DNA of 64,000 nucleotides from Nocardia sputorum. Its GTDB lineage: Bacteria > Actinomycetota > Actinomycetes > Mycobacteriales > Mycobacteriaceae. The stretch covers positions 1,054,001 through 1,118,000 of the forward strand of contig NZ_AP026978.1 of assembly GCF_027924405.1 (NCBI RefSeq), in the 5' to 3' direction. Numbering within the stretch: position 1 is the first letter of the stretch; each line of letters opens with the position of its first letter. The notes beneath the pieces are model-generated. The model was given only the letters and a program-made list of their open reading frames with translations, did not search any database and had not been told where the DNA came from. The position numbers were made by a program, and so were the translations under genes. Below, piece after piece: positions 1-64,000 of the stretch.

Positions 1-21
1 AGGTGCCGAAAGGGAGACAGC

Positions 22-189
22 GTGAGCGCGTATCGCTGCCCCGTCTGCGACTACGTTTTCGACGAGGCGAAAGGTGCGCCGCACGAGGGCTTTCCGGCGG
101 GCACCCGGTGGGAGGCGGTTCCGGACGACTGGTGCTGCCCGGACTGTGGTGTACGGGAAAAGATCGACTTCGAGCCGATAGGGACATAG
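22..189 (+). CDS. rubA: Rubredoxin, AlkG1-type
   Basis: A 55-residue rubredoxin, a one-iron electron carrier. Two Cys pairs that ligate iron are visible: CPVCD near residue 6 and CPDCG near residue 39. The GTG at 22 follows a purine-rich GGGAGACAG. The CPDCG-VRE ending resembles the AlkG1 class, which is reported not to reduce AlkB itself. The gene is 9 nt ahead of a second rubredoxin and then a TetR gene, the usual alkB-rubA-rubB-tetR order, so an alkB probably ends just before the window (inference). Position at the window edge hides the promoter. Confidence 0.93.
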   Translation: MSAYRCPVCDYVFDEAKGAPHEGFPAGTRWEAVPDDWCCPDCGVREKIDFEPIGT

Positions 190-198
190 GACGACGAA

Positions 199-381
199 AT
201 GACGGAGTACAAGCTCTACCAGTGCATCCAGTGTGGTTTCGAATACGACGAAGCCGAGGGCTGGCCGGAGGACGGCATCGCGCCGGGCACCCGCTGGGAC
301 GACATCCCCGACGACTGGACCTGTCCGGACTGCGGCGCCGCCAAGGCGGATTTCTACATGGTCGAAATCGAACGGTCGTGA
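199..381 (+). CDS. rubB: Rubredoxin, AlkG2-type
   Basis: A 60-residue rubredoxin with iron-binding pairs CIQCG (near residue 9) and CPDCG (near residue 42), followed by AAKADF, the pattern of AlkG2-type rubredoxins that pass electrons from rubredoxin reductase to alkane monooxygenase AlkB. It starts 9 nt after the first rubredoxin and is surely cotranscribed with it. The acidic [18 protein letters not shown] middle part is typical of the family. The two tandem paralogues probably differ in role; assignment of type is from remembered family motifs. Confidence 0.94.
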
Positions 382-421
382 GATTTTGACTGCGGCAGGC
401 GCCCGTGACAGGGTCGCGGGT

Positions 422-1042
422 ATGCCGCGCAACGGAACCAGGATTCCCTACCAGGAGGCCGCGCGGGACCTGCTGCGGACGTCGGTCCTGGACGCGATGC
501 GCGAACTGCTCACCGAGCGGGATTGGTCCAAGATCACGCTCGGTGACGTCGCGGCCAGGGCGGGCGTGAGCAGGCAGACGCTGTACAACGAATTCGGCTC
601 GCGCAGCGGCCTCACCCAGGCCTACGCGCTGCGCCTGGCCGACTTCCTGGTCGATCACGTCGACGCCGCGATCAACGGCAACGTCGGCGACGTCCGCGCC
701 GCGTTCCGCGACGGGATGGCCAACTTCTTCTTCGACGCGGCGTCCGACCCGCTGGTGCAGTCCCTGGTCGCGGGCGAGGTGAAGCTGGATCTGCTGCGCC
801 TGATCACGCTCGACGCGGGACCTTTGCTCGAGCACGCGACCGAACGGCTGTCGCGCGCCTTCCAGCACAGCTGGGTGGCATCGACGGCGGCCGAATCGGA
901 CGTGATCGCGCACGCGCTGGTGCGCATCGCCCTCAGCTACATTCCCACTCCGCCCGGTCCTGGCCGCGACGCGCCCGCGGAATTGAGCGCGCTGCTGAGT
1001 CCTTACGTCGAAGCGATCCTCGCCGCGCGGGTGCAGAGCTGA
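422..1042 (+). CDS. TetR-family regulator of the alkane operon (AlkU-like)
   Basis: A 206-residue TetR regulator. The N-terminal helix-turn-helix is clear at about residues 35-60 (ITLGDVAARAGVSRQTLYNE, then FGSRSGL); the C-terminal part is a helical ligand-binding domain. It lies 40 nt after rubB in the place of Rv3249c/alkU, so it most likely controls the alkB-rubA-rubB operon and perhaps the nearby second alkB in response to an alkane or fatty-acid ligand (inference). The ATG at 422 is the first in-frame start just ahead of the conserved domain; the RBS is weak, so translation may be coupled to rubB. Confidence 0.9.
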   Translation: MPRNGTRIPYQEAARDLLRTSVLDAMRELLTERDWSKITLGDVAARAGVSRQTLYNEFGSRSGLTQAYALRLADFLVDHVDAAINGNVGDVRAAFRDGMANFFFDAASDPLVQSLVAGEVKLDLLRLITLDAGPLLEHATERLSRAFQHSWVASTAAESDVIAHALVRIALSYIPTPPGPGRDAPAELSALLSPYVEAILAARVQS

Positions 1043-1210
1043 GCCGCGCGAGCCACCGCTCGCGACCTGGCGCATATGCAGCACATTAAAAACCGACTGC
1101 ACGGCTTGTAATAGCGATCACGTTTCAACCGACGGCATCGTTGTAACGGACCACAAGTCACGAAGTATTCTCAGGCGACGGTGTTCGGGTCTTCTCTGAG
1201 TGGAGCAAAA

Positions 1211-2368
1211 GTGCAAACGGTTGGCAAACGGGTGGGATCGCCCGATCCCAAACGCCATCTGTGGGTTCTCGGCTTGCTCGCGCCGTCGTCGGCCTTGCTG
1301 CCCTCACAACTGGTGCTGCACACCGGTCTCGAGGTGTTCTGGTGGATCGGCCCGATCATCGTGCTGATCGTCATCCCGGTGCTGGACTGGTCGATCGGCG
1401 TGGACGGCAGCAATCCGAAGGACGAGGACTACGAGCTGCTCTCCAACGACCGGTACTACCGGTGGTGCACCTACTTGATGCTCCCGGTGCAGCTGATCGG
1501 CCTGGTGATCGCGAGCTACATGTGGGCCGGTGACGACCTGAGCGTGGTCGACAAGCTCGGTCTGGCGACGACCCTCGGATTCGTCAGCGGCATCGGCATC
1601 AACGCCGCCCACGAACTCGGGCACCGGGTGGAGCACCTGGAGCGCTGGCTGGCCAAAATCGCGCTGGCCCAGTCCGGATACGGGCACTTCTTCGTCGAGC
1701 ACAACCGCGGCCATCATGTGCGGGTGGCGACACCGGAGGATCCGGCCAGCGCCCGGCTGGGGGAGTCGCTGTGGGAGTTCCTGCCACGCAGCGTTTCCGG
1801 CAGTTTCCGGTCCGCGCTAGCACTCGAGCGGGAGCGGCTCGCGCGCAAGGGCAAGGGCTGGTGGAGCGTGCACAACCACATCCTGCAGGCATGGTCGATG
1901 ACGCTGGTGCTGTTCGGCGCGCTGATCGCGGCGTTCGGCTACCAGGTGCTGCCGTGGCTGCTGTTGCAGGCCGTGATCGGCATCGGCCTGCTGGAGACGG
2001 TGAACTACGTCGAGCACTACGGATTGCTGCGGGCGCGCCGCGCGAACGGCATGTACGCTCGCTGCTCGCCGCGCGACAGCTGGAACAGCGACCACCTGGT
2101 CACCAACATCTTCCTGTTCCACCTGCAGCGGCACAGCGACCACCACGCCAATCCGGGCCGCCGCTACCAGACCCTGCGTACCTCCGAGCAGGCCCCGCAA
2201 CTGCCCGCGGGCTACGCCGCCATGATCGTGCTGGCCGCCATCCCGCCGCTGTGGCGGTGGATGATGGACGACCGCGTCCTCGCCCACTACGGCGGCGACA
2301 TCACCTTGGCGAACATTCAGCCGCGCAAGCGGGGCCGCATCCTGGCGGCGCGCGGGGCGACGGCGTAA
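1211..2368 (+). CDS. alkB: Alkane 1-monooxygenase (stand-alone paralogue)
   Basis: A 385-residue integral-membrane non-heme diiron hydroxylase that oxidises terminal methyl groups of alkanes or fatty acyls with electrons from rubredoxin. The histidine boxes are visible: HELGHR (near 140), EHNRGHH (near 167), NYVEHYG (near 271) and LQRHSDHH (near 308), with about six hydrophobic segments. I prefer the GTG at 1211, 5 nt after a GGAG, over the upstream in-frame GTG at 1181. It stands alone between tetR and ahcY, where the M. tuberculosis order has no gene, and so looks like an extra copy. Upstream sequence 1043-1210 shares the 10-mer ACGGCATCGT with the repeat region before the ferredoxin reductase at 20.8 kb. 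Confidence 0.93.
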
Positions 2369-2483
2369 CGGGCGCTGCGGTCGCCGGGTCCCGGCCCGGC
2401 CGGTGCGAAGAGCGGCCGCGTCGTCCGCCCCCGGTCGTGAGCGACTAGCCTTGCCTCGGTACTTGCCGAACCAGGAGAGGCTG

Positions 2484-3968
<1,485 letters not shown>

Positions 3969-3976
3969 CCGCCCTG

Positions 3977-4014
3977 CCGGATGTCCCGTCGATGTTCGGT
4001 GGCGGGACACCCGG
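3977..4014 (+). terminator. Hairpin after ahcY
   Basis: CCGGATGTCCCG at 3977-3988 pairs with CGGGACACCCGG at 4003-4014, with one mismatch and a 14-nt loop, starting 8 nt after the ahcY stop. There is no T-tract, which is normal for terminators of high-GC actinobacteria. Confidence 0.5.
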
Positions 4015-4098
4015 CCCGGCGAACCCCGCCGGAGCAGGGGATGCCCACCGGTCAGCCGGTGGTGGCATCGGGTAGTAGGCGGGGTATTCTCCCTGGTC

Positions 4099-4746
4099 AT
4101 GGGAGTGCTGATAGCGGTCGAGGGGCTCGACGGCGCGGGTAAGCGGACGCTGATCGAGCGGGTGGTCGCCGATCTGCGTGGTCGCGGGCTGCGCGTCGCG
4201 ACGATGGCCTTCCCCCGCTACCGGGTCTCGGTGCACGCCGACCTGGCCGCGGAGGCGCTGCGCGGCGCGCACGGCGACCTCGCGGGCTCGGTCAGCGGCA
4301 TGGCCCTGCTGTTCGCGCTGGATCGCGCGGACGCCGCAGACGAGCTGTCGAAGCTGTTGGCCGACAACGACGTTGTGCTCCTGGACCGTTATGTCGCTTC
4401 CAACGCCGCCTATTCGGCCGCCCGCCTCGGGCAGTCGGCGGACGGCGAAATCGTGGATTGGGTGGGCGAATTGGAGTTCGGCCGATTCGCTCTGCCGGAG
4501 CCCGCGCTCCAGGTGTTGCTGGACGTGCCGACCGAACTCGCCGCCGAGCGTGCCCGCAAGCGTGGCGAACTCGACGCCGAGCGCGCGCTCGACGCGTACG
4601 AGCGCGACGGCGGTCTGCAGCACCGGACCGGTGCGGTGTACCGTGAGCTGGCCGAACGCCACTGGCGCGGACCGTGGTGGACCTATCGATCCGAGGACGG
4701 CCCGGCTTCGCTGGCCGCGCGCATCGCCGAAATCGTTGGTCGATAA
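4099..4746 (+). CDS. tmk: Thymidylate kinase (dTMP kinase)
   Basis: A 215-residue kinase that phosphorylates dTMP to dTDP for DNA synthesis. The P-loop EGLDGAGKRTL is at about residues 8-18, the DR(Y/H) motif LLDRYVASNAAYSAA near 95-108, and the lid region with RKRGELD near 153. The P-loop lysine is present; the basic pattern is close to mycobacterial TMK. It precedes mtrA by 78 nt, the same order as in mycobacteria. No clear ribosome site is seen before the ATG at 4099; a short leader or leaderless transcript is possible. Confidence 0.95.
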   Translation: MGVLIAVEGLDGAGKRTLIERVVADLRGRGLRVATMAFPRYRVSVHADLAAEALRGAHGDLAGSVSGMALLFALDRADAADELSKLLADNDVVLLDRYVASNAAYSAARLGQSADGEIVDWVGELEFGRFALPEPALQVLLDVPTELAAERARKRGELDAERALDAYERDGGLQHRTGAVYRELAERHWRGPWWTYRSEDGPASLAARIAEIVGR

Positions 4747-4824
4747 GGTTGGTTGTGCCGCGGGTTCGCACCAGTGTTGGCGTGGCGGCCCGATCCTGGC
4801 CTGGGAGATGACAACATAGTAGTT

Positions 4825-5502
4825 ATGAAGCCGAAGATTCTGGTCGTCGACGACGATATGGCACTCGCTGAGATGCTGACGATCGTCTTGCGCGGGGAAG
4901 GGTTCGACCCGCACGTGGTCGGCGACGGCACACAGGCCCTGGCGGCGGTTCGCGAGATCCGCCCCGATTTGGTGCTGCTGGACCTGATGCTGCCCGGCAT
5001 GAACGGCATCGACGTGTGCCGTGTGCTGCGGGCCGATTCCGGGGTTCCGATCGTGATGCTCACGGCGAAGACCGACACGGTCGACGTCGTGCTGGGTCTG
5101 GAATCGGGCGCCGACGATTACATCGTCAAGCCCTTCAAGCCGAAGGAACTCGTCGCCCGGGTGCGGGCCCGCCTGCGCCGCACCGAGGAGGAGCCCGCCG
5201 AGCTGCTGTCGATCGCCGATATCGTGATCGACGTGCCCGCGCACAAGGTCAGCCGCGGCGGCGCGCAGATCTCGCTGACACCGCTGGAGTTCGACCTGCT
5301 CGTCGCTCTGGCTCGTAAGCCGCGTCAGGTGTTCACCCGTGAGGTCCTGCTCGAGCAGGTCTGGGGCTACCGGCATGCCGCCGACACCCGCTTGGTGAAC
5401 GTCCACGTGCAGCGGCTGCGGGCGAAGGTCGAGAAGGATCCCGAGAACCCGGAGATCGTGCTGACCGTCCGCGGTGTCGGTTACAAGGCCGGACCGCCGT
5501 GA
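4825..5502 (+). CDS. mtrA: Response regulator MtrA
   Basis: A 225-residue OmpR-class response regulator. The receiver domain (about 1-115) has the acidic pocket DDD near residue 10, phospho-acceptor Asp53 in [11 protein letters not shown], and the Lys in VKPFKPKEL; the winged-helix DNA-binding domain (about 130-225) ends in [19 protein letters not shown] and [11 protein letters not shown]. It is nearly identical in pattern to mycobacterial MtrA, the regulator of cell division, cell-wall hydrolase and replication-linked genes. Its TGA overlaps the GTG of mtrB by 4 nt, so the kinase is translationally coupled. Confidence 0.98.
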
Positions 5503-7583
5503 TCCATGGCGTGATCTCGCGTCTCCAACGATCGCTGGCTCCGGTGGTGGCCTGGTTCCAAGCGGTCGGCATTGCCTTAGGCCACCTGTGGCGGCGTTCG
5601 CTGCAATTGCGTGTCATCGTGTCCACGCTGACGCTGTCGCTGATCGTCATCACGATTCTGGGCGTCGTGCTGACCAGTCAGATCACCGACCGGCTGTTGG
5701 ACGCCAAGATCAACGCCGCGGTCGAGGAGATGGACCGTGCGCGCAACACGGTGGAGAGCCAGCTTGCCGGTGTGCACGACATCGGCGCTCAGCCGCAGCG
5801 GCTGGAGGAGGCGCGTAACGCGCTGTCCAACCGGGCCGGTACCGGCCGATCCACCGGCGCGGCAGGGAGTTTCGATTCGGCGCTGAGCGTCATCGGCGGG
5901 ATGCCGCCGCAGCAGATCCCGTCCGGCCCGATCCAGGAGGTGCCCGACGAACTGCGCCGGTTCGTGCAGCGCAACCAGGTCAGCTACCAGTTCGCCACCG
6001 TCGACGACGCGGAGGGTTACCGGGGTCGCGCGCTGATCATCGGCAGCCCGAGCGCCGAGATCCCGACCCTGGAGATCTACCTGATCTTCCCGCTGGCCAA
6101 CGAGGAGCGCAGCCTGTCGCTGATGCGCGGCACCATGCTGGTCGGCGGCATCGTCCTGCTGGTGTTGCTGGCCGCGATCACCGCCCTGGTGACCAGGCAG
6201 GTGGTCCTGCCGATCCGCTCCGCGGCCCGGATCGCGGGCCGTTTCGCCGACGGCAGGCTCAAGGAGCGCATGCTGGTGCGCGGCGAGGACGACATGGCTC
6301 GACTGGCCCAGGCGTTCAACGAGATGGCCGAGAGCCTGTCCAACCAGATCACCCAGCTGGAGGAATTCGGCAATCTGCAGCGCCGGTTCACCTCGGATGT
6401 CAGCCACGAGCTGCGCACTCCGCTCACCACCGTGCGCATGGCCGCCGACCTCATCCACGGCAGCAGCGACGACCTCGATCCCGCCCTGGCCCGCAGCGCC
6501 GAGTTGCTGGTCAACGAGCTGGACCGATTCGAGGGCCTGCTCAACGACCTGCTGGAGATCAGCAGGCACGACGCGGGCGTCGCCGAACTCCAGGTCGAGT
6601 CGCTGGACGTGCGGATGTGCGCGCGGGCCGCGATCTCGACCGTGCGGCACCTGGCGAAGGACGCCGGCGTCGAGATCATCAGCGACATGCCGGAGGAGCC
6701 GCTGGTCGCCGAGGTCGATCCGCGCCGCGTGGAGCGGGTGCTGCGCAATCTGCTCGCCAACGCGATCGACCACAGCGAGGGCAAGCCGGTGCTGATCCGG
6801 ATGCGGGGCGACGCCGATGCCAATTCCGTCGCCGTTGTCGTCCGCGATCAAGGCGTCGGCCTGCGGCCGGGCGAGGAGAAGCTGGTCTTCAACCGGTTCT
6901 GGCGCTCGGATCCGTCCCGTATGCGCCGCTCCGGCGGCACCGGCCTCGGACTGTCGATCAGCGTGGAGGACGCGAACCTGCACGAAGGCAAGCTCGAAGC
7001 GTGGGGTGAGGCCGGGCTCGGCGCCAGCTTCCGCCTGACGTTGCCGCTGGTGCGCGGCAAGAAGCTCGGCCCGAGCCCGCTGCCCTTGGAGCCGGCGCGC
7101 AAGTCGATGCGCGTCGTGGAGCCGGAACCGCCGGCCGATCGCGGCGCGGCCGACGCGGGTACGGCGGAACCGGCCGTCGCCGAGCCGGGCGGTGCGAGCG
7201 CGCCGCGGCGCGACTCGGCCGATCCAGGTGCCGCGCGAGTGACGAATGCCGTGCGTCATGACGCGGAGGCGGATGCTTCCGATCCGGTCGGCGCGCATCC
7301 GGACGGCTCCGAGACCGTGGCGCCGGTGGGCGTGCGGTCGGAGCTCTCGGACGATGCGGCCGCGCCGCACGGCTCGGAGCCGGGTGGCGACGACGGCGAC
7401 GACACGGGCTCGGGAGGCGGCGAGCCGAGCACGGGTGGGCCGCACGGAGCGGCCAACGGCACGGCGACGCCCGCGGACAGCGTTTCGACCGAAGCGGCGC
7501 CCGTGTCCGGAGCGAACGGATCGCCCGCGTCGGAGTCGGCGCAGACCGGTGGGTCACGCGAATCGGGGGACGGACAGCCATGA
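5499..7583 (+). CDS. mtrB: Sensor histidine kinase MtrB with long disordered tail
   Basis: A 694-residue membrane kinase partner of MtrA. Order: N-terminal membrane segment near residues 42-62, extracytoplasmic domain to about 205, second membrane segment about 208-230, HAMP, phospho-acceptor His in [15 protein letters not shown] near 305, and ATPase motifs [18 protein letters not shown] and GGTGLGLSI. The kinase core ends at about residue 520; the remaining 170 or so residues are rich in Ala, Pro, Asp, Gly and Glu, look disordered, and are much longer than the tail of the 567-residue M. tuberculosis protein. GTG start overlaps the mtrA stop (GTGA), and the stop overlaps the lpqB start (ATGA). 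Confidence 0.97.
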
Positions 7584-9403
7584 CAATGCGTGTCGGAGCT
7601 ACGCGGATGCGGCGACTGAGCGTGCTTGTGGCGGCGGTGCTGGCGGTCGTGGTGCCGCTCACGAGCTGCGCCAGCCTGCCGGAGTCCTCCGCGCCGGAGG
7701 CGCTGGGCACCATCAACCGGGAGCCCACCTCCGAGGGGCCGCCGCCACCGGTCGCCGACCGCGATCCCGATCTGCTGCTGCGTGACTTCCTCCAGGCCAC
7801 CGCCGATCCCACCAACCGGCACCTGGCCGCCCGGCAGTACATGACGCCCGCGGCCTCCACCCAGTGGGACGACGCGGCGGGCACGGTCATCGTCGAGAAA
7901 CCGGACACGTTGCGAGAGTCGCGCTCGGGAGACAAAGCCAACTACCTGATCCGCGCGCGCAAAGTCGGGGAGCTGTCCGCCGACGGCGGGTACCGCCCCA
8001 ACGACGACATTCCCTTCGTCGAGAACAAGATCGAGCTGACCAAGATCAACGGCCAGTGGCGCATCGACGAATTGCCCGACGGCGTCGTCATGGACTCCAC
8101 CGCGTTCTTCAAGTCCTACCGCCGCTACGTGCTGTACTTCATCGATCCGACCGGCAACCTGGCCGCCCCGGACCTGCGCTGGATGTCGGTGCCGAAAGCC
8201 CAGCTGGCCCAGCGATTGCTCAGCTCGCTGCTCGAGGGGCCGCAGCCCGCGCTGGCGTCGGTGCTGCGCAACGAGCTGACGCCGCCGATCGCGCTGCGCG
8301 GGACGATCACCAAGGCCAACGGTGACCCCGACGGCGTCGGCATCGGGCTCGGTGGTGTCAAGATCGACTTCGCCGGCGCGTCGGCGCTGAACCCGCGCGA
8401 GCGCGAACTCCTGGCCGCACAGGTGGTGCTCACGCTGTCCAGTGCCGACATCCTCGGCCCGTACATGCTGCTCGCCGACGGCAAGCCGCTGGACGAGCGA
8501 TTCGCCGCGAACGGCTGGAGCGTGGCGGACGTGCAGCAGTTCAATCCGGTCTCCTCCGCGCGCAACCAGGCCGGGCTGCACGCGCTGCGTGGCGGCGGGC
8601 TGGTCCAGATCGCCGCCAACGGCGGCATCACTCCCGCGCCCGGCTACTTCGGCGCGGTGACGAACTTGCAGTCGGCGACGCTCTCGCCGGACGGTCAGCT
8701 GGTGGCCGCGGTGGCGGAAGCCGCACGACCGCCTGGCGTGCCGTCGCGCACCCTGATGGTCGGCACATACGGTGGCAACGCCTTTCCGGTGGCCGAAGGC
8801 TTCACCATCTCCCGGCCGTCGTGGACCGCGGACGGCAGCGCGGCGTGGGCGGTGGTCGACGGTGAGCGGGTAATCCGCGCGGTCACCGATCGGGGGACGG
8901 GGAACGTGTCGGTGCAGAACGTCGACATCTCGGGGCTGACGGCGGCGTCCTCGGCCACGGCACCCCGGCTGCCGATCACGGAACTGCGCGTCTCGCGTTC
9001 CGGGGTGCGCGCGGCGATGATCGCGGACGGCAGGGTGTACGTCGCCGTCGTGGTGCCCCAACCCGACGGAAAGCTGGCGCTGACCTCGGCGCTTCCCGTG
9101 GGGGTCGGGCTCAGCACGGCCGCGGTGTCGGTCGATTGGCTCGACGCGGACACCATCGTCATCGCCCGCGAGGGCAATGTGGACCCGGTCAGCACGGTCT
9201 CGGTCGACGGCTCGGAGCCGACGCCGCTGACGTCGCAGAACCTGACGGCGCCGGTGCGTTCGGTGAGCGCGAGCCCGGATCATCAGTACGTCGCAGACTC
9301 GCGCGCGGTGCTGGAGCTGACCTCCGCTCCCGACCAAGGGCAGCCCTATTGGCGCGAGGTGCCGGGGCTGGGCGCGAACGCCGTCCCTGTGCTGCCTGGG
9401 TAG
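7580..9403 (+). CDS. lpqB: Lipoprotein LpqB, MtrB-associated
   Basis: A 607-residue lipoprotein. A signal peptide ends in the lipobox LTSC at about residues 28-31, so the mature protein starts at the lipidated Cys and sits on the outer face of the membrane. A GerMN-type domain lies about 200-320 and a beta-propeller-like C-terminal half follows ([27 protein letters not shown]). LpqB is known in mycobacteria to interact with the MtrB sensor domain and modulate MtrAB signalling. Start ATG overlaps the mtrB stop by 4 nt, so the three genes form one coupled operon. Confidence 0.96.
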
Positions 9404-9651
9404 TCCCGCCGCGGCCCCACGTTGACCGCCGAAGGCGCACCGGTATCCCGCGTGGGGCAGGTGGTCATGGGCGAGCGCGAGCAGAGGTGCCGTCGTCAGG
9501 GCTCGGTGGATTCAAGGGCCAGCGGCCGGGCAAACGGCGACCGGTCGGCAGCTGAACGTCGGTGCCGCAACGGCGTACGTTCTTCCTTCCAGTGGCATCG
9601 CGATCGACGTGATCGAGCGAACATGTCGGGGGCCGGGCGCACACTCGGTCG

Positions 9652-10296
9652 ATGCGAACCCTGCTCGATCTGGTGCTGCCCGCCGCCTGCGCGGGCTGCG
9701 GACGTCCCGGAGCCGAGTGGTGCGCCGCCTGCGCCGCCACGCTGTCCGGCCCGCCGGTGCGAGTGTGGCCGCGCACCGATCCCGGCGTTCCGTGCTGGGC
9801 GCTCGGGCCGTACGCCGGGCCCGCGCGGCGGGCGGTGCTCGCCGCCAAGGAACGGGGGCGGCGGGATCTGGCGACGCCACTCGGCGCGGCGCTGGCGGGC
9901 GCGCTCGCCGAGTTGCGTTCGCCACGCCTGCCGTTGGTGCTGGTGCCCGCACCCAGCAGAGGCATGGCGGCGCGCCGCAGGGGTGGTGATCCGGTATCGC
10001 GGGCGGCCGCGGTAGCTGTGCGATGGCTGCCGAACAGCCAGCTGATGCCCCTGTTGCGGATGGGGCGAGGGGTGCGTGATTCGGTGGGCTTGACACCCGC
10101 CGAGCGGGCTCGCAACCTGAAGGGGCGGGTGACCACGGCCCCCGGTCCTGCTACCGACTGGGGAGTACCGGCGAATGCCGAGGTGGTGCTGGTCGACGAC
10201 GTTCTGACCACCGGTGCGACGGCCCGCGAGTCGGTGCGTGCGCTGGAGCGCGCCGGATTGCCGACACGTGGCGTTCTGGTTACGTGTGCTGCTTGA
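9652..10296 (+). CDS. comF: ComF-family phosphoribosyltransferase-like protein
   Basis: A 214-residue ComF-type protein. An N-terminal zinc-ribbon-like part has CAGC near residue 14 and CAAC near 25; the C-terminal phosphoribosyltransferase fold has the PRPP loop VVLVDDVLTTGAT at about 180-192. In naturally competent bacteria ComF helps DNA uptake across the membrane; in actinobacteria its role is unsettled. It sits between lpqB (248 nt upstream) and hpf, as in mycobacteria (Rv3242c). The ATG at 9652 begins exactly at the conserved RTLLDLVLPAACAGC. The 9404-9651 gap shows no convincing gene. Confidence 0.88.
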   Translation: MRTLLDLVLPAACAGCGRPGAEWCAACAATLSGPPVRVWPRTDPGVPCWALGPYAGPARRAVLAAKERGRRDLATPLGAALAGALAELRSPRLPLVLVPAPSRGMAARRRGGDPVSRAAAVAVRWLPNSQLMPLLRMGRGVRDSVGLTPAERARNLKGRVTTAPGPATDWGVPANAEVVLVDDVLTTGATARESVRALERAGLPTRGVLVTCAA

Positions 10297-10479
10297 CTCC
10301 GGGAAATTTGCGTGAACACTGGCGATCAGCGCGTCGGCGGACTAGCGTCGCGGACACACACCCGAACCGCAAGTTTGGAGGTGGCGCCTCGGACCACATG
10401 TGCCGAGCAATTGTCGATCGGCACGGCTCAATCCCGCCGCACTGGAATCGGTCGGTGCGGCCAGATCCGGGAGGTACGC

Positions 10480-11211
10480 GTGACGACTTCTTCACGACCT
10501 TCAGTGAAAGATCCCGCTCCTTCGGTGCTGGAAGCCGGCACCCAGGAAACATTCGAGCAACCCGCAACGGAACGACCACGGGCGCCGCGCGGCGACATCG
10601 TGGTGAAGGGCCGCAACGTCGAGGTGCCCGATCACTTTCGTGTTTACGTCGCGGAAAAACTCTCCCGATTAGAACGCTTCGATCCATCGATCTTCCTCTT
10701 CGACGTCGAGCTGTTCCACGAGCGCAACCGCCGTCAGCGCAAGAACTGCCAGCGCGTCGAAATCACCGCGCGCGGAAAGGGTCCCGTCGTGCGGGCGGAG
10801 GCGTGCGCCGACAGCTTCTACGCCGCCTTCGAGTCGGTGACCGCGAAGCTGGAGAGCCGGCTGCGCCGCACCAAGGATCGGCGCCGGGTGCACTACGGCG
10901 ACAAGACGCCGCTGTCGGTCGCCCAGGCCACTGCCGATCTGGTGGACGACTCCCTGTTCGAGCGGCTCGGCGAATCCGGTGCCGCGCACGCGCACGAGGA
11001 GGAAGGGCGGGAGCCGGACTACGAAGCGGGTCCCGGGCACATCGTGCGCACGAAGGTGCACTCGGCGACGCCGATGTCCGTGGACGACGCTCTGTACCAG
11101 ATGGAACTCGTCGGCCACGACTTCTTCCTCTTCCAGGACAAGGAGACCGACCGGCCTTCGGTGGTCTACCGGCGTCACGCCTTCGACTACGGCCTGATCC
11201 GCCTGGCCTGA
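10480..11211 (+). CDS. hpf: Long-form ribosome hibernation promoting factor
   Basis: A 243-residue long HPF. The N-terminal S30AE domain (about 45-145) starts DIVVKGRNVEVPDHFRVYV; a charged linker follows; the C-terminal dimerisation domain ends RPSVVYRRHAFDYGLIRLA. Long HPF binds the decoding centre and pairs 70S ribosomes into inactive dimers in stationary phase or hypoxia. The GTG at 10480 follows GGGAGGTACGC, a good ribosome site; upstream codons in frame are not family-like. Its 3' end overlaps the convergent membrane protein gene by 25 nt. Confidence 0.95.
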   Translation: MTTSSRPSVKDPAPSVLEAGTQETFEQPATERPRAPRGDIVVKGRNVEVPDHFRVYVAEKLSRLERFDPSIFLFDVELFHERNRRQRKNCQRVEITARGKGPVVRAEACADSFYAAFESVTAKLESRLRRTKDRRRVHYGDKTPLSVAQATADLVDDSLFERLGESGAAHAHEEEGREPDYEAGPGHIVRTKVHSATPMSVDDALYQMELVGHDFFLFQDKETDRPSVVYRRHAFDYGLIRLA

Positions 11212-12347
11212 CGAAACAGACACCACCCGTCCCCACTTCTCCGGGCATTCGGCTCACCGGCCGGATGCCCGGAGATTTTCGCCGAAACGCCGCTCGCAGG
11301 CCACCGGCGTGCCAGCTCGAGCAGCAGTCGCAGATCCGAGTCGATATCGCCGACCGGCAGTCCCGCCGGATCGTGCGACCGCCGCGGTCGCACGGCGGCC
11401 CCGCTCGATCTGGCGGCGATGGCCCGCCGGATCTGTGCTACCTGGTCGGCATCGCCCGCGTCGCCCGGCAGGTAGTGCCGCAGGTGCATCAGGGCGTCGC
11501 GGATCTCGACCGTCATGCGGAGCAGCCGCGCGTCGGATTCGGCCACGGCATGATCCGGCGCGAGCACGACCTCGGGTACCGCGGCGGTGAGATCGCGCCA
11601 GAGCGGCCGCAGGCGGCGGCAGTACCGTCCGGCCCGGTCCCAGCCCGCGCGGGCCCGCAGCGAACCGATCAGCGGCACGGCGAGCAGCGCCGCGCCGAGT
11701 GCCGAGGCGGCGAAAGTCGGTGCGGCCCAACGCACCATGGCCGGGTCCGCGCTCGCGCCCGGCCCGGTGAGCTGCACCGCGGAGAAGACCAAGCCGCCGG
11801 AACCGACGACCAGGGTCGTCAGCAGGGTGCCGTAGACGATGCGTTCGGCGGTGGAGGATTCGCTCGAGCGCAGTTCGCGCACTGCCGCGCGCCAGGCCAG
11901 CCGTCCAACGGCGACCAGCGGAATCCACAAGATCGACCAGACCACCGCCGTCGGCCAGTCCAGGGCTTGCCCCAGCAGCCGGCCGCCCTGCCGCGCCTCG
12001 GTGCCGACGGCCAGGATGATCGCGCCTCCGGCCAGCCCGGCCAGGTCGTACACCCGCTGTCGAGCCGCTGCGTGCGTAGGGTCGGCGCCCGACCACAGCC
12101 GGGCCGCACCATAGAGACCGGCCACCTCCATCAGCAGTGTCGCCATCGAAAGCTGGTGCAGCAGACTCCCGATCAGCGGCGCGATGCCGCGCTCGAGCAG
12201 GATCAGCGTGGCGACACCCCACAGCATGGCCCGATTGAGCAGACGGTCGACCGTGGCTCGGTGCAGCAGGAGGCATCGCCCGAGGACGACCACCGCGACG
12301 AAGACGATCAGCGGTATCGCGATGGGCGCCGGGATCGGCGAGGTCAC
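11187..12347 (-). CDS. MAB_1171c-like (DUF6545-type) integral membrane protein
   Basis: A 386-residue protein with about seven hydrophobic segments in residues 5-260 (for example IPLIVFVAVVVLGRCLLL, ATLILLERGIAPLIGSLL, LGAALLAVPLIGSL) and a soluble C-terminal part of about 125 residues. It resembles actinobacterial membrane proteins that are encoded beside an ImmA/IrrE peptidase; function is unknown. The GTG start overlaps the TGA of the peptidase gene by 4 nt, so the two are translationally coupled. Its 3' end overlaps convergent hpf. A partner or substrate of the peptidase is a reasonable guess, not shown. Confidence 0.75.
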   Translation of the reverse strand: MTSPIPAPIAIPLIVFVAVVVLGRCLLLHRATVDRLLNRAMLWGVATLILLERGIAPLIGSLLHQLSMATLLMEVAGLYGAARLWSGADPTHAAARQRVYDLAGLAGGAIILAVGTEARQGGRLLGQALDWPTAVVWSILWIPLVAVGRLAWRAAVRELRSSESSTAERIVYGTLLTTLVVGSGGLVFSAVQLTGPGASADPAMVRWAAPTFAASALGAALLAVPLIGSLRARAGWDRAGRYCRRLRPLWRDLTAAVPEVVLAPDHAVAESDARLLRMTVEIRDALMHLRHYLPGDAGDADQVAQIRRAIAARSSGAAVRPRRSHDPAGLPVGDIDSDLRLLLELARRWPASGVSAKISGHPAGEPNARRSGDGWCLFRQARRIRP

Positions 12348-12868
12348 CGCCGCCTGTCGCGGAAGAAGGTGCGGTGCAGCAGCGAATCGCGCCGCGGCGG
12401 ACGCATCGCGTGCAGCATCACCATGTCGGCGAAGGTCTCGGCGTCGCGCTCCCGGAGGGTGCCGTAGTCGGTGCGGCCGAGCACGTGGGCGATCGACTCG
12501 GGCGAGATCGAGGGCAGCAGGTCGGCGACCGCGGCCAGGGTCGGTGTGCTCGCGGGCGGCTCACCGGCTTCGGCTTGCTCCGGACCGTGCCCGAGCAGCA
12601 TGTGGCCGAGCTCGTGCATGATGATGTGCTCGGCATGCCATTCGGTGGTGTCGGCGCCGTAGACGATGACGTCGCTGTCCTGCTTCGCGATCCACAAGCC
12701 GCTGCCCGTGCCGCATCCGGTTCCCGCAAGCAGCGCGGTGTCGATCGGTAACAGGCTGATGCTGCGGCCCCGGTAGGCCGCGACGTCATCCACGTACGTC
12801 CGCAGATTCCATGGGTGGGGTATCGGGAGGTCCCGGGTCAAGCTCCGGAACCGGGCCTGGATGGCCAT
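12344..12868 (-). CDS. ImmA/IrrE-family metallopeptidase
   Basis: A 174-residue zinc peptidase-like protein. The metal motif HELGHMLLGH lies at about residues 85-94, with a downstream acidic DAETFADMVM near 142 as expected for the third ligand. ImmA/IrrE peptidases typically cleave or inactivate an XRE-type repressor and so release a stress response or mobile element. A strong TAGGAG site precedes the ATG at 12868 by 9 nt. It follows two HTH genes on the same strand, which are natural candidates for the substrate (inference). Confidence 0.88.
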   Translation of the reverse strand: MAIQARFRSLTRDLPIPHPWNLRTYVDDVAAYRGRSISLLPIDTALLAGTGCGTGSGLWIAKQDSDVIVYGADTTEWHAEHIIMHELGHMLLGHGPEQAEAGEPPASTPTLAAVADLLPSISPESIAHVLGRTDYGTLRERDAETFADMVMLHAMRPPRRDSLLHRTFFRDRRR

Positions 12869-12915
12869 GTGATCGGTCTCCTACAAAAGCTCAGTGGCCC
12901 ATGTAGGGAAGCATG

Positions 12916-13353
12916 CTACCGACTCGGCGGCACCGACCCTTCGGTGCTCTGGATGATCTTGGCGAGCATGGCCCGATCGACGTTCGAACCACGCAGCGCG
13001 ATGCTGGCGACGTTCGCGTCCCGCATGGTGGCGAGCAACTCGAGTTCGCGGTCGATCGCGTCCGCGGTGGAACCGCGGGTGACCAGGTAGTCGGCGGCCA
13101 CGCCGAAGCCACGCGCCACCGCGGCGAGGATCTCGGCATCGACTGCGGCGCCCGTGTCCGGGTCGTCGAACTCGCCGTCGCGCAGGCGCCTCAGGTAGCC
13201 GGGGTGCACCGGTCGGCCGAGGAATTCGCTGACCTGGACGGCGACCGATTCCGTGCTGCGTTCCGGCGCGTCGCGCGGATGCACGACGGCGAACAGTCGA
13301 TTGATCTTGTGGCTCAGCGCGAGTGCCGCGCCGTCGGGTCCTGTGTCGGTCAT
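12916..13353 (-). CDS. EspR-like helix-turn-helix regulator
   Basis: A 145-residue HTH protein. After a short variable N-terminus it has SHKINRLFAVVHP near residue 13, a second recognition-like stretch VHPGYLRRLRDGEFDDPDTG near 43, and a C-terminal helix pair with DRELELLATMRDANVASIAL, the layout of EspR, the mycobacterial nucleoid-associated regulator of ESX-1 secretion. The ATG at 13353 follows GAGGCAGCC; the open frame continues upstream but into non-homologous sequence inside the preceding gene. Second gene of a four-gene minus-strand operon; 10 nt after the XRE gene. Confidence 0.78.
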   Translation of the reverse strand: MTDTGPDGAALALSHKINRLFAVVHPRDAPERSTESVAVQVSEFLGRPVHPGYLRRLRDGEFDDPDTGAAVDAEILAAVARGFGVAADYLVTRGSTADAIDRELELLATMRDANVASIALRGSNVDRAMLAKIIQSTEGSVPPSR

Positions 13354-13363
13354 GGCTGCCTCG

Positions 13364-14065
13364 TCACTCGCCGTTTCGCTCCGTTGTCGTCGCCACGTTG
13401 GCCGCCAGCCAGCGTGCGCGGAATCGGGCTTCGGTCGCTGCATCGATGTCCTCCGATCGACCGGCCAGCCAGCGGCGGTACCGGCGTTCCTGTAACTCAC
13501 CGGGGTCACTGGCCTCCGCGGGAACCGCGAGCAGATGCGCGAAGGCCATCTCCACCAGCGGATGCAATTGCCTGCCCGGGCCGCCGTTGCGTTCGAGCAT
13601 GGCGGTCGCGTACCGCGCGGAGAGCTTGGAGATCACCCGGTTGAGTTCCGCGACCGCCGCGATCACCTGAGGGTCGGTGGTGCGACCGTTCTCGACGGCG
13701 TCGTTGAGCCTGCCGGAGGACGCGAGAAGCCCCGTGAGATCGGAGATTTCGAAGCGGATCGCGTCCGGCCCGGCCACGACCGAGTCACCCACGCCGCGCA
13801 CGGCGTTCGCGGGTTCGTCGGCAGCGGGGACGCCGCCGGCGTAGGTGCGTGCGGCACTGCCCGGCAGCCAGCGCAGCGGGGCGTCGAGCTTGTTCAGCGT
13901 CTGCATGCTGATGGCCGCCTCGCCGTCTTCGATCTTCCGGATGGTCGGCGCCGAAGGTCCCCCGAGGTCGCCGATCTGTAGCTGGGTGAGACCGAGCTCG
14001 TCCCGGCGTTCTTTGATGATTCGCCCGAATCTCTTCTGCCGCGACAGCTCCGAAGGGCTATGCAT
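13364..14065 (-). CDS. XRE-family transcriptional regulator
   Basis: A 233-residue protein with an N-terminal HTH_3 domain at about residues 10-65 (RFGRIIKERRDELGLTQLQI, then PSAPTIRKIEDGEAAISMQT) and a C-terminal helical domain of unknown role. It is the first gene of the minus-strand operon with an EspR-like regulator, an ImmA/IrrE peptidase and a membrane protein. An AT-rich upstream region holds a small inverted repeat (14107-14119) that could be its own operator. No good ribosome site precedes the ATG at 14065, so a leaderless mRNA is possible. Confidence 0.82.
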   Translation of the reverse strand: MHSPSELSRQKRFGRIIKERRDELGLTQLQIGDLGGPSAPTIRKIEDGEAAISMQTLNKLDAPLRWLPGSAARTYAGGVPAADEPANAVRGVGDSVVAGPDAIRFEISDLTGLLASSGRLNDAVENGRTTDPQVIAAVAELNRVISKLSARYATAMLERNGGPGRQLHPLVEMAFAHLLAVPAEASDPGELQERRYRRWLAGRSEDIDAATEARFRARWLAANVATTTERNGE

Positions 14066-14106
14066 AGTGAGTTCATGGTAAGCCGCTGGGAGGTCTTAGG
14101 CAAATC

Positions 14107-14119
14107 AATAGAAACTATT
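14107..14119. promoter_or_regulatory. Small inverted repeat, possible XRE operator
   Basis: AATAG at 14107-14111 and CTATT at 14115-14119 form a 5-3-5 inverted repeat in an AT-rich patch (14099-14150) just upstream of the XRE gene. The rest of the 14066-14376 divergent region contains no believable gene. XRE repressors often bind short AT-rich palindromes beside their own gene; this link is inference only. Confidence 0.3.
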
Positions 14120-14325
14120 TGGAAAATGATTCGAAAGTTTGGTACCGTACTTTGCGTCGGAAGGCCCAGGGGGAGGGCTGGACGACGGTTCCGGAACGGG
14201 CAGGGGCGTTCGCCGGGACGGACGTCCCGGTCTGCCGCTCAACGGTGCGCGGCGGGCCGGTTCAGCGGCGGCGGAGGGGAGTGTCGCTACGTCGGGTTCA
14301 CCGTCGGCGAAGGGGGTCGACGGTG

Positions 14326-14345
14326 AACTTACTATAGAGTAAGTT
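14326..14345. promoter_or_regulatory. Perfect 20-bp palindromic operator candidate before the thiolase gene
   Basis: AACTTACTATAGAGTAAGTT is a perfect inverted repeat, 8-bp arms around ATAG, ending 31 nt before the thiolase ATG. Size and symmetry fit a TetR/FadR-type acyl-CoA-responsive repressor. It also contains GTAAGTT, resembling repeat units near the desaturase gene at 18.06 kb. No regulator is encoded directly adjacent that is an obvious match. Confidence 0.55.
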
Positions 14346-14376
14346 TGGTGGTCCGAGGCTTTCGAAAGGAAATCGC

Positions 14377-15669
14377 ATGGCCACCAAAGCTGCTCGCCGT
14401 GCCGTGATCGTGTCCGGTGCGCGCACGCCGTTCGTGCGGGCGTTCACCGGGTACACCACGATGGACTCCATCGCACTGGCCGACGCCGCGGTGCGGGGAC
14501 TGCTGGAGCGGACGGGGCTGCCCGGCGCGCAAGTGGAGGCGATCGTCTGGGGCGGCGTCATCCTGCCCGGGGCGGCGCCGAACATCGCCCGCGAGATCGC
14601 GCTGGACCTGCGGTTGGATCCCGGCTGTGAGGGCTACACCGTGACCAGGGCCTGCGCCTCCGGCTTGCAGGCGGTCACCTCGGCGGCGGCCGCGATCGAG
14701 CGCGGCGAATACGACATCATGATCGCGGGCGGTAGCGATTCCACCTCCAATGCCGAGGTCAAGCTGCCGCAGAAGGTGGTGCACGCGGCGGCGCCGCTGG
14801 CGCTGGGCAAGCCGAAGCCGAAGGACTACCTGTCCGCGGTCGCGCGGCTGGCGCCTTTCACCGATCTGCTGCCGAGCCGGCCGAAGATCGCCGAGCGCAC
14901 CACCGGCGAGGTGATGGGCGAGTCGGCCGAGAAGATGGCGCGCATCCACGGCGTGAGCCGCGCGGACCAGGACGAGTTCGCCGCCCGCTCGCACCACCGC
15001 GCCGCGGCCGCCATCGACTCGGGCCGCTTCGATGACGAAGTGCTGCGCGTCCGCACCCCCGAAGACGTGGAGATCCAGCGCGACGGATTGGTGCGTGGCG
15101 ATACCAGCGTCGCGAAACTGGCTGCTCTGAAGCCTGTTTTCGCCGCCGACGGCAGCGTGACCGCGGGCAACGCCAGCCCGCTCACCGACGGGGCCGCCGC
15201 GGTGCTGCTGATGAGCGAGGAGAAAGCGTATGCCCTGGGGTACCGGCCGCTGGCGGCGTTCCGGTCCTGGAGCTATGTGAGCGTCGATCCGACCGACCAG
15301 GTGCTGATCGGCCCCGCCATCTCCATGCCCCGCGCACTGGAGAAAGCCGGAATGTCGCTGGGCGACGCGGATCTCGTCGATATCCACGAGGCTTTCGCCG
15401 CCCAGACCCTGGCGGTGCTCACCGCGCTGGCCAGCGACGAATGGGCCAAGACCCGGTTGGATCGTGACACCGCCGTCGGCGAGGTGGACATCGACAAACT
15501 GAACGTGCACGGCGGCTCGATCTCGCTCGGTCACCCGTTCGGCGCGACCGGGGCGCGCATGGTGACCACGATGGCCAGCGAACTTGCCCGCACCGGTAAG
15601 GAGACCGCGTTGCTCGGCATCTGCGCCGCGGGCGGAATCGGCGCGTCGGCGGTGCTCGAACGCGTCTGA
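14377..15669 (+). CDS. fadI: Acetyl-CoA C-acyltransferase (thiolase, FadI-type)
   Basis: A 430-residue thiolase, the last step of fatty acid beta-oxidation: 3-ketoacyl-CoA plus CoA gives acetyl-CoA and a shortened acyl-CoA. The nucleophilic Cys is in VTRACASGLQAV near residue 92, the catalytic His in NVHGGSISLGHPFGATGAR near 380, and the second Cys in GICAAGGIG near 415. The FadI-type (trifunctional-partner) length and HEAFAAQ motif fit. No fadJ partner is adjacent. AAAGGAAATCGC precedes the ATG at 14377. A palindrome 30 nt upstream suggests repression by a lipid-responsive regulator. Confidence 0.92.
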   Translation: MATKAARRAVIVSGARTPFVRAFTGYTTMDSIALADAAVRGLLERTGLPGAQVEAIVWGGVILPGAAPNIAREIALDLRLDPGCEGYTVTRACASGLQAVTSAAAAIERGEYDIMIAGGSDSTSNAEVKLPQKVVHAAAPLALGKPKPKDYLSAVARLAPFTDLLPSRPKIAERTTGEVMGESAEKMARIHGVSRADQDEFAARSHHRAAAAIDSGRFDDEVLRVRTPEDVEIQRDGLVRGDTSVAKLAALKPVFAADGSVTAGNASPLTDGAAAVLLMSEEKAYALGYRPLAAFRSWSYVSVDPTDQVLIGPAISMPRALEKAGMSLGDADLVDIHEAFAAQTLAVLTALASDEWAKTRLDRDTAVGEVDIDKLNVHGGSISLGHPFGATGARMVTTMASELARTGKETALLGICAAGGIGASAVLERV

Positions 15670-15683
15670 TACGACTGGGGCGG

Positions 15684-15722
15684 TGTCGCCGGCCGACCGG
15701 GAGTTCCGCGTCGGTCGGCGAC
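15684..15722 (+). terminator. Hairpin after thiolase gene
   Basis: GTCGCCGGCCGACC starting at 15684 pairs imperfectly (2-nt bulge) with GGTCGGCGAC ending at 15722. It lies between the thiolase stop and a convergent small gene, so it may stop transcription from both sides. Confidence 0.4.
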
Positions 15723-15750
15723 AGTTCGCTACCGGTGCCGGACGTCGGCG

Positions 15751-15921
15751 TCAGGGCTTGCCCGGGATGCCCCGCCGCTTGCGTCCCTCGTCCGCGAGGA
15801 TCCGCAGACAGGTCTGGTGCTTGGTCTCGCCGGGGACGCCTTCCCGACGCAGGCGCAACGTAGCCTGTGCCAGATCGATGCCCAGCTCGCTCGACAGCCG
15901 AACAGCATCGACATTGGCCAT
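15751..15921 (-). CDS. Small basic protein of unknown function
   Basis: A 56-residue protein beginning MANVDAVRLSSELGID and ending in KRRGIPGKP. The start is well supported: AGGAGG lies 7 nt ahead of the ATG at 15921. Charged and helical in character, with one Cys (HQTCLRILADEG) and no membrane segment. I do not recognise the family. It stands alone between the thiolase terminator and bluB, with an upstream gap of 140 nt that could hold its promoter. Confidence 0.65.
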   Translation of the reverse strand: MANVDAVRLSSELGIDLAQATLRLRREGVPGETKHQTCLRILADEGRKRRGIPGKP

Positions 15922-16061
15922 TGACAAACCTCCTGGAACCGACGAACCACGATGAACAGCACTGCGTAAGACGCAGTTTCGTCCATGTCGTACCCAGTGG
16001 GTATTCGATTGAACCCTCAACGATGTGCACAGTTGCGTAACGATGCCCGCGCGGCCGGAAG

Positions 16062-16709
16062 TCACCCGCGATAGGTCTCGCGGTGCACCGCCTCTGTGAG
16101 CGGTCTTCCGGCGCGCCAGCCGAAGCGCTCGAGATCGGGAACGCGCTGGAATTCGCGCACCGGCCCCACGCAGAGCCAGGCAACCGTACGGACGCCCTCC
16201 GGGAGTCCGATCAGGCCGGACAGGAAGACAGGATCGTAGAACGACACCCATCCGACGCCGACGCCCTCGGCGGTGGCGGCCAGCCAGAGATTCTGGATGG
16301 CCAGAACCGCCGAGTAGATGCCGGTTTCGGGCACCGTCGCCCGACCGAGCACCTGCGGTCCGCCGCGATCGTGGTCGTAGCAGACCACCACCCCGGTGCC
16401 GCTCTCCACAATGCCCTCGATCTTGATCGGCTCGAAGGTGGCGGCGCGCTCCGGGGGCAGCGCGTCGCGGAACTCGGCGCGCTTCTGTGCCACGTGCGCG
16501 GCGAACTCGCGCAGCGTCGCCGGTTCGCGGACCACCACGAAATCCCAGGGCTGCGAATTCCCCACGCTCGGCGCCCGGTGCGCGGCGTCCAGCAGCCGCC
16601 ACAATGTCGCATCGTCGACGAGTTCGCCGGTGAACTCCGCGCGCACGTCGCGGCGCCGCCGGATGGCCTCGTAGACGCTCAGAACCTCAGGATGCACCGC
16701 CCGAGTCAA
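16062..16709 (-). CDS. bluB: 5,6-dimethylbenzimidazole synthase (BluB)
   Basis: A 215-residue flavin-destroying nitroreductase-fold enzyme that turns reduced FMN into dimethylbenzimidazole, the lower ligand of vitamin B12. Recognisable are RRRRDVRAEF near residue 17, APSVGNSQPWDFVVV near 46, GVGWVSFYDP near 151 and VAWLCVGPV near 174, which separate BluB from ordinary nitroreductases. Start is uncertain: TTG at 16709 or GTG at 16697; neither has a strong ribosome site. No other cobalamin genes or cobalamin riboswitch are adjacent, so it is an isolated pathway gene. Confidence 0.87.
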   Translation of the reverse strand: MTRAVHPEVLSVYEAIRRRRDVRAEFTGELVDDATLWRLLDAAHRAPSVGNSQPWDFVVVREPATLREFAAHVAQKRAEFRDALPPERAATFEPIKIEGIVESGTGVVVCYDHDRGGPQVLGRATVPETGIYSAVLAIQNLWLAATAEGVGVGWVSFYDPVFLSGLIGLPEGVRTVAWLCVGPVREFQRVPDLERFGWRAGRPLTEAVHRETYRG

Positions 16710-16785
16710 TCAAACCCGGTGAGCCCGCCGCGCAGGGCGTGGTCTCGCGCGTCGGATTCCGACTGTCGGCCGGTGGCGCCGGAAG

Positions 16786-18042
16786 TCAGCGTGCCGCGGA
16801 CTTGCCGCGCCGGGCGAACCGCCGACGCCCCTGGGCGAGCGCGGTGCGCAGCCCGCGGCGCCGTCCGGTCACCGGATCGATGCCTGCCGTGGTGCTGCCT
16901 CCGAACTTGCGTTCCGAGGCGGTCTCCGGGGCGTCGTCGGCGGTGGCCCGCAGGTACTTGTTCGGCAGCGAGAGCTTGAGGATGGTGCGCCACGCCTTGA
17001 AGTACTGCACCGGCAGCGAGCCGGTGGTGTAGGGCAGGTCGTACTTGTCGGCCAGTTCGCGCACCCGCACGGCGATGTCGGCGTACCGGTTGCTGGGCAG
17101 GTCGGGGAACAGGTGGTGCTCGATCTGGTGGCTGAGGTTGCCGGTCATGAAGTGCATGACCGGGCCGCCGGAGATGTTGGCGCTGCCGAGCATCTGGCGC
17201 AGATACCACTCGCCGTGGGTCTCGCCGTCGATGTCGGCCTTGGTGAACTTCTCCGCACCATCGGGGAAGTGCCCGCAGAAGATCACGGCGTTGGACCAGA
17301 CGTTGCGGATCGCGTTGGCGGCCAGGTTCGCCGTCAGCGTGGAGAGGAACGCGCGACCGGTGAGGGCGGGGAAGATCACGTAATCCTTGAGGATCTGCTT
17401 GCCCATCTTGGTGAGCGCCTCGTCGCGCCTGCGCTCGAAGTCGGCCCGTTCGGGGGTGCCCGGCTTATACCGGCCCGCCACCAGCTTGCCCAGCTCCAGA
17501 TGCTGGATGGCCACGCCGTACTCGAAGAACAGCTGCAGCACCAGGTTGTAGATCGGGTTGCCCAGGTTGAACGGTTTCCAGCGCTGGTCGCGCGTCACCC
17601 GCAGCAGGCCGTAGCCGATGTCGTCGTCCATGCCCAGCACGTTGGTGTACTTGTGGTGCAGGTAGTTGTGGGTGTGCTTCCAGTGCTTGGCCGCGCCGGT
17701 GTTGTCCCACTCCCACGAGCTGGAGTGGATCTCCGGATCGTTCATCCAGTCCCACTGCCCGTGCATGACGTTGTGCCCGATCTCCATGTTCTCGATGATC
17801 TTGGCAGTGCTGAGCAGGGCGACGCCGGACAACCAGGCGGCCCGCTTCGGGCTGGCGAACAGCACCGCGCGGCCGCTGATCTCGAGCACGCGCTGCAACC
17901 GGATGACGTTGCGGATGTATCTCGCGTCGCGCTCGCCGCGCGAGGCTTCGACTTCTCGCCGGATCGCGTCGAATTCCGCGCCGAGTGCTTCCACGTCGGC
18001 CTCGGTGAGGTGCGCGTATTCCTTGACATCCGAGATCGCCAT
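16786..18042 (-). CDS. Membrane acyl-CoA desaturase (DesA3-like), copy 1
   Basis: A 418-residue membrane diiron fatty acid desaturase. The three histidine boxes are present: GHNVMHGQWD (near 92), HTHNYLHHKYT (near 128) and QIEHHLFP (near 311). Homologues such as M. tuberculosis DesA3 put a delta-9 double bond into stearoyl-CoA to make oleate, with electrons from the Rv3230c-type reductase; the equivalent reductase is encoded two genes upstream. Hydrophobic segments flank the boxes. The ATG at 18042 is preceded by AAGG. Three GGTTAC-like units at 15-bp spacing overlap the region just upstream. The C-terminus is short and basic, unlike copy 2. Confidence 0.93.
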   Translation of the reverse strand: MAISDVKEYAHLTEADVEALGAEFDAIRREVEASRGERDARYIRNVIRLQRVLEISGRAVLFASPKRAAWLSGVALLSTAKIIENMEIGHNVMHGQWDWMNDPEIHSSSWEWDNTGAAKHWKHTHNYLHHKYTNVLGMDDDIGYGLLRVTRDQRWKPFNLGNPIYNLVLQLFFEYGVAIQHLELGKLVAGRYKPGTPERADFERRRDEALTKMGKQILKDYVIFPALTGRAFLSTLTANLAANAIRNVWSNAVIFCGHFPDGAEKFTKADIDGETHGEWYLRQMLGSANISGGPVMHFMTGNLSHQIEHHLFPDLPSNRYADIAVRVRELADKYDLPYTTGSLPVQYFKAWRTILKLSLPNKYLRATADDAPETASERKFGGSTTAGIDPVTGRRRGLRTALAQGRRRFARRGKSAAR

Positions 18043-18045
18043 ACG

Positions 18046-18081
18046 GGTTACCTTACCGTAAGTTACGAGAGCGTAGGTTTC
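18046..18081. promoter_or_regulatory. Three direct repeats of (A/G)GTT(A/T)C with 15-bp period
   Basis: On the plus strand GGTTAC at 18046, AGTTAC at 18061 and GGTTTC at 18076 are spaced exactly 15 bp, the last two preceded by CGTA. They lie 4-39 nt upstream of the desaturase copy 1 start codon. A matching pair occurs at 20851-20875 before the ferredoxin reductase, and a single GTAGGTTAGG is at 18138-18147. One and a half helical turns between units suggests a regulator binding opposite faces of DNA. Confidence 0.5.
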
Positions 18082-18142
18082 CGAGGTGTGGCCCGTGGAT
18101 GTGTCAAATACCCTATTGCGATACCGGTGACCGAGTGGTAGG

Positions 18143-19579
18143 TTAGGTCGCCCTTCGCTTGAAGCGGAAACGCTTGTCGCGCATGGCTTTCTCGCGCAGC
18201 GCGGCTTGTTCGTGGCGGGCCCGTTCCTGCAGTGCGACCTTGGCCCCGCGTAGCACCTGCCGCTCGTGCTCGGCCTTCTCCTTCAAGGCTGCCTTGGCCT
18301 CGCGGAGCATCTCCTTCTCCTGCCGCGCCTTCTCTCGCAGCACGATCTTCGCCTCGTGCAGCGCCGAACGCAGGCCGCGCCGCTTGCCGGTCTCGGGATC
18401 GACGCGCAACCAGTGCGTGGACTCCGTGCCGAGCGACGGCAGCGTGATACCGGCGAACTTGCGTTCCGAGGAGGTCTCCGGCGCATTGTCGGCGGTCGCC
18501 TTGAGGAACCGGTCCGGCAGCGCCAGCTTGTGGATCGTGCGGAAGGCGAGCAGATACTGCTTGCCCAGCGACCCGGTGGTGTAGGGCAGGTCGTACTTGT
18601 CGCACAGCTCGCGCACCCGCACCGCGATCTCCGGGTAGCGGTTGCTCGGCAGATCGGGGAACAGGTGGTGCTCGATCTGGTAGCAGAGGTTGCCGCTCAT
18701 GAACGCCATGGCGGGCCCGGCCTTGAAGTTCGCGCTGCCGAGCATCTGGCGCAGATACCACTCGCCGCTGGTCTCGTCCTCCAGCTGCTCGATGGTGAAC
18801 TTCTCCGCGCCGTCGGGGAAGTGGCCGCAGAAGATCACCGCGTACGCCCACAGGTTGCGCACCAGGTTCGCCGTCGCGTTGGCCTTCAGCGTGTGCTTGA
18901 ACGCCGGGCCCGTGAGCGCGGGATGGATGAGGAAGTCCTTGGCCACCTGGCGGCAGATCTTGCGGGCGAACGCCACGTTCGGCTCCGAGGCGATCTCCCA
19001 GCGCGGCGTGTCCGACAGCTCCTTTTCGATGCTCCAGTCGTGCAGCGCGATGCCCCACTCGAAGGTCGCGGCGAGCAGTAGATTCGCCAGCGGCTGCACC
19101 AGGTGGATCGGCCGCCACTGCTCGTCGCGGGTCATCCGGAGGATGCCGAACCCGAGGTCCTCGTCCTTGCCGAGCACGTTGGTGTAGGTGTGGTGGGAGT
19201 AGTTGTGCGCCCGGCGCCACTGCGCGGAGGGACCTGTCATGTCCCATTCCCACGAGCTGGAGTGGATTTCCGGATCGTTCATCCAGTCCCATTGCCCGTG
19301 GCTGACGTTGTGCCCGAGCTCCATGTTCTCGATGATCTTGGCCACCGACAGCAACGCCGTGCCGGCCAGCCAGGCCCAGCGATTGCGGCTGCCGAACAGC
19401 ACGGCGCGAGCCGCTACCTCGAGACCGCGTTGCGCCGCGATCGCGCGCCGGATGTACTTCGCGTCCCGCTCGCCACGGGACAGCTCCACCGAACGCCGGA
19501 CGGAATCGAGTTCCTGACCCAGTGTCTCGATATCGGCTGTCGTGAGGTGCGCGAACGCCTTGATGTCGGTGATGGCCAC
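18143..19579 (-). CDS. Membrane acyl-CoA desaturase, copy 2, with repeat-built helical tail
   Basis: A 478-residue desaturase closely similar to copy 1 through residue 400: histidine boxes GHNVSHGQWD, HNYSHHTYTN and QIEHHLFP. It adds a tail of about 70 residues: three consecutive 18-residue repeats (about residues 410-463) of the form AKxALxEKAxxExxxLRx, then a basic end. Eighteen residues is five alpha-helical turns, so the tail should be one long charged helix or coiled coil. GTG start at 19579 follows AAAGGA. Copies 1 and 2 are tandem, 100 nt apart, and probably arose by duplication. Confidence 0.92.
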   Translation of the reverse strand: MAITDIKAFAHLTTADIETLGQELDSVRRSVELSRGERDAKYIRRAIAAQRGLEVAARAVLFGSRNRWAWLAGTALLSVAKIIENMELGHNVSHGQWDWMNDPEIHSSSWEWDMTGPSAQWRRAHNYSHHTYTNVLGKDEDLGFGILRMTRDEQWRPIHLVQPLANLLLAATFEWGIALHDWSIEKELSDTPRWEIASEPNVAFARKICRQVAKDFLIHPALTGPAFKHTLKANATANLVRNLWAYAVIFCGHFPDGAEKFTIEQLEDETSGEWYLRQMLGSANFKAGPAMAFMSGNLCYQIEHHLFPDLPSNRYPEIAVRVRELCDKYDLPYTTGSLGKQYLLAFRTIHKLALPDRFLKATADNAPETSSERKFAGITLPSLGTESTHWLRVDPETGKRRGLRSALHEAKIVLREKARQEKEMLREAKAALKEKAEHERQVLRGAKVALQERARHEQAALREKAMRDKRFRFKRRAT

Positions 19580-19624
19580 CGGGGTCCTTTCCCTACTCGA
19601 TCCCCATCGAGGGTACCTGCCGGA

Positions 19625-20782
19625 CTACACGTCCAGGGTGCAGTCGCCCGCCGCGGCCGAGATGCAGGTCTGCACCTTGTCGCCTTCGCGGCGCTCCTCA
19701 CCGTTGCGCAGGTCGCGCGCGTAGCCGGAACTCAACGTGACCACACAGGTCTGGCAAATGCCCATCCGGCAGCCGAACGGCATCTGCACGCCGGCGGACT
19801 CGCCGGCCTCGAGCAGGCTGGTCGCGCCGTCCGCCGCGACGGTGCGTCCGGTCTTGCCGAAGGTGACCGTGCCGCCCTCGCCGATCGCGGAGCGCTCGAT
19901 CTCGAAGCGTTCCACGTGCAGGCGGTCCGACAGGCCCGCGGCGCGCCAGTGGTTCTCGATCTCGTCGAGCATCCCGGCCGGGCCGCATGCCCACGTGTCG
20001 CGTTCGCGCCAATCCGGGAACTGGGTGTCGAGATCGGCGAGCGCGAACTTGCCCCGCTCGGCGGTGAGATGCAGGCGGGTATCGAAGCCCGGGTTGCGCT
20101 CGGTCAGCGCCTGCAGTTCCGCACCGAACATCACGTCGTCCGCGGTGCGGGCGGAGTGCAGGTGTGCCACATCGGTGAACAGCTCGCGGCGGTCCAGCGC
20201 ACGCAGCATGGACATCACCGGGGTGATACCGCTGCCCGCAGTGAGGAACAGCACTTTCCCCGGCGGCGGGTACGGCAGGACGAATCCGCCCTGCGGCGCG
20301 GCCAGCCGCACGACGGTGCCGACCGGCACACCGCTGACCAGATGACTGGACAGGAAGCCTTCCGGCATCGCCTTCACGGCGATGGAGATCAGCCGCTTGC
20401 CGCCGTGCCCGGGCACCGACCAGTCCGGCGGACAGGTCAGCGAATACGAGCGCCAATGCCAGCGTCCGTCCACCAGGAGGCCGATGCCGATGTACTGGCC
20501 GGGCTGGTATTTGAAATCGAAGCCCCACCCCGGCTGGATCACCAGCGTCGCCGAGTCGGCCGTCTCCTTGCGCACCTCCACGACGCGCCCGCGCAGTTCG
20601 CGCGCCGACCACAGCGGGTTGGCCAGGTGCAGGTAATCGTCGGGCAGCAACGGCGTGGTCACCCGCGCGACGGCGCCGCGCAGCACGTTCAGCTTCCCGC
20701 CGCGCTCGGCTACGCTCGCGGCCGGCGCCTCCAGCCACGCGCGCACGCTTCGCACGGAGAAGCTTCCAAGTTTCGAACCCAT
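19625..20782 (-). CDS. Ferredoxin reductase-type electron donor for the desaturases
   Basis: A 385-residue reductase (Rv3230c-like). Order: FAD-binding barrel with WRSYSLT near residue 127, NAD(P)-binding domain with [17 protein letters not shown] near 195, and a C-terminal plant-type 2Fe-2S domain with CRMGICQTC near 345 and a fourth Cys in KVQTC. Such proteins pass electrons from NADPH to DesA3-type desaturases. Encoded 45 nt upstream of desaturase copy 2, same strand. The ATG at 20782 starts [14 protein letters not shown] lies about 12 nt upstream. The promoter region carries a 10-bp direct repeat. Confidence 0.93.
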
Positions 20783-20850
20783 CGCTGCCGTTGGTCTCCC
20801 TGTCGTCGGATGCGTAGGCCGCCGTCTCGCCGATCGGATGCCTCGCAGCA

Positions 20851-20875
20851 AGGTTACGGCATCGTAGGTTACGGC
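20851..20875. promoter_or_regulatory. Exact direct repeat AGGTTACGGC, 15-bp period
   Basis: AGGTTACGGC occurs at 20851-20860 and again at 20866-20875, 69-93 nt upstream of the ferredoxin reductase start. The GGTTAC core and the 15-bp spacing match the three-unit array before desaturase copy 1, which supports a shared operator for the desaturation genes. The factor is unknown. Confidence 0.55.
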
Positions 20876-20905
20876 GGTGGGCTAGCCCGCGCCCGCCGCC
20901 GCGAT

Positions 20906-21478
20906 TCAGAGCAGTTCGAGCAGGAACGGCAGCTCCTGGGCCGCGTACCAGGCCAATTGATGGTCTTCGGCGTCCCCGAGGACGAACTCCGCGTCGGCGT
21001 CGCCGAGGTCGGCCGCGTCCACCACGTCGACGGCCTTGGCCACCTGCGGTTCGGCGTCGGCCAGATCGACGTGCACCGAGGCGATCTGCTGGTAGCGGAT
21101 CGGACCCGCCAGCCGGACCACCGCGTCGTCGAGGTCGGGGCGCAGCTTGGCGCCGGTCACGTCGGCGGCGATCACCGCGCGGCGGTAGACCGGGCTGCCG
21201 CCCGCGACCGGCGCGGCCTCGTCGTCGGAGCCCTCCGCCGATCCGATCGCGTCGCGTTCGGCCGCGAGCAGCCGCAGCGACGCGCGGGCGGCTTCGTTCA
21301 TGGCGACCTCACCCAGCTCCTCGTCGTCGCCGGAGGCGTACGCCTCGCGCAGCGCGGGTGTCACCGCGAACGCGGTCCCGCCGACGGGGGCCAGCTCCCG
21401 GCTGTCGACCAGCTCGCGCAGCATCGGCACCGTAGCCGGGATGTAGACCCGCAGCTTCTTCTGATCAGACGCAGGCAC
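20906..21478 (-). CDS. DUF6912-like protein (Rv3231c-like)
   Basis: A 190-residue soluble protein starting [20 protein letters not shown] and ending QLAWYAAQELPFLLELL. It has a small alpha/beta look with acidic surface stretches; no catalytic motif is recognised. The GTG at 21478 overlaps the preceding acyltransferase gene by 14 nt, so the two are coupled. Position between the acyltransferase and the ferredoxin reductase matches Rv3231c in mycobacteria. The function is unknown; a role in lipid metabolism is suggested by context only. Confidence 0.75.
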   Translation of the reverse strand: MPASDQKKLRVYIPATVPMLRELVDSRELAPVGGTAFAVTPALREAYASGDDEELGEVAMNEAARASLRLLAAERDAIGSAEGSDDEAAPVAGGSPVYRRAVIAADVTGAKLRPDLDDAVVRLAGPIRYQQIASVHVDLADAEPQVAKAVDVVDAADLGDADAEFVLGDAEDHQLAWYAAQELPFLLELL

Positions 21479-22886
21479 CGAGCATCTCCTCCATGGAATC
21501 GCGCACCGCCGTGGCGAGCACGCCGATGTCGGCCATCGCGTCGCGGTCGGCGTTGAGACCGTAGAAGACGCGTCCGTCATAGGACGTGATCCCGATACTC
21601 GACGCCTGATTGCGCAGCAGTGGCGACACCGGGTACATCTCCAGCATCCGCGCGCCGCCGATGTACATCGGCGCTTGCGGACCCGGCGCGTTGGTGATCA
21701 CCAGATTGAACGTGTGTTCTGCGAACGTACTCGCCGCGCGCACACTCATCGCATGCAGGCTGGCCGGAGCGAAACCGGCCAGATGCACCAGGGTGCGCGC
21801 GCGGACTCCGCGCCGCTGACGCCCGTTGAGTTCGGTGGCGTGCGCGATGTGCGACAGCCGCATCACCGGACTCGGTTCGCCCACCGGCAGATCGATCAGG
21901 AACGAGGACACCTCGCTCGCCGAGCGCGCTTGGTCGCCGTCGGTCCCCTCGACGTACACCGACATCGGCACCACCGCCCGCAGCGTGCTGGATTCGGTGA
22001 GCGCTTCCCCGCGCGAGAGCAGCCAGTTGCGCAGGGCGCCGGTGACCACCGCGAGGATGGCGTCGTTGATCGAGCAGCCGAACCGAGCGCGGATGGTGCG
22101 GTAGTCCGCCAGGTCGGTGCGCACCACGTCGAAGCGGCGGTTGCGCGAGGTGCGGGTGTTCAGGGGGCTGGCGGGCGCGCCGGTCGCCGCGGTGCGCACC
22201 GCCGCGACCACCGATTCGACCGCTCTACCCGCCGTCCCGAGCATCGCGAACGCACCCGCGCTCGCGTCCCTGGCCACTTCCAGCGTCCTGCGCGGTTGCG
22301 CGGCGAGCTGGGCCAGCGCGCCGACCAGCAGCTCGATGTCGCCGGGTTCGCGTGGCGCGATCCAGTCGTCGCCGGCCAAGTCGCGCGGCGCTGGGCCCGC
22401 GTCGAGGATCACGTGGCCGATCTCCAGCGCGGTGTCCCCGTCCACCAGGGCGGAATGGGTCTTGGTGAAAATGGCGCAGCGGCCCTCCGACAGCCGCTCG
22501 ATCAGGTACATCTCCCACAGCGGCCGGGCCGGATCCAAGGGGTGCGAGGTGAGCCGCGCGACCAGTTCGTGCAGTTGTTCGTCGGTGCCAGGGCCGGGGA
22601 GCGCGGAACGGCGGATGTGGTAGGTGATGTCGAACCGGCTGTCCTCGACCCAGACCGGTCGTCCGAGCGACAGCGGGATCTCCCGCACTTTGCGCCGGTA
22701 CCTCGGCACCAGCGGGAGCCTGCTCTCGACCAGGTCCACCAGCCGGTCGTAGTCCAGAATCGGCCGGCCCGAGCTGTCGCCCGGGTCGGTGTTCCGCACG
22801 ATCGCGAGAGAGCCGATATGGATCGGGTTGCTACTCGACTCGAGCCGGTAGAAGGCCGTGTCCTGCGGCGTCAGTCTCGTGATCAC
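21465..22886 (-). CDS. WS/DGAT-family acyltransferase with altered active-site motif
   Basis: A 473-residue wax ester synthase/diacylglycerol acyltransferase relative (Tgs-like) that would esterify acyl-CoA to long alcohols or diacylglycerol. N-terminal [28 protein letters not shown] and the C-terminal [16 protein letters not shown] (with MYPVSPL) are family hallmarks. The catalytic HHxxxDG reads HSALVDG (near residue 155): the second, catalytic His is Ser, confirmed in the DNA (CAT TCC). Activity is therefore doubtful or uses a different base. Start chosen as GTG 22886, 11 nt after AAAAGGAG. Divergent from secA. Confidence 0.88.
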
Positions 22887-23217
22887 GCTGACCGGTACTC
22901 CTTTTCCCGATGCCGTCCCCGCTTCATTGTGCTGCCGCGGCAACCGTCGCCTCGGCCGTTGTGGCATTTCCGATGAATTCCGTACACGTTTTTTCACGCC
23001 GGGGTTCCGTGACACGCTGGTCGATCCGAGTTCGGCGCATAGATTCGATCACAGGGCGGAGCAGTTCGCTGCCCAGCCACGTAGCGCCGCAGGCGCTGCA
23101 CATCGAGCAGAGCATTACCATGAAGCTTGCAGCGGATTCCGCGCAACCGCGTGGGCCGCACCGGCCCGGGGGCCGACGACACGTTTTGACACACCGACCA
23201 GAGGACTGACGAGACCC
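22887..23217. other. Divergent intergenic region before secA
   Basis: This 331-nt stretch separates the acyltransferase start from the secA start. It has lower GC than the flanks, including a run of T near 22990 (GTTTTTTCACG), and must hold both promoters. I see no gene and no convincing palindrome; open frames crossing it are extensions of secA or the acyltransferase without family similarity. Confidence 0.5.
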
Positions 23218-26076
<2,859 letters not shown>

Positions 26077-26084
26077 TCGAAAGC

Positions 26085-26118
26085 CGAAGGCGCTCAGGGT
26101 TATTCCTGGGCGCCTTCG
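26085..26118 (+). terminator. secA terminator hairpin
   Basis: CGAAGGCGC at 26085-26093 pairs with GCGCCTTCG at 26110-26118, and inner CAGG pairs with CCTG, 8 nt after the secA stop. It is a strong GC stem without a long T-tract. Confidence 0.65.
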
Positions 26119-26238
26119 TCGTTCAGACGATTCGATCGAAGCGATGCGCCGGCCCTCCGCCCGCGGGCATGCTCACATCGAGGCTCGACACGCGACGGTT
26201 CGCCGCCGCAGCAGCGCGGATCGGCGTATCTTCCTGAC

Positions 26239-26616
26239 GTGGACCGAGCAGCCGTCGAAACATGGGTGGCCGGATACGAGCGCGCCTGGCGGTCGGCGGG
26301 CACGGAACTACTCGCCGACCTGTTCGCCGCGGACGCGGGATACCTCGTCTCGCCATGGGCGCGGCCGCTGACCGGTCTGCACGCGCTCGCCGAATTCTGG
26401 GAAAGCGGCCGCGACGGGCCCGGCGAGCCCTTCACCATGCGGTCGAGCGTCGTCGCGGTGGACGGGGACACGGCGGTGGTCCGGGTGGAGGTGGACTACG
26501 CGCGGGATACTCCCGCACGGTGGCGTGACCTGTGGATCCTGCGCTTCGACGAGGGTGGCCGCTGTGTGTGGTTCGAAGAGTGGCCGTTCGCGCCCGGGCA
26601 GCCGGACGGGCACTGA
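26239..26616 (+). CDS. SnoaL/NTF2-like fold protein
   Basis: A 125-residue cone-fold protein: an N-terminal helix pair (VETWVAGYERAWRSAGTELL), then DLFAADAGYLVSPWARPLTG and beta strands ending LWILRFDEGGRCVWFEEWPF. This is the SnoaL-like shape seen in polyketide cyclases and many uncharacterised small proteins; no specific substrate can be named. GTG start at 26239. It is convergent with rsgA, whose stop is only 6 nt away, so no terminator space exists between them. Confidence 0.75.
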   Translation: MDRAAVETWVAGYERAWRSAGTELLADLFAADAGYLVSPWARPLTGLHALAEFWESGRDGPGEPFTMRSSVVAVDGDTAVVRVEVDYARDTPARWRDLWILRFDEGGRCVWFEEWPFAPGQPDGH

Positions 26617-26622
26617 CCCGGC

Positions 26623-27624
26623 CTACCAGGGGTCGTTGGACGTCAGGGCGACGAGCAGGAGGCGGATGGCGGCAACCCGGCGTTCCTTGCCGGACAACTC
26701 GTCCAGCGCGCATTCGGGGTCGGCGGGCGGCCCCAGATGGGTGCAGCCTCGCGGGCAGTCCTCGATGGCATCGGCGAGATCGGTGAAAGCGGCGATGACG
26801 TCGTCCGGGGTGATGTGCGCCAGGCCGAACGACCGCACGCCCGGTGTGTCGATGACCCAGCCGCCGCCGGGCAGCGGGAGCGCGACCGACTGCGTGGAGG
26901 TGTGCTTGCCCTTGCCCACCCCGGACACCTCGCCGACGGCCCGCTCCGCCTCCGGCACAAGACGATTCACCAGCGTGGATTTGCCCACACCGGAGTGACC
27001 GATCAGCGCGGTGAGGTGGTCGGTGAGCAGATCCAGGACGGGCTCGAGCGGATCGTCGATGCCGCCGTAGACGATGGTGAGATCGAGATCGTCGAAAGAC
27101 TCGGCGAATTCGGAATCTGCGGCCAGATCGTGTTTGGTCAGGCACAGCACCGGTTGCAGCCCACCGGCGTACGCGGCGACCATCGCCCGTTCCACGAAAC
27201 CGGTGCGCGGCGGCGGGTCGGCGAGCGCGACCACGATGAACAGCCGCTCCGCGTTGCCGACCACGATTCGCTCGTACGGATCGGTGTCGTCGGCGGTGCG
27301 GCGCAACACCGTCCGGCGGTCGGCGACCCGGACGATGCGGGCGAGGGTGTCCGGCCGCCCGGACAGGTCGCCGACCACGTCCACCTGGTCGCCGACCACG
27401 ATCGGGGTGCGGCCCAGCTCCCGGGCCCGCATCGCGACGATGCGGCGCTCCGGATCGCCGTCGAGCACGCATCCCCAGCGGCCGCGGTCGACGGAGACCA
27501 CCATGGCCGGTTCGGCATCGCTGTGCTGCGGCCGGGTCTTGGTGCGGGGACGGGAGCTACGCCCCGGCCGAACCCGCACGTCGGATTCGTCGTAGCTGGC
27601 CGCGGTTCGTCGCCCCCGGCTCAG
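26623..27624 (-). CDS. rsgA: Ribosome small subunit GTPase RsgA
   Basis: A 333-residue circularly permuted GTPase that helps mature the 30S subunit. Motifs in permuted order: G4 TKHDL near residue 155, G1 GHSGVGKST near 205, G2 KHTST near 235, G3 DTPG near 256, and a zinc knuckle with CPRGCTH and DPEC near 290. It overlaps aroA. The only start placed to match family length is CTG at 27624, 7 nt after AAGGAG and overlapping the aroA stop as CTGA; the first GTG is at 27579 inside the conserved YDESDVRV region. A CTG start is thus likely but unproved. Confidence 0.93.
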
Positions 27625-28913
27625 TGCGCCGCTCCTTCGTCGGATGGCGTGGGCTCGAGCATGCGCTCCCAGAGGGCGACGAAGTTCGGCAGGGTCTTCG
27701 CCGTGGTACCGATGTCCTCGATCTCGACGCCGGGCACACGCAGGCCGAGAATGGCTCCCGCCGTGGCCATTCGGTGGTCGGCGTAGGAATGCCACTTGCC
27801 GCCGTGCAGGTCGGCGGGCACGATCTCCAGTCCGTCCTCGGTCTCGGTGACCTTGCCGCCGAGGCGGTTGATCTCGGTGGAAAGCGCCGCCAGCCGGTCG
27901 GTCTCGTGACCGCGCAGATGGGAGATGCCGCGCAGCACGGACGGGGAGTCGGCCAGCGCGGCCAGCGCGGCGACAGTGGGCGTCAGCTCGCCCACGTCGT
28001 GCAGGTCGATATCGATGCCCGCGAGCCGGTCGGGCCCGTGCACGGTGAGCACGCCGTCGAAGATGCGCGCTTCCGCGCCCATGCGCACGAGGATCTCGCG
28101 GATCACGTCACCCGGCTGGGTGGTCAGGCGCGGCCAGTGCGGGATGCTGACCGTGCCGGCGGTGACCGCGGCCGCGGCCAGGAACGGGGTGGCGTTGGAC
28201 AGGTCCGGCTCCACCTCCCAGTCCACCGCGCGGATCGGCCCGTGCTCCACGGTCCAGGTCTGTGCCTTGAAGCTGTCGGCGGGTGCGTGCACCCGTACGT
28301 CGGCGCGGCGCAACATCTCCACCGTCATCTCGATGTGCGGCATCGAGGGCAGCGCCTTGCCGTCGTGGTGCACCACCAGCCCTTCGTCGAAGTGCGCGGC
28401 CGACAGCAGCAGACCCGAGACGAACTGCGAGGACCCGGACGCGTCGATCGTCACGGTGCCGCCGCGCAGCGCGCCCTTGCCGCGCACCGTGAACGGCAGC
28501 GTGTCGCCGTCGATGTCGGCGCCGAGCGCGCGCAGCGCCTCCAGGATGGTGCGCAGCGGACGGATCCTGGCCTGTTCGTCACCGTCGAACGCGACCTCGC
28601 CCGCCGCCAGCGCGGCGACCGGCGGCAGGAAGCGCATCACTGTGCCGGCGAGCCCGCAGTCGACCGTGCCGCCGCCCAGCGGCGCCGGGGTGACGGTCAG
28701 CGTGTCCTTTGCGCCCTCGATGCCCGTGCCGAGCGCGCGCAGCGCGGCGATCATCAGATTCGTGTCCCGGCTGCGCAGCGCCCCGGTGATCGTGGAAGGG
28801 CCGTCGGCCAGAGCGGCCAGGATGAGCGCCCGGTTCGTGATCGATTTCGATCCGGGCAGGGTCACGGTCGCGTGTACGGGGACCTCGACATGGGGCGCTG
28901 GCCAGAAGTTCAC
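27621..28913 (-). CDS. aroA: 3-phosphoshikimate 1-carboxyvinyltransferase (EPSP synthase)
   Basis: A 430-residue shikimate pathway enzyme joining phosphoenolpyruvate to shikimate-3-phosphate. Seen: [20 protein letters not shown] near residue 17, the PEP-binding [12 protein letters not shown] near 90, [16 protein letters not shown] near 160, and [10 protein letters not shown] near 335. GTG at 28913 gives the family start [16 protein letters not shown] is immediately upstream. The stop overlaps the putative CTG start of rsgA, so the two are coupled, as in mycobacteria. The long upstream intergenic region carries a palindromic repeat. Confidence 0.96.
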
Positions 28914-28941
28914 TCCTCCATCATCACACGGTGTTGGTTTG

Positions 28942-29099
28942 CCAGCGCCTGCGGCGCTGGGTGTTCGCGGCCCTCTTGTGGCTCGCGTTTGCGCGGCCGC
29001 CGCTTGCTCCTTCGTCGCGGACGCGGCGGCCGCGCAAACGCGAGCCGGGCCGCGAACGGGTGATGCTCGGTCTCGCTTCGCTCGGAAGACGTGGTTGCG
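28942..29099 (-). repeat. Intergenic nested-stem repeat, copy R1
   Basis: About 157 bp, in reverse orientation to R2 and R3. Outer arms GTTCGCGGCCC (28963-28973) and GGGCCGCGAAC (29047-29057) enclose perfect 22-bp arms at 28980-29001 and 29025-29046 (begins GGCTCGCGTTTG), with a 23-nt loop. A separate small hairpin, CCAGCGCC/GGCGCTGG at 28942-28960, ends the unit. The other end has the conserved GAGCGAAGCGAGACCGAGCA (read on the minus strand). Reading on the minus strand it follows the aldehyde dehydrogenase gene. Long open frames across it are by-products of the repeat. Confidence 0.85.
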
Positions 29100-29171
29100 G
29101 TGCGCTGGGCGCGTCAGGGACGAATGCTGCGGCTCGCGGCACGCCGTTTCGGGAGGCGCCTCTGCTGTGGC

Positions 29172-29256
29172 CGTCGCTTGCTCTCGTCGCGTACGCGGCG
29201 GGCAATCGGTTGCGAGCGAGGCCGCGAACCGCGCATGCTCGGTCTCGCTCGCTCGG
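29172..29256 (-). repeat. Degenerate partial copy of the nested-stem repeat
   Basis: This stretch repeats the loop and right half of R1: CGCTTGCTCTCGTCGCG at 29175, then GGCCGCGAAC near 29220 and ATGCTCGGTCTCGCTCGCTC up to about 29254. Its left arm is decayed, so it cannot form the long stem. The whole 28914-29507 intergenic region is otherwise gene-free. Confidence 0.6.
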
Positions 29257-29469
29257 ACCGGGGTTCGGCCGAAGTAGTTGCGTGGGGGAAGCTTCGCCGA
29301 ATCGGGGATGCGGCACGTGGCTGTGCCGATCGAATGCCCCGGTTGCGGAGGTATCCGCCGCGCGGACGATGCCCGGCGGACTTCGTCCGGTGTCACAGCG
29401 CGTCGCTGTCGCCATTCGCGGCGCGTTCGCGTGGCGGATTGCCGCTGGTGCCACCTATGGCCCTGGGCC

Positions 29470-29494
29470 GGGTGCTCGACGACGTCGAGCACCC
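29470..29494 (-). terminator. Terminator hairpin of the aldehyde dehydrogenase gene
   Basis: GGGTGCTCGAC at 29470-29480 and GTCGAGCACCC at 29484-29494 form a perfect 11-bp stem with a 3-nt loop, beginning 13 nt after the stop codon on the minus strand. Confidence 0.7.
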
Positions 29495-29507
29495 GCCCGT
29501 GGGTTTC

Positions 29508-31016
29508 CTACTTGTGCCGGCCGTGCAGGAACGGAACGAGCTTGCGCAGCAGCTTCATCGTGGAGTCGGTGCGGCTGTAGCTCAGCAGCGCCATGCCCGG
29601 AACGGTGAAGCGCTGCACCGCGATCGAGTGCGGGCGGGCGAACTCGCGCAGACCCGGTTCGCCGTGGATGCGGCCGATGCCGGAATCGCCGACGCCGCCG
29701 AAGGGCAGGCCGGGGATGGCGGCGAAGGCGAGCACGGAGTTCACCGAGGTGGCGCCGACGCGCAGCCTGCGCGCGATGTCCAGGCCGTTCTTCTTCGAAT
29801 AGACCGCCGAGGACAGGCCGTACTTGGAGTTGTTGGCCAGTTGCACCGCCTCGTCGACGCCGTCGACGGTGCGGATGGTGATGGTCGGGCCGAAGGTCTC
29901 CTCGGCCACCGCCTCGGAGTTCTCGTCCACGTCCACCAGCACGACGGGCTCGATGAACGGCGCCTTGACCGACTCGGGACCGCCGAGCACCGCGGTGCCG
30001 CCGTTCTTCAGCGCGTCCTCGATGTGGCGGCGCACGATGTCGATCTGACTCGGCATGGTCATCGGGCCGTAGGACGCCTTGTCGCCGGAACCGGGCTTGA
30101 CGTCGGCGAGGATGCGCTTGACCTCCGCGACGAACTCCTCGCGCACCGAGCGGTCCACGTAGACCCGCTCGACACCGGCGCAGGTCTGGCCGCTGTTGGC
30201 GGTGGCCCCCCAGGCGACCGCGTCCGCCGCGGCCTTGATGTCGGCGTCGGCGGCGACGATCACCGCGTCCTTGCCGCCACACTCCAGCAGCACGGGGGTG
30301 AGCCGCTCCGCGGCGGCCGCCATGATCCGCTTGCCGGTGGCGGTGGAGCCGGTGAACGCGATCTTGTCGACCTCGGAGCGGACCAGCGCCGCGCCCGTCG
30401 CGCCGTAGCCGTTGATCGTGATGAAGACGCCTTCGGGCAGTTCGGGATTGGCCGCGGCGAACGCCTCGGCGAGGAAATTGCCGATGCCGGTGGAGTATTC
30501 GCTCGGCTTGAACACGACGGTGTTGCCCGCGGCCAGCGCGTAGGCGATGGAACCGTTCGGCGTGTAGACCGGGTAGTTCCACGGGCCGATCACGCCGACC
30601 ACGCCGAGCGGGCGCTGCTCGAGCCGTGCGCTGAAGTTGGACATCAGCGCGCCCGGGGACACCCGCTTGGGGCCGAGCACCTTCTTGGCGTTCTTGGCCG
30701 CCCAGGCGATGTGCTCGAGCGCGAGCATCAGCTCCAGGAAGGCGTCGTCGAGCGGTTTGCCGTTCTCGGCGTGGATCAACGCGCAGAACTTCTCCGAGTC
30801 CTGCACCAGCTTGCTCGACCAGCGCAGCAGATGGGTGCGCCGCTGGTCGAAACTCAGCGCGCCCCAGGTGGCGGCCGCTGCGCGGGCCTTGGCGACGGCG
30901 GCGGCAACCGCGTCGTCGTCGGCGATGACGTGCGTGCCGATCACCTCTCCTGTCGCCGGATTGACCGACGTCAGTGCCGTGTCGTGATCGGCCGGTTTGG
31001 TGTCGGTGGATGTCAC
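29508..31016 (-). CDS. NAD(P)-dependent aldehyde dehydrogenase
   Basis: A 502-residue aldehyde dehydrogenase oxidising an aldehyde to its acid. Catalytic Cys is in GQTCAGVERVYV near residue 290, the general base Glu in LLECGGKD near 257, the NAD-binding FTGSTATGKRI near 233, and the C-terminal LPFGGVGDSGIGR near 440. It is membrane-near in context only; a fatty aldehyde substrate, which would link to alkane oxidation, is possible but not shown. GTG at 31016 follows AAGAGGAGA. Divergent from the SRAP gene, 166 nt apart. Confidence 0.92.
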   Translation of the reverse strand: MTSTDTKPADHDTALTSVNPATGEVIGTHVIADDDAVAAAVAKARAAAATWGALSFDQRRTHLLRWSSKLVQDSEKFCALIHAENGKPLDDAFLELMLALEHIAWAAKNAKKVLGPKRVSPGALMSNFSARLEQRPLGVVGVIGPWNYPVYTPNGSIAYALAAGNTVVFKPSEYSTGIGNFLAEAFAAANPELPEGVFITINGYGATGAALVRSEVDKIAFTGSTATGKRIMAAAAERLTPVLLECGGKDAVIVAADADIKAAADAVAWGATANSGQTCAGVERVYVDRSVREEFVAEVKRILADVKPGSGDKASYGPMTMPSQIDIVRRHIEDALKNGGTAVLGGPESVKAPFIEPVVLVDVDENSEAVAEETFGPTITIRTVDGVDEAVQLANNSKYGLSSAVYSKKNGLDIARRLRVGATSVNSVLAFAAIPGLPFGGVGDSGIGRIHGEPGLREFARPHSIAVQRFTVPGMALLSYSRTDSTMKLLRKLVPFLHGRHK

Positions 31017-31182
31017 AGTGGGTCTCCTCTTGCCGTCTGCGGTGGACGGTCGATGCGCATGTCCGAGTGGACGGGCAGCCCGTCCTTCCGATGAGAGAAT
31101 GCTATGCCACAACTCTCAACAGGTCACCAGCTATGCACTAATTGTCTCCGACGCTGTCGGTGGCAAGTGGGACTATCGGGAT

Positions 31183-31971
31183 ATGTGCGGACGATATGCG
31201 ACCACGACCAACCCCGGCAGGCTCGCGGTCGAGTTGGATGCGATCGACGAGACCGGCCCCGCCGACCAGAGTTCTTTCACCAACTACAACGTCGCGCCGA
31301 CCACGCAGGTGCTCACCGTGGTGGAGCGGCACGACCAGGGCCGTGCGGACGACGACCCGAAGCGGCGCATCCGGCGCATGCGCTGGGGGCTGATCCCGGT
31401 GTGGACCAAGGCCGCCGAGCCCGGTGTGCCGGTCAAGGGCAAGCCGCTGTTCAACGCCCGCGCCGACAAGGCGGCCACCACGCCCTCCTTCCGCGACGCG
31501 GTGAAGTACCGGCGCTGCCTGGTGCCGATGGACGGCTGGTACGAGTGGCTCGTGGAGCCGAACGGCGAGAAGGGCCCGAAAGGAAAGGTCGCCAAGCATC
31601 CGTACTACATGGCGAACGCGGACGGTTCCCGTCTCTACATGGCCGGTCTGTGGTCGGTCTGGCGTGACCGGTCGCAGCCGGAGAGCGAGCCGCTGCTGTC
31701 GTGCACCATCCTGACCACCGACGCGGTCGGCGACCTCACCCGGATCCACGACCGGATGCCGCTGCCGATGCCGCAGGAGCACTGGGACGCGTGGCTGGAC
31801 CCGGATCACCCGGCCCCGGCGAGTCTGCTGGCGACGCCCTCCGAGGACGTGGTCGCCGGAATCGTGCCCCGCGCGGTGCCCACCCTGGTCAACAGCGTGC
31901 GCAACAACGGCCCGGAACTGCTCGCGCGAGTGGAGGATCGGAAGGAAGCCGAGCAGATCAGCCTGCTCTGA
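31183..31971 (+). CDS. SRAP (HMCES/YedK) abasic-site DNA-protein crosslinking protein
   Basis: A 262-residue SOS response-associated peptidase-family protein. It traps abasic sites in single-stranded DNA through Cys2 after removal of Met1; here the start MCGRYATT puts Cys at position 2, which fixes the ATG at 31183. Other conserved residues: Asn in NYNVAPTT near 35, Glu in GWYEW near 122, and His in RIHDRMPL near 193. The upstream open frame is not conserved. No LexA box is seen in the 166-nt divergent region. Confidence 0.94.
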   Translation: MCGRYATTTNPGRLAVELDAIDETGPADQSSFTNYNVAPTTQVLTVVERHDQGRADDDPKRRIRRMRWGLIPVWTKAAEPGVPVKGKPLFNARADKAATTPSFRDAVKYRRCLVPMDGWYEWLVEPNGEKGPKGKVAKHPYYMANADGSRLYMAGLWSVWRDRSQPESEPLLSCTILTTDAVGDLTRIHDRMPLPMPQEHWDAWLDPDHPAPASLLATPSEDVVAGIVPRAVPTLVNSVRNNGPELLARVEDRKEAEQISLL

Positions 31972-32393
31972 TCGCTCGCTGCCACACCGTCCTTTCCGGC
32001 ACCGTTCCGAGCGCCCAGCCCGGAGTCACAGCGCGGTCGAGCGCCACCCACGATATGGCTAGCTGCACCACGAGCCAGGCGTCCGGGCCCAACAGTGGAC
32101 ACGCGTCGAGGTGATCGCGACCGTCGTTCGCCACTACTCCCGGCTTCCGATCAACCCGCCTTCACCGGTGTCGGGCGCTGCGGCGTGGCAGACCCATCCG
32201 CGATTGGTCGAGAGGACGACCGATGCCACCGTCCAGCGAGCAACATCAGCCACCTGGTATCCCGGCAGAGTGCGAGAGCACGTCGCCGATCGACTGGCTG
32301 CCGTACCCCCGCGTAGACGTAACTTCCACTCGTCCTCCGGCAGTACTCCGCGAACTGAGGTGCCGGTGTCGCCGCTGCACGCGACCACACCAG
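31972..32393. other. Intergenic region after the SRAP gene
   Basis: A 422-nt stretch without a recognisable gene, terminator or operator. It leads into repeat copy R2. Short open frames on both strands lack codon bias and ribosome sites. Confidence 0.5.
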
Positions 32394-32550
32394 CCCGACT
32401 GCCGGTTCCGAGCGAAGCGAGACCGAGCATGCGCCGTTCGCGGCCCGGCTCGTGTCCGAGTGGCCGCCGCGTCCGCGACGAAGTCGCCAGCGGTGGCCAC
32501 TCGGACACGAGCCATAAGGGGCCGCGAACACGCAGCGCCGCAGTCGCTGC
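32394..32550 (+). repeat. Intergenic nested-stem repeat, copy R2
   Basis: A 157-bp unit. Outer arms GTTCGCGGCCC (32436-32446) and GGGCCGCGAAC (32519-32529) enclose perfect 19-bp arms, GGCTCGTGTCCGAGTGGCC at 32447-32465 and its complement at 32495-32513. The loop contains a third stem GCGAC-GAA-GTCGC. A 3' bulge ATAAG lies between outer and inner arms. The unit starts with GAGCGAAGCGAGACCGAGCA and ends with a small hairpin GCAGCG/CGCTGC (32533-32550), then A7. It sits between convergent genes: downstream of the SRAP gene and next to the 3' end of the secreted-protein gene. Confidence 0.88.
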
Positions 32551-32557
32551 AAAAAAA

Positions 32558-32863
32558 TTACAGCGAGCACTTCACGCTGGGTGAGGCGATATTGAGCCCG
32601 CACTTGATGATTCCGGCCACCAGGTCGATCAGCTTGGTGGTGACATTCCCGCTGAGTTTCTCGGCCTTCCCGGCCTTGTCGTCGCTCTTCGAGCCCTGAC
32701 CGTCGAAGTCGAAGACGGAATCGCTGACGTGCACGACCGGTGCGTTGTCCGGCGCTGCGGCGGCCTCCGGCGCGAGCAGCGTTACCGAACCGAGGGCCAG
32801 GACGAGAGCTCCGGACAACGCGACGATCACGGTGCGCACCCGCTGGTGGGTAGACATTCGCAT
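32558..32863 (-). CDS. Small secreted protein with two cysteines
   Basis: A 101-residue exported protein. The signal peptide has a basic start (THQRVR), a hydrophobic core (TVIVALSGALVLALG) and a likely signal peptidase I site after APEAAAA near residue 37. The mature part of about 64 residues ends in KCGLNIASPSVKCSL, whose two Cys could form a disulfide. No known domain. Start is ATG 32863 or ATG 32857; GAGAGGA lies just upstream. Common type in Nocardia and Rhodococcus; function unknown. Confidence 0.75.
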   Translation of the reverse strand: MRMSTHQRVRTVIVALSGALVLALGSVTLLAPEAAAAPDNAPVVHVSDSVFDFDGQGSKSDDKAGKAEKLSGNVTTKLIDLVAGIIKCGLNIASPSVKCSL

Positions 32864-32931
32864 CACATCCTCTCGAGTCGGGTCGATCTGGCCAGTTCAG
32901 TAACGCACAGATCGCGCCGATCGTGGCCGAA

Positions 32932-33426
32932 TTACGCCGATGTCACGGGCGCGGTCACCGCGGCGGTCAGCCGGATCAGGTCGGCGGGCGCCAGCTCGAT
33001 CTCCAGTCCGCGCCGTCCCGCGCTGCACAGCATCCGGTCCCAGGCCAGCGCCGAGTCGTCGATCACGGTGGGCAGCAGCTTGCGCTGGCCGAGCGGGGAG
33101 ATGCCGCCGAGCACGTATCCGGTGGTCTTCTCCGCCCGCGTCTTGTCCGCCATGCTCGCCTTCGACGCGCCGAGCGCGGCCGCCGCGGCTTTGAGCGACA
33201 ACGTGTTCGGCACCGGGAGCACGGCCACCGCGAGCGAACCGGTGGACAGTTCGATGACCAACGTCTTGAAGATCTGCGCGGCGGCGACTCCGAGTTCGGC
33301 GCCCAGCGCGTCGACCGCCTCGGTGCCGTAGGAGTCGGCGCGCGGATCGTGCTTGTAGGCGTGCACGCGATGGGCCACCTTCGCCTGGGTCAACGCGCGG
33401 ATCGCCGGGGTCGAGCCTGCTGCCAT
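32932..33426 (-). CDS. ybaK: YbaK/EbsC-family Cys-tRNA(Pro) deacylase
   Basis: A 164-residue trans-editing enzyme expected to hydrolyse Cys-tRNA(Pro). Family signs: HRVHAYKHDP near residue 19, QIFKTLVIE with the conserved Lys near 52, and GYVLGGISPLGQRKLLPTVID near 100. Starts at ATG 33426. It is divergent from sigH, and the 127-nt spacer includes the SigH-type promoter that reads away from it. Confidence 0.9.
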   Translation of the reverse strand: MAAGSTPAIRALTQAKVAHRVHAYKHDPRADSYGTEAVDALGAELGVAAAQIFKTLVIELSTGSLAVAVLPVPNTLSLKAAAAALGASKASMADKTRAEKTTGYVLGGISPLGQRKLLPTVIDDSALAWDRMLCSAGRRGLEIELAPADLIRLTAAVTAPVTSA

Positions 33427-33490
33427 GGCCAAACCCTAACGGCGGCCGCAACGTGTTTTCCCGCGGTCCGCCGCGAGCCCGTGATCGGCG

Positions 33491-33516
33491 GGAACACCGG
33501 ACGGGTCGCGCATGTT
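33491..33516 (+). promoter_or_regulatory. SigH/SigR-type promoter of sigH
   Basis: GGAAC at 33491-33495 and GTT at 33514-33516 are separated by exactly 18 nt, matching the GGAA(C/T)-N18/19-GTT consensus of SigR (Streptomyces) and SigH (mycobacteria). The expected start of transcription is about 30 nt ahead of the sigH GTG at 33554, so sigH is likely autoregulated during thiol-oxidative stress. Confidence 0.72.
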
Positions 33517-33553
33517 GTAGCCGGTACACCGCGCTCGGAAGGAATTCCACGGC

Positions 33554-34342
33554 GTGAGCAGGCCCTATGGAGATGTGAAGGAGATGCCTGTGCCCGTGCT
33601 GCTAGACGACCGTCCGGTGGGGACCGAGGTGTCCCCGGCGGACGGCGGATTCTCCTTCGATGTGCCGATGCCGGTAGATTTGGCAGGTACGGCGATCGAA
33701 GGGACAGGTGTGACGAGCGACGATGACGTGGCGGCCGACGATGTCGCCGCCGTCGACGATGCCGAGCTGGCGCAGCGGTTCGAACGGGACGCGCTCCCGC
33801 TGCTCGACCAGCTCTACGGCGCCGCGCTGCGCATGACCAGGAACCCGGCAGATGCCGAGGACCTGGTCCAGGAGACCTACGTCAAGGCCTATCAGGGCTT
33901 CAAGTCGTTCCGGGAGGGCACCAACCTGCGTGCCTGGCTGTACCGGATCCTGACGAATACCTACATCAACTCCTACCGCAAGAAGCAGCGCCAGCCCGCG
34001 CAGTATCCGACGGACGAGATCACCGACTGGCAGCTGGCCGCGACCGCCGAGCACACCTCGCAGGGACTGCGCTCGGCCGAGGTGGAGGCGCTGGACGCGT
34101 TACCGGACGACGACATCAAAGCCGCGCTGCAGGAACTGCCCGAGGAGTTCCGCATGGCGGTGTACTACGCCGATGTCGAGGGTTTCCCGTACAAGGAGAT
34201 CGCCGACATCATGGGCACTCCCATCGGTACGGTGATGTCCCGGCTGCACCGCGGCCGGAAACAACTGAAGGGTTTGCTCGCCGATGTCGCGCGCGAGCGT
34301 GGATTCAACCGTTCGGGGGAACGCCAGGAGGTCAAGCAGTGA
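33554..34342 (+). CDS. sigH: Redox-stress ECF sigma factor SigH (SigR)
   Basis: A 262-residue group 4 sigma factor. Region 2 contains [20 protein letters not shown] near residue 95 and [19 protein letters not shown]; region 4 contains [20 protein letters not shown] near 213. It directs thioredoxin, methionine sulfoxide reductase and heat-stress genes in relatives. The GTG at 33554 yields an N-terminal extension of about 52 residues before an alternative GTG at 33710; in Streptomyces such a long form (SigR') is unstable and made only during stress. The stop overlaps rshA (GTGA). Confidence 0.95.
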
Positions 34343-34629
34343 GTACCGAGCGGGACCCCGATATGGAACTCGATTGCACGGCGGTGCTCGCCGACGTGTG
34401 GTTGATGCTGGACGGGGAATGCGACGACGCGACCCGGGCGCGGTTGCAGCACCACATGGAGCACTGCAGTCCTTGTATCGAGGCCTACGGCATCGAGGAG
34501 AAGATCAAGAGCCTGCTCAGCCGCAAATGCGGCGGCGATCGCGCGCCCGCCTCGCTGCGTGAGCGGCTGACCATCGAGCTCCGCCGGACGGTCACCACGA
34601 AAGAGACTTCGGTCGAGACCTCCGAGTAG
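34339..34629 (+). CDS. rshA: Zinc-containing anti-sigma factor RshA/RsrA
   Basis: A 96-residue ZAS-family anti-sigma factor. The redox motif HMEHCSPC (H-x3-C-x2-C) is near residues 39-46, with earlier Cys at position 13 and another at 30. Oxidation of these thiols releases zinc and frees SigH. Start GTG overlaps the sigH stop by 4 nt, ensuring matched synthesis. M. tuberculosis has the same gene next to sigH. Confidence 0.94.
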
Positions 34630-34643
34630 CCGTGCGAAACGCG

Positions 34644-34678
34644 AGCGGCACGCCTTCCTTACGGAAGTGCGTGCCGCT
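34644..34678. terminator. Bidirectional hairpin between rshA and bL37
   Basis: AGCGGCACGCCTTCC and GGAAGTGCGTGCCGCT pair with a single bulge around TTAC. It lies 15 nt after the rshA stop and 26 nt after the bL37 stop on the other strand, so it can serve both. Confidence 0.65.
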
Positions 34679-34703
34679 TCGTGCTTGCGGGCCGAGCGTC
34701 AGC

Positions 34704-34778
34704 TCAGGCGTTGGGCCGCTTGCCGTGGTTGGCTGCGTTCCCCTTGCGGCTACGCTTCTTACGTCCGCGCTTACCCAT
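34704..34778 (-). CDS. bL37: Ribosomal protein bL37
   Basis: A 24-residue highly basic peptide, MGKRGRKKRSRKG then NAANHGKRPNA, matching the tiny actinobacterial large-subunit protein bL37 first seen in mycobacterial ribosome structures. AAGGGAGA stands 8 nt upstream of the ATG at 34778. It is too short for usual gene callers and is read opposite to sigH-rshA, divergent from the biotinyl-domain gene (90 nt). Confidence 0.9.
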   Translation of the reverse strand: MGKRGRKKRSRKGNAANHGKRPNA

Positions 34779-34868
34779 GAGTAGTCTCCCTTCTGATTGA
34801 AGGCCATTCTTTCACGTGTGGTTGGCTGTACCGTCAGCGGATACAGGCCAACGAGCGAATGGGGTGTC

Positions 34869-35084
34869 ATGGCTGAGGAAGTGCTCGCCGAACTGGTATC
34901 GGTCGTCTACCAGGTGGTGGTCAAGGAAGGCGACGAAGTTCAGGAAGGCGACACTCTGGTGATCCTCGAGTCCATGAAGATGGAGATTCCGGTGGTCGCG
35001 GAGTCCAGCGGCACCGTGACGTCGGTCGGTGTGCAGGAAGGCGACGCGATCAAGGCGGGCCACCTGATCGCGGTCATCTCCTGA
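34869..35084 (+). CDS. Single-domain biotinyl/lipoyl carrier protein (Rv3221c-like)
   Basis: A 71-residue biotin/lipoyl attachment domain with the modified Lys in ESMKMEIPV near residue 36. The M-K-M triplet indicates biotin rather than lipoate. M. tuberculosis TB7.3 is the counterpart. No carboxylase subunits are nearby, so its enzyme partner is elsewhere. It begins at ATG 34869 and is followed after 22 nt by the pdtaS gene, likely in one transcript. Confidence 0.92.
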   Translation: MAEEVLAELVSVVYQVVVKEGDEVQEGDTLVILESMKMEIPVVAESSGTVTSVGVQEGDAIKAGHLIAVIS

Positions 35085-35106
35085 TCGATTGCGGCGGTAG
35101 ATCTGC

Positions 35107-36621
35107 ATGGCGACACTGAGCGAGCTGCTGGCCGAGCACACCGACCTACCCGGCGTCGCCGTGGATCATCTGCAGCGGGTGGTGGGCGATTGGCAGCTGC
35201 TGGCCGATCTGTCCTTCGCCGATCTGCTGCTGTGGGTCGGTGCGGGACCGGTGACGGAGGGCGCGGACATCGTGTGTGTCGCGCAGTGCCGTCCCACCAC
35301 CGCGCCCACCGTGCACCAGGAGGACCTGGTCGGCACGACCGCCCGGAAGGCCGACCATCCGCAGGTGTTCGAGGCGCTGACCAGTGGCGATATCGTGCGA
35401 TCCGACAGTGAGGTCGAGGCGTCCGGCGTCTACCACCCGCATCCGGTGCACGCGGTCCGCGAGGCCATCCCGGTGCGCTGCGGCGACGACGTGATCGCGG
35501 TGCTGAGCCGGGACACCGATCTGCAACGCTCCCGGGTGCGCAGTCAGCTGGAGAGCGCGTACGTGGCGTGCGCGGACGATCTGTGCCAGATGATCGCCGA
35601 CGGCACCTTCCCCACCACCGAGGATCGCGCGGCGACCCATTCCAGCCCGCGCGCGGGGGATGGATTCATCCGGCTCGACACCGACGGCATCGTCGTCTAC
35701 GCCAGCCCCAACGCGCTGTCGGCCTACCATCGGATGGGCTTGCAGTCCGACCTGGCCGGGCAGGATCTGGCGGTCACCACCCGCTCGCTGATCACCGATC
35801 CGTTCGACGCCCAGGAAGTGGTCGGCGACATCCAGGCCGCGCTGGCCGGCCGGACCGGTCGGCGGATGGAGGTGGAGGCGCGCGGAGCCACCGTGCTGCT
35901 GCGCACCCTCGTGCTGCGCCCGCATGGGGAATTGGCGGGCGCCGCCGTGCTCGTCCGCGACGTCACCGAGGTCAAGCGACGTGATCGCGCGCTGCTGAGC
36001 AAAGACGCCACCATCCGGGAGATCCATCACCGGGTCAAGAACAACCTGCAGACCGTCGCCGCGCTGCTGCGCCTGCAAGCCCGCCGCACCGAGAACGAGG
36101 AAGCGCAGGTCGCGCTCACCGAATCGGTGCGCCGGGTCACCTCCATCGCGTCGGTGCACGAGATGCTGTCCATGTCGGTGGACGAAGAGGTAGATCTCGA
36201 CGAGGTCGTCGACCGGCTGCTGCCGATCATGGCCGACGTGGCCACGGTGCACACCGCGCGCATCAAGGTGCGCCGCGCCGGTTCGCTCGGCGTCTTCTCC
36301 GCCGAACGCGCCACCCCGTTGGTGATGGTGCTCACCGAACTGGTGCAGAACGCCATCGAGCACGCCTTCGATTCCGGCGAAAACGGCACGGTGACAATCC
36401 GTTCCGAGCGTTCGGCCCGCTGGCTGGACGTGATCATCAGCGACGACGGTCGCGGTCTGCCGCCCGGGTTCAGCCTGGAATCCTCCGACCGGCTCGGCCT
36501 GCAGATCGTCCGCACGCTGGTCACCGCCGAACTCGGCGGTTCCATCGGTCTGCATCCCGGCGCCGACATCGGCACCGACGCCGTGCTGCGCGTGCCGCTG
36601 GGCCGTCGTTCCGGCCGCTGA
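35107..36621 (+). CDS. pdtaS: Cytosolic sensor histidine kinase PdtaS
   Basis: A 504-residue soluble kinase. Order: GAF-like domain about 20-150, PAS-like domain about 180-300, then a HisKA_2 domain with phospho-acceptor His in EIHHRVKNNLQTVAALL near 303 and ATPase motifs LTELVQNAIEHAF (N box) and DDGRGLPPGF (G1). In mycobacteria PdtaS phosphorylates PdtaR, an antiterminator-type RNA-binding response regulator encoded elsewhere, and senses copper or nitric oxide. No transmembrane segment. ATG 35107 immediately after the biotinyl-domain gene. Confidence 0.92.
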   Translation: MATLSELLAEHTDLPGVAVDHLQRVVGDWQLLADLSFADLLLWVGAGPVTEGADIVCVAQCRPTTAPTVHQEDLVGTTARKADHPQVFEALTSGDIVRSDSEVEASGVYHPHPVHAVREAIPVRCGDDVIAVLSRDTDLQRSRVRSQLESAYVACADDLCQMIADGTFPTTEDRAATHSSPRAGDGFIRLDTDGIVVYASPNALSAYHRMGLQSDLAGQDLAVTTRSLITDPFDAQEVVGDIQAALAGRTGRRMEVEARGATVLLRTLVLRPHGELAGAAVLVRDVTEVKRRDRALLSKDATIREIHHRVKNNLQTVAALLRLQARRTENEEAQVALTESVRRVTSIASVHEMLSMSVDEEVDLDEVVDRLLPIMADVATVHTARIKVRRAGSLGVFSAERATPLVMVLTELVQNAIEHAFDSGENGTVTIRSERSARWLDVIISDDGRGLPPGFSLESSDRLGLQIVRTLVTAELGGSIGLHPGADIGTDAVLRVPLGRRSGR

Positions 36622-37031
36622 GTTCGAGCCGACGGAGTCCTCCCGATCGGCTCGGCCGGCCTCGGCAGGGCGCGGTCCTCGGCCGATGGTCGGATCCGTG
36701 GCTGATCCCGGTGGATCGATGTGTTGCTCGGAGGTCGCGGGTGGCCGCTGCTCACGTGCCGTTTGCGGCTTGCGGCGTAGTGAGTGCTCGAATGTCCGTA
36801 TCGAGCGGAATGCGAGGGTGCCGAGCGGATTGCGACCATCCCAACCCGATTGAGAACCAACCACTTTCCCACAGGTCTCGATCTTCCGCGAGTCGAACCG
36901 CGGCCGCTGTCGCGCGTAATCCGCGCAGCGGATATTGCGGTCCGGCGCAACCGCATTGGTCGGCTTCCGGGTTTCACCGCGAAGCGAGACCGATCATTTC
37001 CACTTCACTGTCCGGTGTGCAAAAACAACAC
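36622..37031. other. Gene-free region between pdtaS and whiB1 terminators
   Basis: About 410 nt between the 3' ends of convergent pdtaS and whiB1. It includes a short piece, CGCGAAGCGAGACCGATCAT at about 36979-36998, resembling the conserved arm of the nested-stem repeat, possibly a remnant. No ORF has family similarity or a ribosome site. Confidence 0.45.
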
Positions 37032-37057
37032 AGCCCGGCACCTATGGGTGCCGGGCT
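37032..37057 (-). terminator. whiB1 terminator (with second hairpin at 37066-37094)
   Basis: AGCCCGGCACC and GGTGCCGGGCT form an 11-bp stem with a TATG loop. On the minus strand it is followed by GTGTTGTTTTTG, a T-rich tract. A second stem, TTACCGGGCC/GGCCCGGTAA (37066-37094), lies between it and the whiB1 stop. An 18-bp palindrome, GTCGTCTGATCAGACGAC (37101-37118), overlaps the whiB1 stop codon. Confidence 0.78.
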
Positions 37058-37109
37058 GAAATGCGTTACCGGGCCGGGCTGAATGGCCCGGTAAGGCTTC
37101 GTCGTCTGA

Positions 37110-37364
37110 TCAGACGACGGTGCGGGTGCGGGTGCGCGCGTTGCGACGCTTGAGCGCCCGGCGCTCGTCCTCGCTCATACCACCCCACACGCCGGCGTCT
37201 TGTCCGGACTTCAGGGCCCAGGACAGGCAGTCAGCGGTTACGGGGCAGCGAGCGCAGACCAGCTTGGCATCGGCAATCTGCGCGAGCGCCGGACCACTGT
37301 TACCCACCGGGAAAAACAGCTCGGGGTCCTCATCGCGACAGATGGCCTTGTGGCGCCAGTCCAT
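37110..37364 (-). CDS. whiB1: Iron-sulfur transcription factor WhiB1
   Basis: An 84-residue Wbl protein. Four Cys at positions 9, 37, 40 and 46 bind a 4Fe-4S cluster that reacts with nitric oxide; GVWGG near 60 is the turn that contacts the principal sigma factor; the C-terminal RRALKRRNARTRTRTVV binds DNA. Essential in M. tuberculosis. ATG 37364 is preceded by AAAGGAG. A CRP-type site 90 nt upstream suggests cAMP control as known for mycobacterial whiB1. Confidence 0.97.
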   Translation of the reverse strand: MDWRHKAICRDEDPELFFPVGNSGPALAQIADAKLVCARCPVTADCLSWALKSGQDAGVWGGMSEDERRALKRRNARTRTRTVV

Positions 37365-37453
37365 TCCTCTGCTCCTTTGCTGGGCGCCGCGCAGGGCGCC
37401 TACGGTTTGTGGTTCGTTCACTTGTGCGACTCGAATGTTTCCGCACGGTTGCT

Positions 37454-37469
37454 TGTGAATGCTTTCACG
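37454..37469. promoter_or_regulatory. CRP/Cmr-type binding site upstream of whiB1
   Basis: TGTGAATGCTTTCACG matches TGTGA-N6-TCACA at 9 of 10 core positions. It lies 90-105 nt before the whiB1 start codon in the gap that separates the lipid kinase gene from whiB1. In M. tuberculosis the cAMP receptor protein Rv3676 controls whiB1 through such sites. Confidence 0.65.
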
Positions 37470-37618
37470 AACACCGTAGATGTCAATAGGCACGCGGTGC
37501 ACCGTGGGGAAGCTCACGCTCTGAAGGCCCCCGTGATGGGAAGCCTGCCCGGTCCTTTGTACTCGCTCCACCGGGATTTCGCAGCACTACCCGCCATGTT
37601 TTTCCCGGTGTTTCGCCC

Positions 37619-38563
37619 TCAGTGCGGCCGCGGAGCGACCACGGCGAGCACGTCGGGCACGGCAGTGAAATCCACCACGTTGCGCTTCCCGATGAAGTCG
37701 CCATCGATTTGCAGGCCGATGGGTTCTTTGGACTCGATTCGTACGGCGGGAACGTCGTCTTCGCGAAATAAATTGCGGGACTTGGGGTTTCCGTCGGCGG
37801 CCAGGAGCTGGCGCGCGAGCAGGAGGGTCGGCGCCACGCTCATGGAGCGCACCGCGAACACGCCGAGACCCGTTTCGAACCGGGTGCCGGGGTTGGTGTG
37901 CACCGGCGTGGCGTTCAGATAGGTCCACGGTGTGGTGTTGGTAACGAAGGCGTAATGCACGCCGTCTACGGGGTCCCGGCCGGGAATTTCGACCTGAACG
38001 CTCGGTTCCTTACGTTTTGCCCGGAAGAATTGCCGAACAGTTGTTCGAACATATCGCGCCGGAGTGGCGCTGCGGCCGCGGGCGCGGCTGGCGTCGATCG
38101 CCTCGCAGACGTCGGCGTCCAGTCCGACGCCCGCGCTGAAGCAGAACCAGCGGTCGTCGGCCAGCCCGAGGCCGATCCGGCGATCGGCGTCCAGGGTGAG
38201 CAGGTCGATGAGCTGATTGGTGGCGGTCACCGGGTCGGGGGAGATGCCGAGCGCCCTGGCGAAGACATTCGCCGAACCGCCCGGGATCACACCGAGGCGC
38301 GGCAACCAGGCTTGACCGTCGTCGAGGACGGGCAGCGGCAGGAAGCCGTTGATGGTCTCGTTGACCGTCCCATCGCCGCCGTGCACCACGATCAGGTCCA
38401 TCTCGTTGGTGGCTGCCCATTGGGCCAGTTCCGCCGCGTGCCCGCGGTGCTGGGTGTGCGCAACGGTCAGCTGGGTGCGGCTCTCCAGCGCGTGCGCCAG
38501 TAGGTCCCGAGTCGCCGGCGTCGTCGAGGTGGCATTCGGGTTCACGATCAGCAGCGTCCGCAC
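37619..38563 (-). CDS. Diacylglycerol/lipid kinase family protein
   Basis: A 314-residue DAGK-catalytic-domain protein. N-terminal LLIVNPNATS, the nucleotide loop VVHGGDGTVNETINGF near residue 59, and LGVIPGGSANVFARALGI near 90 are diagnostic; the C-terminal half has GVGLDADV. It phosphorylates a lipid, perhaps diacylglycerol or a phosphoinositol mannoside precursor. GTG start at 38563. M. tuberculosis has a similar gene beside whiB1. Confidence 0.9.
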   Translation of the reverse strand: MRTLLIVNPNATSTTPATRDLLAHALESRTQLTVAHTQHRGHAAELAQWAATNEMDLIVVHGGDGTVNETINGFLPLPVLDDGQAWLPRLGVIPGGSANVFARALGISPDPVTATNQLIDLLTLDADRRIGLGLADDRWFCFSAGVGLDADVCEAIDASRARGRSATPARYVRTTVRQFFRAKRKEPSVQVEIPGRDPVDGVHYAFVTNTTPWTYLNATPVHTNPGTRFETGLGVFAVRSMSVAPTLLLARQLLAADGNPKSRNLFREDDVPAVRIESKEPIGLQIDGDFIGKRNVVDFTAVPDVLAVVAPRPH

Positions 38564-38762
38564 GATGGCAGCCTAGTTGGCGGCCGGCCCGCCCCGGAAA
38601 AGCGGCGAGCGATGCGCTGGGTGCCGTTGCGGGCGCCCACGCCAGGACGATCGCGCGGACGGGCGGGCCGTAGGCTTGCCGCGTGAACGAGCGTCAGCAA
38701 GGCAAGCGAGGACACCGTGCGCCGCCGCGCACGACGGAGCCGACTGCGGGCGGGGCGCGATC

Positions 38763-39173
38763 GTGAGCGACAAGAGTGCGGCGGTGCCGACGACGGTGCG
38801 GGCGGCAGGCGCCCTGGTGACGCTCGAAGGCGTCGTCGCCGTGGGCGTCGCGGTCGTGCTGGTGGTGCGGGGGCTGCTCGGTCACGACCAGTCCGCGACG
38901 AGCGGATACGGCACCGCGGCCTGGTTCGGCATCCTCGGCGGCGCGGTACTGGCCGCGGGTGTCGGCCTGCTGCTGGGGAAACGCTGGGGTCGCGCCATCG
39001 CCGTCATCGCGCAGCTGCTGCTGCTCCCGGTCACCTGGTCGCTGCTCACCGACTCGCATCAGCCCGTTTACGGCACGGCGCTGGGGGTGGTCGCGGTCGC
39101 CGCGCTGGTGCTGCTGTTCGCGCCGCCGTCCACCCGCTGGATGGCCCAGGACTACGGGGTCGAGCCGGAATAG
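38763..39173 (+). CDS. Small integral membrane protein (Rv3217c-like)
   Basis: A 136-residue protein with four hydrophobic segments: VTLEGVVAVGVAVVLVVRGL, GTAAWFGILGGAVLAAGVGL, AIAVIAQLLLLPVTWSLL and TALGVVAVAALVLLFAPPS. No functional motif. The GTG at 38763 puts the first membrane segment near residue 18; codons upstream in frame are basic, lack conservation and overlap the promoter region. Its end overlaps the convergent endonuclease V gene by 22 nt. Confidence 0.75.
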   Translation: MSDKSAAVPTTVRAAGALVTLEGVVAVGVAVVLVVRGLLGHDQSATSGYGTAAWFGILGGAVLAAGVGLLLGKRWGRAIAVIAQLLLLPVTWSLLTDSHQPVYGTALGVVAVAALVLLFAPPSTRWMAQDYGVEPE

Positions 39174-39853
39174 TCCGCCGTGCGCAGCGCCGCCCGGCAG
39201 AGCTGGTCGGCGTGCCGGGTGGTTTCCGGCAGCCGGTAGCGCGGGGTCAGCGCGAGCACCTGTGCGCAGGCGGTGTCGAGGTCGATGCGATGTCCGACGG
39301 ACACGAACACCGGCTTGACGCCGGTTCTGGTGCGCAACGCCCGCCCGACCACCGCGGCATCGAGGGTGATGTCGGTGGCCGCGCCGCGTTCGGGACCGGG
39401 TTCGACGTAGTCGCCCCACACGGTCTTCGCCACGCCGATCGTCGGCACGCCGGTGAGCAGTCCGAGGTGGCAGGCCAGCCCGAAGCGGCGTGGGTGGGCG
39501 AGTCCTTGCCCGTCGCACACCAGCAGATCCGGTGCGGCATCCAGCTTTTCGAGCGCCGCGAGGGTGGCGGGGATTTCCCGGAAAGCGAGCAGACCGGGAA
39601 CGTAGGGGAAGGCGGCGACGCCGTGCGCGACGGCGGAGGAGACCGGGCGCAGGGTGCCCGCTGCCAAGACCACTACCGCCGCGGCCACCGCGCCGGTGTG
39701 GTCATAGGCGGAGTCGAGCCCGGCCACCGTGCGGAACTGCGCGCCCGGCGGGGTGCGCTCGGAGACCAGTGGCCGCAATTCGTCTTGCATCGCCATCGCC
39801 GCTTCGGCAGTGGTGGGCCAGGACGCCGGATCGAGCGGCGGGAACCACGACAT
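39152..39853 (-). CDS. nfi: Endonuclease V
   Basis: A 233-residue deoxyinosine 3' endonuclease for repair of deaminated adenine. Visible: AGLDSAYD with the catalytic Asp near residue 45, FPYVPGLLAFREIPATL near 84, and VCDGQGLAHPRRFGLACHL near 112 followed by GVAKT. ATG at 39853; the stop of the upstream acetyltransferase gene is 5 nt away, so cotranscription is likely. Confidence 0.93.
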   Translation of the reverse strand: MSWFPPLDPASWPTTAEAAMAMQDELRPLVSERTPPGAQFRTVAGLDSAYDHTGAVAAAVVVLAAGTLRPVSSAVAHGVAAFPYVPGLLAFREIPATLAALEKLDAAPDLLVCDGQGLAHPRRFGLACHLGLLTGVPTIGVAKTVWGDYVEPGPERGAATDITLDAAVVGRALRTRTGVKPVFVSVGHRIDLDTACAQVLALTPRYRLPETTRHADQLCRAALRTADYSGSTP

Positions 39854-39858
39854 ACGCG

Positions 39859-40386
39859 CTACCGCGCGCCGGCGGCCAGCTTGCCGAGCGCGTCGCCCGC
39901 CAGCCGGTAGCCCGCCCATTCGGTCTGGGCCACGGCGCCGATCGACTCGTAGAAGTCGATCGATGGCTTGTTCCAAGTCAGCACCGACCAGGAAACGCGG
40001 CTGTAGCCGTGGTCCACCGCCTCCTTCGCCAGGGCCGTGAGCAGTGCCTTGCCGTAGCCCTTGCCCCTGGTCTCCGGCTTGACGTAGAGGTCTTCCAGGT
40101 AGATGCCGTGCACGCCGTCCCAGGTGGAGAAGTTGAGGAACCAGACGGCGCAGCCGAGCAGTTCCGACTCGTCCGCGACCACGTGCGCGAACACCTTCGG
40201 CTCCGGTCCGAACAGCGCGGCGCGCAGCTGCTCGGCGGTGACCGTGCATTCGTGCCGCGCCTTCTCGTAGTCGGCCAAGTCGTGGACGAGGCCGACCAGT
40301 CCGGGCACGTCGGCGGGGACGGCGCGGCGCAGCACGGCGCCGCCTAGGTCGACGGCGGTGGTGGCGGTGGGGGCGGGTCGGGTCAC
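39859..40386 (-). CDS. GNAT-family N-acetyltransferase
   Basis: A 175-residue acetyltransferase of the diamine/thialysine type. After LRRAVPADVPGLVGLVHDLA near residue 22 comes the acetyl-CoA loop VKPETRGKGYGKALL near 105 and a C-terminal WSVLTWNKPSIDFYESIGA. The YEKARHE motif is typical of spermidine/thialysine acetyltransferases (SSAT-like), so a polyamine-like substrate is possible. GTG at 40386 overlaps the TGA of the phosphatase gene by 4 nt. Confidence 0.88.
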   Translation of the reverse strand: MTRPAPTATTAVDLGGAVLRRAVPADVPGLVGLVHDLADYEKARHECTVTAEQLRAALFGPEPKVFAHVVADESELLGCAVWFLNFSTWDGVHGIYLEDLYVKPETRGKGYGKALLTALAKEAVDHGYSRVSWSVLTWNKPSIDFYESIGAVAQTEWAGYRLAGDALGKLAAGAR

Positions 40387-40988
40387 AGTGACGCTCCGTT
40401 GGGTACCAGGTTGTGCGCGCGGATCGCGCGCGCGTCGTGTTCGTAGCCGAGCACGGTCAGCGCGCCGGTCGACATGGCGAATCGGCGGCCCTCCCGGATG
40501 TCGAATTCGGCCCAGCGGGCGATCAGCGCGCGGGAGAAGTGACCGTGCCCCACCAGCACGATATCCCGCTCCGGCAGCGCGGGCGCCACGGCGGCCAGCA
40601 CCCGGTCGGCGCGCTCCCGCACCTGCTCCCCGGTTTCGCCGTCCGGGACCGGGCCGGTCCAGATGGTCCAGCCGGGCACCGACTCGCGGATCTGCGGGGT
40701 GGTCAGGCCCTCGTAGGCGCCGTAGTCCCACTCGGCGAGGTCGTCGTCCACCACGGCGCCGGCGAGCCCGGCGAGTTCCGCGGTGCGCAACGCGCGCAGC
40801 CGTGGGCTGGTGCGCACCAAAGGGTTTCGCAGTTCCAGTGTGGCGAGCAAGCGGCCTGCCGCCGCGGCCTGTTCTTCGCCGCGCTCGGTGAGCGGCAGAT
40901 CGGTGCGGCCGGTGTGCCGCCGCTGCGTGGACCAGTCGGTCTCGCCGTGCCGGAGCAGCACGACACGGGCGTCATCGAGTGCGGACAT
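40383..40988 (-). CDS. Histidine phosphatase (acid phosphatase, Rv3214-like)
   Basis: A 201-residue histidine phosphatase fold enzyme. The catalytic RHGET is in VVLLRHGETDWS near residue 8-19 and the second His in LVGHGHFSRALIARW near 155; EWDYGAYEGLTTPQIRES near 86 is strongly conserved with M. tuberculosis Rv3214, a broad acid phosphatase once called gpm2. ATG 40988 is preferred because it precedes the conserved start; an in-frame GTG at 41006 is possible. Confidence 0.88.
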   Translation of the reverse strand: MSALDDARVVLLRHGETDWSTQRRHTGRTDLPLTERGEEQAAAAGRLLATLELRNPLVRTSPRLRALRTAELAGLAGAVVDDDLAEWDYGAYEGLTTPQIRESVPGWTIWTGPVPDGETGEQVRERADRVLAAVAPALPERDIVLVGHGHFSRALIARWAEFDIREGRRFAMSTGALTVLGYEHDARAIRAHNLVPNGASL

Positions 40989-41089
40989 GCCTCCATGATG
41001 GTCCACCGATGATCATGGGGCCGCGCCGGATCGGCCGCCCCCTCGTTCCGGAGGCGACCGTGTCGACATGCCGTGCCGACCGCCGTGGG

Positions 41090-41602
41090 CTAGGACTCGA
41101 CCGGGTCCCCGAGCTCGAGCACCACCAGTGGCAGCGGCCGCGAGACCTTGGACTGGTAGTCCGCGAGCAACGGATTGTTCGTCGTCACCCAAGTCGCGAA
41201 CTCGTCGTACTCGGCTCCCTCCAGCGCCCGCGCCGTGCCGCGATAGGTGGTGGACCCCAGCTCGATGGTGACGGCGGAATCGGCTTTCACGTTGTGATAC
41301 CAGGCCGGGTACCGGTCCTCGATGAACGAGCTCACGTAAAGGGTTTCGCCGCGGCGCAACAGGCCGAGCGGGACCATGTGCCTCTTACCGCTCCTGGCGC
41401 CGGTGGTGGTGAGCAGAATCAGCTCACCGCCTTCGTACGCGCCGCCGACCTTGCCCGCGTTGTCGCGGAACTCCTGGATCACGCCGTCGTTCCAGTGTGC
41501 GATGTCGTCGTCGGAGAACTTCTGGTTCCAGGGCGCGTCCGGGTCGTCGTAGGACGTGATGGCGGCGGTGTTTCCGGTTGTGCCGGGCAGGGTTTCGCTC
41601 AT
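41090..41602 (-). CDS. Deazaflavin (F420)-dependent nitroreductase-family protein (Ddn-like)
   Basis: A 170-residue split-barrel protein of the Ddn family, which uses F420H2 to reduce quinones or nitro compounds. Seen: GGELILLTTTGARSGKRHMV near residue 58, with the Gly-Ala-Arg-Ser-Gly-Lys F420 contact, and YPAWYHNVKAD near 100. ATG 41602. Same strand as the quinoprotein-like gene 40 nt upstream. Confidence 0.88.
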   Translation of the reverse strand: MSETLPGTTGNTAAITSYDDPDAPWNQKFSDDDIAHWNDGVIQEFRDNAGKVGGAYEGGELILLTTTGARSGKRHMVPLGLLRRGETLYVSSFIEDRYPAWYHNVKADSAVTIELGSTTYRGTARALEGAEYDEFATWVTTNNPLLADYQSKVSRPLPLVVLELGDPVES

Positions 41603-41642
41603 CCCCGCAGTGTGCCCCACGGCACCGACAAGTTCGCCGGCC

Positions 41643-42872
41643 TTACCCGAAGGCGTGGAGTTCGCCGTCCCGGAGCTCGAGAACGGTCGTCCCGATCACG
41701 GTGAGCGCGATGGGGCTTCCGGCATAGCCGGGCCGCTCCACCGGGATGCGCCCTGTTTCGGCTCCCGTGGCGGGGTCGAGGACAGTGAGCGCGCCGGTGG
41801 TGGGCAGCAGCAGCTTGCCCGCCATGAGCGCGGGGGATCCGAGGGCGCCGCCCGCGGTCCACAGGGGGTCGAAAGTGCTGCCGTTCAAGGCGATCAGGCT
41901 GTTGCCGGTGAAGACCAGGTAGGCCGATCCGATGCGGGTGGTCGTCGCCGTCTGGCTCAACGGCGCCGAGAGTTGATGCACCACAATCGGATTGCCGTTG
42001 CCATCGTAGACGGCCAAGCGCGGCGGCAGCGGCTCGGCGCCCGTCGCGGCGCCGGGGAAGTAGAGCACGATCCGGCTGTCGGACACCGCGATCACCCTGG
42101 CTTCCGGGGAATCGGCTCCGGGGCCGCTCAGTACGTGCGAGCCGTACTCCTCCGGCACCGTGTTGTCCTTGGGGGCCGGGTTGAGCACGGTGAGCCGCTC
42201 GGCCGGGTCCGCGGGGCAGCGTTCCAGCACGGCGAGCCGGGACGGGCTGGAACCGGACGACAGCAACGTGCAGCCTCGGCGCGGCTGGGTCTTGACGTTC
42301 ACCGGGGCGTCGACGAAGCCGTACTCCACGGTGCGCACCAGGTCCGAGCGCCACATCTCCAGCCGCTGCGGTCCCTGCGCGAGCAGGTAGGTGCCGTCCA
42401 CCGACAGCCGCACGTCGCGATCCATGTAGCTGCTGCGCGCGGTGCGACGGGCGCCGCTGTCGCCGGCCAGCATCGTGGCCTGGCTGCAGCCGCGCTCGTC
42501 GCGGTAGACGGCGATCACCATGCCGTACTGGCTCTCGACCCCGCACAACGGGATGTCGCGCCGGTACTTCCACAGCTGGTCGCCGGTGCGTGGATCGCGG
42601 CCGGTGACCGTGTCGCCGTCGCCGGTCACCACGACGCCGCCGGACACGAGCGCCCGCGCGCTCGCGCCGTCCGACGCGTGCCACAGCTCGCGCAGCGAGG
42701 CGGGTAACTGATCGGCCGCCGCCGGGGTCGGCACCGTGGAGGACGCGGTCACCGACTCGGTGCCGTGCGCGTCCCCGCGCACCCACACCACGGCCCCGGC
42801 GATCACCACGAGAATCGCGATCGCGACTGCGGAAAGGATATCGGCGCGCGTCCGCCGCTCGGGTGCGAGCAC
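41643..42872 (-). CDS. Membrane-anchored PQQ-like beta-propeller protein (Rv3212-like)
   Basis: A 409-residue protein. One N-terminal membrane anchor (AVAIAILVVIAGAVVWV, residues 15-31) is followed by an extracytoplasmic beta-propeller with repeated Trp/Gly/Asp blades (TGRDPRTGDQLWKYRRDI, LNGSTFDPLWTAGGALG, LDPATGAETGRI). Four Cys may form disulfides. Propellers of this kind bind partner proteins; no enzymatic residues are seen. GTG start at 42872, 27 nt after rhlE. Confidence 0.82.
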   Translation of the reverse strand: MLAPERRTRADILSAVAIAILVVIAGAVVWVRGDAHGTESVTASSTVPTPAAADQLPASLRELWHASDGASARALVSGGVVVTGDGDTVTGRDPRTGDQLWKYRRDIPLCGVESQYGMVIAVYRDERGCSQATMLAGDSGARRTARSSYMDRDVRLSVDGTYLLAQGPQRLEMWRSDLVRTVEYGFVDAPVNVKTQPRRGCTLLSSGSSPSRLAVLERCPADPAERLTVLNPAPKDNTVPEEYGSHVLSGPGADSPEARVIAVSDSRIVLYFPGAATGAEPLPPRLAVYDGNGNPIVVHQLSAPLSQTATTTRIGSAYLVFTGNSLIALNGSTFDPLWTAGGALGSPALMAGKLLLPTTGALTVLDPATGAETGRIPVERPGYAGSPIALTVIGTTVLELRDGELHAFG

Positions 42873-42899
42873 GAGTGCGAGACTAGCCGATCCGGGCGG

Positions 42900-44642
<1,743 letters not shown>

Positions 44643-45048
44643 GTCCCGCGCGCACGAGGTGGGGCGGACCGGGCGGTCCACGACGACCACGACTCCGCAG
44701 GCGATACTTCACCCGGCCACGCTCCGGATGCCGGGCGCCTGCCGCGAAAAGCGGCGGCTACCTCGCAAGACATCGGCGCGGCGCACTGGTGACGCGGATT
44801 GGTGCGCGCACATTTTCTTGTCCAACGAAAACTTCGCACTCGAAAGCGGCCGAGCGTCGCAGCGGCGTCTCCGCGGTGTGCGTGAGCGCGACGTCCGGCG
44901 ACTCTGTCGAGCGAAACTTTCCGTTGTCCGACGCGATTGTAGCGTGATATTGTGCCTCGCTCGAATTGCCACTGCGGCGCGGTATCGAAAATCCCTCGCA
45001 CCGCACGTGTGCTTTCGCCGTGCCGGGCGCCCACGTACGCTGCGCCAC
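44643..45048. other. Divergent region between rhlE and the SCO6745-like gene
   Basis: A 406-nt gene-free stretch. For the rightward gene a plausible promoter is TTGTCC (44924-44929) and GATATT (44946-44951), 16 nt apart. The rhlE side would carry a long 5' leader. No clear hairpin switch could be resolved by eye. Confidence 0.35.
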
Positions 45049-45906
45049 ATGGGAATTCATCCGGCGCGGCAAATCTGGGCGACGCTCGAACCGCTACACG
45101 ATGTCGTCTATTTCGGAACCGGCGTCAAGGAGGCGGGCGTCGGGATCGGGCTGCGCGGCTACTGGCAGACCTACTTCGCTTTCCGCGCCGCCCCGCTGGG
45201 CGCGGTGACGCCCGCCGCCGTGCAGGCGATCTTCGCCGGATTCCATCCCGACATGGTCCGTCGCGCGCTGCCGGAGGCGTGGGATCGGGCGACGCCGCAA
45301 CGCTGCCTCGCCGCGCGGCTCGACCTGGCCACCGGCCTGCTGCGCGGCGTGGGCGCGGGTGACGCCGTCTGCGCCCGCGCGGTCGAATTGCTGACACCGG
45401 TGCAGCGCGCGGCCGATCCCACGGGGCGGGCGCTGTTCGCCGCGAACGCGGCCCTGCCGCTGCCCACCGACCCGGTGGCCGCGCTGTGGCAGCTGACCAC
45501 CTCGCTGCGCGAGCACCGCGGCGACGGCCATGTCGCGGCCTTGGTGACCCACGGTCTCGATGGACGTCAAGCGCTGGTCGTGCAGGTGGCCGCGGGCAAG
45601 GCGCCCGAATCCGTGATGCGGCCCGCGCGCGGGGTGTCGGAGCCGGAGTGGGCGGACGCTTTCGACGAGTTGCGCGCCCGTGGCTTGGTCGCCGGAGAAC
45701 CGGTCACGCCCACCCTCACCGGCAGCGGCGCGGCGTTGCTGGCCGAGGTCGAAGCCGAGACCGACGAAGCGGCGTGGACCGGGGCGCTCGCGGTGCTGTC
45801 GGCCGACGCGATCACGGAGCTGACCACCTCGCTCGCGCCCCTGGTGCGCGCTGTGCAGGAGGCGGTGGTCCCGCCGCTCAACCCGGTCGGCATGGGACCG
45901 CGGTGA
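45049..45906 (+). CDS. SCO6745-family (SalK-like) protein with winged-helix fold
   Basis: A 285-residue protein beginning MGIHPARQIWATLEPLHDVV, with YFGTGVKEAGVGIGLRGYWQTYFAFRAAPLG near 22-50 and a helical C-terminal half. This family (SCO6745/SalK-like) is built from two HTH-like repeats but its role is unknown. The family start is clear at ATG 45049. It lies 55 nt ahead of a hydrolase gene on the same strand, so a shared transcript is possible. Confidence 0.8.
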   Translation: MGIHPARQIWATLEPLHDVVYFGTGVKEAGVGIGLRGYWQTYFAFRAAPLGAVTPAAVQAIFAGFHPDMVRRALPEAWDRATPQRCLAARLDLATGLLRGVGAGDAVCARAVELLTPVQRAADPTGRALFAANAALPLPTDPVAALWQLTTSLREHRGDGHVAALVTHGLDGRQALVVQVAAGKAPESVMRPARGVSEPEWADAFDELRARGLVAGEPVTPTLTGSGAALLAEVEAETDEAAWTGALAVLSADAITELTTSLAPLVRAVQEAVVPPLNPVGMGPR

Positions 45907-45961
45907 CGCCGTCCGGGAGTTGCCTGTTACCCGCGGTACCGAATATGAGACTCTCTTCGCT

Positions 45962-47017
45962 GTGAGCCTTGCCGACACCGTCACCCTCGCCGCGCGCAAC
46001 GCGTGGGCCTTGACCTTCGGCTCCGGCATCGAGGCGCCGGACCCGACTCCCGCGACGATCCTCTGGGACCAGCCGCACCGGCAGCTGCGGCGATTCGAGC
46101 GAGCCGACGGAACTGTGCCGGAAGGGGATTCCGCCGTCCTGCTGGTCCCGCCGCTCGCCGCGCCCGCCACCTGTTTCGATCTGCGGCCCGAGCAGAGCTT
46201 GGCGCGCTTTCTGCTGGAGATCGGCCGCAGCCCGTACGTCGTCGACTACGGCGCGATCACCTTCGCCGACCGGCGTATGGGCTTCGAGGACTGGATCGAC
46301 GACATCCTGCCCGAGGCGGTGCTGCAAACCAGCGCCGACCGCGACGGACGCGGGGTCGATCTGGTGGGCTGGTCCCTCGGTGGCACGCTGGCGTTGCTGA
46401 CCGCCGCGGCGCACCCCGAGCTGCCCATCCGTTCGATCACGGCCGTCGGCTCGCCGCTGGACTACGACCGCATGACCGGCGTGCCGCAGTTGCGCGCCGT
46501 CGCGCGCCTCACCGGTGGCCGGGCCACCTCGACCGTCATCCGCGCTGCCGGTGGCGTTCCTGCGACACTGACTCGAATCGGCTACAAGGTCACCGCATGG
46601 GACCGCGAGCTCACTCGCCCGTGGTTCGTCGCGAGCAATATCGCGCGCACCGAGGCGCTGGCGAAAATGGAGACGATCGACCGGTTCATGGCCGAGATGC
46701 CCGGGTATCCGGGGCGCTTCTACGGACAGCTGTGGGGCAGGTTCATCCTGCACAACGACATCGGGCGCGGTGTCGTCGTCCTCGGCGGACGCCGGATCGA
46801 GCTGGCGCGGGTGACCGCGCCGGTGCTGCTGGTCGGCGGGCCCTCCGATGTGATCACCCCGGCTCCCGCCGTCGAGGCGGGCGCTCGCGTGCTCACCGGA
46901 GCGGCGATGGTCCGCTACGAGACCGCCCCCGGCAGCCACCTCGGCATTCTGGCCGCACCGACCGCACGGGACACGACATGGAGTTACCTGGAGAAGTTCC
47001 TGGCCGAGACCGCGTGA
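45962..47017 (+). CDS. PHA synthase-like alpha/beta hydrolase
   Basis: A 351-residue alpha/beta hydrolase. The nucleophile elbow is VGWSLGGTLALLTAAA near residue 138; the catalytic Asp is probably in GGPSDVITP near 300 and the His in GSHLGIL near 330. Overall shape with PEQSLARFLLEIGRSPYVVDYG resembles polyhydroxyalkanoate synthases, but the nucleophile is Ser rather than Cys, so it is more likely a lipase/esterase-like relative. GTG at 45962; weak ribosome site. Confidence 0.78.
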   Translation: MSLADTVTLAARNAWALTFGSGIEAPDPTPATILWDQPHRQLRRFERADGTVPEGDSAVLLVPPLAAPATCFDLRPEQSLARFLLEIGRSPYVVDYGAITFADRRMGFEDWIDDILPEAVLQTSADRDGRGVDLVGWSLGGTLALLTAAAHPELPIRSITAVGSPLDYDRMTGVPQLRAVARLTGGRATSTVIRAAGGVPATLTRIGYKVTAWDRELTRPWFVASNIARTEALAKMETIDRFMAEMPGYPGRFYGQLWGRFILHNDIGRGVVVLGGRRIELARVTAPVLLVGGPSDVITPAPAVEAGARVLTGAAMVRYETAPGSHLGILAAPTARDTTWSYLEKFLAETA

Positions 47018-47044
47018 GCCGCGGCGAGTATTACGCTGGGCCGC

Positions 47045-47746
47045 ATGGGAGCACAGTCACCTGCCGCGTTAGGTGTTTCGTCGACCGACCCAGCGAACCT
47101 CTTCATCCCCGCGAGCCATCCCGGCGTGACCGACCTGTTCGCGGTGCTCGCCTACGGCGAGATCTCCGCGTTCTACCGGCTGGCCGAGGAAGCCAAGCTG
47201 TCGCCGACCTTGCGGGGCAAGGTGGCGGTGGCGACGATGGCCGCGGCCGAGATGGAGCATTTCAAGACGCTGGAGTCCGCGCTGGCCGCGCGTGGTGCCG
47301 ATGTCTTCGACGCCATGGCGCCGTTCGTGCGCGCGCTGGACGACTATCACGCCTCGACCGACCCCTCGACGTGGCTCGAGTCGATGGTGAAGTTCTATGT
47401 CGGTGACGGCATCGCCGCGGACTTCTACACCGAGATCGCGGGCGCGTTGACCCCGGACATCGCCGCGGTGGTCCGCGACGTGCTCGCCGAGACCAGTCAT
47501 TCCGAGTTCGTCGTCGAGGAGGTGCGCCGGGCGGTCACCGAAAGCCGTTCCGAACGCGACCGGCTCACGCTCTGGGGCAGGCGGCTGCTCGGTGAGGCGA
47601 TCACGCAGGCGCAATTCGTCATGGCGCAGCGCGACGAGCTCACCGATCTGGTCCTCACCGCCACCGGCGACCTCAACGGCATCGCCGCGCTGATCGAGCG
47701 GATGCAGGACAGCCACGCCGAGCGTATGGCGGTACTCGGTATCTGA
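47045..47746 (+). CDS. Ferritin-like fold protein (MiaE-like, Rv3210c-like)
   Basis: A 233-residue four-helix-bundle protein. EISAFYRLAEEAKLSP near residue 37 and AAAEMEHFKTLESALAARG near 76 give the E...ExxH metal pattern; a second set is DFYTEIAG and ETSHSEFVVEEV near 150. The fold matches MiaE-type diiron tRNA hydroxylases, but tRNA activity is not shown. ATG 47045, 27 nt after the hydrolase gene; convergent with the XRE gene (6 nt). Confidence 0.8.
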   Translation: MGAQSPAALGVSSTDPANLFIPASHPGVTDLFAVLAYGEISAFYRLAEEAKLSPTLRGKVAVATMAAAEMEHFKTLESALAARGADVFDAMAPFVRALDDYHASTDPSTWLESMVKFYVGDGIAADFYTEIAGALTPDIAAVVRDVLAETSHSEFVVEEVRRAVTESRSERDRLTLWGRRLLGEAITQAQFVMAQRDELTDLVLTATGDLNGIAALIERMQDSHAERMAVLGI

Positions 47747-47752
47747 GCGCGG

Positions 47753-48592
47753 CTACGCGTTCGCCGCGCGGTTGGGCACCAGCCGCAAACCGGGCGCGTG
47801 GGTGCTCGCCCGGTCGACCAGCCAGACGACGACGCTCTGGTCCCGGCGGTCGGATTCCAAGTTCTCGAACGGCACCTCGACCATGCCGTGCACCGGATGG
47901 TCCAGGTGCAACGTGCCGGCGCCGGGCGCGCCGACCCGATGCGGCTTCCAGCGGTCGGCGAAACCCGGCAGCCCGCGCAGCGCCTCGATCGTCTCGAGCA
48001 GCGCGTCGTCGCCGGGCCAGTGGAGTTTGGCGCGGCAGAGCGCGGAGGTGAAGGTGTCGGCGGCTTCCTCCCAGTTGCGCAGGACGCGCCGTGCCGCGGG
48101 GTGCGCGAAGGTATACCAGGCCAGGTTGGGCTGATCAGGTCCGTCCAGCAGGCCCAGCGGGGCGGCGAAATCGGCCCACGCCTGGTTCCAGCCCAGCACG
48201 TTCAGTCTGCGGCCGACCACGAAGGCCGGTGTCGGCTGCAACGCCTGCAGGATCGTCTCGATCGTCGCGGCCACCTGTTCCTGTGCGGCTTCGCCACCGG
48301 GGCATCGGGATTCGTTGCCGGAAGCCATCGCGAGCATGCCGAAGTACTGGCGGTCGTCGCCGCGCAGCAGCAGCGCGTCGGCCAACGCGTCGATCACCGC
48401 GAGCGACGGATTGGTGTCGCGCCCCTGCTCCAGGCGGGCCAGGTAGTCGGCGCTGACGCCCGCACGGACGGCGACCTCCTCGCGACGCAGCCCGGGTGTC
48501 CGGCGGCGTCCGCCCTCGGGCAGGCCGACGTCCGACGGCCGTAGCTCGGCGCGCCGGGCGATGAGGAACTCCGCGAATCCGTTAGTGGCCAT
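47753..48592 (-). CDS. XRE regulator with MmyB-like ligand domain
   Basis: A 279-residue regulator. The HTH is near residues 30-75 (TPGLRREEVAVRAGVSADYL, then ARLEQGRDTNPS), followed by a PAS-like MmyB ligand-binding domain (about 110-265) of the type that binds fatty acids. It is divergently placed to a yceI-like gene, the usual target for such regulators. Start ATG 48592; an in-frame ATG at 48601 is possible. Candidate operators lie in the 100-nt divergent region. Confidence 0.87.
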   Translation of the reverse strand: MATNGFAEFLIARRAELRPSDVGLPEGGRRRTPGLRREEVAVRAGVSADYLARLEQGRDTNPSLAVIDALADALLLRGDDRQYFGMLAMASGNESRCPGGEAAQEQVAATIETILQALQPTPAFVVGRRLNVLGWNQAWADFAAPLGLLDGPDQPNLAWYTFAHPAARRVLRNWEEAADTFTSALCRAKLHWPGDDALLETIEALRGLPGFADRWKPHRVGAPGAGTLHLDHPVHGMVEVPFENLESDRRDQSVVVWLVDRASTHAPGLRLVPNRAANA

Positions 48593-48620
48593 AGGTCCCA
48601 TCGTGCCCGGTCCGAGGACG

Positions 48621-48681
48621 GTTATCCGCGCCCTGTCAGGTCCAGGATAACGGCGGTCTGGCTACCGGACCGCGGTCCGGT
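48621..48681. promoter_or_regulatory. Inverted repeats between the MmyB-like regulator and yceI genes
   Basis: GTTATCC at 48621-48627 and GGATAAC at 48645-48651 form an inverted repeat with a 17-nt gap; ACCGGACCGCGGTCCGGT at 48664-48681 is a perfect 18-bp palindrome. Both lie between the divergent genes, so they are good candidates for autoregulation and control of yceI. Confidence 0.55.
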
Positions 48682-48694
48682 CATTGTCGGAGGC

Positions 48695-49234
48695 ATGACA
48701 TCTACCTCGGAATCCACCACGCTGAAGTCCGGTTCGTGGGCGCTGGACGCCGCGCACTCCTCGGTCGCCTTCACCATCCGCCATCTCGGCATCGCCAAGG
48801 TCCGTGGCGGATTCACCCGGTTCGAGACCGAATTCGTGGTCGACGAGTCGGGCGCGGCCACCGTGGGCGCGACGATCTACCTCGACTCCTTCGACACCGG
48901 CAACGCCGACCGGGACGCGCACATCCGCACCGCCGACTTCCTCGACGTCGCCAATCGCCCCACGCTGACCTTCCGCGCCAACCATCCGGTGCTCGTCGCG
49001 GAGACCTTCGAGGTCGAGGGCGAGGCCACGCTCGGCACGATCACCAAGCCGGTCACCCTGGAGGTCGAGTGGGGCGGGGTGCAGGACTTCGGCCCGACCG
49101 GCGACCGGCACGCGGGCTTCTCCGCCACCGGCACCATCAAGCGAACCGATTTCGGCGTCGGCGGCCCGCTGCCCGGCATGCTCAGCGACACCGTGAAGAT
49201 CGAGCTCGAGATTCAGCTCATCGAGCCGAAGTGA
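48695..49234 (+). CDS. YceI-family lipocalin-like protein
   Basis: A 179-residue YceI domain protein, a beta-barrel that binds isoprenoid or other lipids. Signature: GSWALDAAHSSVAFTIRHLG near residue 13, IRTADFLDVANRPTLTF near 78, and KRTDFGVGG near 150. No signal peptide, so it is probably cytoplasmic, as in several actinobacteria. GGAGG directly precedes the ATG at 48695. Divergent from the MmyB-like regulator. Confidence 0.92.
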   Translation: MTSTSESTTLKSGSWALDAAHSSVAFTIRHLGIAKVRGGFTRFETEFVVDESGAATVGATIYLDSFDTGNADRDAHIRTADFLDVANRPTLTFRANHPVLVAETFEVEGEATLGTITKPVTLEVEWGGVQDFGPTGDRHAGFSATGTIKRTDFGVGGPLPGMLSDTVKIELEIQLIEPK

Positions 49235-49300
49235 GCTTCTCCGGCGGCCACCACTAGCCTGGACTCGACAGCACAGGACTCTCAGGTTCGGAGGTTGGCC

Positions 49301-49528
49301 GTGGAGGTCAAGATCGGTATTTCGGATAGCCCGCGCGAGCTGGTGATCAGCAGCGCGCAGACCCAGGAAGAGGTCGAGGCGCTGGTGTCCGGTGCGCTCG
49401 GCGGCGACGGCGGCGTCTTGGCTCTCACCGACGAGAAGGGCCGCAAGTTCCTGATCCAGGCTTCGAAGGTCGCCTACGTCGAGATCGGCTCGACCACCGG
49501 CGGCCGCGTCGGTTTCGCCGCGGTCTGA
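49301..49528 (+). CDS. DUF3107 protein (TB9.4-like)
   Basis: A 75-residue beta-rich protein, MEVKIGISDSPRELVISS then GRKFLIQASKVAYVEIGSTT, of the DUF3107 family (Rv3208A/TB9.4). GTG 49301 follows GGAGG by 7 nt; a TTG two codons upstream is less likely. It faces fasR across a shared terminator. Function unknown, conserved in the order. Confidence 0.87.
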   Translation: MEVKIGISDSPRELVISSAQTQEEVEALVSGALGGDGGVLALTDEKGRKFLIQASKVAYVEIGSTTGGRVGFAAV

Positions 49529-49551
49529 CTCCCGGTTTCCGGCCGACAAGC

Positions 49552-49594
49552 AACGAGCCCCTGTTCCCCGATCGCTCGGGGGCAGGGGCTCGTT
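49552..49594. terminator. Bidirectional terminator between DUF3107 and fasR genes
   Basis: AACGAGCCCCTG (49552) and CAGGGGCTCGTT (ends 49594) form a perfect 12-bp stem, with extra CCCCG/CGGGG pairing inside the loop. It lies between two convergent genes. Confidence 0.8.
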
Positions 49595-49609
49595 CGTCGT
49601 TGTAACCGC

Positions 49610-50320
<711 letters not shown>

Positions 50321-50457
50321 TTATCTCATGAACGATACCCGGTTGTTGCCCGCCCGCGGATCGGGGCCGGACAACTGGTGCCACCCGGAGACACATTGTC
50401 GCACCGAAGGGGCCGCCGATGTGCCCGTCAGTGGGGATCCGCTGCTGTGAGACTCTG

Positions 50458-51732
50458 ATGACCGTGACCGACCGACCGGAGCGACCACCCGGCGGGCGGC
50501 GTGGTGCGCGCCGCCCGGCTGGCTCCGGCGCGCCCGGTTCCGTAGGGTCGGACAGCATGGCGAGAACCTGGCCAGAGGCGCGAACGGATGGTGCGGCTCG
50601 GACCGGCGCAGCCAAGCGTTCCGGAGCAGGCGGCGGGTCGCCCGGCCGCAGGACGAGCAAGCGCAAGCGCGGCACGGCACCCGAAACTCCCGCGCCGCAG
50701 CCTGATTCGGACCGGCAGCAGTCCGATCAGGACGATGTCGAGGTCTACGATCCGCTCGGCCTCTACTCCCACAAGGCGGAGCGATCCCATCAGCCGCTGC
50801 GCGCCCGCTGGGATCCCACGTCACCCGACGACGGCAGGGACCGCGGTCGTCCCGAACGGGACGCCAAGAAGCAGAGCGCCCTCGGCAGATTCGTCTCCAC
50901 CTACGGCTGGCGGGCATACGCGTTGCCCGTTCTGGTCGTGATCACCGTTCTGGTCGCCGTCGACGCGGTGCGCGCGGCCGACACCGCAAGCTCTGCCGGA
51001 TCGGATCCGGGGCTCGGGCGACTCAGCCCGGCCACCGCCACCGCGGGCATCATCGGCGCCCCGCCGGGCGACGGGCACTTTCCCACCGATCTCCCCACCG
51101 GAGCACTGCCCGACGGCGGCGGGTTCGCCGAGACCGGCGCCGGCTCCTGGCACGTGGTGCCCGGCACCACGGCCCAGATCGGCACCGGAACCGCGACCGT
51201 CTTCCGCTACACCGTGGAGATCGAGAACGGCGTGGACACCTCCGGCCTGGGCGGTGACGAGGCCATCGCCAAGATGGTCGATTCCACCCTGGCCAATCCG
51301 AAGAGCTGGGTGCACGACCCCAAGTTCGCGTTCCGCCGGGTCGACCAAGGCGACGCCGACTTCCGCGTCTCGCTCACCTCACGCGGCTCCAGCCGCAAGG
51401 AGTGCGGTTTCGACATCCCGATCGACACCTCCTGCTACAACGCCGACGATCGCCGCGTGGTGCTGTCGGATGTGCGCTGGGTGCGCGGCGCGCTCGCCTT
51501 CGAAGGCGATATCGGCTCCTACCGGCAGTATCTGATCAACCACGAGGTCGGCCACGCCATCGGCTATCACCAGCACCAGGCATGTGAGACCGACGGCGGG
51601 CTGGCGCCGGTGATGATGCAGCAGACCTTCGGCACCAAGAACGACGACATCGCCGCCCTCGATCCGCACGGCGTGGTCCCGATGGACGGCAAGCGCTGCC
51701 GTTTCAACCCCTGGCCCTACCCGCGGGGGTAA
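50458..51732 (+). CDS. DUF3152 membrane-anchored zinc metalloprotease-like protein
   Basis: A 424-residue protein. A charged, Pro/Arg-rich cytoplasmic N-terminal part of about 150 residues precedes one membrane segment (YALPVLVVITVLVAV, near 158-172); the extracytoplasmic domain has the zinc motif NHEVGHAIGYHQHQAC near 360. Rv3207c is the mycobacterial equivalent. Start is uncertain within the variable N-terminus: ATG 50458, GTG 50464 or ATG 50557. No terminator is obvious before moeZ. Confidence 0.83.
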   Translation: MTVTDRPERPPGGRRGARRPAGSGAPGSVGSDSMARTWPEARTDGAARTGAAKRSGAGGGSPGRRTSKRKRGTAPETPAPQPDSDRQQSDQDDVEVYDPLGLYSHKAERSHQPLRARWDPTSPDDGRDRGRPERDAKKQSALGRFVSTYGWRAYALPVLVVITVLVAVDAVRAADTASSAGSDPGLGRLSPATATAGIIGAPPGDGHFPTDLPTGALPDGGGFAETGAGSWHVVPGTTAQIGTGTATVFRYTVEIENGVDTSGLGGDEAIAKMVDSTLANPKSWVHDPKFAFRRVDQGDADFRVSLTSRGSSRKECGFDIPIDTSCYNADDRRVVLSDVRWVRGALAFEGDIGSYRQYLINHEVGHAIGYHQHQACETDGGLAPVMMQQTFGTKNDDIAALDPHGVVPMDGKRCRFNPWPYPRG

Positions 51733-51879
51733 GGGCGGGGCGGCTGTCACGCCGTATCCGGTATACGGAACGATGGACGGGAAGAACGGCCCGGTCGCCG
51801 GTGTTGCACAGTGGACCCAGCCCGCCACGGGCGTCATACCGCCGCAGCGATCGGCCAAGCGATTCGAGGAGTCCTGGAC

Positions 51880-53064
51880 GTGTCATCACCCAAGTCCCTG
51901 CCGCCACTTGTCGAGCCGGCTGCGGAACTGACCAGGGATGAGGTAGCCCGCTACAGCCGACACCTGATCATCCCCGATCTCGGCGTGGACGGACAGAAAC
52001 GTCTGAAGAATGCCAAAGTGCTGGTGATCGGCGCCGGTGGCCTCGGCTCGCCCGCCCTGCTGTACCTGGCCGCGGCGGGTGTCGGCACGCTCGGCATCGT
52101 CGAGTTCGACGAGGTCGACGCCTCGAACCTGCAGCGTCAGATCATCCACGGCGAATCCGACATCGGCCGCCCGAAGGCCGACAGCGCGCGCGACTCCATC
52201 CTGGAGATCAACTCCGGCATCGATGTCCGGCTGCACAAGCTCCGGCTGGAACCGGAGAACGCGGTGGAGCTCTTCCGCGAATACGACCTGATCGTGGACG
52301 GCACCGACAACTTCGCCACCCGCTACCTGGTCAACGACGCCGCGGTGCTCGCGGGCAAGCCGTACGTGTGGGGCTCGATCTACCGCTTCGAGGGTCAGGT
52401 CTCGGTGTTCTGGGAGGACGCCCCGGACGGGCGCGGCATCAACTACCGCGACCTGTACCCGGAAGCCCCGCCGCCCGGCATGGTCCCGTCCTGCGCCGAG
52501 GGCGGCGTGCTCGGCGTGCTGTGCGCGTCGATCGGTTCGGTGATGGTCACCGAGGCCATCAAGCTGATCACCGGCATCGGCGAGCCGCTGCTGGGCCGTC
52601 TGATGGTGTACGACGCACTGGACATGAACTACCGCACCATCAAGCTGCGCCGCGATCCGGAGCGTCAGCCGATCACCGAGCTGATCGATTACGAGGCGTT
52701 CTGCGGCGTCGTGTCCGAGGAGGGCCAAGCGGCCGCTGCCGGGTCCACCATCACCGCGCGCGAACTCGAGGAGTTGCTGTCGTCGGGTAAGGACATCGAG
52801 TTGATCGACGTGCGCGAGCCGGTCGAGTGGGACATCGTGCACATCGAGGGCGCCAAACTCATCCCGAAGGACCGCATCCTGTCCGGCGAGGCGCTGGCCG
52901 AGCTGCCCCAGAACCGTCCGATCGTGCTGCACTGCAAAACCGGTGTGCGCTCCGCCGAGGCCCTGGCCGCCCTGAAACGCGCGGGCTTCTCCGACGCCAC
53001 CCACCTGCAAGGCGGCGTGATCGCCTGGGCCAACCAGGTGGACAAGTCGCTACCGGTGTACTGA
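51880..53064 (+). CDS. moeZ: Adenylyltransferase/sulfurtransferase MoeZ
   Basis: A 394-residue fusion of an E1-like adenylating domain and a rhodanese domain. ATP-binding GAGGLGSPALLYLAAAGVG near residue 50, SNLQRQIIHGESDIG near 85, and the rhodanese active-site Cys in VLHCKTGVRSAEAL near 350. MoeZ activates small sulfur-carrier proteins (CysO, MoaD, ThiS-type) and adds sulfur to them, feeding cysteine, molybdopterin and other pathways. GTG 51880 follows GAGGAG by 9 nt. Ends at a hairpin terminator. Confidence 0.95.
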   Translation: MSSPKSLPPLVEPAAELTRDEVARYSRHLIIPDLGVDGQKRLKNAKVLVIGAGGLGSPALLYLAAAGVGTLGIVEFDEVDASNLQRQIIHGESDIGRPKADSARDSILEINSGIDVRLHKLRLEPENAVELFREYDLIVDGTDNFATRYLVNDAAVLAGKPYVWGSIYRFEGQVSVFWEDAPDGRGINYRDLYPEAPPPGMVPSCAEGGVLGVLCASIGSVMVTEAIKLITGIGEPLLGRLMVYDALDMNYRTIKLRRDPERQPITELIDYEAFCGVVSEEGQAAAAGSTITARELEELLSSGKDIELIDVREPVEWDIVHIEGAKLIPKDRILSGEALAELPQNRPIVLHCKTGVRSAEALAALKRAGFSDATHLQGGVIAWANQVDKSLPVY

Positions 53065-53073
53065 GGCGGTAGA

Positions 53074-53102
53074 CGCCGACGCCCCCTACCGGGGCATCGG
53101 CG
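53074..53102 (+). terminator. moeZ terminator hairpin
   Basis: CGCCGACGCCCC at 53074-53085 pairs with GGGGCATCGGCG at 53091-53102 with a single mismatch and a 5-nt loop, starting 10 nt after the moeZ stop. Confidence 0.65.
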
Positions 53103-53342
53103 GAGCGAGAACGCGTCGATCGCCGTCGCTCGGGCAGAAGCTGGGGCGCGGCAAGTGCTCGGCCGTCGGAATGGCCTGCGGTGTAGACGCTCAGTGTCAA
53201 TGTGAGCGGCCGCTGCTGGATTCAGTGGCTGGTGCCCGCTGACCGGGATCCATCATGGCCGTGTGCACTCGGTGTGCGCGTTGCCGAATCCCGATCGCCG
53301 AGACCCCCGGTAGACGCGATGGGCGCGGAGCGACAACATATG

Positions 53343-53500
53343 CCCGACCACCGGTTTCGAGCGAAGCGAGACCGAGCATGTGCCGTTCGCGGCCCGGCTC
53401 GTGTCCGAACGGCCGCCGCGTACGCGACGAAGTCGCCAGCGGCGGTCGCTCGGACACGAGCCACAAGAGGGCCGCGAACACGGCGCGCCGGAGGCGCGCC
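53343..53500 (+). repeat. Intergenic nested-stem repeat, copy R3
   Basis: A 158-bp unit. Outer arms GTTCGCGGCCC (53385-53395) and GGGCCGCGAAC (53469-53479) enclose 22-nt arms at 53396-53417 and 53441-53462 (GGCTCGTGTCCG core), with one A-C mismatch and one G-T wobble. The loop keeps GCGACGAAGTCGC, a third stem. Conserved GAGCGAAGCGAGACCGAGCA precedes it. A terminal palindrome GGCGCGCC-GGA-GGCGCGCC (53482-53500) follows. It lies downstream of moeZ and just before the Rv3205c-like gene. The 53065-53527 gap has no gene of its own. Confidence 0.88.
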
Positions 53501-53527
53501 AAATCAGACACGACGTACCGTACGGCC

Positions 53528-54379
53528 GTGACTTCTGTGGAACCTCCCGAGCATGTGCGTGCCACGTTCGGTCTGCGCGAAGTGACCCCGGTTTCGCTCG
53601 GTGACTGGGAAGGCGGTTGGCGCTTCGGCGACGTGGTGCTGAGTCCCGTCGCCGATCACGCGCGCGCGGCGTGGTCGGCGAAGATCCGTGAGACGTTGAA
53701 GGTCGATGGTTTGCGGCTGGCGCGTCCGGTGCGGGCGACCGACGGCCGCTACGTGGTGTCCGGCTGGCGTGCGGACACCTATCTGGAGGGCGCTCCCGAG
53801 CCACGGCACGACGAGGTGGTCTCGGTGTCGCTGCGCCTGCATCAGGCGACGGCGGATCTGGAGCGGCCGCGCTTTCTCGCCCAGCCACCGGTCGTGCCGT
53901 GGGTGGACATCGACGTGTTCGTCGCCGCCGATCGCGCCGCCTGGGAGCCGGTGCCCCTGCGCAGCCTGCGCGCCGGGGGCGCTTCGCTGTCGACCTCCCC
54001 GGACGGCCGGCGCAGCATCGAACTGATCGGTCAGTTGGCCACCCTGCGCAAGCCGGTGCAGACCCCGCCGCAGCTGGTGCACGGTGACCTGTTCGGCACG
54101 GTCTTGTTCGCGGGCGCGCAGGTCCCCGGACTCTCCGACATCACCCCGTACTGGCGGCCGGTGCCGTGGGCGGCGGCGGTGGTCGTGGTGGACGCCCTGT
54201 CCTGGGGCGGCGCGGACGACGGCTTGCTCGATCGCTGGGCGGACCTGCCGGAGTGGCCGCAGATGTTGTTGCGCGCGGTGATGTTCCGGTTGGCGGTGCA
54301 CGCGCTGCATCCACGGTCGACGCCCCAGGCGTTCCCGGGTCTGGCGCGCACGGCGGACATGGTGCGCCTGACCCTCTGA
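53528..54379 (+). CDS. TIGR02569-family protein (Rv3205c-like)
   Basis: A 283-residue protein with aminoglycoside-phosphotransferase-like features: PQLVHGDLFGTVLF near residue 182 resembles the HGDLxxxN catalytic loop, but the metal-binding Asn is Thr/Val, and ITPYWRPVPWAAAVVVVDAL follows. It is likely a degenerate kinase-fold protein of the TIGR02569 family, whose role is unknown. GTG 53528 is the first start after repeat R3; the long upstream frame runs through the repeat and is not coding. Confidence 0.82.
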   Translation: MTSVEPPEHVRATFGLREVTPVSLGDWEGGWRFGDVVLSPVADHARAAWSAKIRETLKVDGLRLARPVRATDGRYVVSGWRADTYLEGAPEPRHDEVVSVSLRLHQATADLERPRFLAQPPVVPWVDIDVFVAADRAAWEPVPLRSLRAGGASLSTSPDGRRSIELIGQLATLRKPVQTPPQLVHGDLFGTVLFAGAQVPGLSDITPYWRPVPWAAAVVVVDALSWGGADDGLLDRWADLPEWPQMLLRAVMFRLAVHALHPRSTPQAFPGLARTADMVRLTL

Positions 54380-54634
54380 AGACGAAGTCTCTCTCGGACA
54401 ACGCGGTTCGATGCGCGGGGTCCTGCTCGTTCGATCCGGCGGGCATTCGGTCCCGGGTTCGGACGGATTCGCAGGTCGCCGCCCGTTGTCGCCAATGTCG
54501 GGAATGCCGGATACTCGCGGTAACGCATGTGCGCGCCGCATGTGCCAGGAGACTCTCGCCGAGAGAGGTTGACGAATGCTGTTTGTTATCCCGCGGAGGC
54601 CGACCGTGGGGACCGCGTCGGGTGGAGGGCGTGC

Positions 54635-55825
54635 ATGACGACCTTGTCGGACTTGGATCTCCCTAACCTGCCATATCCCAAGTACGCCAGCGCCGGTCTC
54701 AATGCGGTCGTCGACGCGGCGAATGTGTATATGCAGAACTCGGTCTTGTTGTTCGCGTCCGGCTGGGACGGCGGGCAGAAGGACATGATCACTTGGCTGG
54801 CGGACAAAGATGTATGGGGTAAGGACGGCGGTCTGCTGACCTCGGCCGGCCGAAAGCTCACCCAGGACGGCGCCCAGACGCTCGATCCAGGATCGTCGGT
54901 GTTGGTCGACGACTACGAAGAAAAGCGCGGAGCGTTCCTGGACAAAACGTCGGAACTGCAGAAGCAGAACGACAACGTGCAGGAACGTGCTATCGCGAGT
55001 TTCGACACCTCGAACAAGGCGTTCCAGGACGTCGTAGAGATCGTCAATGGGCTCAAAAACGAGTTGGGTCGTGCACCCGGAGAGCATCAGCTGACCCAGC
55101 TGCCCGATGGAAATTTGCACTTGACCGCCGCCGAGGAAAACCGGTTGCTGCAGTTGATCCTGGAGGGCGTGGACCGTGTGCTCGACACGATCGAAGACGC
55201 GGACAGCGGCATGCAAAGGGACGCGGGGAATATCTACCAGATGATTCCGGACCTCCCGCGCAATCCCTACGGCAACGCGCCGGATCCCGGATACCGGGCT
55301 CCGTGGGCGCTGCCCGCGAGCGATGCCACCTGGACCCCAGGGAAAGGAACCCCCAACGATATTCTTGCGAAGGCTCGCGAGCAACTGGCGCTCGGTGTCT
55401 CCGAATCGGGCGGCAACAATATCCCGGTGTTCCGTGGTCCGAATGGCGAGCTTTACGAGGCGCCTTACAACATCAATGACGCGTGGTGCGCGGCCTTCTC
55501 CACCTGGGTGTGGGAGAAGGCCGGTTACAACGTCGACTGGTCCAACCCGAACTACGTGCCTTCTATCTGGAACGACGCCAAGCACATGGGGTTGGCGGCG
55601 AATATCTCGAACGCGCAAGCAGGCGACATGATCATTTTCGACTGGGAGGGTGACGGAAACCCCGACCATGTCGGGATCGTCGAGTCCGTGGATCCGCGCA
55701 CCGGCCGGATCACCACCATCGAAGGAAATTCGGGGGATGCATTGAGGTCCAATCACTATTCCATGAACGCGGGATCGCTCGTCGGCGTCGTCAAGCCGCC
55801 GTCCAACCAGGCGAGGGCTTCCTGA
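54635..55825 (+). CDS. CHAP-domain peptidoglycan amidase-like protein with WxG-like N-terminus
   Basis: A 396-residue protein. The C-terminal CHAP domain (about 255-390) shows the catalytic Cys in NDAWCAAFSTWVWEKAGY near 287 and His in PDHVGIVESVDP near 345. The N-terminal 200 or so residues are helical, contain LLFASGWDGGQKDM with a W-x-G near residue 45, and have no signal peptide, so export could use a type VII-like route. GGAGGG is 6 nt before the ATG at 54635. Codon use is less GC-biased than in the core genes, suggesting an accessory origin. Upstream gap 54380-54634 is gene-free. Confidence 0.78.
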   Translation: MTTLSDLDLPNLPYPKYASAGLNAVVDAANVYMQNSVLLFASGWDGGQKDMITWLADKDVWGKDGGLLTSAGRKLTQDGAQTLDPGSSVLVDDYEEKRGAFLDKTSELQKQNDNVQERAIASFDTSNKAFQDVVEIVNGLKNELGRAPGEHQLTQLPDGNLHLTAAEENRLLQLILEGVDRVLDTIEDADSGMQRDAGNIYQMIPDLPRNPYGNAPDPGYRAPWALPASDATWTPGKGTPNDILAKAREQLALGVSESGGNNIPVFRGPNGELYEAPYNINDAWCAAFSTWVWEKAGYNVDWSNPNYVPSIWNDAKHMGLAANISNAQAGDMIIFDWEGDGNPDHVGIVESVDPRTGRITTIEGNSGDALRSNHYSMNAGSLVGVVKPPSNQARAS

Positions 55826-55838
55826 CGGCTCCGGTGCA

Positions 55839-55873
55839 CCGCGCACGGACTATCGCGACAGTTCCGTGCGCGG
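55839..55873. terminator. Bidirectional hairpin between the CHAP gene and rpoB2
   Basis: CCGCGCACGGA (55839-55849) and TCCGTGCGCGG (55863-55873) form a perfect 11-bp stem with a 13-nt loop, midway between the two convergent stops. Confidence 0.75.
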
Positions 55874-55897
55874 CGCGCCGGCCAATGCGCGGCGGTA

Positions 55898-59386
<3,489 letters not shown>

Positions 59387-59600
59387 GATGCGTCCTTCCA
59401 GCACCTGGTACCGCCCACGCGTTCGCGTGGCCGGCACGTATCTGCTTGTCCTGTGGGCGGTATTCATCACGCACCGTGCTGGACTGTGCCCGAACATGCC
59501 TCGACAACAACGGGTAGAAGGTGACACGCAGACAGTGCCACTTTCCACGGTCGATTCGTATTTCGAGAGTTGGACAGCACGCGACCCGGCGCGAAGCCCT

Positions 59601-59629
59601 AAATTACACCCAAATGAGACCGATGTCGA
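59601..59629 (-). promoter_or_regulatory. Candidate rpoB2 promoter
   Basis: On the minus strand TCGACA (59629-59624) and TAATTT (59606-59601) are separated by 17 nt, close to a housekeeping promoter. It would give a leader of about 200 nt. The region is unusually AT-rich for this genome. By-eye call only. Confidence 0.35.
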
Positions 59630-59636
59630 GGACATC

Positions 59637-59665
59637 AAAAAATAGACACATGATTTCTTGTGTCT
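59637..59665 (-). terminator. Intrinsic terminator after the exporter gene
   Basis: AGACACA at 59644-59650 and TGTGTCT at 59659-59665 form a 7-bp stem with an 8-nt loop; on the minus strand it is followed by ATTTTTT. It lies 66 nt after the exporter stop and upstream of the rpoB2 promoter candidate. A T-tract terminator is unusual for this GC content. It could instead act as an operator. Confidence 0.6.
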
Positions 59666-59730
59666 TCCCATGTTTATAGTGGCATCTCGATATGGGCTCC
59701 GTCAAGTCTATTGGCGGTAATTCGCCAAAT

Positions 59731-60921
59731 TCACTCGACCGGGTCTCCTGTCGTGGCTGCGGCAGCCGGAGACGGGACGGGCCGTCCGGATACGCGGACG
59801 ACGGTCACCGCGGCAATCGTGAAGACCGTGCCGCACCACAGCGCCTTCGCGGGCTCACCTGCGTGGTCGACGACCACAGCGGCGACGGCGGGGCCGACAA
59901 CAGCGCCGATATTGAAGGCGGTGGTGGCCAGCGCGCCGGCGATTCGCGGTGCCGTGGGCGCGGCGGTCTGCACGATCGTGGTGATCAGCGTGGATCCAAC
60001 GCCGAACGCGACCGCCCCGGACACCGCCGCCATGATCGCCACCCCGGGCAGGGTATGCGCGGTGAGGGCGGCCAGCAGCCACACGACGACGAGACCGCTC
60101 GTGCCCAGCGTGACGAGCCGCTCGCGATGGCGGTCGCTGTAGCGGCCGGTGAACGTCACGCCGGCGAACGAACCGAGGCCGAACAAAGCCAGCACGCCCG
60201 GAACCCAGCGGCCACCGGCCTCGCCGAGCCCGGCGGTGATCGAGCCGAGGAACGTGAATCCCGCGAAGGTCGCCGCGTTGACCAGGATCGCGACTAGAAC
60301 CGCGATGCGAACCGGGCGTGTGCCGAGCACCGCCCACTCGTTCCGAAGCTGCGTTGTCGGCCGATCACCGGCTTCCACGGCACGGGGCGCCATCGTCCAC
60401 ACCGGGATCACCGCCGCACCGCTGATGACGGCGACGGCCCAGAACGCGGCCCGCCAGTCCCAGGCCTGCCCCAGCAGCGTCCCGGCCGGTACACCGGCGA
60501 TGCAGGCCACCGTCACCCCGGATACCACCACCGAGGTGGCGCGCCCGACCATAGCGGGGTCGACCAAGCGCGGCAGGGCCGCCAGCGCGAGAGCGAGGAA
60601 CCCGGCGTTGGTGACCGCCGCGACGACCCGGGTCGTCAGCAGTACCGCGAAATCGCTGGTCATCGCACCGGCGACATGGGTCACACAGAACAGCGCCAAG
60701 AAGGCGGCCAGCGACTGCCGGACCGGCAATCGGCCCGCCGCCATCGCCATCACCGGCGCCCCGAGCACCATGCCCGCCGCGAACAGCGAGGTCAGCAGAC
60801 CGGCGGTACCGAGCGAGACGCCGAGGTCGACGGCGATCCGCTCCAGCAACCCGGACACCATGAATTCGGACGTGCCCTGCGCGAACACCGCGACAGCCAG
60901 CACGAACACCACAATGGGCAT
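59731..60921 (-). CDS. Cmx/CmrA-type drug efflux MFS transporter
   Basis: A 396-residue, 12-segment major facilitator. The start MPIVVFVLAVAVFAQGTSEF matches chloramphenicol exporters of the Cml/CmrA/Cmx group; motif A-like AGRLPVRQSL and GRYSDRHRERL follow membrane segments 2 and 8. It would export chloramphenicol or another drug in exchange for protons. ATG 60921 has GGAG 8 nt upstream. Same strand as and directly upstream of rpoB2, separated by a terminator. Confidence 0.88.
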   Translation of the reverse strand: MPIVVFVLAVAVFAQGTSEFMVSGLLERIAVDLGVSLGTAGLLTSLFAAGMVLGAPVMAMAAGRLPVRQSLAAFLALFCVTHVAGAMTSDFAVLLTTRVVAAVTNAGFLALALAALPRLVDPAMVGRATSVVVSGVTVACIAGVPAGTLLGQAWDWRAAFWAVAVISGAAVIPVWTMAPRAVEAGDRPTTQLRNEWAVLGTRPVRIAVLVAILVNAATFAGFTFLGSITAGLGEAGGRWVPGVLALFGLGSFAGVTFTGRYSDRHRERLVTLGTSGLVVVWLLAALTAHTLPGVAIMAAVSGAVAFGVGSTLITTIVQTAAPTAPRIAGALATTAFNIGAVVGPAVAAVVVDHAGEPAKALWCGTVFTIAAVTVVRVSGRPVPSPAAAATTGDPVE

Positions 60922-61204
60922 AGGAGAACTCCCCGGATACAGGGCGCCACGCAGACACGGCGCGGCGCCCGGGATGGTCGCGGAATTCGGGCGAACGTCG
61001 CCCGACCGCGGAGAAACCGACATCGTCCGGCGTTGCGAAAAACCCGCCGATCGCACTACGACCGGCAGTTCTGGACCCGCAACGCCGCCCAGCACATATG
61101 CCGGGCGGCTATCGTCTGGACGCCTCCGGAGAATTCACGCCCACACCATAACAACGCACCTCTGTCGGCCCAACGCATTATTCATCCTGCCTAAAGCCCG
61201 GTAT

Positions 61205-61849
61205 TCAGTGCGACCGCAGACGAGATATGGCGAGGTGGTTCGCGTCGGGATCCAGAGTTATGGCCGCCGCCCAGACGTGTGCCGCGACGGCGCGCTGGTC
61301 GAAGAGGGTGACCCAGGTGTCGGTGGACTCGCGGGTGTCGGTCACCCAGGTGGGCGTCGGTCCGAGTTCGGGCAGGTGGGTGTACGTCAACGAGGTGTAG
61401 GCGCGTCCGCGCGCATCGAAAATCGTTGCGGCGCATACCGGGTCGGACGTGGCGCGTTCGCTGAGTCGGCCTGTCTCCGCGGCCTGGATCGCGTCCGGGG
61501 GAACGCCGTCGGCCCCGGTGAACATCTCGCCCACCGTCAGGTAGGCGAGGCCGAAACCCCACAGACGACCGGTGAATCTCCGGATCAGCCATTCGGCCGA
61601 ATCAAGGATGGGAGAGCGCTCGGCATCGGGGTCGAGCACTATCGGGATGTGGGCCGCGTCGTGTGCGGTGATGCTTTCGGTGCGGGCGAATCCCCAGAAG
61701 TGCACGGTGTCGGTGTCGGGGGTGTCTGCGCGGCGCTCGGTCATCATTGCCGCGAGCATCGAATCGATCGTGGCGCGGGGTGGGTATCGGATGGTGGAAT
61801 TCGTGGGCTTCCGCGGCTCGGGGCGCGGACGGTTTCGTCGCTTGGACAT
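61205..61849 (-). CDS. Uncharacterised protein, third gene of a minus-strand operon
   Basis: A 214-residue protein starting MSKRRNRPRPEPRK (very basic), then a mixed alpha/beta part (DTDTVHFWGFARTESITAHD, SAEWLIRRFTGRLWGFGLAY). No signal peptide or membrane segment and no known motif. Start ATG 61849 is preferred because the reading frame upstream overlaps the preceding gene and has no start with a ribosome site. It lies 37 nt after the second gene; together with two upstream ORFs it opposes the XRE/DUF397 pair. Confidence 0.6.
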   Translation of the reverse strand: MSKRRNRPRPEPRKPTNSTIRYPPRATIDSMLAAMMTERRADTPDTDTVHFWGFARTESITAHDAAHIPIVLDPDAERSPILDSAEWLIRRFTGRLWGFGLAYLTVGEMFTGADGVPPDAIQAAETGRLSERATSDPVCAATIFDARGRAYTSLTYTHLPELGPTPTWVTDTRESTDTWVTLFDQRAVAAHVWAAAITLDPDANHLAISRLRSH

Positions 61850-61886
61850 GTCCCTCTCGGTTGCTCGCACGGAGTGATGGACTGGG

Positions 61887-62225
61887 TCAGGCGAGATCGC
61901 CCGGCCGGGGTGGGGACGGATCCGGTGTTCGCGCCCGGCTCGCGGACAGCAGAACCTCCCAGAACTGGGCGCGTACCGCGTCCCACAGCCGGAAGTGGCG
62001 CGGGAACCATTCGCGAACCTGTGCCAGGTCCGGGAGTGCGCGCTCGTCGAATGCGACGAACCCGCTCTGGCCCAACGGAATCGGCACGGTGTCGCCGTTG
62101 TTGCGCAGCCGATAGGCAGGGGTCGGATCGGCGTCGTCACGCAGGAACACGACTTCGATGCGGGTCCCCACTATCCGCCATCCGGCCTGCGCGGTTCCCG
62201 CGGTGGTGCGATGCAATCGGGTCAC
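61887..62225 (-). CDS. Uncharacterised small protein, second gene of the operon
   Basis: A 112-residue protein with beta-rich middle (AGWRIVGTRIEVVFLRDDAD, NNGDTVPIPLGQSGFVAFDE) and a Pro-rich end. The GTG overlaps the stop of the upstream gene by 4 nt (GTGA), which supports both as real genes and coupled translation. No known domain. Confidence 0.6.
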   Translation of the reverse strand: MTRLHRTTAGTAQAGWRIVGTRIEVVFLRDDADPTPAYRLRNNGDTVPIPLGQSGFVAFDERALPDLAQVREWFPRHFRLWDAVRAQFWEVLLSASRARTPDPSPPRPGDLA

Positions 62226-62665
62226 CCTCGCGCGGATTCCGGCGGCGTCGCCAACGCCGACAGCCGTTCCAGCACAGCCTGAATCGTGGGCACATCGTGG
62301 AGGTGATCGGCCCTACGACCTTCGTCATGTGACGGGAACCGCATGCCACGTGCGGCGGCGCGTTCCCGGTGACTCACCGCCTGCGGTATCAGCCGTCCCG
62401 CGAACACAAGCGTGCGGTACGCCGCCGCCTTCCACGCACACCGCTCGATTCGGCAGGTCAGGTGAGCCCGCATCTGCTCGTGCGCCAGCTGGACGTCCGC
62501 GTGGCGGCAGATCTCGGGCGGGACGAGCAAGCCATCCGGTGCTCCACGACCGCCGTGCCGGTGCGACCCGGTGCCGTGCGTCGGCGGCCGGAAATCGCGC
62601 GTATTCGGGTCCGACGCGCGGAAATTCGTGACGAAATCGAGTTCTGTTCCGTGGTGTTCGGTCAT
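62222..62665 (-). CDS. Uncharacterised His-rich protein, first gene of the operon
   Basis: A 147-residue protein with a His-rich N-terminal half (THGTGSHRHGG) and a cluster AHEQMRAHLTCRIERCAWKAAA that might bind metal. The ATG at 62665 is an estimate, with another at 62671; no ribosome site is seen. It is divergent from the XRE gene at 62828. Function unknown. Confidence 0.5.
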   Translation of the reverse strand: MTEHHGTELDFVTNFRASDPNTRDFRPPTHGTGSHRHGGRGAPDGLLVPPEICRHADVQLAHEQMRAHLTCRIERCAWKAAAYRTLVFAGRLIPQAVSHRERAAARGMRFPSHDEGRRADHLHDVPTIQAVLERLSALATPPESARG

Positions 62666-62827
62666 GTGCATATGCTGCGGGCGTGCTCACGACGGGAGGC
62701 TCGAAACGGCAGGCGCGCGACAAACGGCGCATACGCGCCGAACGATTCCCGAGTTGGGCGCACATCGATTCTCGCCGTGGGAAAAAACACGTCACACCGT
62801 GGGAGAGCAGGGGAGGACACAGCGGAA

Positions 62828-63703
62828 ATGGTCGGTAGCAAGTCGGACATCAGCCGGACGACGCTGCCGCGTCGCCAGTTGGGCCGCGCACTGCGCGACG
62901 CGCGTCAGGCCAACGGCTACACCCTCGAGCAGGTAGCCGAAGTCCTGGAGATCAGCCGATCGTCACTCGGACGGCTGGAGTTGGGGCAGAACGAGAAGGT
63001 CAAGGTTCGCGACATCGAGTTCATCTGCCAGTACTACGGGCTACCGGAGGAGCGCACCGGGTACCTGAAATCGCTGGCCGAGCAGGCGCGGGTGAAACCG
63101 TGGTGGGAGGACTTCCGGGATCTGGTGCGGCCCGGGTTCAATACTTATGTTCAATTAGAGGCTGCGGCAACAGGATTGCACTTTTTCCAGACGCTCATCA
63201 TACCGGGTCTACTGCAGACTCCTGACTATGCCCGCAATGTGCGACCATCTGCGTCGATGGGCACATCCGAAGAGACCGACTGGGTAGTGGAACGGAGGAT
63301 ACGGCGATCAGCGATACTCACCCGCAAGCACAAACCGATGCAGGCCGAGTTCCTGGTGCATGAGTCCGCTCTGCGTACTGTTGTCGGTTCTACGCGAATC
63401 ATGTCTTCGCAATACCGTCATCTCGCTGACATGGGGACGCGGGAGAACGTCTCGATCCGCGTCGTCCCCTTCACTGCCGGATTCCCTGGAGGGGTGGCGG
63501 TACCGCCGTACATCATCATCGACTTCCCACCTAACGAGCCGTCTGTTGTCTACACGGAAGGTGCCATAGGGACAATGATTTTCGAGGAGGAAGACGATGT
63601 GAACCGCTTCCGGGTGATTCACGAAGCCGTCAAGGGCGCTGCATTGGAAGAGCAACGATCGAGAGACTTGCTCAGGAATATGGCAAGGAGATACGAACAA
63701 TGA
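62828..63703 (+). CDS. XRE regulator with DUF5753 domain (Scr1-like)
   Basis: A 291-residue HTH protein: HTH about residues 13-70 (QLGRALRDARQANGYTLEQV, then ISRSSLGRLELGQNEKVKV), followed by a long DUF5753 domain from KPWWEDFRDLVRPGFNTYV on, with FQTLIIPGLLQTPDYAR near 118. Such regulators control sporulation or secondary metabolism in streptomycetes and occur as pairs with DUF397 genes; they have also been read as toxin-antitoxin-like. ATG 62828. Its stop overlaps the DUF397 start (ATGA). AT content is higher near 63150-63700 than in the core genes. Confidence 0.88.
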   Translation: MVGSKSDISRTTLPRRQLGRALRDARQANGYTLEQVAEVLEISRSSLGRLELGQNEKVKVRDIEFICQYYGLPEERTGYLKSLAEQARVKPWWEDFRDLVRPGFNTYVQLEAAATGLHFFQTLIIPGLLQTPDYARNVRPSASMGTSEETDWVVERRIRRSAILTRKHKPMQAEFLVHESALRTVVGSTRIMSSQYRHLADMGTRENVSIRVVPFTAGFPGGVAVPPYIIIDFPPNEPSVVYTEGAIGTMIFEEEDDVNRFRVIHEAVKGAALEEQRSRDLLRNMARRYEQ

Positions 63704-63915
63704 TCATCGACCTATCCGGAGCGAAGTGGTTCAAGTCTGTCCACAGTGGTGAGGCCGATCAGTGCGTCGAAATCGCGTGGCTCGGGGCTGGTCACGTCGG
63801 TGTCCGTGATTCGAAGAACCCGGCCGGTCCGGCGTTGATCTTCACACCGGGTCAATGGAGCTCTTTCACCGCCTGCATTACGGCTGGTGCGTTCGATCCG
63901 CGTTCCGATCTGTGA
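63700..63915 (+). CDS. DUF397 small protein paired with the XRE regulator
   Basis: A 71-residue DUF397 protein: AKWFKSVHSGEADQCVEIAW, then GVRDSKNPAGPALIFTPGQW and AFDPRSDL. It overlaps the XRE stop by 4 nt and is the expected partner. DUF397 proteins are thought to bind their cognate regulator and alter its activity. Start ATG 63700. Confidence 0.92.
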   Translation: MIIDLSGAKWFKSVHSGEADQCVEIAWLGAGHVGVRDSKNPAGPALIFTPGQWSSFTACITAGAFDPRSDL

Positions 63916-63926
63916 CATCGCGACGA

Positions 63927-63966
63927 ACGGCCCGGGCTTCGGCTTCGCAGCCGTCGTCCGGGCCGT
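63927..63966 (+). terminator. Terminator hairpin after the DUF397 gene
   Basis: ACGGCCCGG (63927-63935) and CCGGGCCGT (63958-63966) form a perfect 9-bp stem with a 22-nt loop that itself holds a small stem. It is 12 nt after the DUF397 stop. Sequence to 64000 shows nothing further. Confidence 0.65.
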
Positions 63967-64000
63967 CGTTGTCTCGACTTCTGACGGGCTCACGCCGCGT

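What the first reader, a model, noticed from the sequence alone, without database searches (positions are those of the whole stretch)
28942..53500. A family of intergenic 157-bp nested-stem repeats with covarying arms
Three near-full copies (28942-29099 reversed, 32394-32550, 53343-53500) plus fragments (29172-29256; 36979-36998) share invariant outer parts (GAGCGAAGCGAGACCGAGCA; GTTCGCGGCCC...GGGCCGCGAAC) but have different inner arms. In R1 and R2 the inner arms remain perfectly paired, 22 and 19 bp; in R3 they have one mismatch and one wobble. The small terminal hairpin also changes sequence while staying palindromic. Kept pairing with changed sequence points to selection for structure, in DNA (cruciform) or RNA. 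All three copies lie downstream of a gene in the same orientation relative to that gene. I do not recognise the family.
Basis: seen in the sequence. Interest (0 to 1): 0.78.

Follow-up and report, generated by a model that had tools for sequence, protein, structure and literature searches.

The report
Nocardia nested-hairpin DNA repeat family
The bacterium's chromosome carries dozens of copies of a short non-coding sequence that folds into nested hairpins, found so far only in the genus Nocardia, whose copies often stay at the same gene borders in different species while their sequence is replaced and their pairing is kept; it looks like an undescribed family of mobile or self-renewing DNA.

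Summary
A covariance model gives 107 rows at E<=1 in this genome: 37 opposite-strand shadows and 70 candidate copies, 42 of them at about 1e-12 or better. 118 of 150 same-genus genomes match by DNA. In a sample of 201 genomes of the family, 13 match, all of this genus. Rfam has nothing at its cut-offs; five paper searches list no description, but listings were capped. Pairing is kept through double changes (32 copies from 21 genomes: 27 pairs, 188 cells, 0/500 shuffles as high). Mismatches favour G.T over A.C on the element's plus strand, so one single strand probably matters.

The real rule is that the 3' end abuts the next gene: 26 of 26 convergent stop codons lie within 22 nt. Distant species share sites, but arm sequences there are mostly no more alike than elsewhere. 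Newer 3' ends are joined inside older copies. Best reading: enzyme-less mobile DNA that re-enters its own old copies. No enzyme was found; the mechanism is inferred.

The parts
28929..29138 (-). Copy R1 with its 5' region (upstream edge approximate) and tail
   Evidence: (model hit 28938-29083 minus in window coordinates)
29064..29083 (-). R1 conserved 5' 20-mer
29047..29057 (-). R1 outer stem, 5' strand
29023..29046 (-). R1 inner left arm (24 nt)
28980..29003 (-). R1 inner right arm (24 nt)
28963..28973 (-). R1 outer stem, 3' strand
28942..28960 (-). R1 terminal hairpin, GCA triloop
29172..29256 (-). Older decayed copy upstream (5') of R1, same orientation; 20-mer and left half recognisable, right half largely lost
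   Evidence: (match at G000:C1:1083184-1083257)
32355..32563 (+). Copy R2 with its 5' region (upstream edge approximate) and tail; the stop codon of the convergent ORF 32558-32839 (minus) lies inside the tail
32410..32429 (+). R2 conserved 5' 20-mer
32436..32446 (+). R2 outer stem, 5' strand
32447..32470 (+). R2 inner left arm
32471..32489 (+). R2 apical part with GCGAC-GAA-GTCGC mini-hairpin
32490..32513 (+). R2 inner right arm (one G.T against the left arm)
32519..32529 (+). R2 outer stem, 3' strand
32532..32550 (+). R2 terminal hairpin, GCA triloop
53304..53513 (+). Copy R3 with its 5' region (upstream edge approximate) and tail
53359..53378 (+). R3 conserved 5' 20-mer
53385..53395 (+). R3 outer stem, 5' strand
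53396..53419 (+). R3 inner left arm
53439..53462 (+). R3 inner right arm (one A.C, one G.T against the left arm)
53469..53479 (+). R3 outer stem, 3' strand
53482..53500 (+). R3 terminal hairpin, GGA triloop
36977..37033 (+). Degenerate copy: 20-mer with 3 mismatches and tail AAAAACAACACAG

Best explanation
A genus-wide family of non-coding interspersed elements of about 190-215 bp, most likely mobile DNA without genes of its own, whose functional form is one single strand folded into a large nested hairpin plus a small terminal hairpin about 13 nt before a fixed 3' end (ACACAG-like). Shown: copies, fold, covariation, strand asymmetry, recurrent 3' end, abutment of the 3' end on the neighbouring gene, sites shared between distant species with replaced arm sequence, newer 3' ends joined inside older copies, and one site that is cleanly empty in two species. 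Inferred: that new copies arrive through a folded single-stranded intermediate handled by a host or unlinked enzyme, and that they preferentially enter places already holding an older copy, so that sites persist while contents are renewed.
For: Copy number and spread. Covariation: 26 own copies, 12 pairs changed on both sides, 0/500 shuffles as high for four of five measures; 'further pair types' 221/500, not exceptional; 32 copies from 21 genomes, 27 pairs, 188 cells, score 0.377 against 0.125, 0/500 for all five. Strand: G.T 37 against A.C 4; 74 against 16 in 104 copies leaving out one near-fixed G.T position; 63 against 28 distinct local contexts, p=3e-4; 55 against 13 in the diverse set. 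Triloop GNA in 333 of 383 terminal hairpins with all four bases at N. 3' end: an ACACAG-like motif in 251 of 383 copies, ending 11-14 nt after the hairpin in 244 of these. Nested joints: 36 rows among 288 tails run straight from the tail into internal element sequence; I judge 33 real (two are re-reads, L185 looks spurious). They recur at GG^CCGCGAAC (16, of which 12 exactly there) and GG^CCCGGCTCG (6). In the 27 rows that show a second terminal hairpin it differs from the first in 23, is the same in 3 and unclear in 1, by eye; rows are not independent events. Clean empty site at 4922184 in two relatives. Shared sites: 11 of 29 fetched G115 copies have the same 3' gene in the same orientation as an own-genome copy, in 9 of the 11 within 8 nt of the same distance. 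Arm identity at 11 shared sites (9 in G115, 1 in G067, 1 in G142) is mostly no higher than to other copies of that genome; one of them ranks second of 29.
Against: No enzyme: Y1 transposase and reverse transcriptase models have no match in this genome; the Y2 search rang nowhere, controls included, so it shows nothing. No longer, gene-bearing version in 362 held stretches, 1.7 Mb with redundancy. Only one clean empty site, and its pattern (present in G106 and G059, absent in G082 and G026) does not follow overall similarity. At 1010334 the two empty relatives already contain AACACAG, which fits deletion as well as insertion. No fresh whole-element insertion at a virgin site was dated. 132 of 383 copies lack a recognisable ACACAG-like motif. 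Copies lie towards the origin, in conserved chromosome, unlike typical insertion sequences (recalled). Outer-stem mismatches show no G.T excess (6 against 9). Copies of the own genome are not more alike (0.810) than own against G115 copies (0.821).
Confidence: 0.57

Rival explanations
1. Host-functional structured RNA or 3'-UTR element kept at chosen gene borders by selection and homogenised by gene conversion among copies; mobility is rare or past.
For: Sites shared between distant species, 9 of 11 with the 3' junction within 8 nt of the same distance; in close relatives the 20-mer is found in 39 of 53 site-by-genome comparisons (3 more were cut by contig ends); covariation; G.T excess fits RNA of the plus strand; origin-proximal distribution.
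Against: The neighbour at the 3' end is convergent in 26 and co-directional in 21 of 47 copies, so there is no single regulatory position; the other 14 of 53 comparisons lack the 20-mer, some with remnants, one site cleanly empty in two relatives; copies with the hairpin deleted persist; no Rfam family at its cut-off.
Confidence: 0.2
2. No transposition: the long palindrome is a DNA break or replication hot spot; repair from other copies and template switching between arms renew and re-pair the sequence at fixed sites.
For: Joints recur at two points that face each other across the outer stem (between pairs 34:114 and 35:113); hairpin-deleted copies; double changes between close relatives at one site, e.g. 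6818663; replaced arms at shared sites.
Against: Does not explain the recurrent ACACAG end, the polarity (older copies upstream, newest next to the gene), the empty site or the G.T over A.C asymmetry.
Confidence: 0.16
3. Bidirectional transcription terminator module.
For: Strong hairpins directly after a stop codon at 26 of 47 own copies.
Against: 21 of 47 sit in front of a gene start instead; the plus strand has an A-rich, not T-rich, tail.
Confidence: 0.04
4. REP/REPIN element moved by a RAYT-type Y1 transposase.
For: Palindromic, intergenic, many copies.
Against: No Y1_Tnp match in this genome and in 28 of 148 of the genus only, while 118 of 150 carry the repeat; far longer than REPs; no GTAG foot in the sequences I read.
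Confidence: 0.03

Closest known systems
ERIC / RUP / Correia / RU-type intergenic repeats (recalled; for RU elements the abstract start of PMC2759123 was seen in the listing)
   Same: Non-coding, about 100-200 bp, intergenic, hairpin-forming, many copies, taxon-limited, enzyme unknown or in trans
   Different: Here no terminal inverted repeats, a recurrent 3' end about 13 nt after a GNA hairpin, lineage-specific but paired arms, renewal at sites shared across species
REP / REPIN with RAYT (abstract starts of PMC3733652, PMC3116915 and PMC2817692 seen in search listings)
   Same: Palindromic extragenic DNA
   Different: Length 190-215 bp against 20-40 bp; no Y1 transposase in this genome
[quoted passage not shown]
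   Same: No target duplication, palindrome near the 3' end, tandem arrays, non-autonomous copies
   Different: No Rep/helicase or Y2 enzyme found (search uninformative); bacterial; contains a hairpin of about 95 nt
Extraordinarily stable DNA mini-hairpins (passages of PMC10527192 read, which speak of short DNA or RNA hairpins; that C-GNA-G loops are the DNA type is recalled)
   Same: The terminal hairpin, many apical hairpins and the 5' GAGCGAAGCGAG motif show C-GNA-G loops on the plus strand
   Different: A structural motif, not an element family; it does not separate DNA from RNA by itself

Membership tests
REP/RAYT | Y1 transposase (PF01797) in the genome | tested here: not met
   none in own genome, 28 of 148 in the genus; the control search rang in 5 of 14 genomes
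REP/RAYT | 20-40 bp palindrome with GTAG or CGTC tag | tested here: not met
   length; no such tag at the hairpin foot by reading; definition from the title and abstract start of PMC3733652
MITE | Terminal inverted repeats | tested here: not met
   by reading: 5' region ..GACGCGCCCAGC.. and 3' end ..ACACAG are not complementary; the exact 5' end is uncertain
MITE | Target-site duplication | tested here: inconclusive
   none visible at the one clean empty site, 4922184; a single site
Retroelement / SINE-like | Reverse transcriptase available in the genome | tested here: not met
   PF00078 none in own genome, 52 of 148 in the genus; the control search rang in 3 of 14 genomes
Helitron / IS91-like | Short hairpin shortly before a fixed 3' end, no TIR, no TSD | tested here: met
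   (TSD judged at one site only)
Helitron / IS91-like | Y2 HUH transposase | tested here: inconclusive
   no match in 148 genomes, but no control genome rang either
Known Rfam RNA | Score above a family's gathering cut-off | tested here: not met
   ten matches below cut-off, mostly miRNA precursors (best MIR5534, 45.6 bits against 79), as expected of a generic long hairpin
Integron attC | AAC..GTT core sites and a neighbouring integrase | not tested
   by eye the outer stem reads GTT..AAC, the reverse order; core-site rule recalled

The most novel reading that the evidence does not exclude
A bacterial selfish DNA without genes whose folded plus strand is the moving form and which homes into its own older copies: it occupies the same gene borders across a genus while each lineage rewrites the hairpin arms, a concerted turnover known for tandem arrays but, as far as I recall, not described for dispersed bacterial repeats.
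Probability: 0.27. Interest if true: 0.85.

Novelty: new variant of a known kind. Interest (0 to 1): 0.62.

Why it matters
It is a large repeat family (up to 123 model matches per genome at E<=1e-6, opposite-strand shadows included) in a genus that includes opportunistic pathogens (recalled), and it appears undescribed. It gives a natural data set for telling selection on single-strand structure from DNA palindrome repair, and makes it testable how gene-less bacterial repeats persist: by mobility, by conversion, or by host use.

Tried and rejected
REP/RAYT and reverse-transcriptase mobility: no enzyme in this genome. Helitron/IS91 enzyme: search uninformative. Gene-bearing long version: none among 362 held stretches. 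Replication-strand bias: none (25 of 50 own, 30 of 60 G115, 8 of 17 G142). Fixed orientation to the upstream gene: rejected. Plasmid or phage carriage: one distant hit in a 2.66-Mb N. farcinica record classed as plasmid, no phage hit. Terminator as main function: rejected. Literature: five searches on Nocardia or bacterial intergenic repeats list no description of this repeat (20 of 527 papers listed; 20 of 59; 4 of 4; 10 of 17; none found); subscription papers are mostly not held.

Cautions. Gene calls are from my own codon-usage caller. G.T/A.C cells share ancestry, so p-values are optimistic, position 1 holds 19 of the 55 A.C cells and is probably an alignment-edge artefact. The 383 copies include copies of the same site in related species. 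In one search only printed hits of G115 (60) and G142 (17) were used. One search used 47 own copies; others, found only by the 20-mer or as older tandem copies, were left out. 29 G115 copies and 17 G142 copies, chosen from the best-scoring printed rows, were fetched, out of 123 and 62 matches that include shadows; best-scoring copies may be the youngest. One search dropped nothing, but I set aside three of its 36 rows by eye. In one search own copies under 130 nt were left out, so 2 of the 11 G115 shared sites were not compared.
Full report
What was checked. The three copies and two fragments are present as described. A 20-mer pattern search found 45 sites with at most one mismatch in the 7,431,165-bp genome and none for the reversed pattern; blastn of R2 gave 70 matches, 28 of them covering most of the query. 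A covariance model built from 26 copies gave 107 rows at E<=1 in this genome: 37 are opposite-strand shadows of the palindrome and 70 are candidate copies, the weakest of which may be chance; 42 reach about E 1e-12 or better. I used the 56 candidates at E<=1e-3, merged to 50 sites, for the distribution.

Anatomy. On the plus strand of the element: a variable 5' region; a conserved 20-mer (main own subfamily) or a CGAGTCTTACGAG module (other subfamilies; in this genome 6 of 7 copies of a second subfamily have it within two mismatches); an 11-bp outer stem; a 24-bp inner stem with an apical mini-hairpin; a short spacer; the outer strand; a 19-nt terminal hairpin; and a 13-nt A-rich tail ending in an ACACAG-like motif. 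At the 4922184 site two relatives have no element: a 12-nt spacer lies between a stop codon and a TAGGCT box. In two filled versions (own genome, G059) 52 and 63 nt lie between the stop codon and the first 20-mer, so the whole is about 190-215 bp; no target duplication is visible and most of the native spacer is missing. The terminal loop is GNA in 333 of 383 distinct copies, N being C 220, A 100, G 8, T 5, and the closing pair is C-G in 359; the apical loop found by the same script is GNA in 129 of 340, because many own copies have an unpaired apical part. That some short hairpins are extraordinarily stable was read in passages of PMC10527192 (DNA or RNA); that GNA loops are the DNA type is recalled.

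Covariation. Own genome, 26 copies: 95.8% of cells paired against 90.6% in shuffles, 12 pairs with changes on both sides against 6.7, score 0.172 against 0.081, none of 500 shuffles as high; the count of further pair types is not exceptional (221/500). Across the genus, 32 copies from 21 genomes: 97.1% against 83.1%, 27 pairs against 16.1, 188 cells against 52.3, score 0.377 against 0.125, none of 500 for any measure; slid structures pair 30-44%. The outer stem also covaries (4 of its 11 pairs). Shuffles do not keep relatedness, so these are not probabilities.

Strand. G.T exceeds A.C on the plus strand: 37 against 4, 74 against 16 in 104 copies leaving out one near-fixed G.T pair, 63 against 28 distinct contexts, 55 against 13. 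On the minus strand these would be A.C. Against: outer-stem cells show 6 against 9, and the frequent classes are few and inherited.

Where copies sit. With genes called by my own caller, the stop codon of a convergent 3' neighbour lies -3 to 22 nt from the model end in 26 of 26 own cases; in G115 14 of 16 lie within 13 nt (the others at 41 and 319), in G142 and G067 6 of 6 within 14 nt. A co-directional 3' neighbour starts at a median of 51 (own), 66 (G115) and 87.5 nt (G142/G067). The 5' side is far away: medians 209-479 nt. The 5' neighbour has the same orientation in 26 of 47, 19 of 28 and 11 of 19. Copies thin out towards the terminus: decile counts from origin to terminus 7 7 5 11 7 8 2 3 0 0, KS p=2.6e-5; the printed hits of G115 (60) and G142 (17) show the same (dnaA). 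There is no replication-strand bias.

Sites stay, sequence changes. The 20-mer (up to 3 mismatches) is found in 39 of 53 site-by-genome comparisons, three more being cut by contig ends; several of the 14 misses still hold remnants, and numbers of tandem copies differ. Of 29 fetched copies of the more distant G115, 12 have a 3' neighbour matching that of a copy in another genome; for 11 it is an own-genome copy, all in the same orientation, 9 within 8 nt of the same distance. At the 11 shared sites compared (9 in G115, one each in G067 and G142) arm identity is mostly no higher than to the other copies of that genome, one pair ranking second of 29. Copies within G115 and G142 resemble each other more (means 0.893 and 0.935) than they resemble own copies (0.821, 0.765); own copies among themselves average 0.810. 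So lineage-specific arms are clear for G142, while the own genome is not homogenised relative to G115.

Renewal. Older copies lie 5' of newer ones in the same orientation and keep the 20-mer and left half but mostly not the right half; these were found by the 20-mer, so copies that lost it would be missed. Among 288 distinct tails, 36 rows continue at once into internal element sequence (33 real by my reading). The joints cluster at GG^CCGCGAAC (16, of which 12 exactly there) and GG^CCCGGCTCG (6), points facing each other across the outer stem. In 27 rows a second terminal hairpin follows; it differs from the first in 23, is the same in 3 and unclear in 1, which speaks for a newer copy joined to an older one rather than simple duplication (comparison by eye, rows not independent).

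Spread. 118 of 150 same-genus genomes match by DNA, with only five candidates scored per genome. In 201 genomes of the family from 31 genera, 13 match, all of this genus, while at least two genomes of the genus do not (strict filters). A pattern scan of the species collection stopped at 120 stretches; the 80 titled ones are all Nocardia. Six genomes searched with the model give 123, 94, 74, 62, 19 and 1 matches at E<=1e-6, shadows included.

Enzymes and neighbours. No Y1 transposase and no reverse transcriptase match in this genome; the Y2 search is uninformative; no gene-bearing version was found. R1 lies between an aldehyde dehydrogenase gene and an EPSP synthase gene, R2 between an SRAP gene and a short ORF without Pfam match, R3 between a ThiF-rhodanese gene and an ORF without Pfam match.

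Verdict. A real, genus-wide, apparently undescribed repeat family. Mobile or self-renewing DNA with a folded plus strand is the best reading (0.57); host RNA with gene conversion (0.2) and palindrome repair without movement (0.16) remain open. On checking, I moved 0.01 from the first to the last, because one shared-site pair is unusually alike and the recount of differing hairpins fell from 24 to 23 of 27.

Noticed in passing
G000:C1 5945886, 5947223, 123577, 7206520, 5257944, 5837606, 6404372: A second subfamily in this genome with different arms; 6 of the 7 carry a CGAGTCTTACGAG-like 5' module in place of the 20-mer. The same module is in 16 of 17 fetched copies of genome G142, two of them with one change.
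   Followed up: partly
G000:C1 1182910, 6129214, 1451985, 5437904, 1010334: Copies that lost the inner hairpin (1010334 nearly everything) while keeping the 20-mer and a 3' end.
   Followed up: partly
G000:C1 about 2.2-4.3 Mb: Terminus-proximal chromosome nearly free of copies.
   Followed up: yes
G000:C1 1546403, 3635857, 4426131, 4433732, 4508077, 5144630, 6998570: Seven equal-scoring matches to the DnaA model in 281-aa frames, perhaps the ATPase of a repeated insertion sequence.
   Followed up: no
Site of own 6810268 in G106, G026 and G059 (L139, L164, L165): A hairpin like CTGCGTGTTCGCG..GCGAACACGCAG after the stop codon of the left gene; it may be a remnant of an old copy or a native terminator.
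   Followed up: no
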